64,000 bases of DNA, taken from NCBI RefSeq assembly GCF_014138265.1, contig NZ_JACGXL010000001.1, positions 310,001 through 374,000 of the forward strand, given 5' to 3'. The translations under genes were made by a program, and so were the position numbers. Position 1 is the first letter of the stretch, and every line of letters begins with the position of its first letter. Under the pieces are notes generated by a model. That model did not search any database. It was not told the origin of the DNA and saw nothing but the letters and a program-made list of their open reading frames with translations. Below, in pieces: positions 1 through 64,000 of this stretch. Source of the stretch: Dokdonella fugitiva. Its GTDB lineage: Bacteria > Pseudomonadota > Gammaproteobacteria > Xanthomonadales > Rhodanobacteraceae.

Positions 1-3000
1 CTCGCTGCACGCGGCATCGTGCCGGTGCAGTACGTCGCCGATCACGGCTACCTCGTCTGGGCCGACGCGCAGGCGCAGGCGCGGCTCGCGCGGCTGCGCG
101 ACACGACGAGCTGGCTGCAGTACGCGGCGCCGTACTACGGTTTCCTCAAAGTCGATCCGCGACTGCAGCAGCGCCTCGACGCGAACGCGGCGTCGAACGA
201 CGAAGTCGACGTGACGGTGCAGGTGTATCGCCACGCCGGCGTCGACGCCACCCGTCGCTTCGTGCAGGAGCGGGCGCTGCTGCCGCCGGCGCGGCAGGCG
301 CCGCTCGGTGCGGGCATGTCCGACGTCCGCTGGACGCCGATCCTCGCGTTCGAGAACGCATCGCTGCGCGTGCGCGTCGCCGACGTCGCGGCGATCGCCG
401 AACGGTCCGACGTGACCTTCGTCGGCGAGACGCCGGCGTTCAAGCTCATGGACGAGAAGCAGGACGTGATCCTCGCCGGCGATCTCGCGCCGACGCCGGC
501 ATCGGTCGGCTACCTGCAGTTCCTGCTCGATCGCGGCTTCAGCCGGGACCCGGGCGCGTATCCTGTCGTCGATCTCACCGACAGCACGATCGACGAAGGC
601 GGCAGCGGCGTGACGGTGCTGAACACCGCGGACGTCAAGCTGCACGTCGATGGCGACGCCGCACAGCCGTCGCGCGTCGCGTACTTCCACAATTGCTCGT
701 CGACGCCGGACGCGCAGGTCGGCGCGATCGACGGGCACGGTTCGCTCAACGCCGGCATCGTCGTCGGCTACGACCAGCGCGGCGGATCGCCGTACCAGGA
801 CGCGTCGGGCTTCCAGCTCGGACTGGGCGTGAATCCGTTCGGTCGCATCGGCTCGACCGCGATCTTCGTGCCGGGCTTCGACACGAGCGCGTGCGGCGAC
901 AGCGCGCAAGGCCTCATTGCCGCGAACGCGCAGAACGGCGCGAAGATCAGCAGCAACTCGTGGGGTGCCAACCCGCCGCCGCTCACCTACGACGCGGTCG
1001 ACCAGGCCTACGACGCGGGCGTGCGCGATGCCGACGCCACCCGCGCGGGCAACCAGGAAATGATCTACGTCGTCGCCGCGGCGAACTCCGGCCCGAATGC
1101 GGCGACGATCTCGTCGCCGGCCGCAGGCAAGAACGTCATCACCGTAGGCGCGTCGGAGAACGTGCGTCCCGACTGGACCGACGGCTGCGGCGCCGGGCCG
1201 TCCGACGCGAACGACGCGAACGATGTCGCGCGCTTTTCGAGCCGTGGTCCGGCGCCCGGCAACCGCGTGAAGCCCGAGCTCATCGCGCCGGGCTCGCACG
1301 TCCAGTCCGGCGCGAGCAACTATGCGGGTTACACCGGCGAAGGCGTGTGCGACCCGTACCATCCCGCGGGGCAGACCGAGTTCGCCGCGTCGTCGGGTAC
1401 GAGCCATTCGACGCCGGCGGTGTCGGGTATCGCGTCGCTCGCGTACTGGTGGATCGAGCAGGGCGGTGCCGGTGCAGGCGCCGGCAGCGTCGTCGAGGTC
1501 GGCGACGCACGCGCACCGAGTCCGGCGCTGATGAAAGCGTGGCTGATGGCGCACCCGAGCTACCTCACCGGTGTCGACGCGAACGACGACCTGCCGAGCA
1601 ACGCGCAGGGTTTCGGTATGCCGAACCTGCGCGACATGTTCGACGCGACGCCGAAGATCGTGCTCGACCAGAGCGACCTCGTCACCGCCAGCGGCGAGAC
1701 GCGCAGCTACATCTGGGGCGTCGCCGATCCCGCGCGGCCGCTGCGCGTCGCACTCGCCTACACCGACGCGCCGGGCGCGCTCGGTACAAGCCCGCAGGTC
1801 AACGATCTCGACCTCGCGGTCGCGGTGGGCGGGCAGGCGTATCTCGGCAACCATTTCGACCACCAGTGGAGCACGACCGGCGGCGTTCCCGACGCGCTGG
1901 ACAACTACGAAGCCGTGTTCCTGCCGCCGGGACGTTCCGGCGAAGTCGCGGTGACCGTGCTCGCGCGCAACATCGCCGGCGACGCGACCAACAGCGGCAC
2001 GGGTCCGAACCAGGACTACGCGCTCGTCTGCAGCAATTGCCGCACCGTGTCGACGTTCACGCTGGCCGCGGCGCAGCCTTCGCTGCAGGTGTGCGCGGGC
2101 AGCGCGACCGGCACGACGGTCCACGTCGGCCAGGTCGGCGGCTTCAGCGATCCGGTCGCGTTCGCCGCGAGCGGCAATCCTGCGGCAACGACGGTCACGT
2201 TCGATCCGAACCCGGTCGTCGCGCCGGACGACGCCGCGATGCACGTGGTCGCGCAGGCGTCCGCGGCGGCGGGCACGTATGCGATGACGGCGACCGGCTC
2301 CGCAGCGTCCATCACGAAATCGATCGGTTTCGAGTTCAGTGTCTACGACAGCACTCCGGCCGTGCCGTCGCTCGACGGCCCTGCCGACGGCGGTACCGAT
2401 GTTCCGCTGCAGCCGACGCTCGCGTGGCAGGCCACGGCGCAGGGATATCGCTACCTCGTGCAGGTCGCGACCGATGCGGCGTTCACCCATGTCGTCGCGT
2501 CGACCGAGACGCTGCAGACCGCGTGGACGATCGAAGAGCCGCAGATGCTCGCCTCCAGCACGCGTTACTGGTGGCGCGTGATCGCGCGCAATGCGTGCGG
2601 CGACAGCGCCCCGGTCGTCGCCGCGGACGCGATCTTCGTCGACGGCTTCGATCCTGCCGCGGTCGTCGTCGGTGCGCGGCAATTCGTCACCGTCGCGCGC
2701 GCCGGTGATTGCGCGGTGGACGTCGCGCCGACGATCGTGTTCGACGACGGCATGGAGCAGGGTGACGGTGCGTGGACGCATGGCGCGGCCGCGGGCAGCG
2801 TCGACGGATGGGTCCTCGGCGACGTCGCGCACCGCGGAGCGAACGCCTGGCAAGCCGCGGCGCCGCCGGCGGGAGCCGTCAACGACCAGTGGTTGATCTC
2901 GCCGACGATCGTGCTGCCGACCGGGCTGTCACCGCTGAACCTGTCGTTCTGGAACCAGCAGTCGTTGAAGACCGGAGCCGGCGGTGGCTGCCAGGACGGC

Positions 3001-3294
3001 GCATTGCTGGAGATCTCGAGCAACGGCGGCTCCGGCTGGACGCAGATGCCGTCGAGCGTGCTGTTGACGACGCCGTACGACGGAGCGATCAGCGGCAGTT
3101 TCGGCAACCCGCTCGGCAACCGGCAAGGTTGGTGCGGCGACCCGCGACCGTACACGGATTCGGTCGTCGATCTGTCGGCCTACGCGGGCCAGTCGGTGAA
3201 GTTCCGCTTCCGCCTCGGGCACGACCGCTTCGCGCATCGCGGCGGCGCGAACTGGGCGATCGACGACGTCGTCGTGAAGGGCTGTGCCCCATGA
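1..3294 (+). CDS. Secreted S8 (subtilisin-like) serine protease, 5' truncated by the window
   Basis: The reading frame is open from base 1, so the start and any signal peptide lie upstream; a GTG at 19 is only an internal candidate. Counting from that GTG, the S8 signatures are a D-L-T-D-S region near residues 184-188 (catalytic Asp region), His240 in GHGSLNAG, the oxyanion Asn in AAANSGPN, and Ser462 in GTSHSTPAVSG. A beta-rich region follows, then a fibronectin-III-like stretch, an FVDGFD element near residue 875, and a C-terminal jelly-roll-like domain ending near the stop. It is probably an exported peptidase with substrate- or surface-binding appendages. The family call rests on the His and Ser blocks; the substrate is unknown. 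Confidence 0.88.
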   Translation, partial: LAARGIVPVQYVADHGYLVWADAQAQARLARLRDTTSWLQYAAPYYGFLKVDPRLQQRLDANAASNDEVDVTVQVYRHAGVDATRRFVQERALLPPARQAPLGAGMSDVRWTPILAFENASLRVRVADVAAIAERSDVTFVGETPAFKLMDEKQDVILAGDLAPTPASVGYLQFLLDRGFSRDPGAYPVVDLTDSTIDEGGSGVTVLNTADVKLHVDGDAAQPSRVAYFHNCSSTPDAQVGAIDGHGSLNAGIVVGYDQRGGSPYQDASGFQLGLGVNPFGRIGSTAIFVPGFDTSACGDSAQGLIAANAQNGAKISSNSWGANPPPLTYDAVDQAYDAGVRDADATRAGNQEMIYVVAAANSGPNAATISSPAAGKNVITVGASENVRPDWTDGCGAGPSDANDANDVARFSSRGPAPGNRVKPELIAPGSHVQSGASNYAGYTGEGVCDPYHPAGQTEFAASSGTSHSTPAVSGIASLAYWWIEQGGAGAGAGSVVEVGDARAPSPALMKAWLMAHPSYLTGVDANDDLPSNAQGFGMPNLRDMFDATPKIVLDQSDLVTASGETRSYIWGVADPARPLRVALAYTDAPGALGTSPQVNDLDLAVAVGGQAYLGNHFDHQWSTTGGVPDALDNYEAVFLPPGRSGEVAVTVLARNIAGDATNSGTGPNQDYALVCSNCRTVSTFTLAAAQPSLQVCAGSATGTTVHVGQVGGFSDPVAFAASGNPAATTVTFDPNPVVAPDDAAMHVVAQASAAAGTYAMTATGSAASITKSIGFEFSVYDSTPAVPSLDGPADGGTDVPLQPTLAWQATAQGYRYLVQVATDAAFTHVVASTETLQTAWTIEEPQMLASSTRYWWRVIARNACGDSAPVVAADAIFVDGFDPAAVVVGARQFVTVARAGDCAVDVAPTIVFDDGMEQGDGAWTHGAAAGSVDGWVLGDVAHRGANAWQAAAPPAGAVNDQWLISPTIVLPTGLSPLNLSFWNQQSLKTGAGGGCQDGALLEISSNGGSGWTQMPSSVLLTTPYDGAISGSFGNPLGNRQGWCGDPRPYTDSVVDLSAYAGQSVKFRFRLGHDRFAHRGGANWAIDDVVVKGCAP

Positions 3295-3517
3295 GTGGCG
3301 CGCCGGCCGCCGTGGCACCGGCGTGCAATCCGCGACGCGAGTGCTCGATACCGATGGAACCCACGAAATCCTCGGCGTGCTGCGCGAGGCGGGCAGCGCT
3401 ACATCTACGCGCGACGCGTCGCCGCCATCACGCCGGCTTAACGGGGGCAGGGCTATCGTCGGGTTCCCGAAGCTCTGGAGACTCGCCCATGAGCGTCGTC
3501 ATGAACCCGGCTGTCGG

Positions 3518-3823
3518 GTGGCAGCAGGTCTCCTCGTGTTCGAGGCGGACGGTGAAGCCGCCGGCGCAGTCGATGCGTTCATCGCCGGCTTCCGGCCGAA
3601 CCACGACCCGGGTGCGTGCCGCATCGAACCGTCGTCGAAGTCGCCGACCGGCTACCGGTGGTACGACGGTTACGTCGACTTCGGCATCGGCGAACGGCGT
3701 GCGATCCATCTCGCGTCGAGCCTCGTCGACGCGCTCGAACGCGCGGAACTGCCATGCTACCGGCTCGTGGCGGGCAAGGAATGGCTCGATCTCGCCGCTT
3801 CCCAGCGCTCGCTCGAAACCTGA
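3518..3823 (+). CDS. Hypothetical protein of about 101 aa, start uncertain
   Basis: I do not recognise the family. The frame has strong G/C preference at third positions and reads like a soluble protein with tryptophan and tyrosine (GYRWYDGYVDFGIG) and a C-terminal GKEWLDL. The GTG at 3518 lacks a Shine-Dalgarno sequence. A well-spaced GGAG precedes an ATG at 3489, but that ATG is in another frame, so the gene may carry an early frameshift. An antisense frame at 3428-3853 also exists but looks less protein-like. Confidence 0.4.
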   Translation: MAAGLLVFEADGEAAGAVDAFIAGFRPNHDPGACRIEPSSKSPTGYRWYDGYVDFGIGERRAIHLASSLVDALERAELPCYRLVAGKEWLDLAASQRSLET

Positions 3824-3856
3824 AACCGCGCACCGGCGCCGAGTGGACGGCACCGG

Positions 3857-4045
3857 TCATCGGGTGAACGCATGCAGGTAGCCGTGCTTGCCTTGCTCGC
3901 GCGCGTCCTCGTCTTCCTGCGTCCGTTCACGTGATCCACGCTCCCCGCCATCCGTGCGTTCGCGCGGTTCGCCACGCGTGCGGGCCTTGTCCTCGTCGGT
4001 ACGCGGCAGCACGGGCTCGCGCGGCGGATGTCGTTCGCGGCTCAT
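3857..4045 (-). CDS. Small highly charged protein (62 aa)
   Basis: This short ORF is dominated by Arg, Glu, Asp and Lys with no hydrophobic core (for example PRTDEDKARTRGEPRERTDG), so it is probably intrinsically disordered. An AAGGAG sequence seven bases upstream of the ATG at 4045 supports translation. Small hydrophilic proteins of this kind often accompany general stress genes, and an EF-hand protein gene lies just upstream on the same strand. Function unknown. Confidence 0.6.
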   Translation of the reverse strand: MSRERHPPREPVLPRTDEDKARTRGEPRERTDGGERGSRERTQEDEDAREQGKHGYLHAFTR

Positions 4046-4320
4046 CGGGATTCTCCTTCGTTCGTGCCGGCCCGCGCGCCATGCGTGCGCGCGCGTTCGT
4101 GCCGTCGCGGTTCGCGGTCGCCGTCGTCGTCATGTCGACGCACGATGCCGTCGATGCGCTCCTGCACGCGCTGCCATTCGTCATCGACCGGTCGCGGCAG
4201 GCCGAGCGAATCGCGGCGCGCCGGCGAAGGCGGTCCGGCGCGGCGTTCGCGCGCTACGGCGAGGCGGAAGCCGGGCGCGGCGATGTTCGTCCTGGACTCA
4301 CTTCTCGTGCGCATCGCCAT
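4042..4320 (-). CDS. Possible small Arg-rich protein (92 aa), weak
   Basis: The frame begins inside the end of the EF-hand gene and ends by overlapping the start of the 62-aa gene at 4045. The middle (SLGLPRPVDDEWQRVQERID) looks protein-like, while both ends are arginine-rich as expected of a GC-rich shadow frame. No ribosome binding site is evident. Its position in a same-strand gap is the main argument for it. Confidence 0.3.
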   Translation of the reverse strand: MAMRTRSESRTNIAAPGFRLAVARERRAGPPSPARRDSLGLPRPVDDEWQRVQERIDGIVRRHDDDGDREPRRHERARTHGARAGTNEGESR

Positions 4321-4609
4321 GTCCCCAGGCCTTCCATTCCGCCGGCGAGATCTTCATGTCGTGATCGGCGTCGATCCGCTCGAAGTGGGTCAGCAGGGCC
4401 GGATCGCCCTTGAGCTCTTCCTTCGTGATGTAGCCGTCCTTGTTCGTGTCCTTCGCGTCCCACGATGCGTCCGACGTCATCGCGCGGCCCTGCGTCGGCT
4501 GGTCCTTGCCGTCCGCCGCGGGCGGGTTACTCGGTGACACCTGCGCGGCGCACGTGCCGGCAGCGAGCACGAGCGACAGCATCGACAGGCTCGTGTTGAT
4601 GGTCTTCAT
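4298..4609 (-). CDS. Exported EF-hand calcium-binding protein (103 aa)
   Basis: The start at 4609 follows GAGGAAGCG and gives a short Sec signal peptide (MKTINTSLSMLSLVLAAGTCAAQ region). The mature part holds two EF-hand loops. The first is DTNKDGYITKEE, with the canonical D-x-N-x-D-G-x-I-x-x-x-E spacing; the second is DADHDMKISPAE, in which the usual Gly is Lys. It is therefore a periplasmic or secreted Ca2+-binding protein. It is divergent from the topoisomerase IB gene across about 157 bp. Confidence 0.85.
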   Translation of the reverse strand: MKTINTSLSMLSLVLAAGTCAAQVSPSNPPAADGKDQPTQGRAMTSDASWDAKDTNKDGYITKEELKGDPALLTHFERIDADHDMKISPAEWKAWGHGDAHEK

Positions 4610-4766
4610 CGCTTCCTCTCCTCGTTCGCGCCGTGGCTGGCGGCTTCCGAGAACCAGCCTGCGCGCGCGCGCCGAAGCCGGAGGTGAACCGCCTCCGTCG
4701 CGGTTCAGCTGCGGATGCGCACGGGTGGGGATGCATTGATCGCCCGCATGCGGCAATGCGCCGACC

Positions 4767-5825
4767 ATGAAGCCGCCGCGACGCATGCCGTTCACCTGGC
4801 CGCGTGGCCGCCTCGTCTACGTCGCGGACACGCAGCCGGGCCTGCGTCGCCGGCGTAGCGGTGGCGGCTTCGCCTACGTCGATGCGCGTGGGCGCCCGGT
4901 CACCGACGAGCGCGTGCTCGCGCGCATCCGCGCACTGGCGATACCGCCCGCGTACCGCGACGTCTGGATCTGTCGCGACGCGCACGGCCACCTGCAGGCG
5001 ACCGCGCGCGATGCGCGCGGCAGGAAACAATACCGATATCACCCGGCCTGGCGAGCGCGGCGCGACGAGGTGAAGTTCCGACGCACGATCGAATTCGCGG
5101 CGCGCCTGCCCGCGCTGCGCCGCCGCGTCGCGCGCGACCTGCGCGCCGACGGCCTCGTGCGCGAACGCGTACTCGCCGCGATCGTGCGCCTGCTCGATCG
5201 GACCCGCATGCGCATCGGCAACGAGGAGTACGCGAAGGCGAACGGCTCGTTCGGCGTGAGCACCTTGCGCAACCACCATGTGCGCGTGCACGGCGATCAC
5301 GTGCGCATCGCGTTCCGCGGCAAGTCCGGTCAGCGCCACGAGCGCCTGCTCGAGGATCCGCGTCTCGCGCGCACGGTCAGGCGCTGCCAGGACCTGCCGG
5401 GGCAATGCCTGTTCCAGTACGTCGAGGACGGTCGCCGTCATCGCGTCACGTCGGGCGACGTCAATGCCTACCTGCGTTCGATCATGGGCGACGACTACAC
5501 GGCGAAGGACTTCCGCACCTGGGCGGCGAGCGTGATCGTCGCCGATGCATTGTTCGGTCCGGACGGCGCATCGGCGTCGACGGTGCAGGCGGCGATCACC
5601 GCAGCGGCCGAGGACCTCGGCAACACGCCCACGGTGTGCCGCAAGACCTACGTCCATCCCGCGGTGCTCGCCGCCGCGGACGATGCTGCCAGGCATGCGC
5701 GCGCACGCGCGGCGTTCCAGCGCATCCGGCGCGCGGAACGCGGCCTCGGCCGTGCGGAACGCGCGCTGCTGCGCTACCTGCGCGGCGAGCAGCGCAGCGC
5801 TAGCCCGCGGGCGATTCGCGGGTGA
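4767..5825 (+). CDS. DNA topoisomerase IB (poxvirus-like bacterial type)
   Basis: The 352-aa protein would nick and relax supercoiled DNA through a 3'-phosphotyrosyl intermediate. Family landmarks are visible: RTRMRIGNEEYAK near residues 146-157 with the first catalytic Arg, FRGKSGQ with the general-acid Lys186, the TAKDFRTW signature at 245-252, and CRKTYVHP with the catalytic Tyr295. Length fits bacterial TopIB. An alternative ATG lies six codons in (MPFTWP). The 3' end overlaps the convergent glucan synthase gene by 26 bp, and no terminator was seen between them. Confidence 0.92.
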   Translation: MKPPRRMPFTWPRGRLVYVADTQPGLRRRRSGGGFAYVDARGRPVTDERVLARIRALAIPPAYRDVWICRDAHGHLQATARDARGRKQYRYHPAWRARRDEVKFRRTIEFAARLPALRRRVARDLRADGLVRERVLAAIVRLLDRTRMRIGNEEYAKANGSFGVSTLRNHHVRVHGDHVRIAFRGKSGQRHERLLEDPRLARTVRRCQDLPGQCLFQYVEDGRRHRVTSGDVNAYLRSIMGDDYTAKDFRTWAASVIVADALFGPDGASASTVQAAITAAAEDLGNTPTVCRKTYVHPAVLAAADDAARHARARAAFQRIRRAERGLGRAERALLRYLRGEQRSASPRAIRG

Positions 5826-8800
5826 CGCGGATGCTCCATGCGTCCCACTCGAAGGCTTGCAGCTCGGGCGCGTCGGCGGCGAGCGACGCGCTGGCTGCCG
5901 ATGCGGCCGCGTCGCCTGCGTCACCGGCGTGCCGGCTCACGACGATCGCGTAGCGTCGTTCTTCGAACGCGTACCATGCGCGGAACCCCGGCCACGCGGC
6001 AGGGACGCGAGGTCGCACGACGAGGCGCATGCCTTCGCGGCGGAGGCCGAGCATCGACTCGACGACGAGCCGGTACATCCAACCGGCCGACCCGGTGTAC
6101 CAGCTCCAGCCGCCGCGCCCGGTGTGCGGCGCGATCGACAGCACGTCGGCGGCGACGACGTAGGGCTCGGTCTTCCAGCGCGCGATCGCCTCGGCGTCGC
6201 CGCCGCGGCGCAACGGGTTGACCAGATCGAACAGCGCCCAGGCTCGCTCGACGCGACCGGCTTGGAGGAATGCCATGATCGTCCACACCGCCGCGTGCGT
6301 GTACTGGCCACCGTTCTCGCGCACGCCGGGCAGGTAGCCGCGGATGTAGCCGGGATCGGGTTCGCTGACGTCGAACGGCGGATCGAGCAGGCGGACGAGC
6401 CCGGCGGATTCGTCGACGAGTTCGGCATCGACCGCGTCGAGCGCCTGTTCGACGCGGTCGCGCGAACCGAGCCCGGACAGCACGGCCCAGCTCTGCGACA
6501 GCCCGTCGATGCGGCATTCGCGGTTGTTGGCCGAGCCGAGCGGCGTGCCGTCGTCGAAGTACGCGCGCAGGTACCAGGCACCGTCCCACGCGTGCCGCTC
6601 GACCGCGTCCGCGAGGCGTGCCCTCTCGTCCGCACAGCGCCGCGCGAACGCCTCGTCGCCGCGCGCGCGCGCGAGCGGTTCGAACCGGCGCAGCACGTCG
6701 TGCAGGAAGAACGCGAGCCAGACGCTCTCGCCGCGACCGTCGCGGCCGACGTTGTTCATGCCGTCGTTCCAGTCGCCGCTGCCGATCAGCGGCAGGCCGT
6801 GCACGCCGTAGCGCATGCCGCGCACGAGCGCGCGCCGGCAGTGCTCGTAGACGTCGGCCGACTGCGGCGAACGCATCGGCATGTCGTAGTACGACTCTTC
6901 GCCTTCGGCGAGCGCGCGACCTTCGAGAAAACTCGCCTGCCGCGCGAGGATCGCCTCGTCGCCGGTCGTCTCCACGTAACGCGCGACGGCCAGCGGCAGC
7001 CACAGGTAGTCGTCGGAACAGCGCGTGCGCACGCCGCGCCCGGCCGGCGGATGCCACCAGTGCTGCACGTCGCCTTCGACGAACTGGTGTTCGGCACATT
7101 GCAGGATCTGCGCATGCAGCAGCGAAGGGTCCGCGTGCACGGCGGCCATCGCGTCCTGCAGCTGGTCGCGGAAGCCGAACGCGCCACCGGACTGGTAGAA
7201 GCCGCTGCGCGCCCACAGGCGGCAAGCGACGACCTGGTACAGCAGCCAGCCGTTGGCGAGCAGGTCGAGCGCAGGATCGGGGGTCTCGACGCGTACTGCG
7301 CCGAGCAGCGACCGCCATTGCGCGTGCACCGCGTCGATCGACGCGCGCGCGCTGCCGTTGCGGCGGAAGCGCTGCACGAGCGCGACGGCCTCGGCGCGAT
7401 CGCGACCGACGCCGAGACGGAAGATGAGGTCGCGCGATTCACCCGGTGCGAGTTCGAGCGGCGCCTGGATCGCGCCGCACGGGTCCATGCCGGCGCCGAG
7501 CCGGCCGCTGAGTGTCTGCCGGCGCATCGCCGCGGGCTCGCGCAGCGAGCCGTTGCGGCCGATGAATTCCGCGCGGTCGCCGCTCAGCGTGCGCTGCGCG
7601 TGCTCGATGTCGAAGAACGCGACGAAGGCGGGGAACTCGAGGCTGTAGGCGTTGCGGGCGAGCAGGGCGCCGCTGTCGTCGAGTTCGGTGACGACGTGCA
7701 TCGCGGTCTTCTGGCGCAGGTCGCCGAGCACCCATTCGACGTAGCCGGTCGCGGAAACGCGGCGTGGCCGCTCGCTGTCGTTGCGCAGGCGCAGCATGTA
7801 GAACTTGACCGGCGCTTCGGCGTCGACGTGGACGCGCAACGCGCTCGTGATTCCGTGCGCCTGGTGCTCGACGATCGTGTAGCCGAAGCCGTGGCGAACC
7901 ACGTACTCGCCATCGTCGGGCACGGGCAGCGGCGTCGGCGACCAGAACGCGCCGGTGTCCTCGTCGCGCAGGTAGATCGCTTCGCCGTTCGCATCCGACA
8001 CCGGATCGTTGCTCCAGGTCGAGAGCCGGTACTCGTGCGCGTTCTCGGCCCAGGTGTAGCCGGCGCCGGCGGTCGAGACGATGCAACCGAAGCGCGGATT
8101 CGCGATCACGTTGATCCACGGCAGCGGTGGCGCGCGCCCGGCGCCGACGCGGACCACGTACTCGCGCCCGTCCGCGCCGAAGCCGCCGAAGCCGTTGTCG
8201 AATGCGAGCGCCGGCGGCGCGCGTGGCGCGGTCGGACGTACCGCGGCGGGCGTTTCCCCGATGCCGGCGGGCGCGAAGCGCGGCACGACGCTGTCGACGC
8301 CGACGTTGCGATCGCGCGCGAGCTGCTCGGCGAGCGAACCGTCGGCGTCGTTGAACACCGCGCGCGCGACCGCGAGCATGAGCACGCGGTCCTCGTGGTC
8401 GAGCTGGTCGACGTTGCGCACGTAGACGCCGCCCGGGCGTTCGAGCATCGTCGCGTCGGCGCTGGTCGACACCACGGCGAGGATCTCGTCGCCGAGCGCG
8501 GTGCGATAGCCGATGCGTTCCTCGTTCCAGATGACGAGGTCGAACACGAGGCCTTTCATGCGGCAGTAAGCGTGCGCGCTCACGAGCTGGCGCACGAGGT
8601 CCACGTGACGCCCGCTCGCGATCTGCAGCAGCACGATCGGGTGGTCGCCTGAGATCGCGAACGGCCACAGTCCGCGCTGCGCGAGGCGGTTCGCCGCTAT
8701 CGTCGACGGTGGCGCGCGGCGCGACGGGTCGGCGAACAGGATCGCGCCGGCGAGGCGGTTGCAGGTCTGGCCGTCGACTTCGCTGATCGCGAGCTGGCCG

Positions 8801-11800
8801 AGCGCGAGGCGGCTGTGCGTCCAGGCGATCTCGATCGCGCGGTCGGCGAGGTGGCGGTCGCGGTACTTGTCGACGAGCAGCAGGGCGTCTTCGCGGTTCT
8901 GCGCGATGCCGATGATGAGGTCGATCGTCGCGCCCTGATCGGGCGCGAGGCGCACGCGCTGGCGACCCGCGGCGATCGGGTCGAGCACGGCACCGGCGTG
9001 GCCTTCGAGCGGCGCGTCGCGCGTGACCGCGAGCGGCGTCCGCGGCGAGCGCTCGCGGCCGACGAACGCCATGCGGTCGGTCTCGAACGAATGCGCGACG
9101 CTCTCGCCGTCGTGCACCGCGAGCGCGTGCAGCAGCCAGTGTTGCGCCTGCTCGCCCGACGAGCGCCGGCGCGTCGCGAGGATCGCCTCGCGCTCCGGCA
9201 CCAGTTCGGTCTGTACGAACAGGTTGCTGAAGGCCGGATGCAGCGCGTCGGCGATCGCCGGCGCGAGCACGACCTCGGCGTAGCTGGTGACGTCGATCGT
9301 GCGCATCGTGCGCGAGCGGTTGGAGATGCGCAGGCGGCGCAGCTCGATGTCGTCCTCCGGCGAGACGACGACCTGCAGGTGCGTCTCGATGCCGTCGAGG
9401 CTTCGCTTGAACTCCGCGGTCGCCTCGGTGAACACGATCTCCGATTCGTCGACCGGCGTCGCGCACGGTTGCGGCGTCGCCGACCAGACCTTGCCGCTGT
9501 CGGCGTCGCGCAGGTAGACGTGCACGCCCTGGTCGTCGCGCGTGGCGTCCTCGTGCCAGCGCGTCAGCGCGAGATCCTGCCACCGGCTGTAGCCGCCGCC
9601 ACCGGTCGTGACCATGAGGTGGTAGCGGCCGTTGCCGAGCAGCTGCACCGCGGGTCGCGGCGGAGTGGCTTCACCGAATACGCGCATCGCCGACTGCGGC
9701 GTGTCGCTCGACATGCGCACGTCGACCATCGCCGGATCGCGCGCCCAGTCGATCGCGCCGTGCGGCACGCGCTCCTGCAGCAGCAGCAAGGTCGCCTGCA
9801 GCTCGACGTCGGCCTCGAAGCGCCGTTGCATCGGCCGCGAGCCGAGCACCGACAGCAGCGCGAGCAGGCTCATGCCTTGGTGGTGCGCCATGTAGGAGCG
9901 CACGATCACGCGGTTCGCGCCGTGCGGCATGCGCGCGGGCGTGTAGTCGACCGCCTCGTAGAAGCCGTAATCGGTGAGCCAGCCGAGGGCTTCCATCGCG
10001 ACGAGATTGTCGAACGCCTCGCGCGGTGCCGTGGGCGCGGCGAGCACGCTCGCGTAGGGCGCCACCACGAGTTCCTGCGACAGTCCGCGCTCGAGCCCGA
10101 GCCCGGGAACGCCGAAGGCGCGGTACTGATAGTTCTGCGCGGCGTCCGTGAGGTTGTAACCCGACTCCGAGACGCCCCACGGCACGCCGCGGGAGCGCCC
10201 GTAGGCGATCTGCTGGCGCACGGCCGCGTGGTTGGATTCCTCCAGCAGCGTGCCGCGGTAGGTAGGCATGACGAGCTGCGGCATGAGGTACTCGAACATC
10301 GAGCCGCTCCACGACAGCAGCACGCGGCGACCCGAGGCGGATGTGAGCAGGCGGCCGAGCGCGAACCACGCGTCCTGCGGCACGGTGCCCTGCGCGATCG
10401 CGACGAACACGGCGAGGCGGGCCTCAGATGCGAGCAGGTCGTAGTAGCCCGAGTCCATGCGCCGCTCGCTCGCGTTGTAGCCGATCGAGAACAGCGAACG
10501 CGCCGGGTCGTAGAGGAAGGCGAAGTCGGGGCGCGCGAAGTCCATGCAGCGCTCGGCGAGCGCGTGCAGGCGCGCGATCGTCGCCTTCGCCGCGCTCGCG
10601 CTGTGGCCGTCGTCGTCGGCGACGTCGCGCAGCGTCGGCACGTCGCCGGTCGCGCCGTCGACGAAGGCAACGACATCGGCGACGTGCGCGGCAACCTGGC
10701 GTCGCGCGGCGGCGATCCACGCATTGGCGGGTTCGTCGGCACCAACGGCCTCGAGCGTCGCTGCAGCGTCGGCGAACATCGTGCGCAGAGGCAGGCTGGC
10801 GCCGGCAGCCGATGGGACGAGGCGTTCGGCGAGCGCACCGAGCGCGATCTTCGTCTCGGTGCGTGCGCCGGCCGCGGCGAGCGCGAGCGTGTCGCGCAGG
10901 CCTTCGATCGCGGCGGCACCGATGACGGGCGTATCGAGCGCCTCGAGCAGGCCGATGCGCAAGGTCAGCAGGTGCGCCGTGAAGTTGCCGCTGTCGACGG
11001 TCGACACGTACGCCGGCGCAAGCGGTTGCAGGGTCGAGGTGTCGTACCAGTTGTAGAAATGACCACGATGGCGCGCGAGGCGATCGAGCGTGCGCAGCGT
11101 GTGTTCGGTCCGATCGATCCAGTCGCCGAGGGCGAGGTAGCCGAGGTCGCGAGCGGCGAGGCAACTCAGCAGGTACAGGCCGATGTTGGTCGGCGAAGTG
11201 CGATGCGCGGTGCGCTCGATCGGCTGCTCCTGGTGATTGTCCGGCGGCAGCCAGTGGTCTTCCGCGGTGACGTAGCGCTCGAAGAAGTGCCAGGTGCGTC
11301 GCGCGATGCCGCGCAGGTACGCCTGCTGGCGCGCGTCGAGGCGGCATTCTTCGCGACGCGGCGCGCGGCTGAGGCGCCAGGCGAACAGCGGTGCGAATGC
11401 CCACAGGCCCTGCCACGGCAGGCTGCCGGCGTCGAGCGCGATCGCCAGCGAGGACACGGCCGCGACGATGCACGGCCACATCGCGGTCGCGCTCGCGGCG
11501 AGCGAGTCGCGGTTGGCGCTTTCGACTGCGCTCGAGGTCGTCCATTCGAGCAGGTGGCGATGCGACACGTGCAGGCGCCAGAGCGTGCGCACGATCGCGT
11601 CGGCCGACAGCCATGCCTCGAACGGCAGGCAGGCGATGCCGAACAGCACGCGCGCGGCGCGGCGCCCGGCCTGTGCGCCGCTGCGACGCAGGTGTTGCGG
11701 CCCGATTGCGCCGGCCGGTGGCGCCAGCAGTTCCTGCACGACGTCGAGCGACGCGGGCAGCACGAACACCGCGGTCACGAACGCGACGAGTGCCGCGCGC

Positions 11801-14298
11801 CACGGTGGCGTGCTCCAGGCCACGAACAGCAGCGCCACCAGGGCGATCGGCAGCAGGCTGCGGCGCAGGTTGTCGAGGACCTTCCAGCGCGACAATGCAT
11901 CGAGCGGATTGCGGCGCACCGTGCCGTGGGCGTCGCGCGTGCGCGGCAGCAGCCAGGCGGCGAGCTGCCAGTCGCCGCGGATCCAGCGATGGCGCCGGCG
12001 CGCATCGACGAGATAGCTTTGCGGATAGTGCTCGAACAGCTCGACGTCGCTCGCGAGCCCGGCGCGCGCGTAGCAGCCTTCGAGCAGGTCGTGGCTGAGG
12101 ATGCGGTTGTCGGGCAGGCGGTCGGCGAGTGCGCGTTCGAACGCAGCGACGTCGTAGATGCCCTTGCCGATGAACGAGCCCTCGCCGAACAGGTCCTGGT
12201 AGGTGTCGGAGACGAGGCGCGTGTACGGATCGATGCCACCTTCGCCGCCGAACAGGTGCGCATAGGGCGAAGGCCCGTTCACGGGCATCGAGTGGCCGAC
12301 ACGCGGCTGCAGAATCGCGTAGCCCGCGCGTTTCGCGCCGGCGTCGCCGATGGGCCGGTTCAGCGGGTGCGCCATCGTCGCGACGAGTTCGCTCGCGGCG
12401 CCGCGCGGCAGCTGCGTGTCCACGTCGAGCGTGATCACGTAGCGCACGCCGCCGAGCCAGGCCACGTCGCCTTCGATCGTCGCGAACGGCGAGCGGTCGC
12501 CGTCGATGATGAGTCGGTTCAGCGCGACGAGCTTTCCGCGCTTGCGTTCGTGTCCCATCCACGCGTGCTGGGTCGCGTTCCATCGCCGTGGCCGGTGCAG
12601 CAACAGGAACGGCGCGGACGCATGGCGCCGGTTGAGTTCGTGGATGGCGAGGCGGGCGGCGTCGAGGATCGCGACGTCGCGCGCCTCGTGCGCGGCGTGC
12701 GCGTCGGGGAAGTCGGTGAGCAGGGCGAAATGCAGTTCGGCATCGCGGTTGCCCATGTAGCGGACTTCGAGGTCGGCCGCGAGCTCGGCGACTGCATCGA
12801 CGGAGGACAGCAGCGACGGGACGACGACGAGCGTGCGCGAGGCGACGGGGATGCCCGCGGAAAAGTCGAGGCGCGGCAGTTGCGTCGGCTGCGCGAGGCG
12901 TGCCGCCGCGTGGTTGACGACGGTCACCGCGAGCTCGCTCGCCGCGATTGCGGCTGCGCACAGTGCGGCGACGCGCGGCCACCACGGCGCCGGCGTCGCG
13001 GAGGCTAGGGCCGGCGCGACGGTCGCGAGGAACGCGAGCGTGAGCACCACCAGTGCAGCGAGGTAGAGCGTCACGCGCGCGCGCTGCGACGCCGGCACGC
13101 CGCCTGGCCACGAGCGCAGGCCGATGCGCGCCTCGAGTTGCGCGCGGCCCGCGTCGACGAGGTAGTAGCCTACGTGCGAGCGGCGTGCGTCGGTTTCGTC
13201 GCGGTGCGCGCCCGCGAGCGCGACGGCGGTCGCGGCGAGCCCGTGCTCGTCGTGCCCGCTGCGGCGGGCGAGGTGCTCGACCACGCGGCGGTAGTGGTTG
13301 CGCGTGGCGAAGTCCATGTGCGCATAGACGGCGGCCGGATCGCCGCGCAATACATGCTCGACCTGGCTCACGGCCTCGACGAACGCTTTCCAGTCGAGTG
13401 CGTCGAGCAGGCGCAGGCTGCCGATGCAGTTGCTCGCCGAGACCTGGTCGATGACCTGTTCGTGCTGCGCGCCCTGCACGAGCTGCGCGCTGGTGAGGCC
13501 GGATTCGGCGAGGCGCTGTTCGATCCATGTCATCGGCAGCGACATCGCGTCGCCGAGCGGCTTGAGGCGCTGGGTCAGCTCGGAGACGAATGCCTGCGAC
13601 ATCGGCGGCTCCTCGCGCGCCATGTCCGCGGCGACGAGGATGAGGCGCGTCGGATCCGCCCGCGTGGCGCCGACCATCGCGTCGGCCCAGCGTGCCGCGA
13701 GGTCACGGTCGATGCGGCCCTGGCGCACGCGCACGGCGACGCGACGCAGGTTTTCGACCAGCGCGAGGCGCAGCATGATCGGCACCGCCCACAGTTCGCC
13801 GAGCGTCAGCGGCGTGCGCTCCTGGTACGCCATAAGGAAGCGCCGCAGCGATGCCTCGTCGAAGCGGCCGTCGCCGTGCGAGATCGCCTTCAGCATGAGG
13901 TCGTAGATGCGCGGCAGCCCCGCGCTCGGTCCTTCCGCGAGTGCCGGCAACTGTTCGCTGTAGCGACGCGGCAGGTGCGTGCGCGCGAGGCGAATCTGCT
14001 CGTCGATGAGATAGAGGTTGTCGAGCAGCCATTCGCCCGCGGGCGTGACGCGGTGGCCGGCCTTGACTGCGTCGGCGAGGACGAGGCATGCCTCGCGTAT
14101 GAGCGTTTCGTTCGCGCGGAGGCGATCGAGCAGGTGGCTCGTGCGCAACTGGGCGACACCGGTGTCGGCGTGCTCCCCGCTGAGTTCGCGACCGCGTTCC
14201 TCGAGTTGTTCGGCGTTGAGCAGTTCGGCCGAGAGCGGCGACTCGCCGAACACGGGCGGGACCATCGATCTGCGCGTCCGGGGGAAGGAAAACATCAT
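5800..14298 (-). CDS. ndvB: Cyclic beta-1,2-glucan synthase (NdvB/Cgs type)
   Basis: This giant membrane protein of about 2830 aa initiates, elongates and cyclises periplasmic beta-1,2-glucan from UDP-glucose. Hydrophobic segments (for example LYLAALVVLTLAFLATVAPA and LLPIALVALLFVAWS) flank a GT84-type glycosyltransferase region with YVITLDVDTQLPRGAA carrying a D-x-D. Glucoamylase-like and carbohydrate-binding repeats follow, then a C-terminal GH94-like phosphorylase region with GSGDWNDGMNNVG. Length matches the family (about 2800-2900 aa). ATG at 14298 or 14295 is the likely start, and an ATG at 14265 is possible. It is the last gene of a leftward operon and would support osmoadaptation and envelope function. 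Confidence 0.93.
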   Translation of the reverse strand: MMFSFPRTRRSMVPPVFGESPLSAELLNAEQLEERGRELSGEHADTGVAQLRTSHLLDRLRANETLIREACLVLADAVKAGHRVTPAGEWLLDNLYLIDEQIRLARTHLPRRYSEQLPALAEGPSAGLPRIYDLMLKAISHGDGRFDEASLRRFLMAYQERTPLTLGELWAVPIMLRLALVENLRRVAVRVRQGRIDRDLAARWADAMVGATRADPTRLILVAADMAREEPPMSQAFVSELTQRLKPLGDAMSLPMTWIEQRLAESGLTSAQLVQGAQHEQVIDQVSASNCIGSLRLLDALDWKAFVEAVSQVEHVLRGDPAAVYAHMDFATRNHYRRVVEHLARRSGHDEHGLAATAVALAGAHRDETDARRSHVGYYLVDAGRAQLEARIGLRSWPGGVPASQRARVTLYLAALVVLTLAFLATVAPALASATPAPWWPRVAALCAAAIAASELAVTVVNHAAARLAQPTQLPRLDFSAGIPVASRTLVVVPSLLSSVDAVAELAADLEVRYMGNRDAELHFALLTDFPDAHAAHEARDVAILDAARLAIHELNRRHASAPFLLLHRPRRWNATQHAWMGHERKRGKLVALNRLIIDGDRSPFATIEGDVAWLGGVRYVITLDVDTQLPRGAASELVATMAHPLNRPIGDAGAKRAGYAILQPRVGHSMPVNGPSPYAHLFGGEGGIDPYTRLVSDTYQDLFGEGSFIGKGIYDVAAFERALADRLPDNRILSHDLLEGCYARAGLASDVELFEHYPQSYLVDARRRHRWIRGDWQLAAWLLPRTRDAHGTVRRNPLDALSRWKVLDNLRRSLLPIALVALLFVAWSTPPWRAALVAFVTAVFVLPASLDVVQELLAPPAGAIGPQHLRRSGAQAGRRAARVLFGIACLPFEAWLSADAIVRTLWRLHVSHRHLLEWTTSSAVESANRDSLAASATAMWPCIVAAVSSLAIALDAGSLPWQGLWAFAPLFAWRLSRAPRREECRLDARQQAYLRGIARRTWHFFERYVTAEDHWLPPDNHQEQPIERTAHRTSPTNIGLYLLSCLAARDLGYLALGDWIDRTEHTLRTLDRLARHRGHFYNWYDTSTLQPLAPAYVSTVDSGNFTAHLLTLRIGLLEALDTPVIGAAAIEGLRDTLALAAAGARTETKIALGALAERLVPSAAGASLPLRTMFADAAATLEAVGADEPANAWIAAARRQVAAHVADVVAFVDGATGDVPTLRDVADDDGHSASAAKATIARLHALAERCMDFARPDFAFLYDPARSLFSIGYNASERRMDSGYYDLLASEARLAVFVAIAQGTVPQDAWFALGRLLTSASGRRVLLSWSGSMFEYLMPQLVMPTYRGTLLEESNHAAVRQQIAYGRSRGVPWGVSESGYNLTDAAQNYQYRAFGVPGLGLERGLSQELVVAPYASVLAAPTAPREAFDNLVAMEALGWLTDYGFYEAVDYTPARMPHGANRVIVRSYMAHHQGMSLLALLSVLGSRPMQRRFEADVELQATLLLLQERVPHGAIDWARDPAMVDVRMSSDTPQSAMRVFGEATPPRPAVQLLGNGRYHLMVTTGGGGYSRWQDLALTRWHEDATRDDQGVHVYLRDADSGKVWSATPQPCATPVDESEIVFTEATAEFKRSLDGIETHLQVVVSPEDDIELRRLRISNRSRTMRTIDVTSYAEVVLAPAIADALHPAFSNLFVQTELVPEREAILATRRRSSGEQAQHWLLHALAVHDGESVAHSFETDRMAFVGRERSPRTPLAVTRDAPLEGHAGAVLDPIAAGRQRVRLAPDQGATIDLIIGIAQNREDALLLVDKYRDRHLADRAIEIAWTHSRLALGQLAISEVDGQTCNRLAGAILFADPSRRAPPSTIAANRLAQRGLWPFAISGDHPIVLLQIASGRHVDLVRQLVSAHAYCRMKGLVFDLVIWNEERIGYRTALGDEILAVVSTSADATMLERPGGVYVRNVDQLDHEDRVLMLAVARAVFNDADGSLAEQLARDRNVGVDSVVPRFAPAGIGETPAAVRPTAPRAPPALAFDNGFGGFGADGREYVVRVGAGRAPPLPWINVIANPRFGCIVSTAGAGYTWAENAHEYRLSTWSNDPVSDANGEAIYLRDEDTGAFWSPTPLPVPDDGEYVVRHGFGYTIVEHQAHGITSALRVHVDAEAPVKFYMLRLRNDSERPRRVSATGYVEWVLGDLRQKTAMHVVTELDDSGALLARNAYSLEFPAFVAFFDIEHAQRTLSGDRAEFIGRNGSLREPAAMRRQTLSGRLGAGMDPCGAIQAPLELAPGESRDLIFRLGVGRDRAEAVALVQRFRRNGSARASIDAVHAQWRSLLGAVRVETPDPALDLLANGWLLYQVVACRLWARSGFYQSGGAFGFRDQLQDAMAAVHADPSLLHAQILQCAEHQFVEGDVQHWWHPPAGRGVRTRCSDDYLWLPLAVARYVETTGDEAILARQASFLEGRALAEGEESYYDMPMRSPQSADVYEHCRRALVRGMRYGVHGLPLIGSGDWNDGMNNVGRDGRGESVWLAFFLHDVLRRFEPLARARGDEAFARRCADERARLADAVERHAWDGAWYLRAYFDDGTPLGSANNRECRIDGLSQSWAVLSGLGSRDRVEQALDAVDAELVDESAGLVRLLDPPFDVSEPDPGYIRGYLPGVRENGGQYTHAAVWTIMAFLQAGRVERAWALFDLVNPLRRGGDAEAIARWKTEPYVVAADVLSIAPHTGRGGWSWYTGSAGWMYRLVVESMLGLRREGMRLVVRPRVPAAWPGFRAWYAFEERRYAIVVSRHAGDAGDAAASAASASLAADAPELQAFEWDAWSIRVTRESPAG

Positions 14299-14401
14299 TC
14301 CGCTGCGCCGTCGACGCCGGCGAGCGCCGACCGCACGAGTGTGCGCGAAGGCGATGAATGCGCGCTGACACCGGAGGTCTTCCGCTGCAGCCTGGAGCGC
14401 G

Positions 14402-15211
14402 TCACGACGAGCGTCGCCGCGTTTCGGCGCGCGCGATGTCGCGCTTGTGCCGCTCGACCTTGCGCGCAGCCGCGCTCGCGCGCGCACCTGCGATCATTTC
14501 GGTGAGCCAGTTGATCAACGCGCCAGTGTACTCGCTTTGCATCGTCTTGCTCGAGAATGCGTGGTTCGCGTCGGCGACGACGCGTGCAGTGAGCGAACGC
14601 GCGTGGGTGAATGCGGCGACGTAGTTCTCGATGACCGCGTGCGGGATGATCTCGTCACGCGCGGCCTCGACCAGCAACACGTCGCCGCGATACGCCTCGC
14701 ACGCGCGCAGCGCGCGGTTGTCGCTCGCCGCGATGCGCCGGCGTCGCCATGCGGGCAGGTCCGGGTCGGCGTGCAGCGAGAGCTTGGGCTGGTCCCAGTC
14801 GGCATCCTTGTACAAGGCGGGCGAGCGCAGCGCGAGCCAGCGCACCGCGCGTTCCGCGCTGAGCAGCGCGGCGAGGTATCCGCCGTAGCTGATGCCGACG
14901 ACGGCGATGGCATCGCGGTCGACCGTCGGGCGCGACGCGATCCAGTCGTACGCGGCAACGAGGTCGGCCAAGTTCTGCGCGCGACTGACCGTGGTCGAGA
15001 TGTCGCGCGTACCGTGGCCGCGCAGATCGAAGGTGACGCAGACGCAGCCGAGCCCGGCGACGTCGCGCGCACGTGAAAGGTCCTGGATCTGGCTGCCGCC
15101 CCATCCGTGCACGAACAGCACCCCGGGCAGCTCGCGCGCGGGCATGAGCATAGCCCCCGGCATCGATTCGCCGGCGACGCCGATGTGGACGCGGTCAAGC
15201 CGGATATCCAT
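14402..15211 (-). CDS. Alpha/beta hydrolase (dienelactone-hydrolase/acyl-peptidase-like)
   Basis: A 269-aa soluble serine hydrolase. FVHGWGG is the oxyanion-hole region, GISYGGY carries the nucleophile Ser, and ARDEIIPH and NHAFSS supply the likely acid Asp and catalytic His, giving a complete triad. The ATG overlaps the end of the upstream DUF3182 gene by 17 bp, so the two are probably translationally coupled; ndvB starts about 100 bp downstream. The substrate cannot be assigned. Confidence 0.82.
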
Positions 15212-16346
15212 CGGTCCTCATCGTCGCGTACTTGACGAGGCCGCCGAAGCGCCCGCTGTCGTCCGCGAAGTAGACGATCGCGTCGGTGGGCGGCACCGGG
15301 CGTCCGTACGCCTCGTGCGTCGCGACGCGGATGCAGGCGAGATGCGGGTCCGCGGCGAACGCGCGCAACGCGAGCAGCTCCGCCGCGCTCGCGCCGCCGA
15401 TGCGCCACGACTGCTCGAGCACGCCGATCCGCGGCAGGCCGTCGGCGTCATGGCCGTGCACGACGTCGTAGTTGCGACGCGAGGCGTAGAACGCCGGATA
15501 GGCCGCGGCGACCGCGGCGTCGTAATGGAGTGCCTTGGCGAGCGCCGCCGCGGCGACCACGGGCATGCCGACCGACGCGAGCGCATCGAAGTCGCCGCGC
15601 ACCGCGACGAGATCGCTGCCGCCGTAGACCTCGTGGCCGTGGTGATTGACGACGCCGCGCTGCCGCCCGAAGTAGCTGATGCGCGACGCACCGACGCGCG
15701 TCGTGCCGATGCTGTACGTGCGCGCATCGGTGAGGTCGCGTTCGACGACGACGCCGAGGCGCCCGACCTCGTCGTCGTCGATCGTCGCGAGCGCGGCGTC
15801 GAAGCGCTCGAGCGTCGCGCACACGGCCTGGCCTTGCCCGCCGCACGCGGCGGCGGCCTTCAAGCGCAGCGGCCCGCGTGCGAGCAGGCACGTGGCCGCG
15901 ATGCGCGCGTCGTCGCGCGAGAACGCGGCGTAGCCGTCGAGCACGGCGTCGCCGAGGTCGCGCGCGAGCGGGAAGGACCATCCTTCCGGTGCGGTCGCCT
16001 CGCGCGAAACGAGGCCATGGCTGATCGCCTTGCCGGCGACGAACGCATGCGGCACGACGCCGCCGAGCAGGTCGGCTTCGGAACGGATGCCGAGTGCGAC
16101 GGCTTCGTCATGGAGCAGCGTGCGCTGCGGCACCGCATAGCTCGGCCATTCGAGCGGCCCGCCCGCGTGATCGCCGGCGTATGCATAGCCGAGCAGCGCC
16201 GCGGTTTCGCGCGCCACGTGGCGTTGCGTCGCCGTCTCGTGATGGTCGACGTCGCGACCGGGCTCGGCCAGCAGCACGACGCGGCCGCGCAGCGCGGAAC
16301 GTCGCGGGATGGCTTCGACGATCGTGTCGGTTGTGGTGGTACGCAT
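15195..16346 (-). CDS. DUF3182 family protein
   Basis: The 383-aa sequence matches my memory of DUF3182 proteins of Xanthomonadales and Burkholderiales: an N-terminal [18 protein letters not shown] segment, [14 protein letters not shown], a glycine-rich ACGGQGQAV loop, VVERDL, and a C-terminal [13 protein letters not shown]. The middle resembles an ATP-grasp fold (Lys-rich loop followed by acidic segments), but I cannot show that from sequence alone. Function unknown. It is co-transcribed with the hydrolase. Confidence 0.8.
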
Positions 16347-16361
16347 GGGCGATCGCGGCGG

Positions 16362-16736
16362 TCACGCGGCCGGTGCCGCGGCGCTCGAATGCAGGCACGT
16401 CGCGTGCCCGCAGTGGCAGGTGGCGTGCGCATGGCCGTAGCCCTGCTGCTGGTCGCGGCATGCGTCGGAACACCAGACGTCGGGTGTCGATACCGTGCAC
16501 GTGCAAGCCGGATGCGCGCAGCGGTGGCGGTGGTCGGGCGCCGGCTCGCTGCTCGAGCGCACCGCAGGCACGAACGGCGACACCGGGTCGCTGGTCGGGA
16601 AGGTCTCCTGCAGCGCTTCGTCGAGCGCGTGGCTCTCGTGCGCCTTGCGCGCTTCGCGCTCGTGCTCGGTTTCCGCCGCGGGCGACGCGGGCTTCTCGTT
16701 CGCATGCGGGAGGTCCTTTCGGTCTCGGCTGGTCAT
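16362..16736 (-). CDS. Metallothionein-like protein with an N-terminal stress-protein motif
   Basis: The 124-aa protein has two parts. Residues ~38-52 carry DEALQETFPTSDPVSP, an element common in small stress proteins. The C-terminal half is Cys/His-rich (CAHPACTCTV, VWCSDACRD, CHCGHATC), like bacterial metallothioneins that bind Zn/Cd/Cu. It would be cytosolic, since no signal peptide is seen. It sits 15 bp from the DUF3182 gene and downstream of an SDR gene in the same leftward operon. Metal binding is inferred from the Cys spacing. Confidence 0.78.
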   Translation of the reverse strand: MTSRDRKDLPHANEKPASPAAETEHEREARKAHESHALDEALQETFPTSDPVSPFVPAVRSSSEPAPDHRHRCAHPACTCTVSTPDVWCSDACRDQQQGYGHAHATCHCGHATCLHSSAAAPAA

Positions 16737-16756
16737 GGGCGGGTCCTCCGTTTCGA

Positions 16757-17677
16757 TCAGGGATTGCCTTCGCCACCGGACGCGCCGTAGACCTGGCCGG
16801 TCACGTACGACGCGTCGTTGGCGGCGAGGGCGACGTAGACCGCGGCGATCTCCGCGGGTTGGCCCGGGCGTCCGAGTGGCGTGTCGGCACCGAATTCCCG
16901 CAGGCGCTCGCGCGTCTGTCCACCGGTGACTTGCAGTGCGGTCCAGAACGGTCCTGGCGCGACCGCATTGACGCGGATGCCGTGCTTCGCGAGTTGCTTG
17001 GCGAGTCCTTTCGTGAAGTTCGCGATCGCAGCCTTGGTCATCGCGTAGTCGAGCAGGTGCGCGGACGGGTCGTACGAGTTCACCGATGCGGTGTTGATGA
17101 TCCCGGCGCCGGGCGGCATGCAGGCGATCGCGGCCTTGGTGATCCAGAACATCGCGTAGACGTTGGTCTTGAACGTCCAGTCGAACGCATCCGTCGAAAT
17201 GTCGAGGATCGATTCCGCACTCTGCTGGCGTCCTGCGTTGTTGACGAGGAGGTCGAGGCCGCCGAGCGCCTGCGCGGCGCGGCCGACGAGCATCTGGCAG
17301 AAGCCTTCGTCGCGGATGTCGCCCGGCAGGCAGATGACGCGTCGCCCCGCGTCGCGGATCAATGCGGCGACTTCCTGCGCGTCGGGCTCTTCCGCCTCGA
17401 GGTAGGACAGCGCGACGTCCGCACCTTCACGCGCGAACGCGATCGCGACTGCGCGGCCGATGCCCGAATCGCCGCCCGTGATGAGCGCCTTGCGCCCGGT
17501 CAGGCGCGCACGGCCGACGTAGCTGGTCTCACCGTGATCGGGGCGAGGCTCCATCTTCGATGCAAGCCCGGGCCAGGGTTGCGCCTGCATCGGGAACGGC
17601 GGTCGCGTGTGCAGCGACACCGGGTCTTTCAGTGACGTCGATGGATCGCTGCCGGGGAGATGCTGCTGCATGTCCAC
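16757..17677 (-). CDS. Short-chain dehydrogenase/reductase, general-stress-protein-39 type
   Basis: The protein has an N-terminal extension of about 60 aa typical of GspP39/YdaD-like SDRs (DPVSLHTRPPFP, MEPRPDHGE), then a Rossmann fold with the cofactor loop ITGGDSGIGRA. Further landmarks are NNAG, the catalytic Ser in ASVNSYD, YAMTK with the catalytic Tyr and Lys, and RVNAVAPGP. It should be an NAD(P)-dependent oxidoreductase. A GTG at 17677 lies seven bases from GAGGA; an ATG two codons later is also possible. It is the first gene of the stress/envelope operon. Confidence 0.9.
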   Translation of the reverse strand: MDMQQHLPGSDPSTSLKDPVSLHTRPPFPMQAQPWPGLASKMEPRPDHGETSYVGRARLTGRKALITGGDSGIGRAVAIAFAREGADVALSYLEAEEPDAQEVAALIRDAGRRVICLPGDIRDEGFCQMLVGRAAQALGGLDLLVNNAGRQQSAESILDISTDAFDWTFKTNVYAMFWITKAAIACMPPGAGIINTASVNSYDPSAHLLDYAMTKAAIANFTKGLAKQLAKHGIRVNAVAPGPFWTALQVTGGQTRERLREFGADTPLGRPGQPAEIAAVYVALAANDASYVTGQVYGASGGEGNP

Positions 17678-17837
17678 GTCGAAGTCCTCGTCGCGGCGGA
17701 TGCAGGCACCCTAGGCGTGCGCGACGTGCTCCAGCATGAACGGTGCGGCTGCGCGCTTTAGGAACAATTCATGCGCTGGCCTCGCGATGCGCGGTCATCC
17801 GCGCATCGCGTTCGCGCTTCGATCCAGTGGAGGACGT

Positions 17838-17973
17838 TCAGTGGGCGGGGAGCAGCGCCGGCTTGCCCGCATCCTTGATGCAGGAACACGAGGAACTTCG
17901 CCGGCTTCTCGCGGCTCGCGTTGCGTCCGATCGTGTGCACGTCGCCTGGCCCTTCGGATGATCGTCTCGGCAT
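17838..17973 (-). pseudogene. Frameshifted remnant of a cupin-domain protein
   Basis: In one frame the minus strand reads GPGDVHTIGRNASREKPAKF then LVF. One base later it continues in the next frame as IKDAGKPALLPAH and a stop. Together these resemble the C-terminal strands of small cupin proteins (HTI-x-N-A-S...PAKFLVF-IKDAG). The N-terminal cupin part is missing because the MarR gene lies immediately upstream. I read it as a truncated, frameshifted relic. Confidence 0.55.
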
Positions 17974-18009
17974 CGGCCCGCACGCGCGCGGGGGTGCGCT
18001 TGGCGAGCG

Positions 18010-18543
18010 TCAGGATTCGCCGGTGCCCTCGCCAGCAGGTGCACCCAACGTCCTGCCCAGCTTCTTCAGCAGTACCGCAAGGCGCGCACCGTCCGCCGCG
18101 GACAGGCCTGAAAGCGCGTCCGCGGCTTCCGCGAAGCGGACCGCGATCGCCTTGTCGATCAACGCGCGTCCTTCGCGGGTGAGTGCGGCGGCACTGGAGC
18201 GGCGATCCTTCGGATCGGCGATGCGCGTGATCAGGCCGTTGCGTTCGAGGCGGTCGAGGCAGGCGGTCATCGCGCCCGACGTGATCAGCACCGAATCGCG
18301 CAGCTCGGTCGGCGTGCGTCGGTAGGGTCGTCCGCCGCGACGCAGCGTCGCCAGCACGTCGAGATCCGTGTAGTGCAGGCCGAGCGGCCGCAGTGCGGCG
18401 TTGGCGCGCGCTTCGAGCTGGCGCCCGATGCTGAGCAGCCGGCCGACGACGGCCATCGCGGCCGCGTCGAGTTCCGGTCGCTCGGCCCGCCACTCGGCGA
18501 GCAGCCGGTCGATCCTGTCGTCGTTTTCCGTCCTGCGGGCCAT
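18010..18543 (-). CDS. MarR family transcriptional regulator
   Basis: The 177-aa protein is a winged-helix dimer type. It has an N-terminal helical region, LGLHYTDLDVLATLRRGG, a recognition-helix region LRDSVLITSGAMTACLDRLE, and the wing signature RIADPKDRRSSAAALTREGR. The ATG at 18543 is the natural start. It is divergent from a CPBP membrane protease, and a perfect palindrome lies between them, so auto-repression and repression of the neighbour are likely. The ligand is unknown. Confidence 0.9.
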   Translation of the reverse strand: MARRTENDDRIDRLLAEWRAERPELDAAAMAVVGRLLSIGRQLEARANAALRPLGLHYTDLDVLATLRRGGRPYRRTPTELRDSVLITSGAMTACLDRLERNGLITRIADPKDRRSSAAALTREGRALIDKAIAVRFAEAADALSGLSAADGARLAVLLKKLGRTLGAPAGEGTGES

Positions 18544-18573
18544 CGGGCCTCCGGGGCGATCTTCCGCGCTTAG

Positions 18574-18603
18574 CTTGACATCGAGTATCTTGATGTCAAG
18601 ATG
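18574..18603. promoter_or_regulatory. MarR-type operator and promoter in the divergent intergenic region
   Basis: Two overlapping dyads are visible: CTTGACATC (18574-18582) with GATGTCAAG (18592-18600), and a perfect 16-bp palindrome ATCTTGATGTCAAGAT (18587-18602). A TTGACA -35 element (18575-18580) followed 17 bp later by the weak hexamer AAGATG (18598-18603) would fire rightward into the CPBP gene, so a bound MarR dimer would block it. Confidence 0.65.
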
Positions 18604-18654
18604 AATCGGAATGCCCGACGCCCGGCCCGACCCTCCCACTTCGCAGGGGTACCC

Positions 18655-19548
18655 TTGAACAAGATCCTTTTCGGTTCCGACGGACGCCTGCGCAACGGCT
18701 GGTGGATCCTCGCTTTCATCGCGCTGCTGCTCGCGAGCCGGCTCGTGTACACGCCGGTGAGCCACGCCCTGCAACAACTGGGCGTGTCCAAGGACGGCCT
18801 CGAGCCGTTGCGCCTGGGCTTCCTGCTGCTGGTCACCTGGATCTGCGTGCGCCTGCGCAGGGAACCGTTGTCGAGCATCGGCTTCGCGCTCGATCGCCGC
18901 TGGGCGCGCGAGCTCGGCGTCGGCACGTTCTTCGGCCTCGCGACGGCATTGCTCGCGGTGGTGATGATCTGGGGCGTCGGTGGCGTACGCCTGGAACTGG
19001 ATCCCGCGCGCAGCCTGGCGACGCTGGCGCACGGTGCCTACGTGTTCGCGTTCGTCGCGCTGTTCGAGGAAACGCTGTTCCGCGGCTTCGTGTTCCAGCG
19101 CCTCGTCGCAGGCGCGGGCCCATGGTTCGCATCGATCGCGATGGGCTTGCTGTTCGCGACGGGCCATTGGGACAACCCCGGCATGCAAGGCGCGACGCTG
19201 GCCTGGGCTACCATCGAACTCTTCCTCGGCGCGGTGCTGCTCGGCCTGGCTTATCTGCGCACGCGCAGCCTCGCGATGCCGATCGGCATCCACCTCGGCT
19301 GGAACTGGACGCTCGGCCAGCTGTTCGGCTTCGACGTGAGCGGTTTCGGCCAGGCGGGCTGGTTCCATCCGCTGCTGCAGGACAGGCCCGAATGGGTCAC
19401 CGGCGGGCCGTTCGGGCCCGAAGCGAGCATCTTCGCAGTGGTCGTCGACGTGCTGTTGATCGTCGTGTTGTGGAAATGGAAAGGTGCGTCTGCGCAGCCG
19501 GATGCGCGTGGCGCTCCAATGCCGGCGACGGATGTCGCGCGGAACTAG
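18655..19548 (+). CDS. CPBP family intramembrane metalloprotease (Abi/CAAX-like)
   Basis: The membrane protein has about eight hydrophobic segments. Its glutamic-protease motifs are FEETLFRGFVFQ (EExxxR), FATGHWDNPG and HLGWNWTLGQ, which supply the conserved Glu, His and Asn positions. I prefer the TTG at 18655 (N-K-I-L-F-GSDGRLRNGWW, typical of the family, with AGGGG upstream) over the ATG at 18601, which lies inside the operator/promoter. The gene is probably controlled by the divergent MarR regulator. It ends about 55 bp before the prophage. Confidence 0.85.
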   Translation: MNKILFGSDGRLRNGWWILAFIALLLASRLVYTPVSHALQQLGVSKDGLEPLRLGFLLLVTWICVRLRREPLSSIGFALDRRWARELGVGTFFGLATALLAVVMIWGVGGVRLELDPARSLATLAHGAYVFAFVALFEETLFRGFVFQRLVAGAGPWFASIAMGLLFATGHWDNPGMQGATLAWATIELFLGAVLLGLAYLRTRSLAMPIGIHLGWNWTLGQLFGFDVSGFGQAGWFHPLLQDRPEWVTGGPFGPEASIFAVVVDVLLIVVLWKWKGASAQPDARGAPMPATDVARN

Positions 19549-19602
19549 GGATTGCTACGTCCGCGACGTTCCGGGACAGAAGCGGCATCGAAGCACTGAA
19601 AG

Positions 19603-19614
19603 TGGCGGAGAGAG
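19603..19614. other. Candidate attL core resembling the 3' end of a tRNA-Ser gene
   Basis: The 12 bases TGGCGGAGAGAG are the complement of CTCTCTCCGCCA, the acceptor-stem end plus CCA of many tRNA-Ser genes. To the right the sequence departs from a tRNA body and leads into the integrase; to the left lies chromosomal sequence. This is the pattern expected when a phage integrates at a tRNA 3' end, leaving only the core on this side and the intact tRNA at the far attachment site outside the window. Confidence 0.5.
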
Positions 19615-19750
19615 TGTCCGGTCGGACCCTGTCTCAACTTGTGCGATGCCGTCGCGCGACCCTTTGTTTTTAGGCTACTGGCTCGGTGAGGCTGTCTCAG
19701 CTGGTCCCACCGAATGCCAGTCAATCCCGCCTCGGATTGCGGGTAGGGAC

Positions 19751-21052
19751 ATGGGTATGCGCCAACTTCAACGACTCAGCGCACGAACCGTCGCCACCGC
19801 GACGCAACCTGGCTACCTGTCCGACGGCGGCGGCCTGTACTTGCAGGTTACCGCAACCGGCTCGCGAAGTTGGGTTCTGCGCTTCACGCTGCGAGGCCGC
19901 GCACGCGAAATGGGTCTCGGCTCCGCGACCATGGTCGGGCTCGCTGAGGCCCGCGCGCGCGCCGCCGAGTGCAGACGGCAGCTGGCGGAAGGCATCGACC
20001 CGATCGATGCCCGGGTGCGCGTGCGCGCGCAGAATGCCCACACCTTCGAGACCGTCGCAACGGAGTTCATCGAAGCGAACGCGGGCGGCTGGCGCAGCGC
20101 AAAGCATGCCGAGCAATGGCGGCAGTCGCTCGGGACGTACGCCTTCCCCGTGCTCGGCCGCATGCCGGTCGAGGCGATCGATCTCGCGCACGTGCTGCGC
20201 GTGCTGGAGCCCATCTGGACGACCAAGACCGAAACGGCAACGCGCGTGCGCCAGCGCATCGAAGCCGTGCTCGACTATGCCGGTGTGAAGCGCTACATCG
20301 CGCCAGGCAACGAGAACCCGGCGCGCTGGCGAGGACACCTGCAGAGGATCCTGCCGAAGCCGTCGCGCGTGTCACGCGTGCAGCACATGGCCGCGCTGCA
20401 TTACACGGCGCTGCCGGCGTTCATGGCCGCGTTGCGCGCGATCTCCGGCCCGGCCGCGCTCGCGCTGCGCTTCACGATCCTCACGTGCGCGCGTACCGGT
20501 GAGGCGCGGCGGGCGACGATGGGCGAGCTCGACCTGGCCGATGCGCGATGGACTGTGCCGGCGGCGCGGATGAAGGCGGGAAGGGAGCACGTCGTGCCGC
20601 TGTCGGCGGCCGCGATCGACGTCGTGCGTGAGACGGGCGTCACCGAAGGGCCGTTGTTCAGCTATCGGCGGGCGGCGATCTCGAACAACGCGATGCTCAT
20701 GCTGCTGCGTCGCATGGGCCGAGACGACGTCACCGTGCACGGCTTCCGCTCGACCTTCAAGGACTGGGCGACCGAGCAGACCGACTTCCCAGCCGATGCG
20801 ATCGAGATCGCGCTGGCGCATACCGTCGGCGACAAGACCGAGCAGGCGTACCGCCGCGGCAACCTGCTCGCGAAGCGGCGGGCGCTCGCGGAAGCGTGGG
20901 CCGCGCACTGCTGCAGCGTTACGCCGCTCGAGCTTCCAGTCGCGTCTTCCACGCCGCCACCTCGTGCGCCGGCCAGCGGGACATATAGCCGATCTTCACG
21001 GGGGCGGGGAACGCGTCCCGTTCGATCAGGCGGTAAAGCGTCGACCGGCTGA
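19751..21052 (+). CDS. int: Tyrosine integrase, P4 type with N-terminal arm-binding domain
   Basis: The protein of about 433 aa starts MGMRQLQRLSARTV (an ATG two codons later is equally possible). The N-terminal arm-binding domain contains YLSDGGGLYLQV and GLGSATMVGLAEARARA, as in DUF4102-type integrases. The catalytic domain shows Arg in TCARTGEARRATMGEL, HGFRSTFKDW with His and Arg, and the nucleophile Tyr in DKTEQAYRRG. This class commonly targets tRNA genes, consistent with the adjacent candidate attL. It is convergent with the AlpA-like gene, overlapping its 3' end by 134 bp. Confidence 0.93.
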   Translation: MGMRQLQRLSARTVATATQPGYLSDGGGLYLQVTATGSRSWVLRFTLRGRAREMGLGSATMVGLAEARARAAECRRQLAEGIDPIDARVRVRAQNAHTFETVATEFIEANAGGWRSAKHAEQWRQSLGTYAFPVLGRMPVEAIDLAHVLRVLEPIWTTKTETATRVRQRIEAVLDYAGVKRYIAPGNENPARWRGHLQRILPKPSRVSRVQHMAALHYTALPAFMAALRAISGPAALALRFTILTCARTGEARRATMGELDLADARWTVPAARMKAGREHVVPLSAAAIDVVRETGVTEGPLFSYRRAAISNNAMLMLLRRMGRDDVTVHGFRSTFKDWATEQTDFPADAIEIALAHTVGDKTEQAYRRGNLLAKRRALAEAWAAHCCSVTPLELPVASSTPPPRAPASGTYSRSSRGRGTRPVRSGGKASTG

Positions 21053-21119
21053 TGCTCAGGTCGGCCATGACCTCGCGCGCGCTCATCCACGCGGTCGCGG
21101 GCTTCGTCGTCGTGTTCAA
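20919..21119 (-). CDS. AlpA-family HTH protein, probable excisionase/regulator
   Basis: The 66-aa protein has the AlpA/Xis-like winged HTH: MSAREVMADLSISRSTLYRL, then IERDAFPAPVKIGYMSRW and HEVAAWKTRL. I choose the TTG at 21119 because AAGGAG lies seven bases upstream and the TTGA overlaps the stop of the preceding gene. An ATG twelve codons later is an alternative. Being last in the leftward early operon and convergent with the integrase, it likely acts as recombination directionality factor or regulator. Confidence 0.8.
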   Translation of the reverse strand: MNTTTKPATAWMSAREVMADLSISRSTLYRLIERDAFPAPVKIGYMSRWPAHEVAAWKTRLEARAA

Positions 21120-21331
21120 AACGGAACTCCTTCGCGCCATTCGGCGCATCCTGCCGCGCGCGCGTCGGCGGGCACGATCTGCCCCCATTGCGCGCACTTG
21201 CCGCTGATCTGATCGAAGTGGTCGCACTCGGCGCATGTGGTGCGCACGGGTGCGTCGCGCATCACGCGGATGGTCAACTCGAGGTGATGGATTGCGCGGT
21301 CACGCTGCGCGGGCGTCATCGTCGAATGCAT
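21116..21331 (-). CDS. Small Cys-rich putative zinc-binding protein (71 aa)
   Basis: No family is recognised with certainty. After a helical N-terminal half (TPAQRDRAIHHLELTIRVM) come five cysteines in TTCAECDHF, GKCAQWG and AAGCAEW, suggesting a compact zinc-binding module. The start overlaps the helicase 3' end by about 30 bp and the stop overlaps the next TTG start, so it is translationally embedded in the operon. Confidence 0.7.
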   Translation of the reverse strand: MHSTMTPAQRDRAIHHLELTIRVMRDAPVRTTCAECDHFDQISGKCAQWGQIVPADARAAGCAEWREGVPF

Positions 21332-22901
21332 GATCGAGGATCTCCGGGAACTTGGCGTGCTCGCGCACGAGGATGTCGGTGGGCTTGCGGAGCGTCTCGA
21401 CGAGGGTCAGCGCATGGTCGACGGTGCGCGGCACCATCATTTGCCCGGTGCGCAGGAACCACCAGGCGCACGCGCGGGCGCGCGCCTCGCCGCCGTGCTC
21501 CAGGCAAACCCACTCGCTGAAAAATCGAATGCCGCAGGTGTACGTCACCTTGAGGCTCGGCGGCTTGCCGGGCTTCTCGTGCTTGCTGTAGCGCACGGCG
21601 TCCACGGCGAACGCTTTCGGCTTGACGACCTCGGTCGACAGAATCGGCGAGTCGCCGGCCGTCGCGCTGTGCCGCGGTCCGGTCTCCAGCAACGAGAACT
21701 GGTGCCCGCATTCGCAGGTGCGCGTCTGCACGGGCACGAACGCATGGCACTTCGAGCATTCCTTGACCGGCGCTGCGCTCGTCGCTTTCTGGCCCGGCTT
21801 CTTCGGCGGGCGTATCGCATCCACCGGGCCGTGTTCTTCGACGTTACCGGCGAAGTCGAGCACGAGGAAATCGTCCTTGCTGGGGAACAGGCGGAACCCG
21901 CGGCCGACCTGCTGGTAGTAGAGCGGGGCGGACATGGTCGATCGCATGAGCACGACGAGATCGACCATCGGCGCGTCGAACCCTTCGGATAGGATGTTCA
22001 CGTTCACCAGGCAGCGCAGCGTGCCGCGCTGGAAAGCGTCGATGCTGGCCTCGCGTTCGCCCGCAGGGGTCTTATCCGTGATGCACGCGCAGGCGATGCC
22101 GCGGCGACGGAGCGCGTCGGTGACGAGTGCGGCATGCTTGGAGCCGGCCGCGAACACGATCCATGCACGCCGGTTCGCGCCGTACGCGACGATCTCGTCG
22201 CACGCGGCCTCGACGAGTTCATGCTTGCTGCTCGCGGCATCCAGTTCGCTCTCGATGTAGTCGCCGTTGCGCTTGTGCATCTGCGACAGATCGATGCGCG
22301 ACATGCCGGCCTTGCTGACCGGGCGGCAGAGGAACCCTTCGCGGATCAGGTCGCCGACGCGCGCCTCGTAGGCGACTTCGTTGAGCACGTAGTCGGGACC
22401 GCACACCGGGCCGCCGCCGAGTCGGTAGGGCGTCGCAGTGAGACCTGCGATGCGCACGTGCGGATTCGCGCGGCGCGCGCCCTCGATGAACGTGCGATAG
22501 CGACCTTCACCGCGGAGCGGGATGCGATGCGCCTCGTCCACGAGTATCAGGTCGAACGAGCCGAGCTGCATCGCCTTGTCGGCGACGGACTGGATGCCGG
22601 CGAAGATCACCGGCTCGAAGCGATCGCGACGCTTGAGCGCGGCCGAGTAGATCCCGGTCGGCGCATCGGGCCAGTGCCGGCGCAACTTGTCCTCGTTCTG
22701 CGCGACAAGCTCCTGCGTGTGCGCGAGAACGGCGACACGCAGCGCCGGCCACTGCTCCATGCCGCCGCGGATCAGCTCGGCCATGACGAGCGTTTTGCCT
22801 GCCCCGGTCGGGAGCACGATGCACGGGCTCTCGGCGCGCGCGGCGAGGAAGTTCCAGGTCGTGTCGACGGCCGCGCGTTGGTAGTGACGTAGCTGCATCA
22901 T
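21300..22901 (-). CDS. Phage DEAD/DEAH-box (SF2) helicase
   Basis: A 533-aa helicase. Q-like and motif I: LRHYQRAAVD and VLPTGAGKTLVMAE; motif II: LILVDEAHRI; motif III: GLTATPYR. The C-terminal RecA domain has VNVNILSEGFDAPMVDLVV and QQVGRGFRL (motif VI). It is followed by a four-cysteine knuckle (ECSKCHAF...RTCECGHQF) and a C-terminal region of unknown function. Such UvsW/Rad25-like helicases remodel replication or recombination intermediates in phage genomes. The upstream stop overlaps its ATG. Confidence 0.9.
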   Translation of the reverse strand: MMQLRHYQRAAVDTTWNFLAARAESPCIVLPTGAGKTLVMAELIRGGMEQWPALRVAVLAHTQELVAQNEDKLRRHWPDAPTGIYSAALKRRDRFEPVIFAGIQSVADKAMQLGSFDLILVDEAHRIPLRGEGRYRTFIEGARRANPHVRIAGLTATPYRLGGGPVCGPDYVLNEVAYEARVGDLIREGFLCRPVSKAGMSRIDLSQMHKRNGDYIESELDAASSKHELVEAACDEIVAYGANRRAWIVFAAGSKHAALVTDALRRRGIACACITDKTPAGEREASIDAFQRGTLRCLVNVNILSEGFDAPMVDLVVLMRSTMSAPLYYQQVGRGFRLFPSKDDFLVLDFAGNVEEHGPVDAIRPPKKPGQKATSAAPVKECSKCHAFVPVQTRTCECGHQFSLLETGPRHSATAGDSPILSTEVVKPKAFAVDAVRYSKHEKPGKPPSLKVTYTCGIRFFSEWVCLEHGGEARARACAWWFLRTGQMMVPRTVDHALTLVETLRKPTDILVREHAKFPEILDHAFDDDARAA

Positions 22902-23194
22902 CTGTCAGCGATCCGCAGCTCATTGATAGCGGCGCGGTCCGGATACCGATAGTTCGAGATCCATCCCGGACCCTTGACAAACTTACCGGCGCACTTAAAC
23001 GAGACGTGCGGAACTACATCCGGTTGATTCGGCCATGCATCGCTCCACTCGTTCAACAGCTCCGCCATGCGCCGCTGCCAGTCGTCCGGCATTTCGTGCA
23101 GTAGCACGCGCGGCATCGTCAGCCATCCAGCGCGGCTCAGGCCGAACCACAGCCAGAGCGCGGCGTATCCGCTGTTGTCGTCGATGTCTTTCAC
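22898..23194 (-). CDS. Phage hypothetical protein (98 aa)
   Basis: Starts with GTG at 23194 (V-K-D-I-D-D-N-S-G-Y), preceded by GGAGG and overlapping the upstream stop as GTGA. It is rich in tryptophan, with WLWFGLSRAGWLTMPRVLLH and DDWQRRMAELLNEWSDAW, suggesting a compact soluble fold. No family recognised. Confidence 0.65.
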   Translation of the reverse strand: MKDIDDNSGYAALWLWFGLSRAGWLTMPRVLLHEMPDDWQRRMAELLNEWSDAWPNQPDVVPHVSFKCAGKFVKGPGWISNYRYPDRAAINELRIADR

Positions 23195-23598
23195 AACCCC
23201 TCCTTCCAATCCGGGCTACCCATAGCAGCCCTTACGTTGTTGAGTGCGGTGCGGCCGGCAGGAAATATGCAGACGATTTGCAAGTAATCTCCGTCTACTT
23301 CGTAACCTATATAACCTGCGTCACGTAACGCTTTCCACGACTTTAGACTTCCCGCCCTCTGGAGAATTAAATCGACGTGTTTGTCAATGCACAACTCCAA
23401 CACTTTGTACTCCGCCTGCGTCATCCTCGGCGCAGCGAGGGCGGCGTGGCCGCGGGGTGTGAGCTGACCGCCACCGGGCGTGCACAACCCTCTATCGTGA
23501 AGTCGGCCGAAGGTAGCCGCGGTTGGCATGCACTCGTGATCGCCGCGAATGTACTGCAATCCGCTCATTTCCGCCTTCGTCAGCCCTACCGTGCTCAT
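23191..23598 (-). CDS. Phage hypothetical protein (135 aa)
   Basis: The ATG at 23598 has GGAG upstream and overlaps the preceding stop (ATGA). The N-terminal part (LTKAEMSGLQYIRGDHECMPTAATFGRLHDRGL...) resembles a short winged-helix-like unit, and the second half (RMTQAEYKVLELCIDKHVDL) is helical. The DNA here (23.2-23.7 kb) is visibly less GC-rich than its neighbours, suggesting recent acquisition. No function assigned. Confidence 0.65.
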   Translation of the reverse strand: MSTVGLTKAEMSGLQYIRGDHECMPTAATFGRLHDRGLCTPGGGQLTPRGHAALAAPRMTQAEYKVLELCIDKHVDLILQRAGSLKSWKALRDAGYIGYEVDGDYLQIVCIFPAGRTALNNVRAAMGSPDWKEGL

Positions 23599-23894
23599 CG
23601 CGGCTTCTCCTGTGCAGCGCACTCTCTGCATTTGGTGACACCGATACCGAAATCGTACGCGAGCGACGCATCGAACAGCGCGCAGCGGAATGCGTGAATT
23701 CTTCCGCCGCTTAAACCAAGCCCCGCTGACTGCGCAACACTAGCGCTAATGTCCATCGATTCGTCGCGAAGCTCAGAACACCTGAAATTCTGCTCGATCG
23801 GCATGCCGAATCGGTAAGCCCAATTCACGCACAGAGGGCCTTGCGGAACGTCCGCTGTTCGTTCGCAAATCACACGGATCGAAAGGCCGCTCAT
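23595..23894 (-). CDS. Phage hypothetical protein (99 aa)
   Basis: Unrecognised. Reads MSGLSIRVICERTADVPQG at the N-terminus and ends with FGIGVTKCRECAAQEK, with six cysteines in all including a C-x-x-C pair. Both ends overlap neighbouring genes by ATGA junctions, which supports it as part of the coupled early operon. Confidence 0.65.
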   Translation of the reverse strand: MSGLSIRVICERTADVPQGPLCVNWAYRFGMPIEQNFRCSELRDESMDISASVAQSAGLGLSGGRIHAFRCALFDASLAYDFGIGVTKCRECAAQEKPR

Positions 23895-24442
23895 CCTTCC
23901 CCCTTCGCCGCTGCGCTGCGGGCGAGTTCGCGAGCGCGCCGCTCCAGGTCGTTGAAGTCCGTCGTGCAGTCAGCATCGCCGATCCGGTCGTATTGTTCGG
24001 CGAACGCCATCATCCAGTGGCCGGACGTAGGCTCTCCGTTGGAAACGGCTGGCGGCGTGGGGGCAGCGGCGAGCATTTGCGACCACAGCAGTTTGGCATC
24101 GACCATGTACGGCGCAGCGCCCTCGTTGCCGGCATCGCACATCGCCTCGGTAGCCTCGCGCGGCACCAGCACGAACCCATCCGGCACGCTCCCTCGGCTC
24201 TCGCTTGCGCCGGGAGCGGTGGATTCGATGAGCACGAAACGGCCATCTTCCATTTCGGCGGCGGGTCGAATCCACGTACGGCCGTCCGATCCTCGGTACA
24301 TGTAGCAATCGGCCAGCGTCGCCTCGATGATGCAGCGGCCGAGCACGCGATAGGTGTGCTGCGTTTTCTTGTGCAACACGATGTCATCACGCGCGAACGA
24401 TAGCGCGGCGGGGGATTCGTTGTTCGTGCTCTTGCTGTTCAT
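23891..24442 (-). CDS. Phage protein with DUF1653-like N-terminal half (183 aa)
   Basis: Residues ~20-70 (DIVLHKKTQHTYRVLGRCII, CYMYRGSDGRTWIRPAAEM) resemble the small DUF1653 beta-fold. Residues ~85-180 carry the phage-typical DGFVLVPREATEAM region ending in a helical tail (DLERRARELARSAAAK). Function unknown; possibly a fusion of two common phage modules. Coupled at both ends by ATGA overlaps. Confidence 0.65.
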   Translation of the reverse strand: MNSKSTNNESPAALSFARDDIVLHKKTQHTYRVLGRCIIEATLADCYMYRGSDGRTWIRPAAEMEDGRFVLIESTAPGASESRGSVPDGFVLVPREATEAMCDAGNEGAAPYMVDAKLLWSQMLAAAPTPPAVSNGEPTSGHWMMAFAEQYDRIGDADCTTDFNDLERRARELARSAAAKGEG

Positions 24443-24693
24443 GGCAGCACCCGGTGGGGATGGACGGCGGGGGAGAATGGATGCTGCTCGAAGTCCGAAA
24501 CGATCACGAACAGTTCCGGATTCACATACGTGCGTCTCGTTGTGAGTCCGACATAGCTAACTCTTCCGGTAACGCGCTCGCCGTCGATCATCGCTTCAAC
24601 CCGAGTCCCGTTCGGATAGCACGCCTGAATGCGCCTGCTCGCCTCCAACAGGATGCGCTGCGGTTCGTCGTTGGTGCGGAGTTCGTTGGTCAT
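24439..24693 (-). CDS. Phage hypothetical protein (84 aa)
   Basis: The ATG at 24693 overlaps the stop of the upstream gene. The sequence has a helical start (ILLEASRRIQACYPNGTRV) and a beta-rich end (GERVTGRVSYVGLTTRRTYV, ELFVIVSDFEQH). No family recognised. Confidence 0.6.
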   Translation of the reverse strand: MTNELRTNDEPQRILLEASRRIQACYPNGTRVEAMIDGERVTGRVSYVGLTTRRTYVNPELFVIVSDFEQHPFSPAVHPHRVLP

Positions 24694-24881
24694 GGCTTGC
24701 CTCGCTGGAATAGCAGTTCGTCGAACCGGCGGCGCCATTCGGCCGCTTCCTGCTCGGCCTTCGTCGCGCGAGCACGGTACGCGCCGGATGCGCGCAACGA
24801 TTCGGCCAAGCGCTTCTCGATATCGCTCGCGTGGCGTTTCAGGTTGCGCAGTTGGGTCTCTGCGCTCGGAGTGCGGCTCAC
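24690..24881 (-). CDS. Small coiled-coil phage protein (63 aa)
   Basis: Almost entirely helical and charged (LRNLKRHASDIEKRLAESL, ARATKAEQEAAEWRRRFDEL) with heptad-like spacing, so probably a coiled coil. ATGA overlaps at both ends. Function unknown. Confidence 0.6.
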   Translation of the reverse strand: MSRTPSAETQLRNLKRHASDIEKRLAESLRASGAYRARATKAEQEAAEWRRRFDELLFQRGKP

Positions 24882-25840
24882 GGTGCACCACCCTGCCGCT
24901 GTTGGGCGGCGATGGCTGCGTCGATGGCTGCGTCGAGTTCTTCGCCATGCTTGAGCTGACGCGTTGGCGGGTGGCAGTCGTCGCTAACCGTGTGGTGGAA
25001 GCGGTCGCAGTGGACGTCGTTTCGGCGGATATGCCGATACCTCGCCGCATCCCGCGCATCCTGCCCGCAGGACGGCTGTTCTGCGGTGGCGGTACGGCGC
25101 TCTGCGACGGCGCGGTCGTATCCGCGTTGCTCGGCGGCTTCGATGATGGCTCGCTGCGTGTCCGCCAGCTTCGCATCGCTCCCGGCAGGCAGGCCGCGCG
25201 GCCGCCGCTCCGGCTGCATCGAATCGTACAAGCGGCGCAGACGCGCGACGTTCGGATTGTCGACGTCGTTGCGCCACAGCGGCCAATCGCGATCCATCCA
25301 CGCCTCGAACGAAGCGCGCTCCACCACCTCATCCGCTATCGGCCGCCGCTCCGATCCTTCGCAGCTACGCTGCTCGCGTTCGCCCTGCGCGAATTGACTG
25401 CGCCAGAGGGCACCGATTTCGTCGGCTGTCACGAACGTTGTGCATCGCCGACCTTCAGTATCACGCCACTTTGCGCAGACATGCTGCTGACCTTCAACGA
25501 CAGTACCGCAAAACCTTTCCGGTTCGCCCTGCGCGGGCTGCGGGCGGGCGTAGAGAGGCATGAGCGGATAGCTCGGCAACCGCTCCGCGTTCGGCTCGGG
25601 CGTCGTATTCGCCCACAGCGGCCCATTGCGCGGATGCACCGGCACGTACGCAACCGCCTCCGCCCCTTCGCTGCTCGCGCTTCCTTCGGCGAGGAGGGCG
25701 TCATAGGCGGCGAGGGCAGGGCCGATATCGCAACTGCACGACTCGCATTCCGCCGCCTGCATGTATGTCTCGGCAGGGCATTTGCTGGTTCGCAACGCCG
25801 CCGCCAGCGCATCCATCACTTCCCGCTCCCGCGTGTTCAT
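24878..25840 (-). CDS. Phage hypothetical protein (320 aa), probably modular
   Basis: The first third (MNTREREVMDALAAALRT, ECESCSCDIGPALAAYDALL) and the phrase SYPLMPLYARPQ resemble N-terminal modules common in small phage early proteins. The centre has FEAWMDRDWPLW, and the C-terminal part is helical and polar (EAAEQRGYDRAVAERRTATA). Several cysteines occur but no clear motif. Function unknown; position suggests a replication- or host-takeover accessory. Confidence 0.6.
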   Translation of the reverse strand: MNTREREVMDALAAALRTSKCPAETYMQAAECESCSCDIGPALAAYDALLAEGSASSEGAEAVAYVPVHPRNGPLWANTTPEPNAERLPSYPLMPLYARPQPAQGEPERFCGTVVEGQQHVCAKWRDTEGRRCTTFVTADEIGALWRSQFAQGEREQRSCEGSERRPIADEVVERASFEAWMDRDWPLWRNDVDNPNVARLRRLYDSMQPERRPRGLPAGSDAKLADTQRAIIEAAEQRGYDRAVAERRTATAEQPSCGQDARDAARYRHIRRNDVHCDRFHHTVSDDCHPPTRQLKHGEELDAAIDAAIAAQQRQGGAP

Positions 25841-25989
25841 GCCTTGGACTCCCGTGGCGATAGGTAGATGGCGAGCGCAACGAAGAATGTCGCCTTGTCA
25901 AAGTGGTCGGCGTAGGCGATAACCATGCCGATCCAGAACAACGCGGCTGTGAGCAGCGTTTCCAGCGTTCGCCACCATCGCGTGTTCAT
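25837..25989 (-). CDS. Single-pass membrane peptide (50 aa)
   Basis: The peptide starts MNTRWWRTLETLLTAALFWI and contains one long hydrophobic stretch (about residues 9-42, with a charged dip at DHFDK), so one or two short membrane segments. ATGA overlaps at both ends support it. Small membrane proteins in early operons can mediate superinfection exclusion, but nothing here shows that. Confidence 0.55.
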   Translation of the reverse strand: MNTRWWRTLETLLTAALFWIGMVIAYADHFDKATFFVALAIYLSPRESKA

Positions 25990-26792
25990 GCCTCGATCCT
26001 CTTGAACGAAACGACCCATACCCACGGGTTCGCGTCCCAAGAGCAGGCGCCGTTGATGGATTCCCAAAGGGCGACGAACGAGGGACGAGCATCCTCGAAC
26101 GTCGTGCCGAGGCGCCGCGCCGCGGCATAGATCGCCTGATCCGGCAGATGGTCGACTCCATGCTCGACACCTTCCGCCCAAGCATCCGCCTCGCTGATCG
26201 CCTGCAGCCGCTCGACGCGCACGTCGGTGACTTCGAGCGTGATGCGCGAGGCCCAGCGGGGCATGTGGATGCCGGGGATCTTCCGCTTCCACCAACGATC
26301 CAGGCGATCCATGTAGGTGTTATCGCCGGTGTAGACGAAGTCGGCCGGCGCATCGCGAAGGGAGTACACCTCGCCGTCGCGGCGCGGCGGTTGCTTCGGA
26401 ACGGGAAGCACGCGACCTCCCGTCTCGATCGTGCGCTTGGCGCCGTCGGCTGCATAGCGCACGGAGAGTTCGTCGTACGCTCCCGCAGGAAGCGGCGCGT
26501 CGTGCGGATGGTTGAGCGAGCCGCCTGTCCACGTCCACGTCTCGCGCACCCATAGGCTGTCGCCAGGCACGCCATAGGGGCAACCGAATGTCTCCCCTGT
26601 GCGGGTATGCCAGATCGCGGCCTGTTCGTCGTGCTCGATGCCGCGCGCATCGGTGCCGCCGAACGTTGTCGGTTCCCACTCGCCGAGCGGGTGCGCATGC
26701 GGCAGCTTCACCGCGCGCCGCGTCTGCGACTTCGTGCCAGCGAGGATCGCTCGCACCATCGGAGCCGACATCAAGATCGGACGCTCACGCAT
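25986..26792 (-). CDS. Phage ASCH-like domain protein (268 aa)
   Basis: The order RPILMSAPMVRAILAGTKSQ at the N-terminus, then GDSLWVRETW, MPRWASRITLEVTDVRVERL, DAWAEGVEHG, and a C-terminal WESINGACSWDANPWVWVVSF matches a widespread phage family related to ASCH domains, which are proposed to bind nucleic acid. The exact role is unknown. It starts 7 bp past the stop of the next upstream gene. Confidence 0.75.
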   Translation of the reverse strand: MRERPILMSAPMVRAILAGTKSQTRRAVKLPHAHPLGEWEPTTFGGTDARGIEHDEQAAIWHTRTGETFGCPYGVPGDSLWVRETWTWTGGSLNHPHDAPLPAGAYDELSVRYAADGAKRTIETGGRVLPVPKQPPRRDGEVYSLRDAPADFVYTGDNTYMDRLDRWWKRKIPGIHMPRWASRITLEVTDVRVERLQAISEADAWAEGVEHGVDHLPDQAIYAAARRLGTTFEDARPSFVALWESINGACSWDANPWVWVVSFKRIEA

Positions 26793-26976
26793 CGCCGCGC
26801 TCCTTCGCGCGCTCGTGCTCCGCCATCAGCGCAGCGTGCGTCTCCGGCGACATGCTCAGCGGCGACTTCCCGCAGTCCGGGCAATCGCCCCAGTGCGGTC
26901 CCGCGTCGTCGATCGTCACGGTCAGCTTCCCGGTGCCGCAGCAGGTGCAGATGGCGTGGTGGGTGGTCGTGGTCAT
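26785..26976 (-). CDS. Small zinc-ribbon-like protein (63 aa)
   Basis: Two cysteine knuckles, CTCCGTGK and DCPDCGK, are spaced as in a zinc ribbon and followed by a helical tail (ETHAALMAEHERAKER). ATG at 26976 overlaps the upstream stop. Likely a small nucleic-acid or protein-binding factor; unproven. Confidence 0.6.
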   Translation of the reverse strand: MTTTTHHAICTCCGTGKLTVTIDDAGPHWGDCPDCGKSPLSMSPETHAALMAEHERAKERGDA

Positions 26977-27473
26977 GCGTCGCAGCCTCGTCCGATTGTT
27001 GAACCGCCGTCGGCGGGATTCATGAACTGCTCCCAGTGCACCCACCCTCGGTCCGGGCAATGGAAGCCCCAGTCGCGGATCACTGCGCCGGTGAGGAAAA
27101 GGGTGATCGGCGGGGGATCGCCGTCGATTAGTTCGATGCGATGCGCATCTGTCGGTCCGCGGAACACAACATCGCCGGCGGCACGCATGACCTGGTGGCG
27201 GACGCCGCCAGCAGCGATCGTGTGCTCGATGTAGCGGCCGCGCAGGAAGATGCTGCAGCTTTCCCACGGGTGATCGTGCAGCGCGCGGTCGTCATCTGAT
27301 CGGCGAAACTCGTGCGCGTACGCGTTCCCCTGACGGTTCCGCTCGGTGAGGTGCCACCGGAGCAAGTAGGGATCGTCGTCGCCACCGATGATCCGGTCAG
27401 GCGCGCGCGATGCCATCATGGCGAGCACGTTCTGGCGCAGCGGATCCAGCAGGAACGGCGGCAACGCGATCAT
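26973..27473 (-). CDS. Cupin-like phage protein (166 aa)
   Basis: The stretch HEFRRSDDDRALHDHPWESC, GRYIEH and the return strand DVVFRGPTDAHRIELI form a cupin-like metal-site pattern with conserved His residues. A second conserved part is DWGFHCPDRGWVHW. Homologous small cupins occur in phage early regions with unknown substrates. ATGA overlaps at both ends. Confidence 0.65.
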   Translation of the reverse strand: MIALPPFLLDPLRQNVLAMMASRAPDRIIGGDDDPYLLRWHLTERNRQGNAYAHEFRRSDDDRALHDHPWESCSIFLRGRYIEHTIAAGGVRHQVMRAAGDVVFRGPTDAHRIELIDGDPPPITLFLTGAVIRDWGFHCPDRGWVHWEQFMNPADGGSTIGRGCDA

Positions 27474-27739
27474 TCGGGCTTCCCCTGCAGCTGGATCGCG
27501 TACGCGTTGAAGACCCGATAGCTGTTCGACACGAGCACGACCGCATGGCCCAGGCGGCGCGCGGTATGGATGGCCGCGAAGCGGTCGTCGGCCTGCGCCG
27601 TCTCGAAGCTCGCGACGTGCGTTCCGCCGACCCATTCGCGCACCCATGCGTTGCGCTGGCCTTCCAGCACGTCTTCCAACTCGCGGACGCGCTTCCGCAG
27701 AGCATGCGCCTCGCGCTGTGTGATCGCCTTGCGTTTCAT
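27470..27739 (-). CDS. Phage hypothetical protein (89 aa)
   Basis: I place the start at the ATG at 27739 (MKRKAITQREAHALRKRVRE). The N-terminal half is helical with heptad character; the second half (AAIHTARRLGHAVVLVSNSY) looks like a beta-alpha-beta unit. Function unknown. It is separated by about 26 bp from the upstream 56-aa gene. Confidence 0.6.
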   Translation of the reverse strand: MKRKAITQREAHALRKRVRELEDVLEGQRNAWVREWVGGTHVASFETAQADDRFAAIHTARRLGHAVVLVSNSYRVFNAYAIQLQGKPE

Positions 27740-27765
27740 CGATTCGTCCTCTTGGTGATCCGCGG

Positions 27766-27936
27766 TCAGGCCGCGACCGATAGGGTTTCGAGCGCGCTGG
27801 CCGTGCACTCGTCGAGGTACCGTCGCCGCGCCGCCTGGACTCGCGGATCGCGCAGCGCGGCATCGCGACCGCGCAGGTAGGCGATCGCCTCGAAGGCGCC
27901 GACGAACTCGGTGGCGGCGAGCTGGCGCGGGGTCAT
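27766..27936 (-). CDS. Small helical protein (56 aa)
   Basis: A short frame beginning MTPRQLAATEFVGAFEAI and ending ECTASALETLSVAA, whose ATG overlaps the stop of the DNA methyltransferase gene (ATGA). Coding is supported by G/C third positions and the junction. Unknown function. Confidence 0.55.
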   Translation of the reverse strand: MTPRQLAATEFVGAFEAIAYLRGRDAALRDPRVQAARRRYLDECTASALETLSVAA

Positions 27937-29915
27937 GCGGCGGCCCTCGACTCGGCAGCGTTATCGAGGTTCGCTCGCGCGAGCGCAGCGAGTGGATGCG
28001 GGCTCACGCTGTTGCCGACCATCTTCACGGCGCGCGTGCCGTTGATCGCGCGACCGTCGGCGGTGCGGTCGATGATGTAGTCGGCCGGAAAGCCCTGCGC
28101 CGCGTACAGCTCGTGCGGCTTGAGCATGCGCAGGCCGATGTCGACGATCACGTACGGGACGCCGCGGACGTGCACGGTGACGAGTGCGAGGCGGTCGCGC
28201 GTGGTGATCGTGTCGGCGGGCTCGGCGAGGTCGAGCGCCTGGCCGTTTCCGTAGTAGTTCACGAGGAACGCGGCGACCCGGAGCGCGCCGGCCTCGGCTT
28301 CCGGCGACAGCTCGCACTCGATGATGGCGTTGTGCTCGCCGCCGGCGAGGATCGTGCGGAGCGGCAGATCCGGTCGACCACGCCCGCCGTTCACGTTCGA
28401 CGTCGATGCGTGCATGAGGTGCGCCATCGCGAGGCGCTGCGTGCAGCCCTTGCCGACGATCGTGCTCAGCGGCTCATCCGCGGCGCGCGGCGGTGACGTG
28501 TTGCTGTTCGGTCCGCCGGCGGCCTGCTCGATGAAGGCGGTCACGATGCCGAGCGCATGCGCATGACCAGCCGGGCGCGCTGCTCCGGCGCCAGACGTGA
28601 TCGTCGGCACTGGTTCTGTCGCGGCGCTGCCGGCGCTATCGCCGCGGAACTTCGCAAGATGTGCGGCGACGACCGCATGCTTCACCCCGTCGACGGCGGT
28701 TCCGAGCGGCTTGTCGAGGCCCGGGACGCGCGGCGCCTGCCCCTCGCGCTCGCCGTAGCCGGTCTGCACCAGCGTCGCGGCGGCGACGCCTATGCTGTTT
28801 CCGGTGCGGTCGATGGTCGGCAGCGGCGCCTGCGTGTCGTGGTGACCACCGCCGCGGCGCTTCGTCGTGCCGTCGCCGTCGCCGTGCGCCGTCTGCACGA
28901 GCGTCGCTGTCGCGACTGCGAAGTGTCCGCCCTTCACGTTCGCGCACTGCGTTCGCAGCGGCTCGTCGGCGCGCCAGCTCGCGGCGCGCGACGCGTTCGC
29001 GTGCTCGGTGAGCACCGGCGCGCAGTACTCGACGATGAAGGGCTGCGCCGCGTCGAGCACGAACTTGCGGATGCCCCGCGCGATGCGGCGCATCGTCGCC
29101 TCCGCGAGCGGCTTCGGCCGATCGAAGATCGATCGCGTCGGCAGCGACCAGTCGATGCAGTCGGCTGCGGTCACGAACGGCACGAGCCCGGGTCCGTGCG
29201 TCGGCTCCGGCCACCGAATCGGCTCGCCGTCGAGGCGTGCGATCAGGAACAGGCGCGTACGGCTGGTCCCGGCACCGTAGTCGCATGCGCGGAGCTTGCG
29301 CCACTCGACGACGTAGCCGAGATGGCAGAGCGACGCAATGAACGCGCACCAGGTGCGGCCCTCGTGTCGCTTATCGGGGACCAGGAACTGCTCGCCGATT
29401 GGCACGCGCTCGCCGCGCGCCGCGACGGTGCCGTCGAGCCTGACGACGCGACCGGTCGCGCGATCGCGCTTCGCCCTCAGCGGCCCCCACTTCCGGATCT
29501 GCTCGACGTTCTCGAGGCTGATGATCCGCGGGCGCACCGCGCCGGCCCATTTCGTCACGACCCACGAGAGCGAGCGCGTCGCGCGCGATCGCGGCTGCCC
29601 GCCCTTCGCCTGCGAGAAGTGCGTGCAGTCGGGCGACGCGTGCAGCCAGCCGACCGGCCGGCCTCCGCACTCGACGCGCGCATCCGCTTCCCAGACGTCC
29701 TCGCACATGTGCCGTGTGAACGGATGGTTCGCCGCGTGCATGCCGATCGCCCATTCGTCATGGTTGATCGCGATGTCGGGATCGCGGCCGAGCGCCTGGC
29801 GCAGCGCCTCGCTCGCCCCGCCGCCGCCGGCGAATAGGTCGACCACGATCTCGCCAGGGCGCAACGCTGATGCGAGTACGCGGCGAGGGAAGTGGAAACC
29901 ACGCTGCTCGCGCAT
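27933..29915 (-). CDS. DNA (cytosine-5-)-methyltransferase with expanded target-recognition region
   Basis: A 660-aa C5 methyltransferase. Motif I VVDLFAGGGGASEA is at 25-38, motif IV SPDCTHFS has the catalytic Cys97, motif VI SLENVEQ is near 133-139, motif VIII GTSRTRLFLIA near 216-226, and motif X KMVGNSVSPHPL near 631-642. Between VIII and X lies about 350 aa containing seven repeats with a P-x-x-T core (starting near 317, 363, 401, 434, 480, 516, 564), far longer than a single-TRD enzyme. It may protect phage DNA from host restriction at several sequences; that is inference. The ATG at 29915 overlaps the upstream stop as TGATG. Confidence 0.88.
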   Translation of the reverse strand: MREQRGFHFPRRVLASALRPGEIVVDLFAGGGGASEALRQALGRDPDIAINHDEWAIGMHAANHPFTRHMCEDVWEADARVECGGRPVGWLHASPDCTHFSQAKGGQPRSRATRSLSWVVTKWAGAVRPRIISLENVEQIRKWGPLRAKRDRATGRVVRLDGTVAARGERVPIGEQFLVPDKRHEGRTWCAFIASLCHLGYVVEWRKLRACDYGAGTSRTRLFLIARLDGEPIRWPEPTHGPGLVPFVTAADCIDWSLPTRSIFDRPKPLAEATMRRIARGIRKFVLDAAQPFIVEYCAPVLTEHANASRAASWRADEPLRTQCANVKGGHFAVATATLVQTAHGDGDGTTKRRGGGHHDTQAPLPTIDRTGNSIGVAAATLVQTGYGEREGQAPRVPGLDKPLGTAVDGVKHAVVAAHLAKFRGDSAGSAATEPVPTITSGAGAARPAGHAHALGIVTAFIEQAAGGPNSNTSPPRAADEPLSTIVGKGCTQRLAMAHLMHASTSNVNGGRGRPDLPLRTILAGGEHNAIIECELSPEAEAGALRVAAFLVNYYGNGQALDLAEPADTITTRDRLALVTVHVRGVPYVIVDIGLRMLKPHELYAAQGFPADYIIDRTADGRAINGTRAVKMVGNSVSPHPLAALARANLDNAAESRAAA

Positions 29916-30100
29916 CACGGCGCATCCTTCATCGCAGCGGCCGGCGTCGTACCGCCATCGACCGGCCTGCGCCGGCGACAGCGCCGCGGGCGCTCGATCA
30001 AGGAGGCCGGCGCGCCCAGGTAGGCAACGCCCGCCCGGCGTTCCGTGCGGCGCGAAGCGCGCGCGCGGCGATGCGGTATTGCGTGCCGATGCATGGTCAT
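29915..30100 (-). CDS. Short basic leader protein upstream of the methyltransferase (61 aa)
   Basis: First gene after the 30.15-kb leftward promoter. ATG at 30100 is preceded by GGAG at good spacing and the stop overlaps the methyltransferase ATG. The product is Arg/His-rich (MTMHRHAIPHRRARASRRTE), without a recognisable fold. It may serve mainly in translational coupling or be a small nucleic-acid-binding protein. Confidence 0.5.
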   Translation of the reverse strand: MTMHRHAIPHRRARASRRTERRAGVAYLGAPASLIERPRRCRRRRPVDGGTTPAAAMKDAP

Positions 30101-30146
30101 GATGTCCAACTCCGTTCGTGCTGCGTAGCCGTAAGTGGCAGAATCC

Positions 30147-30175
30147 AATCTACTGTGCGCAGTAGTTTGTGTCAA
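30147..30175 (-). promoter_or_regulatory. Leftward early promoter with operator in the spacer (methyltransferase operon)
   Basis: On the minus strand TTGACA (30175-30170) and TAGATT (30152-30147) are exactly 17 bp apart, a near-consensus sigma-70 promoter. The spacer and -10 edge contain the dyad CTACTGTGCGCAGTAG (30150-30165 on the plus strand), one of a set of repeats in this prophage. A bound repressor would occlude the promoter. It would drive the methyltransferase and the genes down to the AlpA-like gene. Confidence 0.8.
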
Positions 30176-30202
30176 GCCGTCCCAAGGGGCGAAATCGCTG
30201 CC

Positions 30203-31279
30203 TTAGACGTGGCGGCCGTCGAATGCCGTGCGCAGGAGGTCGGCGCCGGCGTCACCGATCATCGCGGGGTCGATCACGCGCAACTCGTCCGAGGTGTAGC
30301 AGTTCGCCGCGGGATCGCCGTTGCGGAACGTGCGGCCGTCCGGCATGCGGTACTCGACCCAGTTCGCTACCGGGTCAGCATCGACCGCCTCGGCGAACGG
30401 GATCAGCTTCGGGATGTAGCGATGGCCGGCGCAGCCCTTGAGCTGTTCGGCCTTCGTGATGTCGCGCTTGCGCCGCGCGCACGACCATCGCCCGTCGCCG
30501 TCCATCTCGGGCGTCGCGTGCGCGCAGGTGCGGCAGTTGACCGCGGGCATCGCGCGACCGTGGCAGAGCGAGTAGAGCTGGCACATCTTGCACTGGTACC
30601 AGCCGGGATTGTCCGACAGCTTCGGCGGCGGCTCGGCCGCGGTGATGATCCGCTCCGCGCGATCGCGCAGCGTGCGCGCGAGGTCAAGATTCGCGTCGGT
30701 GCGCACGCCGACCATCGCTCGCGCGCCGGGGCTCGAGCACGTGAGGTAGTGCCGCGGCGCCTCCGCGTACGCCATGTACATCACAGCCTGGGCATAGTAC
30801 GTGTAGTCCCATTCGTGCAGCGCGTTCTTCTCGCCGACCTTCTGCTTGAGCTTGATGAGGTCGGCGTGCTTCTTCTCGTTCGTCGCCTTGCCTTCCCACA
30901 CGTGCAGCGCCTTCGGCGCCTGCAGGAGGCCCGTGACCATGCCGTCGCAGTGGCCGCGAAAATGGCCGCCGAGGTCGGCGAAGCCGAACTGCTGCCCGGT
31001 CCGCGGATCCACGGTGCGAAGGTGCACGCCGGGCACGAGTCGCAGGCGCGCGGCCATGACTTCCTCGCTGCGGTGGCCGTCCTCGAAGCGCCAGAGCGCG
31101 TCGACGGAGTAGGGCGACGGCATGGCCCATCGGAACGTCAGCCACAACTCGCGATCGCACGGTCGCCCGATCGACGACATGCCCAGGTACGTGCGCGGTT
31201 CCTCGGCCGCTGCGCGCGCCTCGACGGCGGCGCGCAGGGCATCGATGGTCGGATCGGCGATGGCGGGGATCGCGACCAT
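30203..31279 (-). CDS. RecB/Cas4-like PD-(D/E)XK exonuclease
   Basis: The 358-aa protein has the nuclease core HCDGMVTGLLQ with the metal-binding Asp, HVWEGKATN as the E-x-K element, and a downstream YYAQAVMYMAY helix. Cysteines at IGRPCDRE and in QCKMCQLYSLCHG resemble the Fe-S cluster of AddB/Cas4-type nucleases. A Cys-rich C-terminal part (CRTCAHATP, WSCARRKRD, GCAGHRY) is extra. With the DUF669 and Sak4-like proteins upstream it forms a phage recombination module. There is no CRISPR context. Confidence 0.82.
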   Translation of the reverse strand: MVAIPAIADPTIDALRAAVEARAAAEEPRTYLGMSSIGRPCDRELWLTFRWAMPSPYSVDALWRFEDGHRSEEVMAARLRLVPGVHLRTVDPRTGQQFGFADLGGHFRGHCDGMVTGLLQAPKALHVWEGKATNEKKHADLIKLKQKVGEKNALHEWDYTYYAQAVMYMAYAEAPRHYLTCSSPGARAMVGVRTDANLDLARTLRDRAERIITAAEPPPKLSDNPGWYQCKMCQLYSLCHGRAMPAVNCRTCAHATPEMDGDGRWSCARRKRDITKAEQLKGCAGHRYIPKLIPFAEAVDADPVANWVEYRMPDGRTFRNGDPAANCYTSDELRVIDPAMIGDAGADLLRTAFDGRHV

Positions 31280-31285
31280 GGGCGT

Positions 31286-31557
31286 CTACTCGCTCTTGCC
31301 GAACGAGTGCTCGTAGCCAGCCGGCGGCGCCGCGTTCGCCGCATCCTGCAGCGCGCGCGCCACCGCGGCATCCTCGACCTTCATGCCGCGACCGACGAGG
31401 TCGACGAGTTCGTTCTGGCTCGCGACATCGGCCACGAGCAGGTCGTCGGCGACATGGCGAATCGCCTGCGCCTGCTGCAGGCGCGGACGAGTCGCGGCGT
31501 GCCGCTGTCCGTCCAGCGCGCGCCCGTTCCCTTCACGATGTAGATGCGGTCGCTCAT
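31286..31557 (-). pseudogene. Phage protein with an apparent -1 frameshift (about 90 aa if restored)
   Basis: The start at 31557 (MSDRIYIVKG) overlaps the upstream stop as ATGA and reads to ...TPRLVRA. Continuity then passes to the -1 frame as LQQAQAIRHVADDLLVADVA and ends GYEHSFGKSE at 31286. The combined sequence looks like a known type of small phage protein (MSDRIYIV...LVRA..QAIRHV). No canonical slippery heptamer is at the junction, so a one-base deletion or sequencing error is more likely than programmed shifting. Confidence 0.55.
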
Positions 31558-32042
31558 GCCGGCTCGCTCCCGTCACCCTTCGACTTCGCGGCCTTGCCGA
31601 TCTTGTCGATCTTGTCGAGCACGAGCGCGCCCTGGTCCGGCTCCGGCTTCACGTCGCTGCCGCCGCCGGAGAACGCCTCGACGTCCGCGACGACGATGTA
31701 GACGCGGGAGCCCTGCGCATCCATGAGTTCGTGCCGCTTCGGATCGAACTGCGGCAACGACAGCACGGCCTTGATGCCGTCCTTGACCGTGATGCTCTCC
31801 AGCGTGCCGCGGATGCGCGCGTAGCCCTGCGTCGCGATGATCCGCACCGATTCCTCGACGGCGTTGCGGACGCGCTCGCGCACGCGGTCGATGACGTTCT
31901 GCTGTTCGGCCTCGCCGAGCTTCTGCCACACGTCGGGCGCGGCCTTCATCTCGTCGATGCACAGCTTCATGAGGTCGCCGAGCATTGTTTCGGCGGCGAC
32001 CTCGGTCGCGACGGTTGCCGTCGCGTTCGCTTCGTTGTCCAT
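31554..32042 (-). CDS. Phage hypothetical protein (162 aa)
   Basis: A soluble alpha-rich protein with DVWQKLGEAEQQNVIDRVRE and a beta-rich core (ITVKDGIKAVLSLPQFDPKR, SRVYIVVADVEAF). It resembles conserved proteins encoded next to phage DUF669/Sak4 genes, but no function is established from sequence. The last codons overlap the start of the next gene. Confidence 0.65.
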   Translation of the reverse strand: MDNEANATATVATEVAAETMLGDLMKLCIDEMKAAPDVWQKLGEAEQQNVIDRVRERVRNAVEESVRIIATQGYARIRGTLESITVKDGIKAVLSLPQFDPKRHELMDAQGSRVYIVVADVEAFSGGGSDVKPEPDQGALVLDKIDKIGKAAKSKGDGSEPA

Positions 32043-32105
32043 GGGTACTCCGGGGTGATCGCGAAAAAGCCCGGCGCCCGTGCGGGCGCGCCGGGGCGGA
32101 GTGAA

Positions 32106-32657
32106 TCAGGCCGCGGCGTCGCCGGCCGGGCGCGGCTGAGCCCACGACGGCTTGCCGGCCGGCGCGGCGGGTGCGGCGTTGCCGACGACGCCGCGCGTAG
32201 CCGGTGCCGGAGGAAGGCCAGCGGCAGCCGTCGCCGCGCCATCGATGCGCTTCCAGCCGCGGACCTCGTTGCCGTCTTTCTGCTGCACGCGGCCGCGCCG
32301 GTCGGTCGTGCCGGCCGGGATGAACTCGACGCGGATGATGTGCGGGATGTTGTGCAGCATTGCGGAGTCCGGCGACTCACGCAGCCCGCAGGCGGCGCGG
32401 ATCGACGCCAGGTGCTCGTTCGCGATACGCACGGTGTCGGCGTTCAGATTGTCGAGGTTCAGGCGAGCCCACACCTGACGACCGGTCATCGGCCCTTCGA
32501 CGATGCGATAGGTGAGTTCGAGATACTGACCGTCGTTCGTGCGCGTCGGCTTGAGATCCGAGTCGATGATCTGTGCGACGTACTCGCCGGACGGGACGGG
32601 CGAGAAATCGGTGGCCGGCTGAGCGTTGGGATCGACGTACTGACCGATGAAAGCCAT
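32106..32657 (-). CDS. DUF669 family phage protein, probable ssDNA-binding accessory of recombination
   Basis: A 183-aa protein whose N-terminal ~125 aa match DUF669: MAFIGQYVDPNAQP, SGEYVAQIIDSDLKPT, DGQYLELTYRIVEGP, GRQVWARLNLDN and ANEHLASIRAACG. A disordered Ala/Pro-rich tail ends WAQPRPAGD, the acidic-tail-like arrangement seen in SSB-type proteins. Its neighbour is a Sak4-like ATPase, a frequent pairing in phages. ATG at 32657. Confidence 0.8.
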   Translation of the reverse strand: MAFIGQYVDPNAQPATDFSPVPSGEYVAQIIDSDLKPTRTNDGQYLELTYRIVEGPMTGRQVWARLNLDNLNADTVRIANEHLASIRAACGLRESPDSAMLHNIPHIIRVEFIPAGTTDRRGRVQQKDGNEVRGWKRIDGAATAAAGLPPAPATRGVVGNAAPAAPAGKPSWAQPRPAGDAAA

Positions 32658-32698
32658 GATGGTGTCCTCTTGCGGGTTGGTGTTGGGGTTGCGGGGGA

Positions 32699-33463
32699 TC
32701 AGGCGGCGGCCGGTTCGGCCGGCGCCGGCGGGGTGATGGCCTGCACCAGCGCAGACCAGTCGAGCGGCAGCGGATCGGGAAGGCCGAAGCGGTTCTTCGC
32801 GATGTACGCCGGCGATTCGTTGACGCGCAGCACGCGGCGACCGGTGGCGATGCCGCGCGTGCGGTTCTGGAAGCCCTGCGCTTCCTTCTTGATGGCGGTT
32901 TCGACCTGGGCGAGCCCGACGATGTCGGCCCATTCGACGACGAGCGCCGCGGCGCCGCGGTGCAGCTTGAGCACGTAGCGATCGAACGCATCCATGTCGG
33001 GCGCGTCGAACCGCTTCACTTCGGTGTGCGCGATCAGGATGGTGGCCATGCCGCGCGCGCGGACCGCGTTGAGCTTTTCGAGCACAACGCGCCAGTACGA
33101 CGTCGCCTCGATGTACCCCTTGCCGTACGGGATCGCCTCGATCGAGTCCTTGCCGGCGTCGCGTGCGACGCGATTCCAGATCAGCGGTTCCAGCCAGTCG
33201 ACCGAGTCGAGCACGGCCGTGCCGAACTCGTGCGGCTCGTTGGCGAGACTGTCGAGCGCCTGCACGGCCTGCTCGAACGTGGTCAGGAGCGGGAACGCGT
33301 CCGTCTCGATGCCGGTCAGTCCATCCTCGAACGGCAGGAAGATCGGCTTGTACGCGTTCGCGGCGAACGTGCTCTTGCCGACACCTTGGACGCCGTGCAC
33401 GACGATCCGAGGCGGCGCGCTGGCGCGCGTCGTGCGAGCGATGCTGGAAAGGGAAATGGCCAT
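32699..33463 (-). CDS. Sak4-like RecA-fold ATPase (ssDNA annealing/recombination)
   Basis: The 254-aa protein has Walker A HGVQGVGKST near residue 23-32, an acidic PFEDGLTGIET region, Walker-B-like AVLDSVDWLEP, and ILIAHTEVKRFDAP as the sensor region. These fit the AAA_24/Sak4 family of phage-encoded single-strand annealing or exchange proteins. With the exonuclease (30.2 kb) and DUF669 protein it makes a complete recombination module. Confidence 0.85.
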   Translation of the reverse strand: MAISLSSIARTTRASAPPRIVVHGVQGVGKSTFAANAYKPIFLPFEDGLTGIETDAFPLLTTFEQAVQALDSLANEPHEFGTAVLDSVDWLEPLIWNRVARDAGKDSIEAIPYGKGYIEATSYWRVVLEKLNAVRARGMATILIAHTEVKRFDAPDMDAFDRYVLKLHRGAAALVVEWADIVGLAQVETAIKKEAQGFQNRTRGIATGRRVLRVNESPAYIAKNRFGLPDPLPLDWSALVQAITPPAPAEPAAA

Positions 33464-33470
33464 GTTCGGG

Positions 33471-33584
33471 TTACTCCGTGATGGGATTCATGTTGGGAGG
33501 AGCGGGCCGGCGCTGATCTCCGGCTTCGCGGGCACTATTCCTCTCCCGCCGACTCCCTTTCGGGCTGCGCATCAGCCTGCGCAT
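33471..33584 (-). CDS. Possible basic peptide (37 aa)
   Basis: Fills the gap between the Sak4-like gene and the 74-aa gene. The ATG at 33584 has GGAG about five bases upstream. The product is arginine-rich (MRRLMRSPKGSRRERNS) and ends NPITE. It lacks the overlap junctions seen elsewhere, so support is weak. Confidence 0.3.
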   Translation of the reverse strand: MRRLMRSPKGSRRERNSAREAGDQRRPAPPNMNPITE

Positions 33585-33600
33585 TCCGCTCCGTGATCTG

Positions 33601-33825
33601 TCAGGCGTCGAGCATCACGTGGACGTTGTCCGCATGCGATTCGCACTGGACGCGTTCGGCGCAGCCAGCGAGGGCCTCGTCGCCCTGACGCCGGATATGC
33701 CATCCGTCGGCGGTGCCGCACGGGTTCTCCTGCTCGGCGAACGCGAGAACTTGGTCATCGGTCCAGTCGCGCGGCACGCAAACCTGCATGTCGAGGAATC
33801 CGCGGCGGGTAACTTCGGCGTTCAT
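33601..33825 (-). CDS. Phage hypothetical protein (74 aa)
   Basis: Reads LDMQVCVPRDWTDDQVLAFA then ENPCGTADGWHIRRQGDEAL, resembling small phage proteins of unknown function with a conserved WTDDQV..FAE helix and a GW core. It is followed by an apparently untranslated or lightly coding gap to the Sak4-like gene. Confidence 0.65.
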   Translation of the reverse strand: MNAEVTRRGFLDMQVCVPRDWTDDQVLAFAEQENPCGTADGWHIRRQGDEALAGCAERVQCESHADNVHVMLDA

Positions 33826-33828
33826 GTC

Positions 33829-34230
33829 TCACTCCGTCAGGTTGATGGGTTCGATCGACACGGCCGCCTTCGCCGGCGTGACCGTGATCGCGGCGGCGAT
33901 GCGGTGGTGCAACTCGGGGTCGTTGCGCTCGACGTAGCGCAGCTCGGACAGGCACACGGCCGGCTTGAACTGGAACACGCGGTCGCGGATCGCGTCCGGC
34001 AGGTGCTGCCAGATCGTTTTCAGCACGGCCTCGTCCACGCTGCGATTGAGCTTGCCGGTCGTCGTGACCTTGAAGCGGTCGCTGCGAAACGTGGTCGCGC
34101 CTTCGTCCTTCACGCCGACGAGCGCGATCAGCTCGCCTTCCGCCGCGATGCGCGCGTCACGCGCTGCATTCTCGGCGGCCTTGCACTGCTGCAGCCGGTC
34201 GGCGGCCGCGTTGATGTTCTCGAAAGCCAT
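33829..34230 (-). CDS. Phage hypothetical protein with helical N-terminus (133 aa)
   Basis: The N-terminal helix (DRLQQCKAAENAARDARIAA) is followed by a beta-rich domain (TTFRSDRFKVTTTGKLNRSV) and FQFKPAVCLSELRYVE. Proteins of this layout are common near phage recombination genes. Start MAFEN at 34230 has a GAGG upstream. No function assigned. Confidence 0.65.
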   Translation of the reverse strand: MAFENINAAADRLQQCKAAENAARDARIAAEGELIALVGVKDEGATTFRSDRFKVTTTGKLNRSVDEAVLKTIWQHLPDAIRDRVFQFKPAVCLSELRYVERNDPELHHRIAAAITVTPAKAAVSIEPINLTE

Positions 34231-34236
34231 GGCTCC

Positions 34237-34458
34237 TCACTCGCCGCGTCGCGCGGCAAACGTCAGTGGTTCGGGCGCGCCGTCCAGGCACTCAGCGAGT
34301 GCGTATGCGTCGGCCTCGGAAAGGTCGCGGCGTTGCTCCAGCGCGCCGCGCGCTCCTGCTGTAGTGGCGGGGGAACTCGCCACGGAAACCAGGCGCCGGA
34401 CTGGGGTCGGGCGGGATGCGCTGCCTCGCGGCAGTGCGGATGTCGTGGTCCGCTTCAT
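34237..34458 (-). CDS. Phage hypothetical protein (73 aa)
   Basis: A basic, low-complexity N-terminal half (MKRTTTSALPRGSASRPTPV) precedes a short helical acidic segment (LSEADAYALAECLDGAPEPL). The ATG at 34458 overlaps the stop of the upstream membrane peptide. Unknown function. Confidence 0.5.
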   Translation of the reverse strand: MKRTTTSALPRGSASRPTPVRRLVSVASSPATTAGARGALEQRRDLSEADAYALAECLDGAPEPLTFAARRGE

Positions 34459-34562
34459 GCGGGCCACCGCAGGGAAAGGCCGAACGTGAGCCCGAGCATC
34501 ACGACTACGAGAGTCGCGATCGTGAGTTCCCACAAGAACGCGAGTGCGCGGCGCGCGGTCAT
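34455..34562 (-). CDS. Single-span membrane peptide (35 aa)
   Basis: MTARRALAFLWELTIATLVV continues as a hydrophobic helix to about residue 31 and ends LRWPA. Start and stop both overlap neighbours through ATGA, the best evidence for translation. Function unknown. Confidence 0.5.
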   Translation of the reverse strand: MTARRALAFLWELTIATLVVVMLGLTFGLSLRWPA

Positions 34563-34774
34563 GGCTTGCGCTCCGTCGTCGGCGCGTAGCCGTCCAGCGC
34601 CGCACGGATCTCGTCCGTGGTCCACATGCCAGCGAAGCGCCCGTCGACCGTCTCGCAGTCGTGCATCCCCGCAGCGACTCGGCGCGAGTGCTTCCATTCA
34701 CGGCCCTTGCGATCGCGCCAGCGCGTGTCGCGCGTGATCGCTGACTTGCGGCGGCGAGCGGCGAGGGCGGTCAC
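34559..34774 (-). CDS. Phage hypothetical protein (71 aa)
   Basis: GTG at 34774 overlaps the upstream stop (GTGA). A basic N-terminal half (ARRRKSAITRDTRWRDRKGR) is followed by GMHDCETVDGRFAGMWTTDE and a short helix. No family recognised. Confidence 0.5.
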   Translation of the reverse strand: MTALAARRRKSAITRDTRWRDRKGREWKHSRRVAAGMHDCETVDGRFAGMWTTDEIRAALDGYAPTTERKP

Positions 34775-35091
34775 AGCGCACCGACCTGCACGAGCGCGGC
34801 GCGCAGACGCTTCGCCGCTTCGTGCTGTTCCGCGCTGCATCCGGTGATGCGGCCGCGACGCTTGCCGTCTGGATCGGTCACGAGTTCGTCGCGCGACTCG
34901 TCAACGCAGAAGTCGCGGAAGTAGGCCGCGCTCACCGCGATAACGCTTTCGACGCGAGCCCGCGCAACTCGAAGTTCGCGCGCAGCCCCGCGGTGATCGA
35001 TGCTGCTGACCTCGTTTGTGGCGTGGTCCGCAGCGATGTCGAGCCGCGTCGCGCAGTGGCGCATGACGGACAGGATGGGAAGCACGCTCAC
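34771..35091 (-). CDS. Phage hypothetical protein (106 aa)
   Basis: Mostly helical (RELRVARARVESVIAVSAAY, then FRDFCVDESRDELVTD) with a C-terminal CSAEQHEAAKRLRAALVQVG helix. Overlaps both neighbours at start/stop junctions. Function unknown. Confidence 0.6.
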   Translation of the reverse strand: MSVLPILSVMRHCATRLDIAADHATNEVSSIDHRGAARELRVARARVESVIAVSAAYFRDFCVDESRDELVTDPDGKRRGRITGCSAEQHEAAKRLRAALVQVGAL

Positions 35092-35471
35092 GGCTGCGAT
35101 CCTTGGATGGCGGCGAGGGCGGCGACGATGCGGTTGTAATGCGCTTGCGTTGGTTTGTCGCGCAGGCCGAAATGGCGTTCGTCCCTCACGCGATCGGAGT
35201 GCGTCAGCGCCTTCTTGACCGCCTCCACCAGCTCTGCCACAGCGGCATCACGCGCCCGGCGCTCGATGACCTCGGCGAGGATAGAAGCGATTGAATCGCG
35301 CGCTCTGCGAACCTCTCCGACCCATCGCACGACGGTCGGGTCAGGTTCGTATCCCCTGCGTGCCGGAGCGTCGCACCATTCCGCATAGTGAACGGACGCG
35401 CAATTCACGATGTCCGGCATGCGGTCAATCGCGGCAAGCAACGCTTCCACGTCGATGCGTTCGGTGCTCAT
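35088..35471 (-). CDS. Phage hypothetical protein (127 aa)
   Basis: A helical soluble protein: VEALLAAIDRMPDIVNCASV, VRRARDSIASILAEVIERRA, AELVEAVKKALTHSDRVRDE and a C-terminal HYNRIVAALAAIQG. Nothing diagnostic seen. ATGA overlaps at both ends. Confidence 0.6.
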   Translation of the reverse strand: MSTERIDVEALLAAIDRMPDIVNCASVHYAEWCDAPARRGYEPDPTVVRWVGEVRRARDSIASILAEVIERRARDAAVAELVEAVKKALTHSDRVRDERHFGLRDKPTQAHYNRIVAALAAIQGSQP

Positions 35472-35677
35472 GCGGCACCTGCCTTGATGCGACGAGCGCG
35501 TCGCAGATAGAAGTCACGATGCCAGCGCGAATGGCAGGCCGTGCGCTCATTCATCCCGGCGAACACGCGCATTAGCTCGCGGTGGTGCTCGATCGCCGAA
35601 CAAACCGCACGCTTGATACTCTCCGCGGCGCCGTAGTCCTCTTGGTTTTCCGGGTGCGTCCAGTCGCGTGCGTTCAT
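35468..35677 (-). CDS. Phage hypothetical protein (69 aa)
   Basis: MNARDWTHPENQEDYGAAES is followed by a helical stretch (IKRAVCSAIEHHRELMRVFA) and a basic C-terminus (FYLRRARRIKAGAA). The ATG at 35677 overlaps the upstream stop. Unknown. Confidence 0.55.
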   Translation of the reverse strand: MNARDWTHPENQEDYGAAESIKRAVCSAIEHHRELMRVFAGMNERTACHSRWHRDFYLRRARRIKAGAA

Positions 35678-35907
35678 GCCGCACCTGCCTTCGCCAGCGC
35701 GGCGCTTCCGGCACCCGTCAGCCTCACACACGCATGCGGGCCGTCTGTGCGGTCGCCGACACGGCAATATTCCGCCCATCCGCGCGCCACAAGTTTCGAG
35801 TACATATGCGCGAGTCGGCCGCGCGTCATTCGTGGAATTGGCTCTCGCGTCTTGATGCAATGCATCGCATGCGCCTGCGCGGGCGTCGGCGTGTGCTGCG
35901 CGCTCAT
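35674..35907 (-). CDS. Phage winged-helix-like small protein (77 aa)
   Basis: The start at 35907 gives MSAQHTPTPAQAHAMHCI. The centre (RMTRGRLAHMYSKLVARGWA) and ACVRLTGAGSAALAKAG look like a small winged-helix unit. Its first codons and last codons are nearly identical at DNA level to those of the 94-aa gene at 36427-36711, though the middles differ. Confidence 0.6.
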   Translation of the reverse strand: MSAQHTPTPAQAHAMHCIKTREPIPRMTRGRLAHMYSKLVARGWAEYCRVGDRTDGPHACVRLTGAGSAALAKAGAA

Positions 35908-36137
35908 GCGACCGCCTTGAGCGCCGGGCGCTCGTGCAGCATTTCCATGAGTTCCATCGGCAGGCACACGTCGATGTTGTAGTCGCGTTCGATTCGGTCG
36001 AGCGCGTCGCGGTAGCGCAGCGGACTGGCGAGGTCGAAGCGAAGCGATGCGGTGTCGAGCGAGTAGTTGCGGCGCAAGATGCGCAGCTCGTACTCGACGG
36101 CGATGATGGCAGCGTCGATGAGAGCTTCGCGATTCAT
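35904..36137 (-). CDS. Phage hypothetical protein (77 aa)
   Basis: ALIDAAIIAVEYELRILRRN and LRYRDALDRIERDYNIDVCL followed by PMELMEMLHERPAL indicate an all-helical small protein. ATG at 36137 overlaps the previous stop as TGATG. Unknown function. Confidence 0.55.
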   Translation of the reverse strand: MNREALIDAAIIAVEYELRILRRNYSLDTASLRFDLASPLRYRDALDRIERDYNIDVCLPMELMEMLHERPALKAVA

Positions 36138-36430
36138 CACGGCGCGTGCTCCATGTAGTTGCCGGTCACGATCGCGGCGGCCGCCTTCGCAAGCGCCTCG
36201 TCCGTGGTCGCGTACTGGAGTTCGCCGGCATACGCCTCGACGCGCGGGTCGTGCACGAACAGGACGATGCGGCCGTGGCGACCGAACCCGATGTGGCGCA
36301 TGCGCACCGTCACGGTATGCGCGTCGAACTGGAACGCGCGCCATGCCTTCGGTCCGGAGTTCTCGACGCCGCTGCGCAGGTCGCGCAGTTCGTCGAGGAT
36401 CGAGGCTTGATCGTGGGCGGCGGCGGTCAT
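36137..36430 (-). CDS. Phage hypothetical protein (97 aa)
   Basis: An N-terminal helix (ASILDELRDLRSGVENSGPK) precedes a beta-rich part (FDAHTVTVRMRHIGFGRHGR, IVLFVHDPRVEAYAG) and a short helix. No family recognised; coupled at both ends. Confidence 0.6.
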   Translation of the reverse strand: MTAAAHDQASILDELRDLRSGVENSGPKAWRAFQFDAHTVTVRMRHIGFGRHGRIVLFVHDPRVEAYAGELQYATTDEALAKAAAAIVTGNYMEHAP

Positions 36431-36711
36431 GGCGCACCTGCCTTCGCCAGCGCGGCGCGGGCGTCAGCGAGGAACGTCGCGTTCGGCATCCGAGCCTCAG
36501 CCGCCTCCACGGCGCGGCGCAGTGCCGCGACCAGCTCGTCATGCGCATTGCAGGCGCGGACGATGAAGGCGGCGTTGTTCGCCGGCGATTCCACGTGACG
36601 GCCGTGAAATACGGCCGCGTCCGCCACTGCGAAACCGTCGTCGGCGTAAATGATCCGCTCGGCTTTTCCCTCGCCGGTATGCCACGGCGTCGGCGTGTGC
36701 TGCGCGCTCAT
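36427..36711 (-). CDS. Phage HTPTPWH-type small protein (94 aa)
   Basis: Begins MSAQHTPTPWHTGEGKAERI and continues IIYADDGFAVADAA, ANNAAFIVRACNAHDELVAA, a pattern seen in many temperate phages of proteobacteria where the function is unknown. It ends with a helical ARAALAKAG stretch. Shares both ends with the 35674 gene. Confidence 0.7.
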   Translation of the reverse strand: MSAQHTPTPWHTGEGKAERIIYADDGFAVADAAVFHGRHVESPANNAAFIVRACNAHDELVAALRRAVEAAEARMPNATFLADARAALAKAGAP

Positions 36712-36989
36712 GCCTCGGCCTGCTGCGCGTCAGCCGCGTCGAGTTCGTCGGAAACCTGATTGAGGAGCGCGGCGAGTTCGCGGGCGCGGGTCGTGTTGAG
36801 CCCGACCATCGCCAAGCCGCTGAGCATCGCGAGCATCACCAGCGGGGGATTCGGGCGGCGCAGGCCGGGGACCGGGTGCGCGGGCATGGCGATGACTTCG
36901 ATCGCGCGAGCGCCCCAATGGTCGGGGATCGCGGCGCAGTGCGTTGCCTTCGGGTTCGCGTTCGGGTTCGCGTTCGGGTTCGTGCTCAT
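36708..36989 (-). CDS. First gene of the leftward early operon: NPNA-repeat membrane-like protein (93 aa)
   Basis: ATG at 36989 follows GGAGAACGGAACCC. The N-terminus is a low-complexity MSTNPNANPNANPK repeat. A moderately hydrophobic stretch (LVMLAMLSGLAMVGLNTTRA) could be a membrane segment, followed by a helical acidic tail. It is the first gene downstream of the 37.05-kb operator/promoter, so it should be an immediate-early product. Function unknown. Confidence 0.55.
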   Translation of the reverse strand: MSTNPNANPNANPKATHCAAIPDHWGARAIEVIAMPAHPVPGLRRPNPPLVMLAMLSGLAMVGLNTTRARELAALLNQVSDELDAADAQQAEA

Positions 36990-37009
36990 GGGTTCCGTTC
37001 TCCGCCGGT

Positions 37010-37079
37010 CTATCGCCGGCAGTAGAAAGGTATCACCCAAGAGCAGGCATGTCTACCGTGTGCAGTAGATGTGCGTCAT
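37010..37079 (-). promoter_or_regulatory. Leftward early promoter with two operator copies
   Basis: The dyad CTACCGTGTGCAGTAG (37053-37068) overlaps a minus-strand -10-like TAGACA (37055-37050). A -35-like ATGACG (37079-37074) lies 18 bp upstream. A weaker copy CTATCGCCGGCAGTAG lies at 37010-37025 in the leader. The layout mirrors the 30.15-kb promoter, where the dyad also ends in the TAG of the -10. Confidence 0.7.
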
Positions 37080-37086
37080 GAAAATT

Positions 37087-37114
37087 ACCTATCGGAACTG
37101 GTATTCCGATAGGT
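37087..37114 (-). terminator. Hairpin after the repressor gene, probable terminator
   Basis: A perfect 11-bp inverted repeat (ACCTATCGGAA / TTCCGATAGGT) with a six-base loop lies 27 bp past the repressor stop. On the minus strand it is followed by AATTTT, as in an intrinsic terminator. It could isolate repressor transcription from the early operon. The stem is only moderately GC-rich, so an operator function is not excluded. Confidence 0.55.
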
Positions 37115-37141
37115 GCTGTCAATGGTAGGCGATGGCGCCCG

Positions 37142-37531
37142 CTATTTCAGGGTCTTTCGGGTCAGCTGCGCCAGCGATTCGGCATGCTGCAGGATGACAT
37201 CGCGCACCGACTCCGGGGCGGTGCGGAAAATCGCGATCAGCCGCGACTCGCGGTCATCGCCCGACGAGATTTCCGAGAGGGAGACCGGCGCCTTCGATGC
37301 ACGCTGGCCGCGCCCTGTTTCGAGCCACAGCGAATTCACCCCGTACACGGCCGCCAGTTTCGGCAACTGCATCGAACGCGCGACCGTGCCCTTTTCGAGG
37401 TTCACGAGCGTGTTGTAGGGGATGCCGGCCAGGTTCGCGGCCTGCGGGCGCGTGAGCTGCGCCGCCTCACGGGCAGCGCGAATACGGGCGGCCATGGCCG
37501 TCGCGGGCTTGACGATCGGTTTGTTAGGCAT
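37142..37531 (-). CDS. XRE-family (CI-like) repressor, short form without peptidase domain
   Basis: The 129-aa protein has an N-terminal HTH (AREAAQLTRPQAANLAGIPY then NTLVNLEKG) and MQLPKLAAVYGVNSLWLETG, the usual end of an XRE domain. A C-terminal helical region ends FRTAPESVRDVILQHAESLA. No S24 (LexA/CI) autoprotease domain is present, so induction would not rely on RecA-stimulated self-cleavage. It is divergent from the Cro-like gene across operator repeats and probably binds the CTAC-N8-GTAG dyads. Confidence 0.82.
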   Translation of the reverse strand: MPNKPIVKPATAMAARIRAAREAAQLTRPQAANLAGIPYNTLVNLEKGTVARSMQLPKLAAVYGVNSLWLETGRGQRASKAPVSLSEISSGDDRESRLIAIFRTAPESVRDVILQHAESLAQLTRKTLK

Positions 37532-37577
37532 GGCGGGATGATGCCGGCTCTCAGCTACTACGGCGCATGGATCGTCA

Positions 37578-37633
37578 CTACCGCCGGCGGGGACCGCACA
37601 CGGTTGCGCACGACCTACCGCCGGCGGTAGACT
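37578..37633 (+). promoter_or_regulatory. Switch-region operators and the Cro promoter
   Basis: A perfect palindrome CTACCGCCGGCGGTAG lies at 37615-37630, and a second copy with a degenerate right half starts at 37578. TTGCGC (37604-37609) and TAGACT (37628-37633) are 18 bp apart and point right. The dyad again ends in the TAG of the -10. The second copy overlaps a weak minus-strand TAGTGA that could serve the repressor gene. Confidence 0.72.
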
Positions 37634-37640
37634 GGAATCC

Positions 37641-37892
37641 ATGAGGCATGAAAAGGACGAAAACGACTGGTCGGCCCGAGTAATCGAACTCGAGCGTTTC
37701 GGCCTGTCGCTGACGCTCATCGGTGAATCGGTCGGACTCAGCATCCAAGGTATCTCCGATCTCAAGCACGGTCGCCGACGCGAACCGCGCGGGATGGTCG
37801 CCGTGCGCCTCTGGAATCTCCACCGGCGCACGCTCTGCCGCCGTCGCCACGGATCAGCCGCGGCCGACGACACGACGCAGGCTGCCGCATGA
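37641..37892 (+). CDS. Cro-like small HTH regulator (83 aa)
   Basis: MRHEKDENDWSARVIELERF precedes an HTH: LSLTLIGESVGLSIQGISDL then KHGRRREPRG. A basic tail follows. The ATG is only seven bases past the -10 hexamer, so the mRNA may be leaderless. Being the first rightward gene opposite the repressor, it is the Cro equivalent. Confidence 0.7.
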   Translation: MRHEKDENDWSARVIELERFGLSLTLIGESVGLSIQGISDLKHGRRREPRGMVAVRLWNLHRRTLCRRRHGSAAADDTTQAAA

Positions 37893-37945
37893 GCCGCGCA
37901 AACGCTCGCAAGATCGCCGCCGCCGCCATGCGGAGCGCCCGATGA
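37889..37945 (+). CDS. Possible 18-aa coupling peptide
   Basis: A mini-frame (MSRANARKIAAAAMRSAR) starts by ATGA overlap with the Cro-like stop and stops by ATGA overlap with the CII-like start. It may only maintain translation between the two genes. Confidence 0.25.
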   Translation: MSRANARKIAAAAMRSAR

Positions 37946-38259
37946 GCGAGCCCGGCGCGCAGGCGATCCAAACCGCGATCCTTCGTGCGCTTGCCGAGCG
38001 CGGGCAGTCCGCCGTCGCCGCTGAAACCGGGATCTCCGATACGCGGGTCTCCCGCTGGAAGTCCTGCGCGCCCGACGGCGGCGGACTCGACATCCTCGAA
38101 ACCGCGCGCGTGCTCTCGGCCCTCGGGCTCACCGTCGTTCCGCTCGATCCCGACGGCATGGTCGTCGTCCCTGTGAGCACGCATTCCGCGCTGCATGTCC
38201 TGCTCCGCGACTACGCGGACACGATGCTGAGCGGCAAGGGCCGCCCGGAATGCAAATGA
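37942..38259 (+). CDS. CII-like HTH activator (105 aa)
   Basis: The N-terminal AIQTAILRALAERGQSAVAA then ETGISDTRVSRWKS is a classic CII/HTH pattern, followed by LDILETARVLSALGLTVVPL and a helical tail. Location after Cro and before replication genes matches lambdoid cII. It overlaps the primase start by 10 bp. Activator function is inferred from position and fold. Confidence 0.75.
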   Translation: MSEPGAQAIQTAILRALAERGQSAVAAETGISDTRVSRWKSCAPDGGGLDILETARVLSALGLTVVPLDPDGMVVVPVSTHSALHVLLRDYADTMLSGKGRPECK

Positions 38260-40583
38260 TCGACGCATCGGGGGATGGGCGCAGCCGAGCCGACTATGCC
38301 TTGGCGTACGCCGCGCGCGGATGGGCAGTCGTTCCGCTCTACTGGGTCGACGAGCGTGGCGAATGCGGTTGCGGCCTCGCCCATGATGGCCAGACCGCGC
38401 ATCGCCGCGCCGACGGCACCGAGTTCGTGCTGTCGCCGAACTCGCGCGGCAAGCATCCGCACTCGCTGTTCGCGCCGCACGGCGCGCTGTCCGCGTCGAA
38501 GGACGCCGCCACGCTGCGCCGCTGGTTCGCCACCGAGCCGCGCCTGAACATCGGCGTCGCGACCGGCGAGATCAGCGGCATCGTCGTCGTCGACATCGAC
38601 CCGCGCGACGGCGGCGACACGACCTGGGCCGACTTCGTCGACCGCAATGGCGGGCAAATGCCCGATACCATCATTGCGGGTACCGGTGGCGGCGGCCAGC
38701 ACGTCGTGTTCCAGTACGTCGCCGATCAGGTCATCCGCTCGCCCGGCAAGGGCGTGCAGGTCAAGGGCAACGGCGGCTACATCGTCGCCGAGCCGTCTCG
38801 CCATCACAGCGGCGGCACCTACGTCTGGCTCGCCGACGCCGACCCGCTCGAGGGCGCGACGCCTGCGCCCGCGCCGGAATGGCTCGTCACGCCGAAGTCC
38901 GCCGACACGCTCGTGCTCCGCGGCGCGGGCGTGCGCGCGGCCGGCTACCTCTCGCCGCAACGCGTGGTCGACCTGCAGGCTGCGATGCAGCACCTCGACC
39001 CGGACCCGTACGAGACGTGGTTCCAGGTCGGCATGGCGCTGCACTCCACCGACGCGCCCGAGGCGTTCGAGCTGTGGGACGCGTGGTCGCAGCGGAGCCT
39101 CAAGTACAACGTCAACGCGACGCGGCGGAAGTGGGCCAGCTTCGGCCAGCGCGAAGGCCTGCACGTCGAGTCGATCTTCGCGTGGGCGGCGCAGGCCGGC
39201 TGGACCGGCGAATCGCCGCGCGTCGCGGTGCCGGCGGAATCGGTGCGCGTCGCGCGCCCGGTCGCCGACGTCCAGAGCGCCGGCGACATGGGTTTGCACG
39301 AGCTGCCCGGCGCGCTCGGCGAAGTCATCCGCTACACCCTGGCCACCGCAGCGAAGCCGCAACCCGATTTCGCGGTCGCGTCCGCGCTCGCGCTCGGATC
39401 GGTCATCGCGGGCAGGCGCTACGTCGCGCAGCCGTTCGGCAACTTCACGTCGCTGTACTTCGTGCTCGTCGGCAAGTCCGGCTGCGGCAAGGAGCACGGA
39501 CGCACCGCGATCGAAACGATCCTCGCCGAGGCCGAATGGCCCGAGCTGCTCGGCCAATCCGGCTACGCCAGCGACAGCGCCGTGTTCTCGTCGCTGCTGC
39601 TGCAGCCGACGCACATCGCCTTCATCGACGAACTCGGCGCGCTGCTCGGCAACGCGCAGTCCGAGGGCATGCACTACGCGCGCGCGGCGATGACCGCGCT
39701 CGTCGAGTCCTGGGGCAACTGCCACGGCATCATGCGCCCGAAGGCCTACAGCACCGCCAACCTCGCGCCGCAGATCGCCGAGGCGATGCTGAAGCGCGTC
39801 GTCTACAACCCGGCCATCACGTTGCTCGGCATGACCACGCCGGCGACGTTCTATGGCTCGCTCACCGGATCCGCAATCGAGGGCGGCTTCCTGCCGCGCC
39901 TCCTCTGCGTGCAGACCGACATCGGCCGTCAGCCGATGGGCGAGAAGTTCGCGACGCCCGTCCCGCCCTCGGTGGTCGACTGGATCAACGCGTCGCGCAA
40001 CCACGCTTCCGACCGCGGCAACCTCGCGGCGCGCGGCCATGGCGCCGGCGAGCGCCCGACCACGACGAACGTGCCCATGGACCTCGCCTCGATGCGCGCG
40101 ATCCGCGCCTACGAGGCTGACGTGCTCCAGTCCATGGACGCGCTCGACGACGAGGGCATCGCCGAACTCGAGGGCCGCAGCGTCGAGAAGGTGCTGCGGC
40201 TCGCCTGCATCCTGGCCGTGTCGGTCGATCCGGCCACTCCGCGCATCACCGCCGACCTCGTCGACCATGCCGTGCGCTACGTGCGCCACTGGACCGGCCG
40301 GACCGTGCAGGCCGTGCGTGAGCACATGCACGGGTCGCGCTTCGCCCAGTGGCAGGCCGATGTCCTGCGCTCGATCGCGAAGGGCGGCGAGAAGGGACGC
40401 ACCGAGCGCGAGCTCGCCCGCGCCAATGCGCTCTACAACGGCCTCGACTTGCGCCAGCGCCGCACCGTGCTCGACGCGCTCGTCGCGAAGGGCGACATCG
40501 CATTCGTGGAGTCCGCGGGCCTCTCCGGCCGTGGCCGGAAGCGGCAGGCATGGGTCGCGGTCGAGGCCGGCGACGAGGAATAA
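38250..40583 (+). CDS. Primase-polymerase/helicase replication protein
   Basis: A 777-aa protein. Residues ~10-210 form a bifunctional primase-polymerase domain (YALAYAARGWAVVPLYW, GIVVVDIDPRDGG with the D-x-D catalytic pair, TGGGGQHVVFQY, GNGGYIVAEPSRHHSGGTY). A PriCT-like linker follows (LDPDPYETWFQVGMALH, SLKYNVNATRRKWASF), then a DUF3987-type ATPase with VGKSGCGKEHGRTA (Walker A) and HIAFIDELGALL (Walker B). It should initiate phage replication at the adjacent origin. An ATG two codons in is an alternative start. Confidence 0.88.
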   Translation: MQMIDASGDGRSRADYALAYAARGWAVVPLYWVDERGECGCGLAHDGQTAHRRADGTEFVLSPNSRGKHPHSLFAPHGALSASKDAATLRRWFATEPRLNIGVATGEISGIVVVDIDPRDGGDTTWADFVDRNGGQMPDTIIAGTGGGGQHVVFQYVADQVIRSPGKGVQVKGNGGYIVAEPSRHHSGGTYVWLADADPLEGATPAPAPEWLVTPKSADTLVLRGAGVRAAGYLSPQRVVDLQAAMQHLDPDPYETWFQVGMALHSTDAPEAFELWDAWSQRSLKYNVNATRRKWASFGQREGLHVESIFAWAAQAGWTGESPRVAVPAESVRVARPVADVQSAGDMGLHELPGALGEVIRYTLATAAKPQPDFAVASALALGSVIAGRRYVAQPFGNFTSLYFVLVGKSGCGKEHGRTAIETILAEAEWPELLGQSGYASDSAVFSSLLLQPTHIAFIDELGALLGNAQSEGMHYARAAMTALVESWGNCHGIMRPKAYSTANLAPQIAEAMLKRVVYNPAITLLGMTTPATFYGSLTGSAIEGGFLPRLLCVQTDIGRQPMGEKFATPVPPSVVDWINASRNHASDRGNLAARGHGAGERPTTTNVPMDLASMRAIRAYEADVLQSMDALDDEGIAELEGRSVEKVLRLACILAVSVDPATPRITADLVDHAVRYVRHWTGRTVQAVREHMHGSRFAQWQADVLRSIAKGGEKGRTERELARANALYNGLDLRQRRTVLDALVAKGDIAFVESAGLSGRGRKRQAWVAVEAGDEE

Positions 40584-40814
40584 ACGTCTAAACCGTCTGA
40601 AACCGTCGAAACCTGATCGACGGTTATAGGCGGCACCACAACTCGCTGAGAGCTAAATCGTCGAAATCGCGGCGGGGGCTATTTCTATGTGAAGTCCAGA
40701 GAGACATAGAAAAGTATCGACGATTTTAATTTTTACCTTCTAACCCTTGATACAGCTTGCTCATAACCGTCGATCGCGTTTCGACACAAATCGACGAAAT
40801 AGACGGAAATCACG
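40584..40814. other. Candidate phage replication origin (iteron-rich, AT-rich)
   Basis: This 231-bp gap is much more AT-rich than its surroundings. It contains repeated AAACCGTCGA / TCGACGATTT-type units in both orientations, including a 12-bp inverted pair ATCGACGGTTAT (40616-40627) and ATAACCGTCGAT (40763-40774). A perfect 9-bp hairpin TTTCTATGT / ACATAGAAA lies at 40682-40712. Position directly after the primase gene fits an origin. A termination role for the hairpin is possible. Confidence 0.6.
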
Positions 40815-41210
40815 ATGCCCGACCTCACCCTCCATCTGCCGTTCCCGCCATCGGTGAACCACTACTGGCGGACCGCCGTACGGCAGGGCAAGGCGTCGCC
40901 GTACGTGTCCGCCCAGGGCAAGGCGTATCGGAAGGCGGTCAAGCGCGCGCTCGGCAAGGAGCGCATGGCAGGGCGCCTGGCTGAACCGCTGCGTAGTCGG
41001 CTCGCGGTCACCGTCGGGCTGTTCGCGCCGACAGGTGCGCGTTACGACATCGACAACCGCATGAAGGGCCTGCTCGACGCGCTCACCGACGCTGAGGTCT
41101 GGGAGGACGACTCGCAGGTCGACCGGCTCGTCATCGAGCGCGGCGAGGTCATCGAAGGCGGCGGGTGCGTCGTGGTGATCCGCACGAGGGCAGGGGAGAC
41201 GACACCGTGA
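40815..41210 (+). CDS. rusA: RusA-family Holliday junction resolvase
   Basis: 131 aa. LTLHLPFPPSVNHYWR, then GKAYRKAVKRAL, and the catalytic acidic block RYDIDNRMKGLLDALT followed by DAEVWEDDSQVDRLVIERGE match RusA endonucleases, which cleave four-way junctions before packaging. The C-terminus shows the usual GCVVVIR strand. ATG at 40815 follows the origin region; the stop overlaps the next GTG. Confidence 0.92.
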   Translation: MPDLTLHLPFPPSVNHYWRTAVRQGKASPYVSAQGKAYRKAVKRALGKERMAGRLAEPLRSRLAVTVGLFAPTGARYDIDNRMKGLLDALTDAEVWEDDSQVDRLVIERGEVIEGGGCVVVIRTRAGETTP

Positions 41211-41557
41211 GCAGCGACCGCGCGAAGCTGATCCACACGATCCACAACGCGGGTCTGCGCCTCGACGACGCCGGCGTCGCCGCCGACATCGCGATTCGGT
41301 GCCAGCGCGAGGCGCGCGACCGGCTCATGGTCGCTGCCCGCGAGGCCCAGCTGTCCATGCGGGCGATCGCGAAGATCTTCGACGTGGACGTCGCGCTCGT
41401 GCACCGCGTGTTGACCCGCGTTCGTGGCAAGTCAACGAACAGCGCGCCGAAAGTCGACTCCGGACCAGCAGGGGGTGTCCACGCCGTAGGTACGAAACAA
41501 CCCTCAGCAGGACGTGCCGGGCCTGGCGCGTCGCGCACCGCATTCGGGGGCTCGTGA
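41207..41557 (+). CDS. HTH protein downstream of RusA, candidate late regulator (116 aa)
   Basis: GTG at 41207 overlaps the RusA stop (GTGA). The centre REARDRLMVAAREAQLSMRA then IAKIFDVDVALVHRVLTRVR is a sigma-70 region 4/MarR-like HTH; the C-terminal 35 aa are low complexity. In lambdoid phages the gene after RusA is often the antiterminator Q or an analogue, so a late-gene role is suggested by position only. Confidence 0.6.
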   Translation: MSSDRAKLIHTIHNAGLRLDDAGVAADIAIRCQREARDRLMVAAREAQLSMRAIAKIFDVDVALVHRVLTRVRGKSTNSAPKVDSGPAGGVHAVGTKQPSAGRAGPGASRTAFGGS

Positions 41558-41649
41558 GTGGGTTGATCGAGCCAACGCTTGCGGACTCCGCAGGCCCGGC
41601 AGTCCACCCATTCCCTGACCCTGACCACGACTCGCAAACGAGGTCACGC

Positions 41650-42021
41650 ATGAACGAGAACACCGACATGCTCCAGCAGAAAAAGGAACGAAGCGTCGCG
41701 CGCGAGCGACGGTTCCAATCGATCGTTCTCGGCGCCGTGATCCCTGCGCTCCTGTGGTGGGTCGGGTCAACGCTGCTCCGCGTCGACAAGAGCAACGCGC
41801 TCATCGATGCCCGCCTGCAGAACATCGAGATCCAAGCCGCCGGCACGTATTCCAAGGCCGACGCGAAGGTCGCCAACGACATGCTCAAGGAGCGCATCAG
41901 CAGCACCGAGCGCGCCATCGGCGCCATCGACGACCGCGTGCGCGCGATCGAGATCGACCACGCGCTCGAGAAGCGCACCCGCATGCCCACCATGCAGGCC
42001 ACCCCGAAGGGGCGCCCGTGA
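41650..42021 (+). CDS. Membrane-anchored coiled-coil protein, possible holin (123 aa)
   Basis: ATG at 41650 has GAGG at good spacing; a GTG at 41554 overlapping the upstream stop would add 32 aa. One transmembrane segment (IVLGAVIPALLWWVGSTLLR) is followed by a long periplasmic or cytosolic coiled coil (ADAKVANDMLKERISSTERA). It lies directly before the endolysin gene, where holins or pinholins usually lie, and its stop overlaps the endolysin start. Confidence 0.6.
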   Translation: MNENTDMLQQKKERSVARERRFQSIVLGAVIPALLWWVGSTLLRVDKSNALIDARLQNIEIQAAGTYSKADAKVANDMLKERISSTERAIGAIDDRVRAIEIDHALEKRTRMPTMQATPKGRP

Positions 42022-42518
42022 AGCAGAAGCTCACCGCCGGCGTGATGAGCGCGGTCCTCGCGGTCGCGAGTCCGTGCGTCATGTGGTTCGAGGGCATGGT
42101 CCCTCACACGTACCGCGACCCGGTCGGCATCCCGACTGCGTGCTACGGCCACACCGGCCCGGACGTGACGCTCGGACGATCGTACTCGGCTGACGAGTGC
42201 CGCCGCCTGCTCGATGGCGACCTCGCCGAGGCGTACGCCGCGGTCGCGCAGTGCGTGCGCGTGCCGGTCGAGCCGTACGAGGCCGCGGCGATGGTGTCGT
42301 TCGCGTTCAATGCGGGCGGCCACGCGTTCTGCGGCTCCACGATGCTGCGGCTCGTCAATGCCGGCGCGGACGGTGCGGTGTTCTGCCAGCAGCTCATGCG
42401 CTGGACGAAGGCGACCGTGCCCGTGATCGGCGTCAAGGTCGAACTGCCCGGGCTCGTGAAGCGGCGCACCGCGGAGCGCGAAATGTGTCTCGGCCACGAC
42501 TGGAAGCCGACCGCGTGA
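42018..42518 (+). CDS. SAR-type endolysin, GH24 (T4-like) lysozyme
   Basis: The 166-aa muramidase cuts peptidoglycan between MurNAc and GlcNAc. The triad E25-8aa-D34-5aa-T40 is seen in MWFEGMVPHTYRDPVGIPTA. A weakly hydrophobic N-terminal segment (AGVMSAVLAVASPCVMW) is a signal-anchor-release sequence, as in P1/21 lysozymes, and the cysteines could govern activation by disulfide exchange. GTG start by GTGA overlap. Confidence 0.9.
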   Translation: MKQKLTAGVMSAVLAVASPCVMWFEGMVPHTYRDPVGIPTACYGHTGPDVTLGRSYSADECRRLLDGDLAEAYAAVAQCVRVPVEPYEAAAMVSFAFNAGGHAFCGSTMLRLVNAGADGAVFCQQLMRWTKATVPVIGVKVELPGLVKRRTAEREMCLGHDWKPTA

Positions 42519-42691
42519 AGGACACGACCGCGCGCGCGAAAGCGATGACCGATGCGCAGTTGCGCGACGGCATCCGCCAGCTCGCGCACGAGGTCAAGGC
42601 GAAGCACGCCGCGCTCGACGCGATGCGCAAGGAATGGAACCGCCGCGCGCGGACGACCAACGCGATCAACCTGGTGGAGAAGCCGCAATGA
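42515..42691 (+). CDS. Small helical lysis-region protein (58 aa)
   Basis: GTG at 42515 overlaps the endolysin stop. The product is one amphipathic charged helix (LRDGIRQLAHEVKAKHAALD) ending RARTTNAINLVEKPQ. Unknown function; the junctions support expression. Confidence 0.55.
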   Translation: MKDTTARAKAMTDAQLRDGIRQLAHEVKAKHAALDAMRKEWNRRARTTNAINLVEKPQ

Positions 42692-42807
42692 AACGCAACC
42701 TGCTATGGGAATCCATCCGCGCCGCGATCCTGTTCCCGCGCCAGCCGATGCTCGCGTGCACATGGCGCTTCGACGAGCGCGGCCGTATGTGGGCGACGCC
42801 GCTATGA
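42688..42807 (+). CDS. Small protein (39 aa) of the lysis region
   Basis: MKRNLLWESIRAAILFPRQP then MLACTWRFDERGRMWATPL. Overlaps both neighbours by ATGA. Too short for family assignment; a weak amphipathic or membrane-peripheral helix is possible. Confidence 0.45.
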   Translation: MKRNLLWESIRAAILFPRQPMLACTWRFDERGRMWATPL

Positions 42808-43673
42808 ACGACACCGACCGCAGCAAGCTGGGGCTCGCGATCCTCGTGATCGTGCTGGCCACGCTCCTGCGTTGGCAGGGCGGACTTATCGACGGCGCGC
42901 AATGGGTCGCCGTCGTATCGGCGACGACGTGGGCATTCATGGTCGGTCAGGTCGGCGCGATCGTCGCCCAGGGCTACGCGGTGCAGACGGCAGCGAAGGC
43001 TGTAGCGATCGCGAAGGGCGTCGCGGCAGCGGGTCTGCTGCTGATCTCCGCGACCGCGTTCGCGCAGCAGCTGGAGCCAAACGGGCTGTTCTCCGACGGG
43101 TTCGACGTCAACGCATGGGCGTGCAGCGATCCGATCGCCCCCGATGGCGTGCCGCGTACGCGCCTCGTGCTCTCCGACGTCGACTACAGCGCGCAGCATT
43201 GGCCCGTGCGCTACCGCGTCGCCATGACCGAGTGGGACAACGTCTGGGGGCACAACAGCGCGACCGATGCCGTTACGCCGTGGCCCGGCGTCGCCGGCTC
43301 CGCGCCTACGCTGCGATGGTTCCGGCGCACCAGCTACGTCGCGCTGCACTTCCGCACGCCCGTCGATCCGTTCCCCGGGCTCGCGAGCCGGTTTGTCGCA
43401 CCGAGCGCGAACGCGGGTCCAAACCTCACGATGGCGATCAGCCGCGGGTGCGGTGACTTCAGGCTCTACCTGCCGACGCCTGGCTGCCTCGCCGAGAACG
43501 TCCCGACCGCGGATGTGCCGATGGTGTACTGGCAGTTCGCCGATACGAGTCCCGCGACCGCCTGCAACCTGCAGCCCGACACGGACTACTTCGTCAACAT
43601 CATGCAGACCGATCCGACATCGACGCTCGAGTGCACGACCGTGCTGTGTCCCGCGGCCGCATGGAGGAACTGA
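42804..43673 (+). CDS. Holin-like membrane region fused to a secreted domain with FSDGFD motif (289 aa)
   Basis: Residues 9-22 and 33-55 are transmembrane (GLAILVIVLATLL; WVAVVSATTWAFMVGQVGAI), as in small phage holin-like proteins. A third hydrophobic stretch (72-87, ending ATAFAQ) resembles a signal peptide. Then comes an exported-looking domain starting NGLFSDGFDVNAWACSD, with several paired cysteines (SRGCGDFRLYLPTPGC, ATACNL, LECTTVLCP). The FxDGFD element also occurs in the chromosomal S8 protease of this window. I infer fusion of a holin-like gene and a host-derived exoprotein; the role is unknown. Confidence 0.6.
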   Translation: MNDTDRSKLGLAILVIVLATLLRWQGGLIDGAQWVAVVSATTWAFMVGQVGAIVAQGYAVQTAAKAVAIAKGVAAAGLLLISATAFAQQLEPNGLFSDGFDVNAWACSDPIAPDGVPRTRLVLSDVDYSAQHWPVRYRVAMTEWDNVWGHNSATDAVTPWPGVAGSAPTLRWFRRTSYVALHFRTPVDPFPGLASRFVAPSANAGPNLTMAISRGCGDFRLYLPTPGCLAENVPTADVPMVYWQFADTSPATACNLQPDTDYFVNIMQTDPTSTLECTTVLCPAAAWRN

Positions 43674-43675
43674 CC

Positions 43676-43771
43676 ATGTTCCTGCTCGGCTACGTGCTCG
43701 GCTCCATCGCCACTGCCGCGGTCGCGCTCGTGATCCTGTGGTGCGCACTGCGCAAAGGAGGTTCCACGTGA
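43676..43771 (+). CDS. Single-span membrane peptide (31 aa)
   Basis: MFLLGYVLGSIATAAVALVI continues LWCALRKGG, a single transmembrane helix with a positive C-terminal end. The internal AAAGGAGG in its last codons is also the ribosome site for the next gene, whose GTG overlaps the stop. Possibly an auxiliary holin. Confidence 0.5.
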   Translation: MFLLGYVLGSIATAAVALVILWCALRKGGST

Positions 43772-44130
43772 AGCTCGGACTGACGCAGTACCTCGCGATC
43801 GCGCTTGCGCTGTCGCTGATCGGCAACGCCTGGCAACTGCACCATTCCGGCGTGAAGTCGGGCGAGCGCGCCGGCGACATCGCTGTCGTCGAGAACGCGA
43901 ACGCGGGCGGGCAGGCCGCGGTGAAGGCGCTACAGGACGCGGTCGCCGAGTCGTACGTCGGCCGCATCTTCGACCGCGCCGAGGCCGCGAAGGCGACGGC
44001 CGTGCGTGATGCGGAGCGCACGACGCTGCAGCGGCAACATGACCGCGACGTCGCCAGCCTCGCAGCGCGCCTCGCTGGCGAGTGCCGCGACTGGGCAGCG
44101 CAGCCAGCGTGCGGCGTGCGCGTGCGATGA
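43768..44130 (+). CDS. Probable inner-membrane spanin subunit (Rz-like, 120 aa)
   Basis: An N-terminal transmembrane segment (LAIALALSLIGNAWQLHHSG) is followed by a periplasmic coiled coil (AEAAKATAVRDAERTTLQRQ) and a short Cys-containing C-terminus (CRDWAAQPACG), the layout of i-spanins that disrupt the outer membrane. A very strong Shine-Dalgarno precedes GTG 43768. Its candidate partner lipoprotein is two genes downstream. Confidence 0.65.
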   Translation: MKLGLTQYLAIALALSLIGNAWQLHHSGVKSGERAGDIAVVENANAGGQAAVKALQDAVAESYVGRIFDRAEAAKATAVRDAERTTLQRQHDRDVASLAARLAGECRDWAAQPACGVRVR

Positions 44131-44378
44131 GCGCGACCGTCACGGCGCTGCGCACGTCAACGTGCCATTCGCCCGGCAACGCGGCGATCGCGGAACGCTT
44201 GCGCGCGCTCGCCGATGCAATCGACCGGCCGGACGCCGAGCCGATTGGCAACGTCATCTCCGTGGTCATCACCGAGCCCGGCGAGATCACGCTGCACGTC
44301 GCCGGGCGGTCGATGAACTACGCGCAGCTCGTCGGCTCGCTCGCCTTCGCGCAGCAGAAAGCGATGCTGCCGAAATGA
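44127..44378 (+). CDS. Phage hypothetical protein (83 aa)
   Basis: ATGA overlap with the spanin-like gene. AAIAERLRALADAIDRPDAE then a beta-rich GNVISVVITEPGEITLHVAG suggest a small alpha/beta protein. It separates the two spanin candidates, so it may belong to the lysis cassette or be an insertion. Confidence 0.5.
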   Translation: MSATVTALRTSTCHSPGNAAIAERLRALADAIDRPDAEPIGNVISVVITEPGEITLHVAGRSMNYAQLVGSLAFAQQKAMLPK

Positions 44379-44551
44379 GCGCGCCAGCCATATCCCGCCA
44401 GCCCGAGGTCGGCCCGACGCACGACGGCCGCATCGGGATCTATGTGGGCGGTGCGTACCGCCTGCTGCCGCCGGACGAGGCGCGTGCGTTCGCGCAGCGC
44501 GTGCTCGCGACGGCTGATGAAGTCGAACAACGGATAGGAGCCGCACGATGA
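44375..44551 (+). CDS. Phage hypothetical protein (58 aa)
   Basis: MSAPAISRQPEVGPTHDGRI followed by GIYVGGAYRLLPPDEARAFA and a short helix. Both ends overlap neighbours (ATGA). Unknown function. Confidence 0.5.
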   Translation: MSAPAISRQPEVGPTHDGRIGIYVGGAYRLLPPDEARAFAQRVLATADEVEQRIGAAR

Positions 44552-44829
44552 AGCGCAACACCATCCTCGCCGCCGCGCTCGTCGCCGGTTGCGCGCACCA
44601 GCCGCCCATCGTGAAGCACGAGGTGGTGCGCGTGCCCGTCGAGGTCCGCGTGCCGCTCGACCCCGTGCTCACGGCCGACACACTGGCCGATCCGCCACCG
44701 GCGCCCGCGTGCACGCGGAAGGGGCAGCCCGCGTACTGCAATGGCCAGGTCGCGGCCATGCTTGACGACGCGCGGCTCGCGCTCGGTCTCTGCAACGCGG
44801 ACAAGCGGGCGCTGCGCAGCAAACCCTGA
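44548..44829 (+). CDS. Probable outer-membrane spanin lipoprotein (Rz1-like, 93 aa)
   Basis: The N-terminus MKRNTILAAALVAGCAHQPP has a lipobox (LVAGC), so it would be lipidated. A proline/valine-rich segment (VRVPVEVRVPLDPVLTAD) typical of o-spanins follows, with a C-terminal Cys-containing helix. It would pair with the 43768 membrane protein to span the periplasm. Confidence 0.65.
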   Translation: MKRNTILAAALVAGCAHQPPIVKHEVVRVPVEVRVPLDPVLTADTLADPPPAPACTRKGQPAYCNGQVAAMLDDARLALGLCNADKRALRSKP

Positions 44830-44833
44830 CGCG

Positions 44834-44879
44834 TTGGAACTGCCGTATGTAGTAGGATATGCTCTACCGAGCACAGTAG
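44834..44879 (+). promoter_or_regulatory. Promoter with operator before the PAPS-reductase-like gene
   Basis: TTGGAA (44834-44839) and TATGCT (44858-44863), 18 bp apart, form a plausible sigma-70 promoter. The dyad CTACCGAGCACAGTAG (44864-44879) sits just downstream, over the expected start site, within a longer symmetry GCTCTAC...GTAGAGC. It is the same operator family as in the early region, so this late-region gene may be independently repressor-controlled. Confidence 0.65.
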
Positions 44880-44890
44880 AGCACCGATCC

Positions 44891-45586
44891 ATGCCGCTTT
44901 CCGGCGCCGAAACCATCGCCCGAGTTCGACAGCACCAGCGGGAAACCCTGCTGGCGTTCTCGTGCGGGAAGGATGCCATCGCCGCGTGGATCGCGATCCG
45001 CCCGCACTTCGACCGCGTGATCCCGTTCTACCTGTACTCGGTGCCCGGACTCGAGTTCGTCGAGGAATCGCTGGACTACTACGAGCGGTTCTTCGGCACG
45101 AAGATCATCCGCCTGCCGCATCCGGCGCTGCACACCTGGCTCAACGGCTTCATGTTCCAGCCGCCGGAGCACTGCGCGGTGATCGAGCAGGCCGAACTCG
45201 GCGAGCACAGCTACAACGACATCCACGACGCGATCGTCGAGGACCATGGGTTGCAGGAGGACATCCTGTATGCGACTGGGGTGCGCGCCGCCGATTCGCC
45301 GCTGCGCCGCGTCGCGATCAACAAGCACGGGCCCATCACCTGGTCGCAGCACAAGTACCACCCGGTGTGGGACTGGAACAAGCAGGCACTCGTCGACTGC
45401 TTCCGCCGCGAGGGCGTGAAGCTGCCGGTCGACTACGCGATGTTCGGGCGCACGTTCGACGGACTCGATCTGCGGTTCCTGCTGCCGCTCAAGCGGCACC
45501 GCCCGCGCGACTACCGGCGCGTTCTCGAGTTCTTTCCGCTGTGCGAACTCGAAATCAAACGATGGGAGTACGCACGTGCCAGTTGA
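44891..45586 (+). CDS. PAPS-reductase/ATP-pyrophosphatase-like phage protein (231 aa)
   Basis: The protein has the PP-loop LLAFSCGKDAIAAWIAI (SGGKDS-type), FYLYSVPGLEFVEESLDYYE and KIIRLPHPALHTW. A central YATGVRAADSPLRRVAINKH (R-x-A-E/D-S type) and a KYHPVWDWNKQALVD helix follow. It belongs to the PAPS-reductase/adenine-nucleotide alpha-hydrolase superfamily that includes DndC and phage members of unknown role. No other sulfur-assimilation or Dnd gene is seen. It has its own operator-bearing promoter and overlaps the next gene. Confidence 0.8.
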   Translation: MPLSGAETIARVRQHQRETLLAFSCGKDAIAAWIAIRPHFDRVIPFYLYSVPGLEFVEESLDYYERFFGTKIIRLPHPALHTWLNGFMFQPPEHCAVIEQAELGEHSYNDIHDAIVEDHGLQEDILYATGVRAADSPLRRVAINKHGPITWSQHKYHPVWDWNKQALVDCFRREGVKLPVDYAMFGRTFDGLDLRFLLPLKRHRPRDYRRVLEFFPLCELEIKRWEYARAS

Positions 45587-46043
45587 TCGGAGCGCCATGC
45601 GTGCGCAAGCCGATGCGAAGCGCAGCGAGGCGCGGCAGAAGGCCGCGGCCGCTCTCATCGAGGCAGCTGCTGCGAAGGAGCGCAGGCGCAATCCGCCGCC
45701 GAAGCTCGTCGCGATGCCTGAGCCGACCGGCAACACCGAGGCCGATGCGAAAGCGGACCTCGATGCGCTTGTCGGCGGTTTCCGCGAGCGCGCCAAGGCC
45801 GAGTCGCGTCGCTTCGAACTCGCCACCGACTCCGAGTATTGGTGCTGCCTGTGCTTCCAGACGCGTGAGCAGAAGGAAGCCTTCCTCGGCGCACTGAACC
45901 TGCTGCTGCACGGCGACAAGTACATCGACGGCCGTGTCGTGGCGAAACAGCTTGGCATCTCGTTGCCAGCGGCCGACGTGCCCTACAACACGAGCGCCAA
46001 GGTTGACCCGACGTGGGTCGAATTCATCGACAAGAAGAGGTAA
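45576..46043 (+). CDS. Phage protein adjacent to the PAPS-reductase-like gene (155 aa)
   Basis: GTG at 45576 overlaps the upstream gene by 11 bp. A long Ala/Arg/Lys-rich helix (RSEARQKAAAALIEAAAAKE) precedes a compact domain (SEYWCCLCFQTREQKEAFLG then ALNLLLHGDKYIDGRVVAKQ). The close overlap suggests that it works with the PP-loop protein, but the family function is unknown to me. Confidence 0.65.
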   Translation: MPVDRSAMRAQADAKRSEARQKAAAALIEAAAAKERRRNPPPKLVAMPEPTGNTEADAKADLDALVGGFRERAKAESRRFELATDSEYWCCLCFQTREQKEAFLGALNLLLHGDKYIDGRVVAKQLGISLPAADVPYNTSAKVDPTWVEFIDKKR

Positions 46044-46049
46044 TACGAC

Positions 46050-46187
46050 ATGGCAACGCGAATCGGCAAGAAGAAGGGCGCGGCGAAGGGCAAGCCGAAG
46101 CGGAAGGCGGCGAAGATCACGGCACAGCGCCGTGGCGGCGCGCGTCGCGCCGGTTCCGCTGCGGCGTCCCGCACGTCCGGCAGCTGA
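46050..46187 (+). CDS. Very basic small protein (45 aa)
   Basis: Lys/Arg-rich (MATRIGKKKGAAKGKPKRKA then AKITAQRRGGARRAG), likely to bind DNA or RNA non-specifically, like small histone-like or decoration peptides. It lies six bases after the 155-aa gene and before the small terminase. Confidence 0.5.
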   Translation: MATRIGKKKGAAKGKPKRKAAKITAQRRGGARRAGSAAASRTSGS

Positions 46188-46234
46188 GGGCTACGGACGG
46201 CAGCGACCACTATGGCGCTGTCGTCCCTTCCGCC

Positions 46235-46753
46235 ATGACCAAGCGCAAGAGCACGCCGGGCAAGAAGCGCCGTCTGAGCAACGGCGCGTCGACCGCGCCC
46301 GAGACGATCGCATGCCGCGAGCGCAACGCGAAGGCGCTGCAGCTCCGCAAGGAGGGCATGAACTTCGAGGACATCGCGCGCGAGTGCGGCTTCACGTCGC
46401 GCCAGCGCGCGCACGAGGCCGTCACCGCGGAGATAAAGCGCATCACGCGCGAGCCTGCCGAGGACGTGCTGGTGCTCGAGCTGGAGCGCCTGGACGCGAT
46501 GTTCACGACGCCCTATCTCAACGCGCAGGCCGGCGATCTGAACGCGATCAACGCGTGCCTGCGCATCATGGATCGCCGCGCCGCGCTCCTCGGCATCGAC
46601 GCGCCGAAGAAGGTCGAGGCGAAGGTCGAACAGCGCGGCGGCGTGCTCATGGTCCCCGCGGCGGTCACGCCGGAGGAATGGGCGAAGGCGGCCGAGGCGC
46701 AGCAGCGTGCTCTCGCGGAGAGCGAGAAGGATTCGGAGTTGCCGGACGCATGA
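46235..46753 (+). CDS. Probable terminase small subunit (172 aa)
   Basis: After a basic N-terminus an HTH (KALQLRKEGMNFEDIARECG then FTSRQRAHEAVTAEIKRI) is followed by a helical oligomerisation region (DVLVLELERLDAMFTTPYLN, INACLRIMDRRAALLGID) and an acidic C-terminal tail. Its end overlaps the large terminase start (ATGA), the standard TerS-TerL arrangement; it would recognise the packaging site. Confidence 0.78.
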   Translation: MTKRKSTPGKKRRLSNGASTAPETIACRERNAKALQLRKEGMNFEDIARECGFTSRQRAHEAVTAEIKRITREPAEDVLVLELERLDAMFTTPYLNAQAGDLNAINACLRIMDRRAALLGIDAPKKVEAKVEQRGGVLMVPAAVTPEEWAKAAEAQQRALAESEKDSELPDA

Positions 46754-49182
46754 CCTCGCTCGCCGCCCAGTCGTTGACGCAGGCGGTGCGCGGCGAGATC
46801 GTGTGGGCGCCGCACCCGGGCTCGCAGGTTATCTTCCTGTCGTGCCCGATCTACGAATGCCTGCTGCAGGGGACGCGTGGCGGCGGGAAAACCGATGCTC
46901 TGCTCATGGACTACGCGCAGCACGTCGGCCGCGGGTTCGGCGCGGCGTGGCGCGGCATCCTGTTCCGCCAGACCTACCCGCAGCTCGCCGACGTCGTCGC
47001 GAAGTCGAAGAAGCTGTTCTATCGCATCTTCCCCGGCGCGAAGTTCAACGCCAGCGACTACACCTGGACGTTCCCAGGCGGCGAACAGCTCTTGCTTCGG
47101 CACATGAAAACGCCGGACGACTACTGGAACTACCACGGCCACGAGTATCCGTGGATCGGGTTCGAGGAGCTGACGAACTGGCCGACTGCCGAGTGCTACG
47201 AGAGCATGTTCGCGTGCTCGCGCTCGTCGCATCCCGGCATGCCGCGCAAGTACCGCGCGACGTGCAACCCGTACGGCCGCGGGCACTGCGTTCCCTATGG
47301 CGATGTGCTCACTCCGAACGGCTGGCGTGACATCAAGGACATCAAGATCGGGGACACGGTGTATTCGGTCGATTCTGCTGGCGCGATCGTCGAGAAAACG
47401 GTCGAGCAGCTATACCGCGGAAAATACATCGGCGACATGGTGTACCGCGAGGGTCGCGGGATATTCATGGCGATGACGCCGAATCATTCGCTTCCGAAAA
47501 TTGGAGGAAAGAATGGCCAAGCGTACACGCTCGTTCCGTTCGAGGAATTGCCTGGTCAGGCTGACATTCTTCGCACGGCCGAGTTCGATGGGGAGCCGAT
47601 CAGGATTTTTGAGTGCCCTGTGTATCCGACGCGTTCGCGTCGCGTGAAGCAGCCAGCGCGAATCAGCGGAATGCAGTTCGCCGAGCTGATGGGTTGGTTC
47701 CTGTCGGAGGGGAGTACGATCGATCGCGACAAGGCTTTCAATATCGCACAGATGAAGCCCAAGAATCGCGAACGCATCGCCGCGCTACTGGACGAATGCG
47801 GCTTCAAGCAGAGCTGGAATGCGAACGACGTGACGGTGTACGCGCCCGATTGGTGGGCGTACCTGCGGCAGTTCGGGAAGTGTCGCGACAAGTACGTCCC
47901 GGCAGAGATAAAGAACGCTTCGCGCGAGCAGATCACCGCGTTCTGCACAGCGGCAATGAATGGCGACGGGCATTGGTCAGGAACGGGGGGCTGCTACTAC
48001 ACGACGTCGCAGCGGCTAGCTGACGACATGGCAGAGCTGTTCGTGAAGCTCGGATACGCGGTCAACGTCAGCAGCCGAGCGCGAAAGAATCGCGACGGGT
48101 TGTCGTACACCGTTCACTTCAAGCGCGGTCGAACCATTCAGCTCGTTACCGGACAGCATCGGTACAACGTCAAGTCGAGCTGCGCGTCAGTTAACGTTCG
48201 TCGCGAGTCGTTCGACGGCGAGGTGTATTGCATCGGTGTCGCTGACACGCATTCGTTCTTCATCCGTCAGAACGGCAGCGTTTGGCTTTCTGGCAACACG
48301 TGGGTCAAGCAACGCTTCATCGACCCGGCCCCGTCTGGAACGGTAATCCGAGAGCCGGGGAAGCCCGAGCGCGTCAATATCCACAGTTCGCTGCTCGAGA
48401 ACACGCACCTGCTCGCCGCGGATCCCGAGTACCTGACCAAGCTGCGCGCGATCAGCGACCCGAACAAGCGCAAGGCATGGCTGTTCGGCTCGTGGGAGAT
48501 TACGAGCGGCGGTATGTTCGACGACCTGTGGAAGCCCGAGGCGCACATCGTGCCGGTGTTCGACATCCCGGCCGGCTGGCGCATCGACCGCTCGCTCGAC
48601 TGGGGCAGCTCGCGGCCGTTCTCCGTCGGCTGGTGGGCGGAGTCCGACGGGTCGCCGGCGATCATCGCCGGCCGCCAGCGCACGCTTCCGCGCGGCACGC
48701 TCGTTCGGCTCGCCGAGTGGTACGGCAGCACGGGCAAGGCGAACGAAGGCCTGCGCCTGACCGCGGGCAAGGTCGCCGAGGGCATCAAGCAGCGCCAGGT
48801 CGATCTCGCGATCGCGCAGCGCGTGAAGCCGGGCCCGGCCGACTCGTCGATCTTCGACGTCACGGACGAGGCCAGCATCGCCGACAACATGGCCAAGATC
48901 GGCATTCGGTGGGAGCCGGCCGACAAGCGCGCGGGCAGCCGCAAGAACGGGTGGGAGCTGATGCGCGAGCGCATGGAGGCATCGCTGCACGACAACGGCA
49001 AGCCCGGGTTCCTCGTCATGGACCGCTGCCGCGACTTCATCCGCCTCGTGCCGTCGACCTCGAGGGACGAGGACGACCCGGACGACATCGACACCGAGTC
49101 CGAGGACCACATCCACGACGAGACGCGCTACCGCGTGCTCGCCACCGCGCGCTCCGTGCGCACGCAAGCCCTTCCGTTCTGA
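46750..49182 (+). CDS. terL: Terminase large subunit interrupted by an intein
   Basis: The 810-aa precursor contains a TerL of about 473 aa after removal of residues 180-516. The ATPase part has Walker A LLQGTRGGGKTDALL, Walker B YPWIGFEELTNWP and the coupling region YRATCNPYGRGH. The C-extein resumes TWVKQRFIDP and holds the nuclease region (RSLDWGSSRPFSVGWW; DSSIFDVTDEASIADNM). It packages DNA into the prohead and cuts concatemers, and must be spliced to work. It overlaps TerS and precedes the portal gene. Confidence 0.9.
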   Translation: MTSLAAQSLTQAVRGEIVWAPHPGSQVIFLSCPIYECLLQGTRGGGKTDALLMDYAQHVGRGFGAAWRGILFRQTYPQLADVVAKSKKLFYRIFPGAKFNASDYTWTFPGGEQLLLRHMKTPDDYWNYHGHEYPWIGFEELTNWPTAECYESMFACSRSSHPGMPRKYRATCNPYGRGHCVPYGDVLTPNGWRDIKDIKIGDTVYSVDSAGAIVEKTVEQLYRGKYIGDMVYREGRGIFMAMTPNHSLPKIGGKNGQAYTLVPFEELPGQADILRTAEFDGEPIRIFECPVYPTRSRRVKQPARISGMQFAELMGWFLSEGSTIDRDKAFNIAQMKPKNRERIAALLDECGFKQSWNANDVTVYAPDWWAYLRQFGKCRDKYVPAEIKNASREQITAFCTAAMNGDGHWSGTGGCYYTTSQRLADDMAELFVKLGYAVNVSSRARKNRDGLSYTVHFKRGRTIQLVTGQHRYNVKSSCASVNVRRESFDGEVYCIGVADTHSFFIRQNGSVWLSGNTWVKQRFIDPAPSGTVIREPGKPERVNIHSSLLENTHLLAADPEYLTKLRAISDPNKRKAWLFGSWEITSGGMFDDLWKPEAHIVPVFDIPAGWRIDRSLDWGSSRPFSVGWWAESDGSPAIIAGRQRTLPRGTLVRLAEWYGSTGKANEGLRLTAGKVAEGIKQRQVDLAIAQRVKPGPADSSIFDVTDEASIADNMAKIGIRWEPADKRAGSRKNGWELMRERMEASLHDNGKPGFLVMDRCRDFIRLVPSTSRDEDDPDDIDTESEDHIHDETRYRVLATARSVRTQALPF
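47287..48297 (+). other. Intein with LAGLIDADG-type endonuclease domain, inside TerL (337 aa)
   Basis: It begins with Cys1 (CVPYGDVLTPNGWRDIKDIK, block A with IGDTVYSVD) and has block B AMTPNHSL with the conserved His. The homing-endonuclease blocks are FAELMGWFLSEGS (131-143) and FCTAAMNGDGHW (219-230). Block F is EVYCIGVADTHSFFI, and the intein ends SGN before Thr+1. The usual penultimate His is Gly, which is tolerated in some inteins. Third codon positions here are visibly more A/T-rich than the flanking exteins, a sign of separate origin. Confidence 0.92.
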
Positions 49183-49193
49183 GGCACACAACA

Positions 49194-50597
49194 ATGACCG
49201 ACGTCAGCACCCCGCATTACAGCATCGCAACGATGCAGGACGACTGGGATCTCATCGACGCGCTCCGCGGCGGCACGCAGGGCATGCGCCAGGCAGGCAA
49301 GCGATACCTGCCGCAGCGCAAGCTCGAGGTCGACCAGGACTACAAGTGCCGCCTTGCGGTCGCCACGCTGTTCCCGGCCTTCACCGAGACCGTGCAGTCC
49401 ATGGTCGGGCGCGTGTTCGCGAAGCAAACAGTGGTCGACGAGGGCAAGACGCCGGAGTGGATTCGCAACGAAGTCCTGCCGAACATCGACCTACAGGGGC
49501 GCAACCTGCACGTGTTCTGCTACGACTGGTTCCGCGAGGCGTTCGAGTACGGCTTGTCGCACGTGCTCATCGACTCGCCGCCGGCCGAAGGCGTGCGCAC
49601 GGTCGCCGATCAGAAGGCGAAGGGCGTGCGCCCGTACGCGGTCAAGATTTCGCCGCGCAACATCATCGGCTGGCGCACGAACAGCAAGGGCGAGCTCGTG
49701 CAGCTGCGCGTGCGGTTCTGCGTCGAGCGCGAGGAAGGCGAGTTCGGCGTCGGCACGGTGGAACAGGTGCGCGTCTACACGATGGCCGGCAACGGCACGG
49801 TCGTCGTGACGTACGAGAAGTCCGGCGAGAAGTGGGTCGAGCTGACGGACAGCCGCGCGACGCTTCCGCTCAAGCGCATTCCGCTCGTCACTTACTACAC
49901 CGGCCGCGTCGGCTACATGCTAGCGCGTCCGCCGCTGCGCGAGCTGGCGTACCTCAACGCGAAGCACTGGGCGATGCAGTCGAGCAACGACGGGCTCGTC
50001 GACACGGCGTCGGTGCCGATCCTGTGCGTGATCGGCGTGCAGGATGGCGACGATATCGTCATCGGCGCGAAGCATGCGGTGAAGCTGCCTGTAGGCGGCG
50101 ATATGAAGTACGTCGAGCATTCGGGCGCCGCGATCGGAGCCGGCCGCGAGGCGCTGCGCGAGCTGAAGGCCGAAATGCGCGAGGCCGGTGCGAAGCTCCT
50201 GCGCACGAACGACGTCGCGAAGAACGAGCTGCAGGCGGGCGAGGAAGCCGCGCGCGAGAACTCGGACCTTGGCCAGATGACGCGGGCATTCGAGGACGCG
50301 GTCGCGGACATGCTCGACCTCATCGCGGAATGGCGCGGCGAGACCGAGGGCGGCGCGGTGAAGCTGCAACCGAACCTCGACGCCGATCTCGCGCCGGTCG
50401 ACAGCATGGGCATCGTCACGAACCTGCGCGATGCGGCGATCCTTTCCGACGAGACCGCGTTTAACGAGGCCAAGCGCCGCGGGCTGATCGACGAGTCTCT
50501 GACCTGGGCGGAAGAACAGGAGCGCATCGCCGCGCAGCCGCCGCCGGCCGTGGCGCCCGCGCCGGTCGTGAAGAAGCCGCCCGCGGCGGCCGCGTAA
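49194..50597 (+). CDS. Portal protein (DUF4055 type, 467 aa)
   Basis: The sequence from DDWDLIDALRGGTQGMRQAG and YLPQRKLEVDQDYKCRL through ISPRNIIGWRTNSKGEL and YYTGRVGYMLARPPLRELA to the helical GAKLLRTNDVAKNELQAG stretch matches DUF4055 phage proteins, which occupy the portal position between terminase and MuF-like genes. It forms the dodecameric DNA channel. The C-terminal tail is Ala/Pro-rich. Confidence 0.83.
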   Translation: MTDVSTPHYSIATMQDDWDLIDALRGGTQGMRQAGKRYLPQRKLEVDQDYKCRLAVATLFPAFTETVQSMVGRVFAKQTVVDEGKTPEWIRNEVLPNIDLQGRNLHVFCYDWFREAFEYGLSHVLIDSPPAEGVRTVADQKAKGVRPYAVKISPRNIIGWRTNSKGELVQLRVRFCVEREEGEFGVGTVEQVRVYTMAGNGTVVVTYEKSGEKWVELTDSRATLPLKRIPLVTYYTGRVGYMLARPPLRELAYLNAKHWAMQSSNDGLVDTASVPILCVIGVQDGDDIVIGAKHAVKLPVGGDMKYVEHSGAAIGAGREALRELKAEMREAGAKLLRTNDVAKNELQAGEEAARENSDLGQMTRAFEDAVADMLDLIAEWRGETEGGAVKLQPNLDADLAPVDSMGIVTNLRDAAILSDETAFNEAKRRGLIDESLTWAEEQERIAAQPPPAVAPAPVVKKPPAAAA

Positions 50598-50600
50598 GCC

Positions 50601-51581
50601 ATGGCCGCCGACAGCGCCGACGCCGATCGCTACACGCGCCGCGCGCTCGCGCTGCTGCGCGCCGTCAACGGCATGGAGGCCGAGAACGCGCGCGAGCTGC
50701 GATCGCTCGCCGCGGAGATCCGCGCCATCCTCGGCACGGCTGCGCTCGATGCGCTCAACCGACGCGCGCTGGCGGCGCTCGTGCGCGAGATCGCGGCCGC
50801 CGTGACCGAGTCCTACGTCGCGATGTACGAGACGCAGGCGGCGTCGCTGGTCGAGCTCGCCGAGATCGAGGCGAAGTGGGCGAGCGGGGCAGGGGCGGCG
50901 CCACGCGTTGCGAGCGCGACCGCGATCGACGAGGCGATGTCCGGCCTGCTCGTGCAGGGCGCGCCGCTGCGCGACCAGTGGGTGCGGCAGGGCGAGGAAC
51001 TGGCCTGGCGCATGGCGAGCGCGGTGCGGACGGCCGCGACCACGCCGCAGCCCGCGCAGGCGGCCGCGAAGGCCATCGTGGGCAACCCGCGCACGCTGCG
51101 CGGGGGGCTGATCGAGAAGGCGCGCAACGACGCCGCAGCGCTGATCGACACGGCCGCGCACACGGCCGCCTACGCGGGCCGGCTCGCCACGTTCGCGGCG
51201 TCCGGCGTCAACGCGCTCGAGTGGTTCTCGATCCTCGACAGCCGGACGACCATCGGCTGCGCGGTGCGCGCTGGCAAGCTCTACACGCTCGATTTCGAGC
51301 CGATGGGGCACACGATCCCGATCGAGCGCCCGCCGCCGCGGCACTGGCGCTGCCGGTCGATCCTGCTGCCGCACAAGTACCCGGACGGCCCGCCGCCCGA
51401 TGGCGGCCCGCAGCGCGACAGCTTCGCGACGTGGCTCGCGAAGCAGCCGAAGGCGACGCAGGACGAGCTGCTCGGGCGCGGTCGCGCGGATCTCTGGCGC
51501 GGCGGCAAGATCACGCTGTCGGACCTCATCGGCCAGCGCGGGCAGACGCTCACGCTGGCGGAGTTGCGCGAGCGCGGCTAG
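50601..51581 (+). CDS. Minor head protein, MuF/SPP1 gp7-like (326 aa)
   Basis: A long helical N-terminal region is followed by FAASGVNALEWFSILDSRTT then IGCAVRAG, and PPPRHWRCRSILLPH, the conserved C-terminal MuF-like module (LDSRTT..C..R.G....PP.H..CR). These proteins are injected or help head assembly. Its stop overlaps the antisense gene at 51578-51844. Confidence 0.83.
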   Translation: MAADSADADRYTRRALALLRAVNGMEAENARELRSLAAEIRAILGTAALDALNRRALAALVREIAAAVTESYVAMYETQAASLVELAEIEAKWASGAGAAPRVASATAIDEAMSGLLVQGAPLRDQWVRQGEELAWRMASAVRTAATTPQPAQAAAKAIVGNPRTLRGGLIEKARNDAAALIDTAAHTAAYAGRLATFAASGVNALEWFSILDSRTTIGCAVRAGKLYTLDFEPMGHTIPIERPPPRHWRCRSILLPHKYPDGPPPDGGPQRDSFATWLAKQPKATQDELLGRGRADLWRGGKITLSDLIGQRGQTLTLAELRERG

Positions 51582-51844
51582 CGGTAGTTCGTATTGCGCC
51601 AGACTGCAAGCCACATCGCCAGCAGGTCGCGATCGACATAGTGCTTTTCCGGGAATGCAGCCAAGAGCGAATCTGCAAGACCTTCGATCTCGGCGTCGTC
51701 TCCGCTGCGCATGATCGTATCGACTTGCTTCGCGGGAATTTTCACCACGCTCTGTCCTTGCCACTGTGCGTCGACGTCTTGCCCTTCGCGCAAGTAGAAG
51801 CTCGCCTCGCCGGCACTGTAGTTGCTGTTCTTCAACGGGAACAT
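51578..51844 (-). CDS. Antisense accessory gene (88 aa) within the head operon
   Basis: The only leftward gene in the 38-64 kb rightward block. ATG at 51844 has GGAGG four bases upstream. The product (MFPLKNSNYSAGEASFYLRE, VVKIPAKQVDTIMRSGDDAE, DRDLLAMWLAVWRNTNYR) is soluble and of unknown family. Less GC-rich than its neighbours, with a degenerate operator just upstream, it looks like a moron expressed apart from the structural genes. Confidence 0.7.
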   Translation of the reverse strand: MFPLKNSNYSAGEASFYLREGQDVDAQWQGQSVVKIPAKQVDTIMRSGDDAEIEGLADSLLAAFPEKHYVDRDLLAMWLAVWRNTNYR

Positions 51845-51898
51845 GTGACCTCCGCAGCATTCGGCGCAATTGCCGAGCCGAAGGATAGTCCCGCGCGT

Positions 51899-51925
51899 TG
51901 ACTACGCGCAGTAGCTTGTCAACAC
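51899..51925. promoter_or_regulatory. Degenerate operator and inverted repeat upstream of the antisense gene
   Basis: CTACGCGCAGTAG (51902-51914) resembles a shortened form of the prophage operator dyad, nested in the longer symmetry GTTGAC (51899-51904) ... GTCAAC (51918-51923). On the minus strand TTGACA (51922-51917) could be a -35 element for the antisense gene; I see no convincing -10. Confidence 0.45.
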
Positions 51926-51927
51926 CC

Positions 51928-52032
51928 ATGGGAGACACAGTGCCGCTCACAAAGCCGCGGCAGTGCAGACGCGCGCGCGGGTTCCGGCCGGAATGGCCAC
52001 GCAAACGGCGGATGCCGAGAGGGTTTCCATGA
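51928..52032 (+). CDS. Possible small basic protein (34 aa)
   Basis: An Arg-rich frame (MGDTVPLTKPRQCRRARGFR) whose stop overlaps the scaffold start (ATGA). It may only be a leader that couples translation after the antisense gene. Low confidence. Confidence 0.35.
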   Translation: MGDTVPLTKPRQCRRARGFRPEWPRKRRMPRGFP

Positions 52033-52787
52033 AGCTCAAGCTGGACGACAAGGGTAATGCGGTGCTGCAGGACGGGAAGCCGGTGTACGTCCACGAGGAC
52101 GGCTCCGAACATCCGTTCGACGCGGCCGCAACGGTCGAGACGATCAAGGCGCGCAACGCGGAAGCCAAGGCGAACCGGCAACGGTACGAGGCGGCGGAAG
52201 CGAAGCTCAAGGCGTTCGAGGGCATCGAGCCCGAGGCCGCCCGCACTGCGATCGAGACCGTCAAGAACTACGACTCGTCGAAGTCGAAGGACGCCGCCGA
52301 GTTCGAGCGTCGCCTCAGCGAGAGCAACAAGACCTGGCAGGAAAAGCTGGACGCGGCGAACAAGGCTGCGACCGAGGCGAGCCGCAAGCTCGACGAGAAG
52401 ATCGTCGGCGACGCGTTCCTCCGGTCGAAGTTCATCGCGGACAAGCTCGCCGTGCCGGCGGACATGGTGCAGGCCACGTTCGGACGCAACTTCAAGGTCG
52501 AGAACGGCCAGCTCGTCGCGATCGATGCCAATGGCAATCCGATCATGTCGAAGGCCAACCCCGGCACGAATGCAACGTTCGACGAAGCCTGCGAAATCCT
52601 CGTGAACGGCTATGCGCACAAGGACTCGATCCTCAAGGCCACCAACGGCGGCGGCAGCGGGACTCCCGCGGGCGGCGGCAGCGGTGGCGGCGGGGGCGGC
52701 AAGACCCTGACGCGCGCGCAGTTCGATGCACTCGATCCGAAGGCGAGGGCGGATCACTTCGCCGGCGGCGGAAAGATCACCGATTGA
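52029..52787 (+). CDS. Probable scaffolding protein (252 aa)
   Basis: MKLKLDDKGNAVLQDGKPVY then VHEDGSEHPFD is a typical start of phage scaffold-like proteins encoded before the coat gene. The middle is a long coiled coil (EFERRLSESNKTWQEKLDAA), and GGGSGGGGGG linkers lead to a short C-terminal helix-loop (TLTRAQFDALDPKARADHFA) that likely binds the coat. Upstream in-frame starts at 51963 and 51993 are possible but less typical. Confidence 0.75.
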   Translation: MKLKLDDKGNAVLQDGKPVYVHEDGSEHPFDAAATVETIKARNAEAKANRQRYEAAEAKLKAFEGIEPEAARTAIETVKNYDSSKSKDAAEFERRLSESNKTWQEKLDAANKAATEASRKLDEKIVGDAFLRSKFIADKLAVPADMVQATFGRNFKVENGQLVAIDANGNPIMSKANPGTNATFDEACEILVNGYAHKDSILKATNGGGSGTPAGGGSGGGGGGKTLTRAQFDALDPKARADHFAGGGKITD

Positions 52788-52846
52788 TCCAAGGCAGCCG
52801 GCACCAGTCGGCGTCAACGTCCATCTGAAACTGAGGTCCACGAGTC

Positions 52847-53995
52847 ATGGCAAACACGCTGACTGGCATCATCCCGACCCTGTACGAGGCGATGAACGTC
52901 GTCTCGCGCGAAATGGTCGGCTTCATTCCCGCCGTGCGTTCGGACAGCAACGCCGAGCGCGCAGCGGTCAACCAGGCCGTGCGCGTTCCGCTCGGTGTCG
53001 CCGGCGCGCTCGAGGACATCACGCCCGGCGTCAACCCGGCCGATTCTGGCGACACGACCGTCGGCTACGTCGACGTCACCATCACGAAGTCCAAGGCGGC
53101 GCCGGTTCGCTGGAACGGCGAAGAAGAGCGCGGCGTCGGCGCGACGGGAACCTACAACCGCGTGCTCGCCGACCAGTTCGCCGACGCGATGCGCAAGCTC
53201 GTGAACGCGGTGGAAGTCGACCTCGCCGCGTGTGCCAAGGTGGGCGCTTCGCGCGCGTACGGCACCGCGGGCACCGCGCCGTTCGGGACCGCCGGCGACC
53301 TGTCCGACTTCGCCGGCGTGCTCAAGATCCTCGAGGACAACGGCGCGCCGAAGTCCGACCTGCAGCTCGCGCTCGGCTCGGCCGCGATGATGAACCTGCG
53401 CGGCAAACAGTCCGTGCTGTTCAAGGTCAACGAGGCCGGGTCCAATGACATGCTGCGCAACGGCATGACCGACCGCGTGCAGGGCTTCGCGCTGCGCAAC
53501 TCGGCCGGCATCACTCTGCACACCAAGGGTACCGGCGCCAGCTACGTGACCTCGGGCTCGACCGCCGCGGGCGTGACGGACATCGCGCTCGTCACCGGCA
53601 CGGGCACCGTACTTGCCGGCGACGTCGTGACCTTCGCCGCGGATTCGGCGAACAAGTACGTCGTGGGCACCGGTGTCGCGGCTCCTGGCACGATCTCGCT
53701 GAACAAGCCCGGCGCGCTCGTGACGATTCCGACGGGCAACGCGCTGACGATCGGCAACAGCTACACGCCGAACGTCGGATTCGCGCGTTCCGCGATCATC
53801 CTCGCCGCGCGTGCTCCGGCCGTTCCGACCGGCGGTGACTCGGCCGACGATGCCACCACGATCACGGACCCGATCACGGGCCTGACGTTCGAGGTGCGCG
53901 TGTACCGCCAGTACCGCCAGGTGAAGTACGAAGTCTGCCTCGCCTGGGGCTGCAAGGCCATCAAGCCCGAGCACATCGCGCTGCTCATCGGCTGA
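52847..53995 (+). CDS. Major capsid protein, P22 gp5-like
   Basis: 382 aa. MANTLTGIIPTLYEAMNVVS and REMVGFIPAVRSDSNAER then AVNQAVRVPLG match P22-type coat proteins, with ITKSKAAPVRWNGEEE and a spine-helix region RVLADQFADAMRKLVNAVEV. A Gly/Thr/Val-rich insertion domain (TGTGTVLAGDVVTFAADSAN) and a C-terminal YRQYRQVKYEVCLAWGCKAI follow. It forms the HK97-fold shell. Well-spaced and unlinked by overlap from the scaffold gene, consistent with high expression. Confidence 0.88.
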   Translation: MANTLTGIIPTLYEAMNVVSREMVGFIPAVRSDSNAERAAVNQAVRVPLGVAGALEDITPGVNPADSGDTTVGYVDVTITKSKAAPVRWNGEEERGVGATGTYNRVLADQFADAMRKLVNAVEVDLAACAKVGASRAYGTAGTAPFGTAGDLSDFAGVLKILEDNGAPKSDLQLALGSAAMMNLRGKQSVLFKVNEAGSNDMLRNGMTDRVQGFALRNSAGITLHTKGTGASYVTSGSTAAGVTDIALVTGTGTVLAGDVVTFAADSANKYVVGTGVAAPGTISLNKPGALVTIPTGNALTIGNSYTPNVGFARSAIILAARAPAVPTGGDSADDATTITDPITGLTFEVRVYRQYRQVKYEVCLAWGCKAIKPEHIALLIG

Positions 53996-54004
53996 CGCAT
54001 CACC

Positions 54005-54033
54005 TGCGCGCCTGCGGGAGACCCGGGCGCGCA
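54005..54033 (+). terminator. GC-rich hairpin after the capsid gene (attenuator or RNA-processing site)
   Basis: TGCGCGCC and GGCGCGCA form an 8-bp stem around a 13-base loop, followed by GTTTCC rather than a clean T-run. It lies between the capsid stop and the next gene and may reduce read-through or stabilise coat mRNA. Confidence 0.35.
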
Positions 54034-54060
54034 GTTTCCAAAGGGCAACGGAGCACGATC

Positions 54061-54237
54061 ATGGCGAAGAACACCAAGGCGCACGACGACAAGATCGAGG
54101 ACGGGAACGCGCAGCCGGAGCAGGCCGTGCACGACGACGTCGATCTCGTCGCGATGTTCAAGGACGGCACGACGCTGCACGTCCATCCGACGACCGTCGA
54201 GGCGCACGAGCGCGTCGGCTGGAAGCGCGTGGGCTAA
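54061..54237 (+). CDS. Small acidic structural-region protein (58 aa)
   Basis: MAKNTKAHDDKIEDGNAQPE then DLVAMFKDGTTLHVHPTTVE and AHERVGWKRVG. Short proteins of this type with a charged N-terminus and a V-H-P-x-x-V-x-x-H-x-x-x-GW end lie between coat and connector genes in many phages, possibly a head-closure or decoration peptide. Confidence 0.6.
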   Translation: MAKNTKAHDDKIEDGNAQPEQAVHDDVDLVAMFKDGTTLHVHPTTVEAHERVGWKRVG

Positions 54238-54241
54238 CCCC

Positions 54242-54745
54242 ATGACACTCATCGTCGAAGATGGTACCGGGCTCCCGAACGCCGAGACGTACGTCTCGGT
54301 GGCGGACGCCGACGCGTACCACCTGGCGATGAGCAACGCCGCGTGGGCCGCTGCGCCCACGCCCGCAAAGGAAGGCGCCCTTCGCCGCGCCGCGCAGTAC
54401 ATCGACTCGTTCTACCGCTTCCGCGGCAATCGCCTGTCCGAGATCGCCGTGCCCGCGCCGGCAGAGCAGCAGGCGCTGCAGTGGCCGCGCGACATCGTCG
54501 ACGCATGGCCGATCCGCGAACTTGTCGCCGCGACCTGCGAGCTGGCGTTGCGCGCGCTCTCGGGCGCGCTGTTCGCCGACCAGTCCGGCGGCGATGTCGT
54601 GAGCGAGACGGTCGGCCCGATCAGCGTGACGTACAGCAGCAGCGGCCTTGGCGGCCAGACGCGCTACGCGGTGGCCGATGCGCTGCTCGCGCCGTTCACC
54701 GCCGGCGGCGCGCGCAGTAGCCTGCGCATCGAGCGTGCGTCGTGA
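54242..54745 (+). CDS. Head-tail adaptor, DnaT-like annotated family (167 aa)
   Basis: MTLIVEDGTGLPNAETYVSV then ADADAYHLAM, LRRAAQYIDSFYRFRGNRLS and LQWPRDIVD match the family often labelled DnaT-like ssDNA-binding, which is in fact a head completion connector (gp6-like) by position and helical fold. Follows the coat gene and precedes a further connector. Confidence 0.75.
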   Translation: MTLIVEDGTGLPNAETYVSVADADAYHLAMSNAAWAAAPTPAKEGALRRAAQYIDSFYRFRGNRLSEIAVPAPAEQQALQWPRDIVDAWPIRELVAATCELALRALSGALFADQSGGDVVSETVGPISVTYSSSGLGGQTRYAVADALLAPFTAGGARSSLRIERAS

Positions 54746-55077
54746 CGGCCTTCTACGACCGCGCCGCCGCGACGGCCCTGCGCATGCTGACGAAGTACGG
54801 CAAGGGCGTGCGCGTCACGAGCACGAACATGGCCGGCGCCGTCACCGCGCGCGAGGGCAAGGCGGTGCTCGTGTCCGTCGTGAAGCACGACCTCGGCAAC
54901 TCCGGTATCTCGATCGGTGACCACAAGCTGCTCGTGGAAGCATCGCTCGCCCCGAAGCCGGGCGACCGCATCCTCGACCTGGCCGACGGCGCCTCGCGCG
55001 TGATCGTCGATCCCGTCAACCCGATCAAGCCGGCCGACACGCTCATCGCGTTCGAGTGCTACGCGAGGCTCGGATGA
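54742..55077 (+). CDS. Head-tail connector / head closure protein (111 aa)
   Basis: GTG at 54742 overlaps the adaptor stop. A short helix (YDRAAATALRMLTKYGKGVR) precedes a beta-rich barrel (SIGDHKLLVEASLAPKPGDR then ILDLADGASRVIVDPVNPIK), the shape of gp16/FII-like closure proteins. Overlaps the next gene by ATGA. Confidence 0.68.
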   Translation: MTAFYDRAAATALRMLTKYGKGVRVTSTNMAGAVTAREGKAVLVSVVKHDLGNSGISIGDHKLLVEASLAPKPGDRILDLADGASRVIVDPVNPIKPADTLIAFECYARLG

Positions 55078-55568
55078 GCGTGCGCATCGACATCGATTCG
55101 GCTGCCGCGCAGCGCCAGTACGACGCGCTGCGTCAGCTCGCCGAGAATCCTCAGCGGCCGCTCGAGCTCGCGCGCGACGTGCTGGAACAGCGCGTCCGGC
55201 AGACCTTCCGCGACGAAGCCGACCCGTGGGGCAGCCCGTGGGCGCCGCATTCGCCGGTCACGACGGGCCTGCGCGCGCGCCGCGGCAACACGCGCGTGTC
55301 CCTGCTGATCGACACCGGCAAGATGTTCTCGACCATTCGCAGCGGCGTCGAGGGCAACGAAGCGTTCGTCGCGATCGGTGGCGAGGGCACGTTCCCCGAG
55401 GTGCACCAGCGCGGAAATCCCGACAACAAGGCGTGGGGCCGCGGGCGCGCGCCGATCCCGGCCCGGCCGATGTTCCCGCTGCGCGGCGACGAGGTCGAGC
55501 TGCCCGACGCATGGGCGAACGACCTGTTCGCGCCGTTCGACGAAGCGATCGCGGAGGCTCTGGCATGA
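55074..55568 (+). CDS. Phage virion morphogenesis/tail completion protein (164 aa)
   Basis: Start MSVRIDIDSAAAQRQYDALR at 55074 by ATGA overlap. RDEADPWGSPWAPHSPVT, then LLIDTGKMFSTIRSG and IPARPMFPLRGDEVELPD are the hallmarks of Mu gpG-like/HK97 gp10-type tail completion proteins (a conserved W-x-P...S-G-x-L-x-x-S...R-P-x-x-P pattern). Confidence 0.78.
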   Translation: MSVRIDIDSAAAQRQYDALRQLAENPQRPLELARDVLEQRVRQTFRDEADPWGSPWAPHSPVTTGLRARRGNTRVSLLIDTGKMFSTIRSGVEGNEAFVAIGGEGTFPEVHQRGNPDNKAWGRGRAPIPARPMFPLRGDEVELPDAWANDLFAPFDEAIAEALA

Positions 55569-56005
55569 ACCAGCGCATCCCGCTCAAGACGATCGCCGAT
55601 CACATCCGTCCGCTCGTGCCGCTCGCTGCTCGCGTGGGCACCGCGTACGACCGCGACTACATCCAGGCCGTGCAGGGCGCCCCGGCCGCTGTCGTGTGGG
55701 TAATCGGTCAGCGGCACACGCCGCGCGATGACGGCGGCGGCGGCGCGGGCTGCTACTTCCAGCGGATGAAGGTCGAAATCGCGATGCGGCTCGTGGTGCC
55801 GCGCTACCTCGACGGCGAGATCGACGCCGAGGCGCGCATGAACGCGCTGCACGACCAGGTGACGGCCGCGATGCGCAAGTACCAGCCCGGCGAAGCATGG
55901 ACGCAGTTCGTGCTCGGGACGTCGCAGGACGGCCCTGCCAACGAATCCGTGTGCACGGTCGACGTGTTCTTCACGGCCGACGTGCTCTACACCGAACGAC
56001 CCTGA
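55565..56005 (+). CDS. Probable tail terminator protein (146 aa)
   Basis: ATGA overlap with the previous gene. The alpha/beta protein (ADHIRPLVPLAARVGTAYDR, YFQRMKVEIAMRLVVPRYLD, AWTQFVLGTSQDGPANES, VDVFFTADVLYTERP) sits where lambda gpU-like terminators are encoded, before the tail tube. Assignment is by position and fold-like pattern. Confidence 0.65.
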   Translation: MNQRIPLKTIADHIRPLVPLAARVGTAYDRDYIQAVQGAPAAVVWVIGQRHTPRDDGGGGAGCYFQRMKVEIAMRLVVPRYLDGEIDAEARMNALHDQVTAAMRKYQPGEAWTQFVLGTSQDGPANESVCTVDVFFTADVLYTERP

Positions 56006-56019
56006 CGAGGAACAGCGCC

Positions 56020-56247
56020 ATGGAGCCGAAGATTTTCACCGAACACCCGCGCGACGGTGGCAGCTACATCGCCAACCCCGACGGCACCTTCACGCAGCGC
56101 GAGCCGACGACCGGCGAGCGTCCGTGTCGCTGCCGGCCGGAATCGATGCAGCCCGCCGTGGCGAAAGAACCCGAGGCGATCGCGGATGCGGCGCCGGAGG
56201 CCGAGGCAGCGCCGACGCAGCGCAAGGCACGCACCCGGGTCGAGTGA
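56020..56247 (+). CDS. Small protein before the tail tube gene (75 aa)
   Basis: MEPKIFTEHPRDGGSYIANP then DGTFTQREPTTGERPCRC and an acidic, Ala-rich tail. The N-terminal pattern is common in short phage proteins near tail genes. Function unknown. Confidence 0.6.
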   Translation: MEPKIFTEHPRDGGSYIANPDGTFTQREPTTGERPCRCRPESMQPAVAKEPEAIADAAPEAEAAPTQRKARTRVE

Positions 56248-56290
56248 CCTGGGGCGCACGTAACGAACCACACGCAAGAGGGCACACACC

Positions 56291-57547
56291 ATGGCACTGC
56301 GCTCCACCAAGGACCGCGTTGCGCTCCTCAAGATCGAATCGACGTACGGAACCGATGCGAGTCCGGGCGCAGCGCAGGCGATCCTGCTGATGAACAGCAC
56401 GATCAATCCGCTCGCCGACAAGCTCGAACGTCAGACCGACCGCCCGTTCTTCGGCGGCGATCCGTTCGTACTCATCAACAAGCGCATCGAGCTCGAGGCC
56501 GAGTGCGACCTGATCGGCAACGCCACGGCTGGCACGGCCGCGCCGCTCGGCGCGCTCTACCGCGCGTGCTGCCACAGTGAAACGCTGGTGGCAGCAGAGC
56601 TGTCGGCGCCGGGCACGCTCACGCCGACGACGAACACGACCGGCGGCACGCTCGCCGCGGCGACGTACTACTACAAGCTGACCGCCATCAACGCGATCGG
56701 CGAAACCATCGCGAGCGCGGAGGCGTCGCAGGCGACGACTGGCGCGACCTCGACCGTCGGGCTGTCGTGGTCGGCGGTGGTCGGTGCGACCGGCTACAAG
56801 CTCTACCGCTCGACCTCGAGTGGCGCGGAAACGTACCTGACCACGCTCGGCGCGGTGACGTCGTACACCGACACCGGCGCGATCTCGCCGGGCACGCAGC
56901 CGCCGCCGTCCGTGAACACGACCGTGGGCGCAATCTACCGCCCGATCTCGACGAGCTTCGCCTCGGCCACGGTGTACTTCTACCAGGCCGGCGTGCTCTA
57001 CAAGATGACGGGCGTCCGCGGCTACATCGACTTCGACCAGTCGATCAACAACTACTCGAAGGGCAAGGTGAAGCTCACGGGCCTGCTCACCGCGCCGACC
57101 GACGGCGAGGCACCCGGCGGCATCGATTTCTCGGCGTTCCAGACGCCGGCGGCGATCCAGACCGAGACCTGGGAGGTCATCTGCGGCGGCGTGAACGTGT
57201 GCGCCAAGGCGCTGACGCTGAACCAGAACGCGACCATCGGCCTGCAGGAATGCAGCGAGAGTCGCGAAGTGGCTGTGTCGGACCGTAAGCCGACCGGCAC
57301 CCTGCGCGTGCTCAAGGATTCCGCGCTCGCAACGTGGGACCCGTTCGCGCTGGCCGACCAGCAGCAGGTCGTGACGCTGATCTCGCGCGTGACGAAGGCG
57401 TCGGGCCTGAACGTGGAGATCCCGATCCGCGCGCAGCTCGAGTACCCGAAGCCGGCCGACGTCGACGGGTTCGCGGGCTACGAGATCAATTTCACCGCCG
57501 TCCCGAGCGGAAGCGGTGGGGACGAGTACGCGCTGATCGTCCGCTGA
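56291..57547 (+). CDS. Major tail tube protein with inserted fibronectin-III-like domain (418 aa)
   Basis: The N-terminal (LLKIESTYGTDASPGAAQAI) and C-terminal parts (ISRVTKASGLNVEIPIRAQL, GYEINFTAVPSGSGGDEYAL) match long tail-tube proteins. About residues 105-205 are a Thr/Ser-rich beta domain (TLAAATYYYKLTAINAIGET, WSAVVGATGYKLYRSTSSGA) like an FN3/Ig module inserted in a loop. Such surface domains project from the tail shaft and may bind cells weakly. A strong terminator follows. Confidence 0.8.
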   Translation: MALRSTKDRVALLKIESTYGTDASPGAAQAILLMNSTINPLADKLERQTDRPFFGGDPFVLINKRIELEAECDLIGNATAGTAAPLGALYRACCHSETLVAAELSAPGTLTPTTNTTGGTLAAATYYYKLTAINAIGETIASAEASQATTGATSTVGLSWSAVVGATGYKLYRSTSSGAETYLTTLGAVTSYTDTGAISPGTQPPPSVNTTVGAIYRPISTSFASATVYFYQAGVLYKMTGVRGYIDFDQSINNYSKGKVKLTGLLTAPTDGEAPGGIDFSAFQTPAAIQTETWEVICGGVNVCAKALTLNQNATIGLQECSESREVAVSDRKPTGTLRVLKDSALATWDPFALADQQQVVTLISRVTKASGLNVEIPIRAQLEYPKPADVDGFAGYEINFTAVPSGSGGDEYALIVR

Positions 57548-57578
57548 TCCTCTGGAGCCGAACGGGCTCCCTTCCTCA

Positions 57579-57610
57579 AGCCCCGGCAGGTCGTCGCCGG
57601 GGCTTTTCTT
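57579..57610 (+). terminator. Intrinsic terminator after the tail tube gene
   Basis: A 9-bp GC-rich stem AGCCCCGGC / GCCGGGGCT with an 8-base loop is followed by TTTCTTT. This is the clearest rho-independent terminator in the structural region and would lower transcription of the chaperone and tape-measure genes relative to the tube. Confidence 0.75.
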
Positions 57611-57633
57611 TGGCATACCTCGCACGGTATTTT

Positions 57634-57654
57634 CTGCCATACTACGCATGGCAG
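57634..57654. repeat. Inverted repeat in the leader of the tail chaperone gene
   Basis: CTGCCAT and ATGGCAG flank the heptamer ACTACGC. A shorter dyad, ATACC...GGTAT, lies just upstream. No convincing -35/-10 pair accompanies it. It may be an RNA hairpin or a protein site in the leader between the terminator and the ATG at 57686. Confidence 0.4.
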
Positions 57655-57685
57655 ATCGCCGTCAACCGAGGACAGGGGTACCCCA

Positions 57686-58033
57686 ATGCTCACGCTCAAG
57701 CGCGACATGACCTTCAAGCAGACCGTGCACGTGCAGCTTCCGACCGAGAAGCCGGACGTGTTCCGCACCGGCAGCTTCACGGCCGAGTACAAGCTGATCT
57801 CGAACGATGAGGTTCGCGCGATGGCCGACGAGAAGCTGACGGTGCAGCAGCAGCTCGACCGCGTGCTCGTCTCCGTCGACGGTGTCGGCCCGATCGAAGG
57901 CGACGAGAAGTATTCGCCGGCCGAACAGCTGCAGCTCGTGAAGGAAAACACGATCACGTCGCTGGCCGCGCTGCACGCGTTCAACAAGGCGTGCGCGAAG
58001 GACATCGTGGGAAAAACCTCGAAGGCGCCGTAA
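57686..58033 (+). CDS. Tail assembly chaperone, short form (gpG-like, 115 aa)
   Basis: MLTLKRDMTFKQTVHVQLPT, SFTAEYKLISNDEVRAMADE and LVSVDGVGPIEGDEKYSPAE identify the tail assembly chaperone family. Standard translation stops at 58033. It would coat the tape measure during tail-tube polymerisation. A fraction of ribosomes should shift at 58009-58015 to make the long form. Confidence 0.82.
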   Translation: MLTLKRDMTFKQTVHVQLPTEKPDVFRTGSFTAEYKLISNDEVRAMADEKLTVQQQLDRVLVSVDGVGPIEGDEKYSPAEQLQLVKENTITSLAALHAFNKACAKDIVGKTSKAP

Positions 58034-58380
58034 CCCGCTTTCTCGGGATACGACGCGGGCCAGACCGCGAGGACGTTGCAGACCAGCTCCGGCAGTTTGG
58101 CGCACCGGCTGGCGTGTTGAAGGGGTGGGAGGCGGATGCCGACGACGACCGGGACGGCGACACGATTAGTGTGCTCGAGCCGAACTGGAACGCATTCGAG
58201 GTATGGCGAAGGTGCCGGCCCGTGATGGTATCGACGATGACCGCGGTACTCACCTCAGGAATCGAGGCAACGGAGATCGAGGCGGTATGCCGCGCTGTCG
58301 GCGTGCCGTTCGACACCGACCTGCTCGACAAGGTCCATCACGCGTCCGCCGTCGCTGACCGCCTGCGCAACACGAAGTAG
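57686..58380 (+). CDS. Tail assembly chaperone, long form by -1 frameshift (gpGT-like, about 231 aa)
   Basis: Joined frames 57686-58015 and 58015-58380. After KDIVGK the -1 frame continues NLEGAVTRFLGIRRGPDRED and ends VADRLRNTK. The second frame has no good start codon of its own near the junction and covers the otherwise empty space up to the tape measure gene. This matches lambda G/GT organisation: the T part binds tube protein while G binds the tape measure. Confidence 0.82.
58009..58015 (+). promoter_or_regulatory. Programmed -1 ribosomal frameshift site
   Basis: The heptamer G-GGA-AAA lies in the correct phase (GTG GGA AAA in the zero frame), the X-XXY-YYZ pattern close to lambda's GGGAAAG. 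Slippage leads into the only long -1 frame, which ends at 58380. Confidence 0.82.
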
Positions 58381-58388
58381 GACGCCGC

Positions 58389-61300
58389 ATGGCCGATCAA
58401 TCCATCACCCTGCGACTGCGCGCCGACGGCTCCGAGCTGTCGGCCGCAGCGTCCAAGGCATCGAGCGACATCAAGTCCATCGGAGCGGCGGCGGAGAGCG
58501 CGTCGCGGCAGGCGGACCAGCTCGGCGAATCCGAGGAACAGGCGGCGGCCCGCATCCGCGACGTCGTGCGCGCATCGGGCGAAGCCAAGTCCGCGCTCGG
58601 AGGCGTGGCCGAGTCGCAGCGGTCGGTTGCAGAGCGCGGGCGAGAGGCTGCGCAGGCCGCGACGCAGCAGGCGAGCGCCTACGACAGCATCGCGACGACG
58701 CAGGCGCAGATGCGCGCGCAAGTGGACGCGCTGAACGCTGCCGAGGAACGCCAGGCGCGCGCCGCGAAGGCCGCCGGCGCCGCGGCGAAGGGCGAGGCGG
58801 GCGACCTGACCGACCTGCTCGGGCGCATCGACCCGGTCGTGAAGAAGCTCGGCGAGCTGGACGTGCTCGAGTCGCGACTGCGTGCCGCGCGCAAGGCCGG
58901 CAAGATCGGCGGCGAGGACTACGACACCTATCTCGCGAAGCTCGAACGCACGCGCAAGTCGCTTTCTGACGTCGAGGGTGGCGTTCACAAGTTCTCGCTC
59001 GCCAACGCGGGCGCGGTGCGCGAACTCGGGGTGCTCGCCGGCGAAATGTCGCGCGGCGACTTCGATCGCTTCGGCTCGTCGCTGCTCGTGCTCGCGAACC
59101 GCACGAACTCGTTGCCGGCGCTGTTCACGGGCGTCGGCGCAGCGATCGGCGGCGTGCTCGTCGTGGTCGGTCTGCTCGGCGCGGCCTACCTCAAGGGCGC
59201 CGAGGAGAGCGCGGCGCTGAATCGCGCGCTGACCTCGACCGGGAACATCGCCGGCACGACCGCCGGGCAGGTCGAGGTGATGGCGCAGCGGATCGGCGCA
59301 ATCGACGGCCGCGCAGGCGAAGCGCGCGCCGCGCTGACGCAACTCATCGCGACCGGCAAGATCACCGGCGACTCGCTGGAGAACGCGGCGCGCGCCGCGA
59401 AGGCGTTCGCTGACGTGACCGGCGGCGAACTCGCCGAGGGCGTGAAGGAGATCGCGAAGCTCGCCGATGACCCGTCGAAGGGCGTGCTTGAGCTGAACGA
59501 GAAGTTCCATTTCCTGACCGCGACGGTGTTCGAGCACATCCACGCTCTGCAGCAGCAGGGCGACCAGGAGGGCGCGACCGCAGCGGCGATGAAGGCGGCA
59601 GCCGACGCGCTGGAGGATCGCCGCGCGACGATCGTCGAGAACGCGGGCTACATCGAACGCGCATGGACGTCGGCGAAGAACGCGGTGTCGGGGTTCGTCG
59701 ACTCGCTGGCGTCCATCGGCCGCGACTCGACCGTCGACGAGCAGATCGCCGGGATCAAGAACGAACTGCAGGGTATCGACGAGCTGCGGGCGAAGTACGC
59801 GAAGGGCGGTTTCCTCGCGTCCATCGGCTCCGCGCTCGGTGCTACCGATCGCCTCGACACGCGGTCGGAGGGCTTGATCGCGCAGCTAAAGGCACTGGAG
59901 GACACGAAGTCGGCGACGGACGCGCTCGCGAAGTCGCAGGCCGATCAGCAGAAGGTGCAGGACGCCGGTGCGCGTGCGTATGCCGACCAGGCGAAGGCGC
60001 TGACCGACAACGCATCGAAGCAGGAGAAGCTCGCCGCGGCCGTCGCGCAGGTGCACGCGCAGTTCGAGAAGATCCGCGCGTCGGGCGTGACCGAGATCAA
60101 CGGCCTTAGTCTCGTCGACGCGGAGCAAAAGCGAATTGAGCAACTGAATCAGCAGTATCGCGAGCACACGGTGGCGGCTACTACTCGCGCCAGCCTTATG
60201 CAGCGGATTTCGGAGCTGCAGGAAAAGCTCGCTACGATCGACGACAGCGCATCGAATTCGCTCGACGCGCTCACGAAGGAGACGAATCGTTATAACGCTG
60301 AACTGCGCTCAATCGGATCTACCGAAGCGCAGCTTGTGTTGGATATGCAAAAGGCAAAGCTCGGCCTCGAAGCCGAGGCTTCTGCGCACGCCGACGCAAA
60401 CGCCGCGCGCGAGCGCGCCGCGCAGACGCACCAGGCGAACGCCGATGCGATCAAGCGCGAGCAGGCGGCCATCGTCTCCAAACTAGCGAGCGATGCGCGA
60501 TACGAGCAGTCGTTGCTGCGCATGACCGATCGCGAGCGCGCGGTCGCCGAGGCGCAGCGCCACGCAACGGAGTATTACAAGCAGAATGAGGCGGCCTTCA
60601 AGGCGCAGGGCGTCACGCTCGAACAGCTCACGGCCCAACAGGCGAAGGCCGCCGGGGTTACGTTCGACCTTGCCGAGCAGGCGGCGAACCTCAATCAGGT
60701 GCTTTCGCAGTTCGGAGAAGTGGACCCGTTTACAAAACTGGTCGAATCCATCAAGCAGGTCGGCGAAGAGCTGACGACCGCGACAGACCCGAAGCGCGTC
60801 GAGGCCTTGCAGCGCGCGCTCGGCAACATGCGGCAGTCGATGGTTGTCGGCGTCGTGCAGACCTCGCAGGAGGCGTTGCGCGGCATCCAGTCGTTGACGG
60901 AAGAGGGCTCGCGCTCGTTCCAAGCGCTGCAGATCGCGATCGACGCGCTCACCGTCGTGCAGGGCATCGCCGCCATCGTAAACCAGGGCATGGGCGACCC
61001 GTACACGGCAATCCCGCGCATGATCGCGATGGCCGCGATGATCGCCAAGCTCGGCGTCAACATCAAAGGATTCACGGGCGGCGGCAGTAATCCGGCGCAC
61101 TCCGCGGAATACCGGCAGGCTTTGCAGGGCACCGGCTCCGTGCTCGGGGATGAGAAGGCGAAGTCGGAATCGATCGCGAAGGCGACCGAGATCACGGCGA
61201 ACGCGACCGAGCAGCTCGTGGGCATCAACCGCGGCATGCTCGATGCGCTGCGCTCGCTGCAGCGCGCACTCGGCGCGGCCGGCAACCAGCTCGCGCGTGG

Positions 61301-63500
61301 CGCGGCGAACGCCGAGTTCCCGGGTCTGCAGGACAGCACGCGCGGCCTGCTTGGCCTTGACCCGCTCGGCAGCGCGCTCACCAGCGATCCGATCGGCGGC
61401 GCCATCGGCAGCTTCCTCTGGGGCGGCTCGCAGAAGGTCATCGATCAGGGCATTCAGATCGCAGGCGGGCGCCTGACCGACATGCTGAACAGCATCGTCG
61501 TCGGCGCCTACCAGACGGTCAAGACCGACGGCGGCCTGTTCGGAAGCGACAGCACGAAGGATCAGTTCGGCGCGGTGTCCGCCGACTTCTCACGCCAGTT
61601 CCAGCTCGTGATCGGCAGCATCGTCGACACGGTGCGCGAGGGCGCCAAGGCGCTGGGCGTGCTGCCGGCGGACGTCGAGGCGGCCATCGCGGCGTACAAC
61701 GTGGAGGCCACGAAGATCAGCCTCGAAGGGCTCTCTGCCGAGGATCAGCAGAAAGCGCTGGAGGCCGTGTTCTCGAAGATCTTCGACGGCCTCGCCGGCG
61801 CGGTCGTGCCGTTCATCGATCAGTTCCAGAAGGTCGGCGAGGGCTTGGGCGAAACGCTCGTGCGCGTCGCGACCGAAGTGCAGGTGACGCAGGAGGCGTT
61901 CAAGCAGCTCGGCATCGCAGTTGCCGAGACGGACCCGGAGAAGTTCGCGCAGATCGCCGACGGGCTCGTCGAGGCGACGGGCGGCATCGACGCGTTCATC
62001 AGTGGCCTCAACAGCTTTGTGTCGAAGTTCTCGTCCGACGCGCACCAGTTGGACGTCAACTCGCAGGCGCTGGTGTCGGCGTTCGGACAAGCCAACCTCA
62101 CGCTGCCGCAGACGCGCGAAGGCATGCTGGCGCTCATGCAGTCGCTCGACGCGACGACCGAGCAGGGCCGCGAGCAAATCGCGACTCTGTTGCGTCTGTC
62201 CGACGTGGCCGACCAGTATTACAGCCAGCTCGATGCGTTCTCCAAGCAGCTCGGGCTATCGCAAAGCGGCGAACTCAAGCGGCAGTTGACGTCAATCCAT
62301 GATTCCGCGGTGGCGCTCTCGCAGGCGCTGCAGCGCGCTGGCGCGTCCTCGGACCAGTTGCAGCGCATCGCGACCGCTGCGTTCGATCGCATGCGGGAGG
62401 CGATCGAGGCCGTGCGCTCGGCGGCTCAGGAGAGCGCGTTCGAGTTGGGCCTGACCAATGCCGGCTCGCTGGATCAGGTCAATGCAGAGGTCGACCGGCT
62501 CAAGGGCATCGCCGACGCGGCGAAGGGCTCGATGCATGGCTTCGGCTCGGCGATCGAGGACGCGGCCAATCGCGCGCGCGACGCGATCAATCTATTGCTC
62601 GGCGACAAGAGCCCGCTGAACGACCAGCGCAAGCTCGAGGTCGCGCGGCAGGGACTCGTCGCCGGCACGGTGACGCAGGACCAGTTCTTGGAGATCGCGC
62701 GCCGGCTGTACGCGACGACTTCGCAGTTCACGCGCGAGTTCGAGTTTGCGCAGCGCTACCCAGGCGCAGGACAGGCGCGATCGCCTGGCGGCGGTGGCGG
62801 CGGCTCGCCGGGCCTGACGGGCGAGCAGCAGGCGCGTCTCACGGACCTGTTGAAGCAGCAGCAGGAACTGCAGGCGCAGTCCGACCTGGTGCGCTACCGC
62901 GAACTCGCGCAGCAGTATGCGCAGCTCGCTGACGTGGACAAAAAGTCCTTCATCGACGAGTTGAAGGGCGCCGGCATCGACCTCACGAAGTTCGCGCAGG
63001 GCCTCGGGCTGCAGGGCGAGGAAGCGCTCAAGGCCTATGGCGACAACCTCAAGGCGCAGATCGAGGCGCAGGGCAATGGCGCGGCATCCATCGTGGACGC
63101 CATCCGCGAACTCGGCGATCGCATCACCGGCGTCGACACGACTCCGGTAAACGCAGGGTCGCCGATCGACAATCCCGGAACGCACGCTGGCGGGCACGAC
63201 CTGCCGATCGCGCAAGATCCGCGCGGGCATGGCGGTCGCGGATTGCCGACCGTGGACGAGGGGAGCTCGCCGGCCGCCGCCAACGGCGCAGCCCTCGCGA
63301 CCAAGGCTGCGAAGGCATCGCAGGACAGCGCGGACGAACTCAAGGCGATGCGCGCGCTCCTGCAGGCGTTGGTCGAGGAAGCGCGCAAGGGATCGCCTGA
63401 CGTCGTCGCGGCCGTCGCCGGAACGACGGACGAGGTTCGGCAGCTCGGCAGCGCTGCCGGCGGCCGTGCGCTCGAACAGCGCATCAAGGAGCGCCGCTGA
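58389..63500 (+). CDS. Tape measure protein (1703 aa)
   Basis: The longest phage gene; its length would set tail length. The N-terminal part is coiled coil (SKASSDIKSIGAAAESASRQ), and hydrophobic segments follow (ALFTGVGAAIGGVLVVVGLL near residues 245-265; IDALTVVQGIAAIVNQGMGD and MIAMAAMIAKLGVNIKGFTG in the middle). Long helical repeats and a C-terminal GGGGGSPGLTGEQQARL linker complete it. Placement directly after the chaperones fits. Its stop overlaps the next ATG (TGATG). Confidence 0.88.
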   Translation: MADQSITLRLRADGSELSAAASKASSDIKSIGAAAESASRQADQLGESEEQAAARIRDVVRASGEAKSALGGVAESQRSVAERGREAAQAATQQASAYDSIATTQAQMRAQVDALNAAEERQARAAKAAGAAAKGEAGDLTDLLGRIDPVVKKLGELDVLESRLRAARKAGKIGGEDYDTYLAKLERTRKSLSDVEGGVHKFSLANAGAVRELGVLAGEMSRGDFDRFGSSLLVLANRTNSLPALFTGVGAAIGGVLVVVGLLGAAYLKGAEESAALNRALTSTGNIAGTTAGQVEVMAQRIGAIDGRAGEARAALTQLIATGKITGDSLENAARAAKAFADVTGGELAEGVKEIAKLADDPSKGVLELNEKFHFLTATVFEHIHALQQQGDQEGATAAAMKAAADALEDRRATIVENAGYIERAWTSAKNAVSGFVDSLASIGRDSTVDEQIAGIKNELQGIDELRAKYAKGGFLASIGSALGATDRLDTRSEGLIAQLKALEDTKSATDALAKSQADQQKVQDAGARAYADQAKALTDNASKQEKLAAAVAQVHAQFEKIRASGVTEINGLSLVDAEQKRIEQLNQQYREHTVAATTRASLMQRISELQEKLATIDDSASNSLDALTKETNRYNAELRSIGSTEAQLVLDMQKAKLGLEAEASAHADANAARERAAQTHQANADAIKREQAAIVSKLASDARYEQSLLRMTDRERAVAEAQRHATEYYKQNEAAFKAQGVTLEQLTAQQAKAAGVTFDLAEQAANLNQVLSQFGEVDPFTKLVESIKQVGEELTTATDPKRVEALQRALGNMRQSMVVGVVQTSQEALRGIQSLTEEGSRSFQALQIAIDALTVVQGIAAIVNQGMGDPYTAIPRMIAMAAMIAKLGVNIKGFTGGGSNPAHSAEYRQALQGTGSVLGDEKAKSESIAKATEITANATEQLVGINRGMLDALRSLQRALGAAGNQLARGAANAEFPGLQDSTRGLLGLDPLGSALTSDPIGGAIGSFLWGGSQKVIDQGIQIAGGRLTDMLNSIVVGAYQTVKTDGGLFGSDSTKDQFGAVSADFSRQFQLVIGSIVDTVREGAKALGVLPADVEAAIAAYNVEATKISLEGLSAEDQQKALEAVFSKIFDGLAGAVVPFIDQFQKVGEGLGETLVRVATEVQVTQEAFKQLGIAVAETDPEKFAQIADGLVEATGGIDAFISGLNSFVSKFSSDAHQLDVNSQALVSAFGQANLTLPQTREGMLALMQSLDATTEQGREQIATLLRLSDVADQYYSQLDAFSKQLGLSQSGELKRQLTSIHDSAVALSQALQRAGASSDQLQRIATAAFDRMREAIEAVRSAAQESAFELGLTNAGSLDQVNAEVDRLKGIADAAKGSMHGFGSAIEDAANRARDAINLLLGDKSPLNDQRKLEVARQGLVAGTVTQDQFLEIARRLYATTSQFTREFEFAQRYPGAGQARSPGGGGGGSPGLTGEQQARLTDLLKQQQELQAQSDLVRYRELAQQYAQLADVDKKSFIDELKGAGIDLTKFAQGLGLQGEEALKAYGDNLKAQIEAQGNGAASIVDAIRELGDRITGVDTTPVNAGSPIDNPGTHAGGHDLPIAQDPRGHGGRGLPTVDEGSSPAAANGAALATKAAKASQDSADELKAMRALLQALVEEARKGSPDVVAAVAGTTDEVRQLGSAAGGRALEQRIKERR

Positions 63501-64000
63501 TGGGCCGCGCCGTTCTCATCGCGACGATCACGACGAACCCGCAGAGCGCGGACGCGCTCACCCTGCGACCGTCGTTCCCGACGCAGCCGGTCGCAGGCGT
63601 CGCGGCGACGAACTGTGCGATCGTCGCGTCGGGCGGCACTGGCGGCTACGTCTATGCGCTCGTCAATCACCCGCCGGCGTGGATCACTGTCGACTCGACC
63701 ACGGGCGCGCTGACGTTCACGGCGCCGGACACGGGCAAGTACACGATCGATGCCGAAGTTCAGGACTCGTCGTCGACGGTGGCGTACCTGCAGTTCTCGA
63801 TCGAGGCGACGTCGCCGGTCGTGTTCACGGGTGGCACGCCGCCTATTGGCGAGATCGGCATCGCGTACGAGTTCGCGCTGACCGCCAGTGGCGCGACGGG
63901 GACGATGTCCTGGGCGCACAGCGCGGGCACGCTGCCGGCTGGCCTCAGCATCGCTGGCTCGGACGTCACCGGCACGCCGACGGCGCCGTACGGCATCAGC
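63500..64000 (+). CDS. Tail protein with tandem Ig-like domains, 3' truncated by the window
   Basis: The frame starts MGRAVLIATITTNPQSADAL and is open to the window end (167 codons). It shows a cadherin/Ig-like repeat (YALVNHPPAWITVDSTTGAL then TFTAPDTGKYTIDAEVQDSS) and a He_PIG-type repeat (GEIGIAYEFALTASGATGTM then LPAGLSIAGSDVTGTPTAP). Such domains decorate tail-tip or fibre proteins. The C-terminal function is out of view. Confidence 0.7.
   Translation, partial: MGRAVLIATITTNPQSADALTLRPSFPTQPVAGVAATNCAIVASGGTGGYVYALVNHPPAWITVDSTTGALTFTAPDTGKYTIDAEVQDSSSTVAYLQFSIEATSPVVFTGGTPPIGEIGIAYEFALTASGATGTMSWAHSAGTLPAGLSIAGSDVTGTPTAPYGIS

Follow-up and report, generated by a model that had tools for sequence, protein, structure and literature searches.

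The 64,000-nucleotide stretch of the Dokdonella fugitiva genome analysed here (the window) contains a prophage in which similar 16-bp dyads of the form CTAC-N8-GTAG are found in front of separate genes. The question that this locus raises is whether these dyads are the operators of a single phage repressor and, if so, how much of the prophage such a repressor would govern. An earlier note on this DNA had proposed that one repressor, probably the CI-like protein or Cro, acts through them on two leftward early promoters, on the cI/cro switch and on accessory genes in the late region.

The prophage occupies ~53.8 kb of contig 1, or 1.13% of the genome, and its right end lies beyond the window. 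Its bounds follow from an integrase frame together with a 14-bp direct repeat at 19603 and 73399 (Table 1), the second copy lying in the 3' end of a tRNA-Ser gene. Genes for a cI-like and a cro-like HTH protein diverge, with an exact site between them (37615) and another at the leftward promoter (37053), and a primase gene comes after the CII-like gene. The leftward genes encode a Sak4-like protein, a Cas4-like exonuclease, a C5-methyltransferase and a helicase, and the rightward order is RusA-like resolvase, endolysin, Rz-like spanin, PAPS-reductase-like protein, terminase, portal and head genes; the gene directly upstream of the PAPS-reductase-like one is spanin-like. Beyond 73262 there are leftward genes whose products have no assigned function. 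We infer from gene order that the gene runs behind the sites are operons.

Table 1. Candidate operators and associated features of the prophage (mismatches are to the consensus)
Feature	Position	Strand	Remarks
Integrase frame	19484-21052		first domain match starts at residue 98
Left att core TGGCGGAGAGAGTG, 14 bp	19603..19616	.	direct repeat at 73399
Operator dyad CTACTGCGCACAGTAG	30150..30165	-	exact; in spacer of leftward promoter TTGACA-N17-TAGATT
Second OL-region dyad CTACTGCCGGCGATAG	37010..37025	-	one mismatch; downstream of PL
OL dyad CTACTGCACACGGTAG	37053..37068	-	exact; in PL spacer, ATGACG-N18-TAGACA
Terminator-like hairpin	37087..37114	-	after cI, just before PL
cI-like repressor gene, 129 aa	37142..37531	-	HTH_31 and HTH_3 matches
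Third OR position CTACCGCCGGCGGGGA	37578..37593	+	3 mismatches; 13 bp ahead of the second position, a distance shared with G201 and G339
Second OR position GGACCGCACACGGTTG	37591..37606	+	3 mismatches, inner ACCG-N4-CGGT intact; overlaps PR -35
First OR dyad CTACCGCCGGCGGTAG	37615..37630	+	exact; in PR spacer, supplies TAG of TAGACT
cro-like gene, 83 aa	37641..37892	+	phrog_6223, phrog_6831; homologues in other genomes
CII-like regulator gene, 105 aa	37942..38259	+	Phage_CII match
Upstream dyad of late pair CTGCCGTATGTAGTAG	44840..44855	+	2 mismatches; 24 bp before 44864, the OR spacing
Late-region dyad CTACCGAGCACAGTAG	44864..44879	+	exact; 11 nt before ATG of PAPS-reductase-like gene
PAPS-reductase-like gene	44891..45586	+	first gene of the run that goes on to terminase, portal and head genes
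Right-end site, outside window	73262	leftward promoter	one mismatch; TTGACA-N18-TAGATT

A motif scan of the prophage and the host genome, which the earlier note had called for, showed that the consensus CTACYGNNNNCRGTAG, with 12 defined positions, has only four exact matches in the 4.77-Mb genome and that all of them (4/4) are in the prophage, at 30150, 37053, 37615 and 44864. These sites are thus real as originally described, and the one at 37010 is one mismatch off. The same exact pattern read backwards has two matches in this genome. When up to one mismatch was allowed, 23 genome sites were found, six of them in the prophage (expected 0.26; binomial 1.8e-7), those gained inside it being 37010 and 73262. 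After exclusion of the four motif-defining sites, 2 of 19 one-mismatch sites were in the prophage (p 0.019), and these sites by themselves are only modestly enriched there. The backwards control at one mismatch, with 132 matches, is not a matched expectation, and the backwards pattern outnumbers the motif in most genomes of the order-wide scan. According to our count, that scan gave 45 exact matches to the consensus in 199 other genomes of the order (about 0.23 per genome); 38 of the 200 genomes, this one included, have an exact match, mostly a single one. In one of the genomes (G135) six exact matches are spaced about 70 bp apart.

Within the prophage the spacer length of 8 is specific. Of the spacer lengths from 0 to 20 in CTAC-Nk-GTAG, k=8 accounts for five occurrences, k=5 and k=9 for one each (51902 and 73289, respectively) and the others for none, the expectation being 0.5 per k if bases are assumed to be independent. 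When at most one mismatch is tolerated, CTAC-N8-GTAG occurs 20 times in the window, compared to 5.66 +/- 2.51 in shuffles; this is a soft and weakly informative result, 16 of the 20 being one-mismatch hits, five of which lie to the left of the prophage. An enumeration of 4-mer dyads in the prophage was topped by GC-rich coding words (CGCG, TCGA) and was unusable as a ranking. These scans also bear on the idea that the dyads are sites of a host regulator (SOS or other) borrowed by the prophage, as 16-bp palindromes at promoters would also suit LexA-like control. However, no exact site lies outside the prophage in 4.77 Mb, so there is no sign of a host regulon with this motif, and the two exact CTGT-N8-ACAG matches of the window (37315 and 41019) fall within the cI and RusA-like reading frames and not at promoters; we regard a host origin as very improbable. 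CTAC-N8-GTAG was not found around the three other CI-like genes of this genome (3.2-3.4 kb scanned for each).

Reading of the promoters bore out that at 30150, 37053 and 37615 the dyad lies in the -35/-10 spacer and gives the TAG of the -10 hexamer. In a consensus promoter scan of 29000-48000 only the 30150 promoter was accepted, with 1.8 expected by chance in shuffles; neither PR, whose -35 is poor (TTGCGC), nor PL, with ATGACG, passes it. Behind the 30150 promoter are genes for the C5-methyltransferase, a dioxygenase-like protein and the helicase. At OR, the cro ATG is 10 nt downstream of the 37615 dyad, and the position of 37591 corresponds to that of the second OR site in related phages (described below), 24 bp ahead of the spacer dyad. 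The 37578 sequence, previously regarded as a half site, occupies the third OR position of these relatives, although it is three mismatches off, and the adjoining 37591 had been missed; together the three positions keep the 13 + 24 bp spacing of G201 and G339. OL here is without the second site at 24 bp distance that the relatives have.

The late pair at 44840/44864 departs from the clean spacer rule, as with its better hexamers (TTGGAA-N18-TATGCT) only 44840 falls in the spacer, and 44864 coincides with the start point. The 73262 site is located just inside the right end of the prophage, 121 bp from the tRNA-Ser att core. As far as sequence goes, like sites are present at several separate transcription units (30150, 37053, 37615, 44864 and 73262), and besides OL and OR they would serve three further promoters, those of the methyltransferase operon, the PAPS-reductase-like-to-terminase run and the right-end operon. 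The shortened dyad at 51902 (CTAC-N5-GTAG), which had been counted as a member of the family, was rejected: its spacing is N5 and its TTGACA is not followed by a properly spaced -10. The late-region part of the original proposal has to be redrawn accordingly: the 44840/44864 pair does head the run from the PAPS-reductase-like gene to terminase, but 51902 is out and the right-end operon joins the set.

We have also compared this switch with those of relatives found through Cro. A Cro search of 297 genomes gave nine with a match, this one included, and when a Cro profile was run on the family (233 genomes), 106 had matches at E <= 0.001; most of these were weak, and G720 and G731 were added as strong ones. 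The loci compared were those of G169, G178, G201, G220, G251, G307, G339, G720 and G731 plus the viral contig L007, the weak match G045 being left out. In all ten related cro loci the PR spacer holds a 16-bp dyad whose last bases are the TAG or TAA of the -10, with the cro ATG 8-10 nt downstream; these dyads are perfect or nearly so, with that of G169 imperfect. A second OR site is found 23 or 24 bp upstream, overlapping the -35, and a third one 13 bp further on in G201, G339 and G251. Moreover, each of the nine related genomes (9/9) carries a similar site left of cI, 0.8-2.2 kb leftward from cro (in G731 with two mismatches), which we take as OL. The geometry is common but the bases differ: the half-sites are TTATGG or CTATGG in L007, G178, G201 and G339; TTACGG in G220, G307 and G720; CTACGG with CAACGG in G169; CTACAG in G251; CTACGA in G731; and CTACCG or CTACTG in this prophage.

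The genome-wide confinement of the motif, together with the same geometry but different bases in ten cro loci, indicates that the dyads form one operator family, that of OL and OR in a CI/Cro switch, and we put the probability that they are operators of the prophage's own switch at about 85%. The proposal of control by one repressor is therefore well supported with regard to a family of sites for the phage's own repressor, but the 'accessory genes in the late region' needed refining.

Which of the two proteins sets the specificity can be approached from the same comparison. The operator bases apparently change between phages along with the CI recognition helix: the CI stretch PYPTLAGIEN is common to the four TATGG phages (L007, G178, G201 and G339), and other CI helices go with other operator bases. 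The Cro helix SPQA[VL]SDIKQG, in contrast, is almost common to G169 and G178/L007, whose operators have CGG and TGG, respectively. Because G169 and G178 share a near-identical Cro helix and yet differ in both operator and CI helix, CI (37142-37531) seems likelier than Cro to be the specificity determinant, at least in these few lineages. It could be argued that the dispersed sites are bound mainly by Cro, as a lytic down-regulator, rather than by CI, since cro adjoins a perfect site and the relatives were found via Cro homology; in view of the nearly identical Cro helices in phages with different operators, we consider this improbable.

The relatives are also informative about how far the sites extend. 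In seven related genomes the exact own-operator patterns gave 12 sites, 11 of them at OL or OR, while backwards controls of these patterns gave 10, 5, 2, 0, 0, 3 and 0; G169 has no exact own-operator site, because its dyads are imperfect. With a pattern chosen genome by genome, we scanned the surroundings of cro over 60 kb (eight relatives) or 40 kb (G731), in stretches that are not necessarily whole prophages, and found two one-mismatch strays beyond OL and OR (one in G251 and one in G731) and more at two mismatches, two-mismatch sites being counted only where they were at OL or OR. The relatives thus appear to have few good sites beyond OL and OR, whereas this prophage would have them at three further promoters.

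That only OR and OL (37010-37630) are functional here, with the late pair and the distant sites being relics or products of chance, would fit the near absence of such sites in the scanned stretches of the nine related genomes, and the late pair is also without a good -35 at the expected distance. We nevertheless find this unlikely, as 30150 and 44864 are as exact as 37053 and 37615 in a genome with no exact site outside the prophage, 30150 and 73262 sit in TTGACA promoters, and 44840/44864 matches OR in its 24-bp spacing and almost in its distance to the ATG. Tentatively, and with rather less than even confidence, we propose that an OR-type module has been copied to nearly every transcription unit of this prophage, the start of the packaging run included, and that early as well as late genes are directly silenced by a non-cleavable CI, with a CII-like gene present, while the relatives keep their sites at OL and OR.

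We infer from the sequence CI binding, its dimeric form, repression, the operon limits and the identity of the binding protein, and they lead to the following scheme. A dimer of the 129-aa CI would probably sit on each 16-bp site and, with the dyad filling the -35/-10 spacer and contributing the first -10 bases, protein bound there would block RNA polymerase. At OR and OL it would silence both early operons, like the repressors of other phages in this family, and Cro would compete at OR; through the copies at 30150, 44840/44864 and 73262 the one repressor would directly silence most transcription units. A domain scan found no match to Peptidase_S24 in this CI. Among the CIs of seven relatives (all but those of G201, G720 and G731), the domain is present in L086, L087 and L007, weak in L092 and missing in L089, L090 and L091, so that a CI without S24 is not unique to this phage.

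Other searches for relatives were less productive. IMG/VR holds an identical copy of this phage, and CI, PAPS-reductase or primase queries found no other close relatives. The tandem-operator pattern is present in seven viral contigs, in which tblastn of CI and Cro gave only a 30-residue Cro match (L041, E 0.98), frames being read in L044 only. The PAPS-reductase search gave 18 loci, one being the same prophage and one partial; in the 16 read upstream (0/16) there is no CTAC-N8-GTAG or YTAY-N8-RTAR within 200 bp of the gene, and a small HTH gene lies directly upstream of it in L058, L060 and L061, the three of these 16 that were scanned for one. For the primase relatives L077 and L079-L081, no tblastn match of CI or Cro was better than E 0.03. 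A class-wide Cro profile matched 29 of 369 genomes, weakly except in this one, and of eight Cro-profile loci read upstream in the class-wide and family-wide searches, other weak matches being left out, only L158 and L159 showed the switch architecture.

Lambda has divergent cI and cro genes, with operators in the region that separates them, and it also has an OL site. The arrangement described here is similar to that of lambda/434/N15-type switches, and the HTH of CI matches 434 repressor structures (phmmer E 0.0013-0.0058). This phage departs from the lambda type in that its CI has no match to the S24 (LexA-like) self-cleavage domain and operator copies appear at three further promoters, one before the PAPS-reductase-like gene and terminase. 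The operators of P1 are 17-bp and asymmetric, whereas those proposed here are 16-bp dyads, fewer in number and mostly inside the -35/-10 spacer. As in P1, the sites of one presumed repressor are scattered over the phage genome, the C1 repressor having 22 dispersed operators in the account given in PMC8546580. L5 and the other cluster A mycobacteriophages, as described in PMC6550527, also have many sites for one repressor genome-wide, with a site sequence that tracks the repressor; the likeness to our case lies in the many like sites and in bases that seem to vary with the repressor. The stoperators are 13-bp, oriented and mostly outside promoters according to the same source (PMC6550527), unlike the dyads found here at putative promoters. 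Dispersed repressor operators are therefore already known from P1 and L5, and this prophage would be another instance, with a spread further than in the relatives seen; the open literature, searched with the terms that we used, gave no description of this operator family.

Finally, the eleven CI/Cro switches, this one and the ten related ones, combine the same PR operator geometry with different bases, so that the joint change of recognition helix and operator becomes testable. Within this set there is one case in which the operators have apparently spread past OL and OR, and it makes testable how a repressor regulon may grow from two operators to many.

At the right end of the prophage, in the part that lies beyond the window, a 17-bp CTAC-N9-GTAG sequence adjoins the -35 of the leftward 73262 promoter on its upstream side. 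A gene located after the leftward C5-methyltransferase gene matched a PHROG annotated as cysteine dioxygenase. Among the head genes we have also found an 88-aa frame in the opposite orientation, for which the PHROG search gave no match and the search of viral contigs returned the same prophage only, with no other relative.

Features and their window coordinates
Feature	Coordinates	Strand	Locus coordinates
Gene after methyltransferase	26973-27863		
Terminase large subunit frame	45934-49182		
88-aa frame	51578-51844	-	
CTAC-N9-GTAG	73289-73305		L082 (prophage right end): 13289-13305

In the terminase large subunit frame, the terminase N-terminal match comes first and a LAGLIDADG_3 match (residues 665-724) lies behind it; this latter part has the appearance of an inserted intein or homing endonuclease. 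Finally, a small HTH gene is located immediately upstream of the PAPS-reductase-like gene in three viral contigs (L058, L060, and L061), where the two may form a recurring pair.
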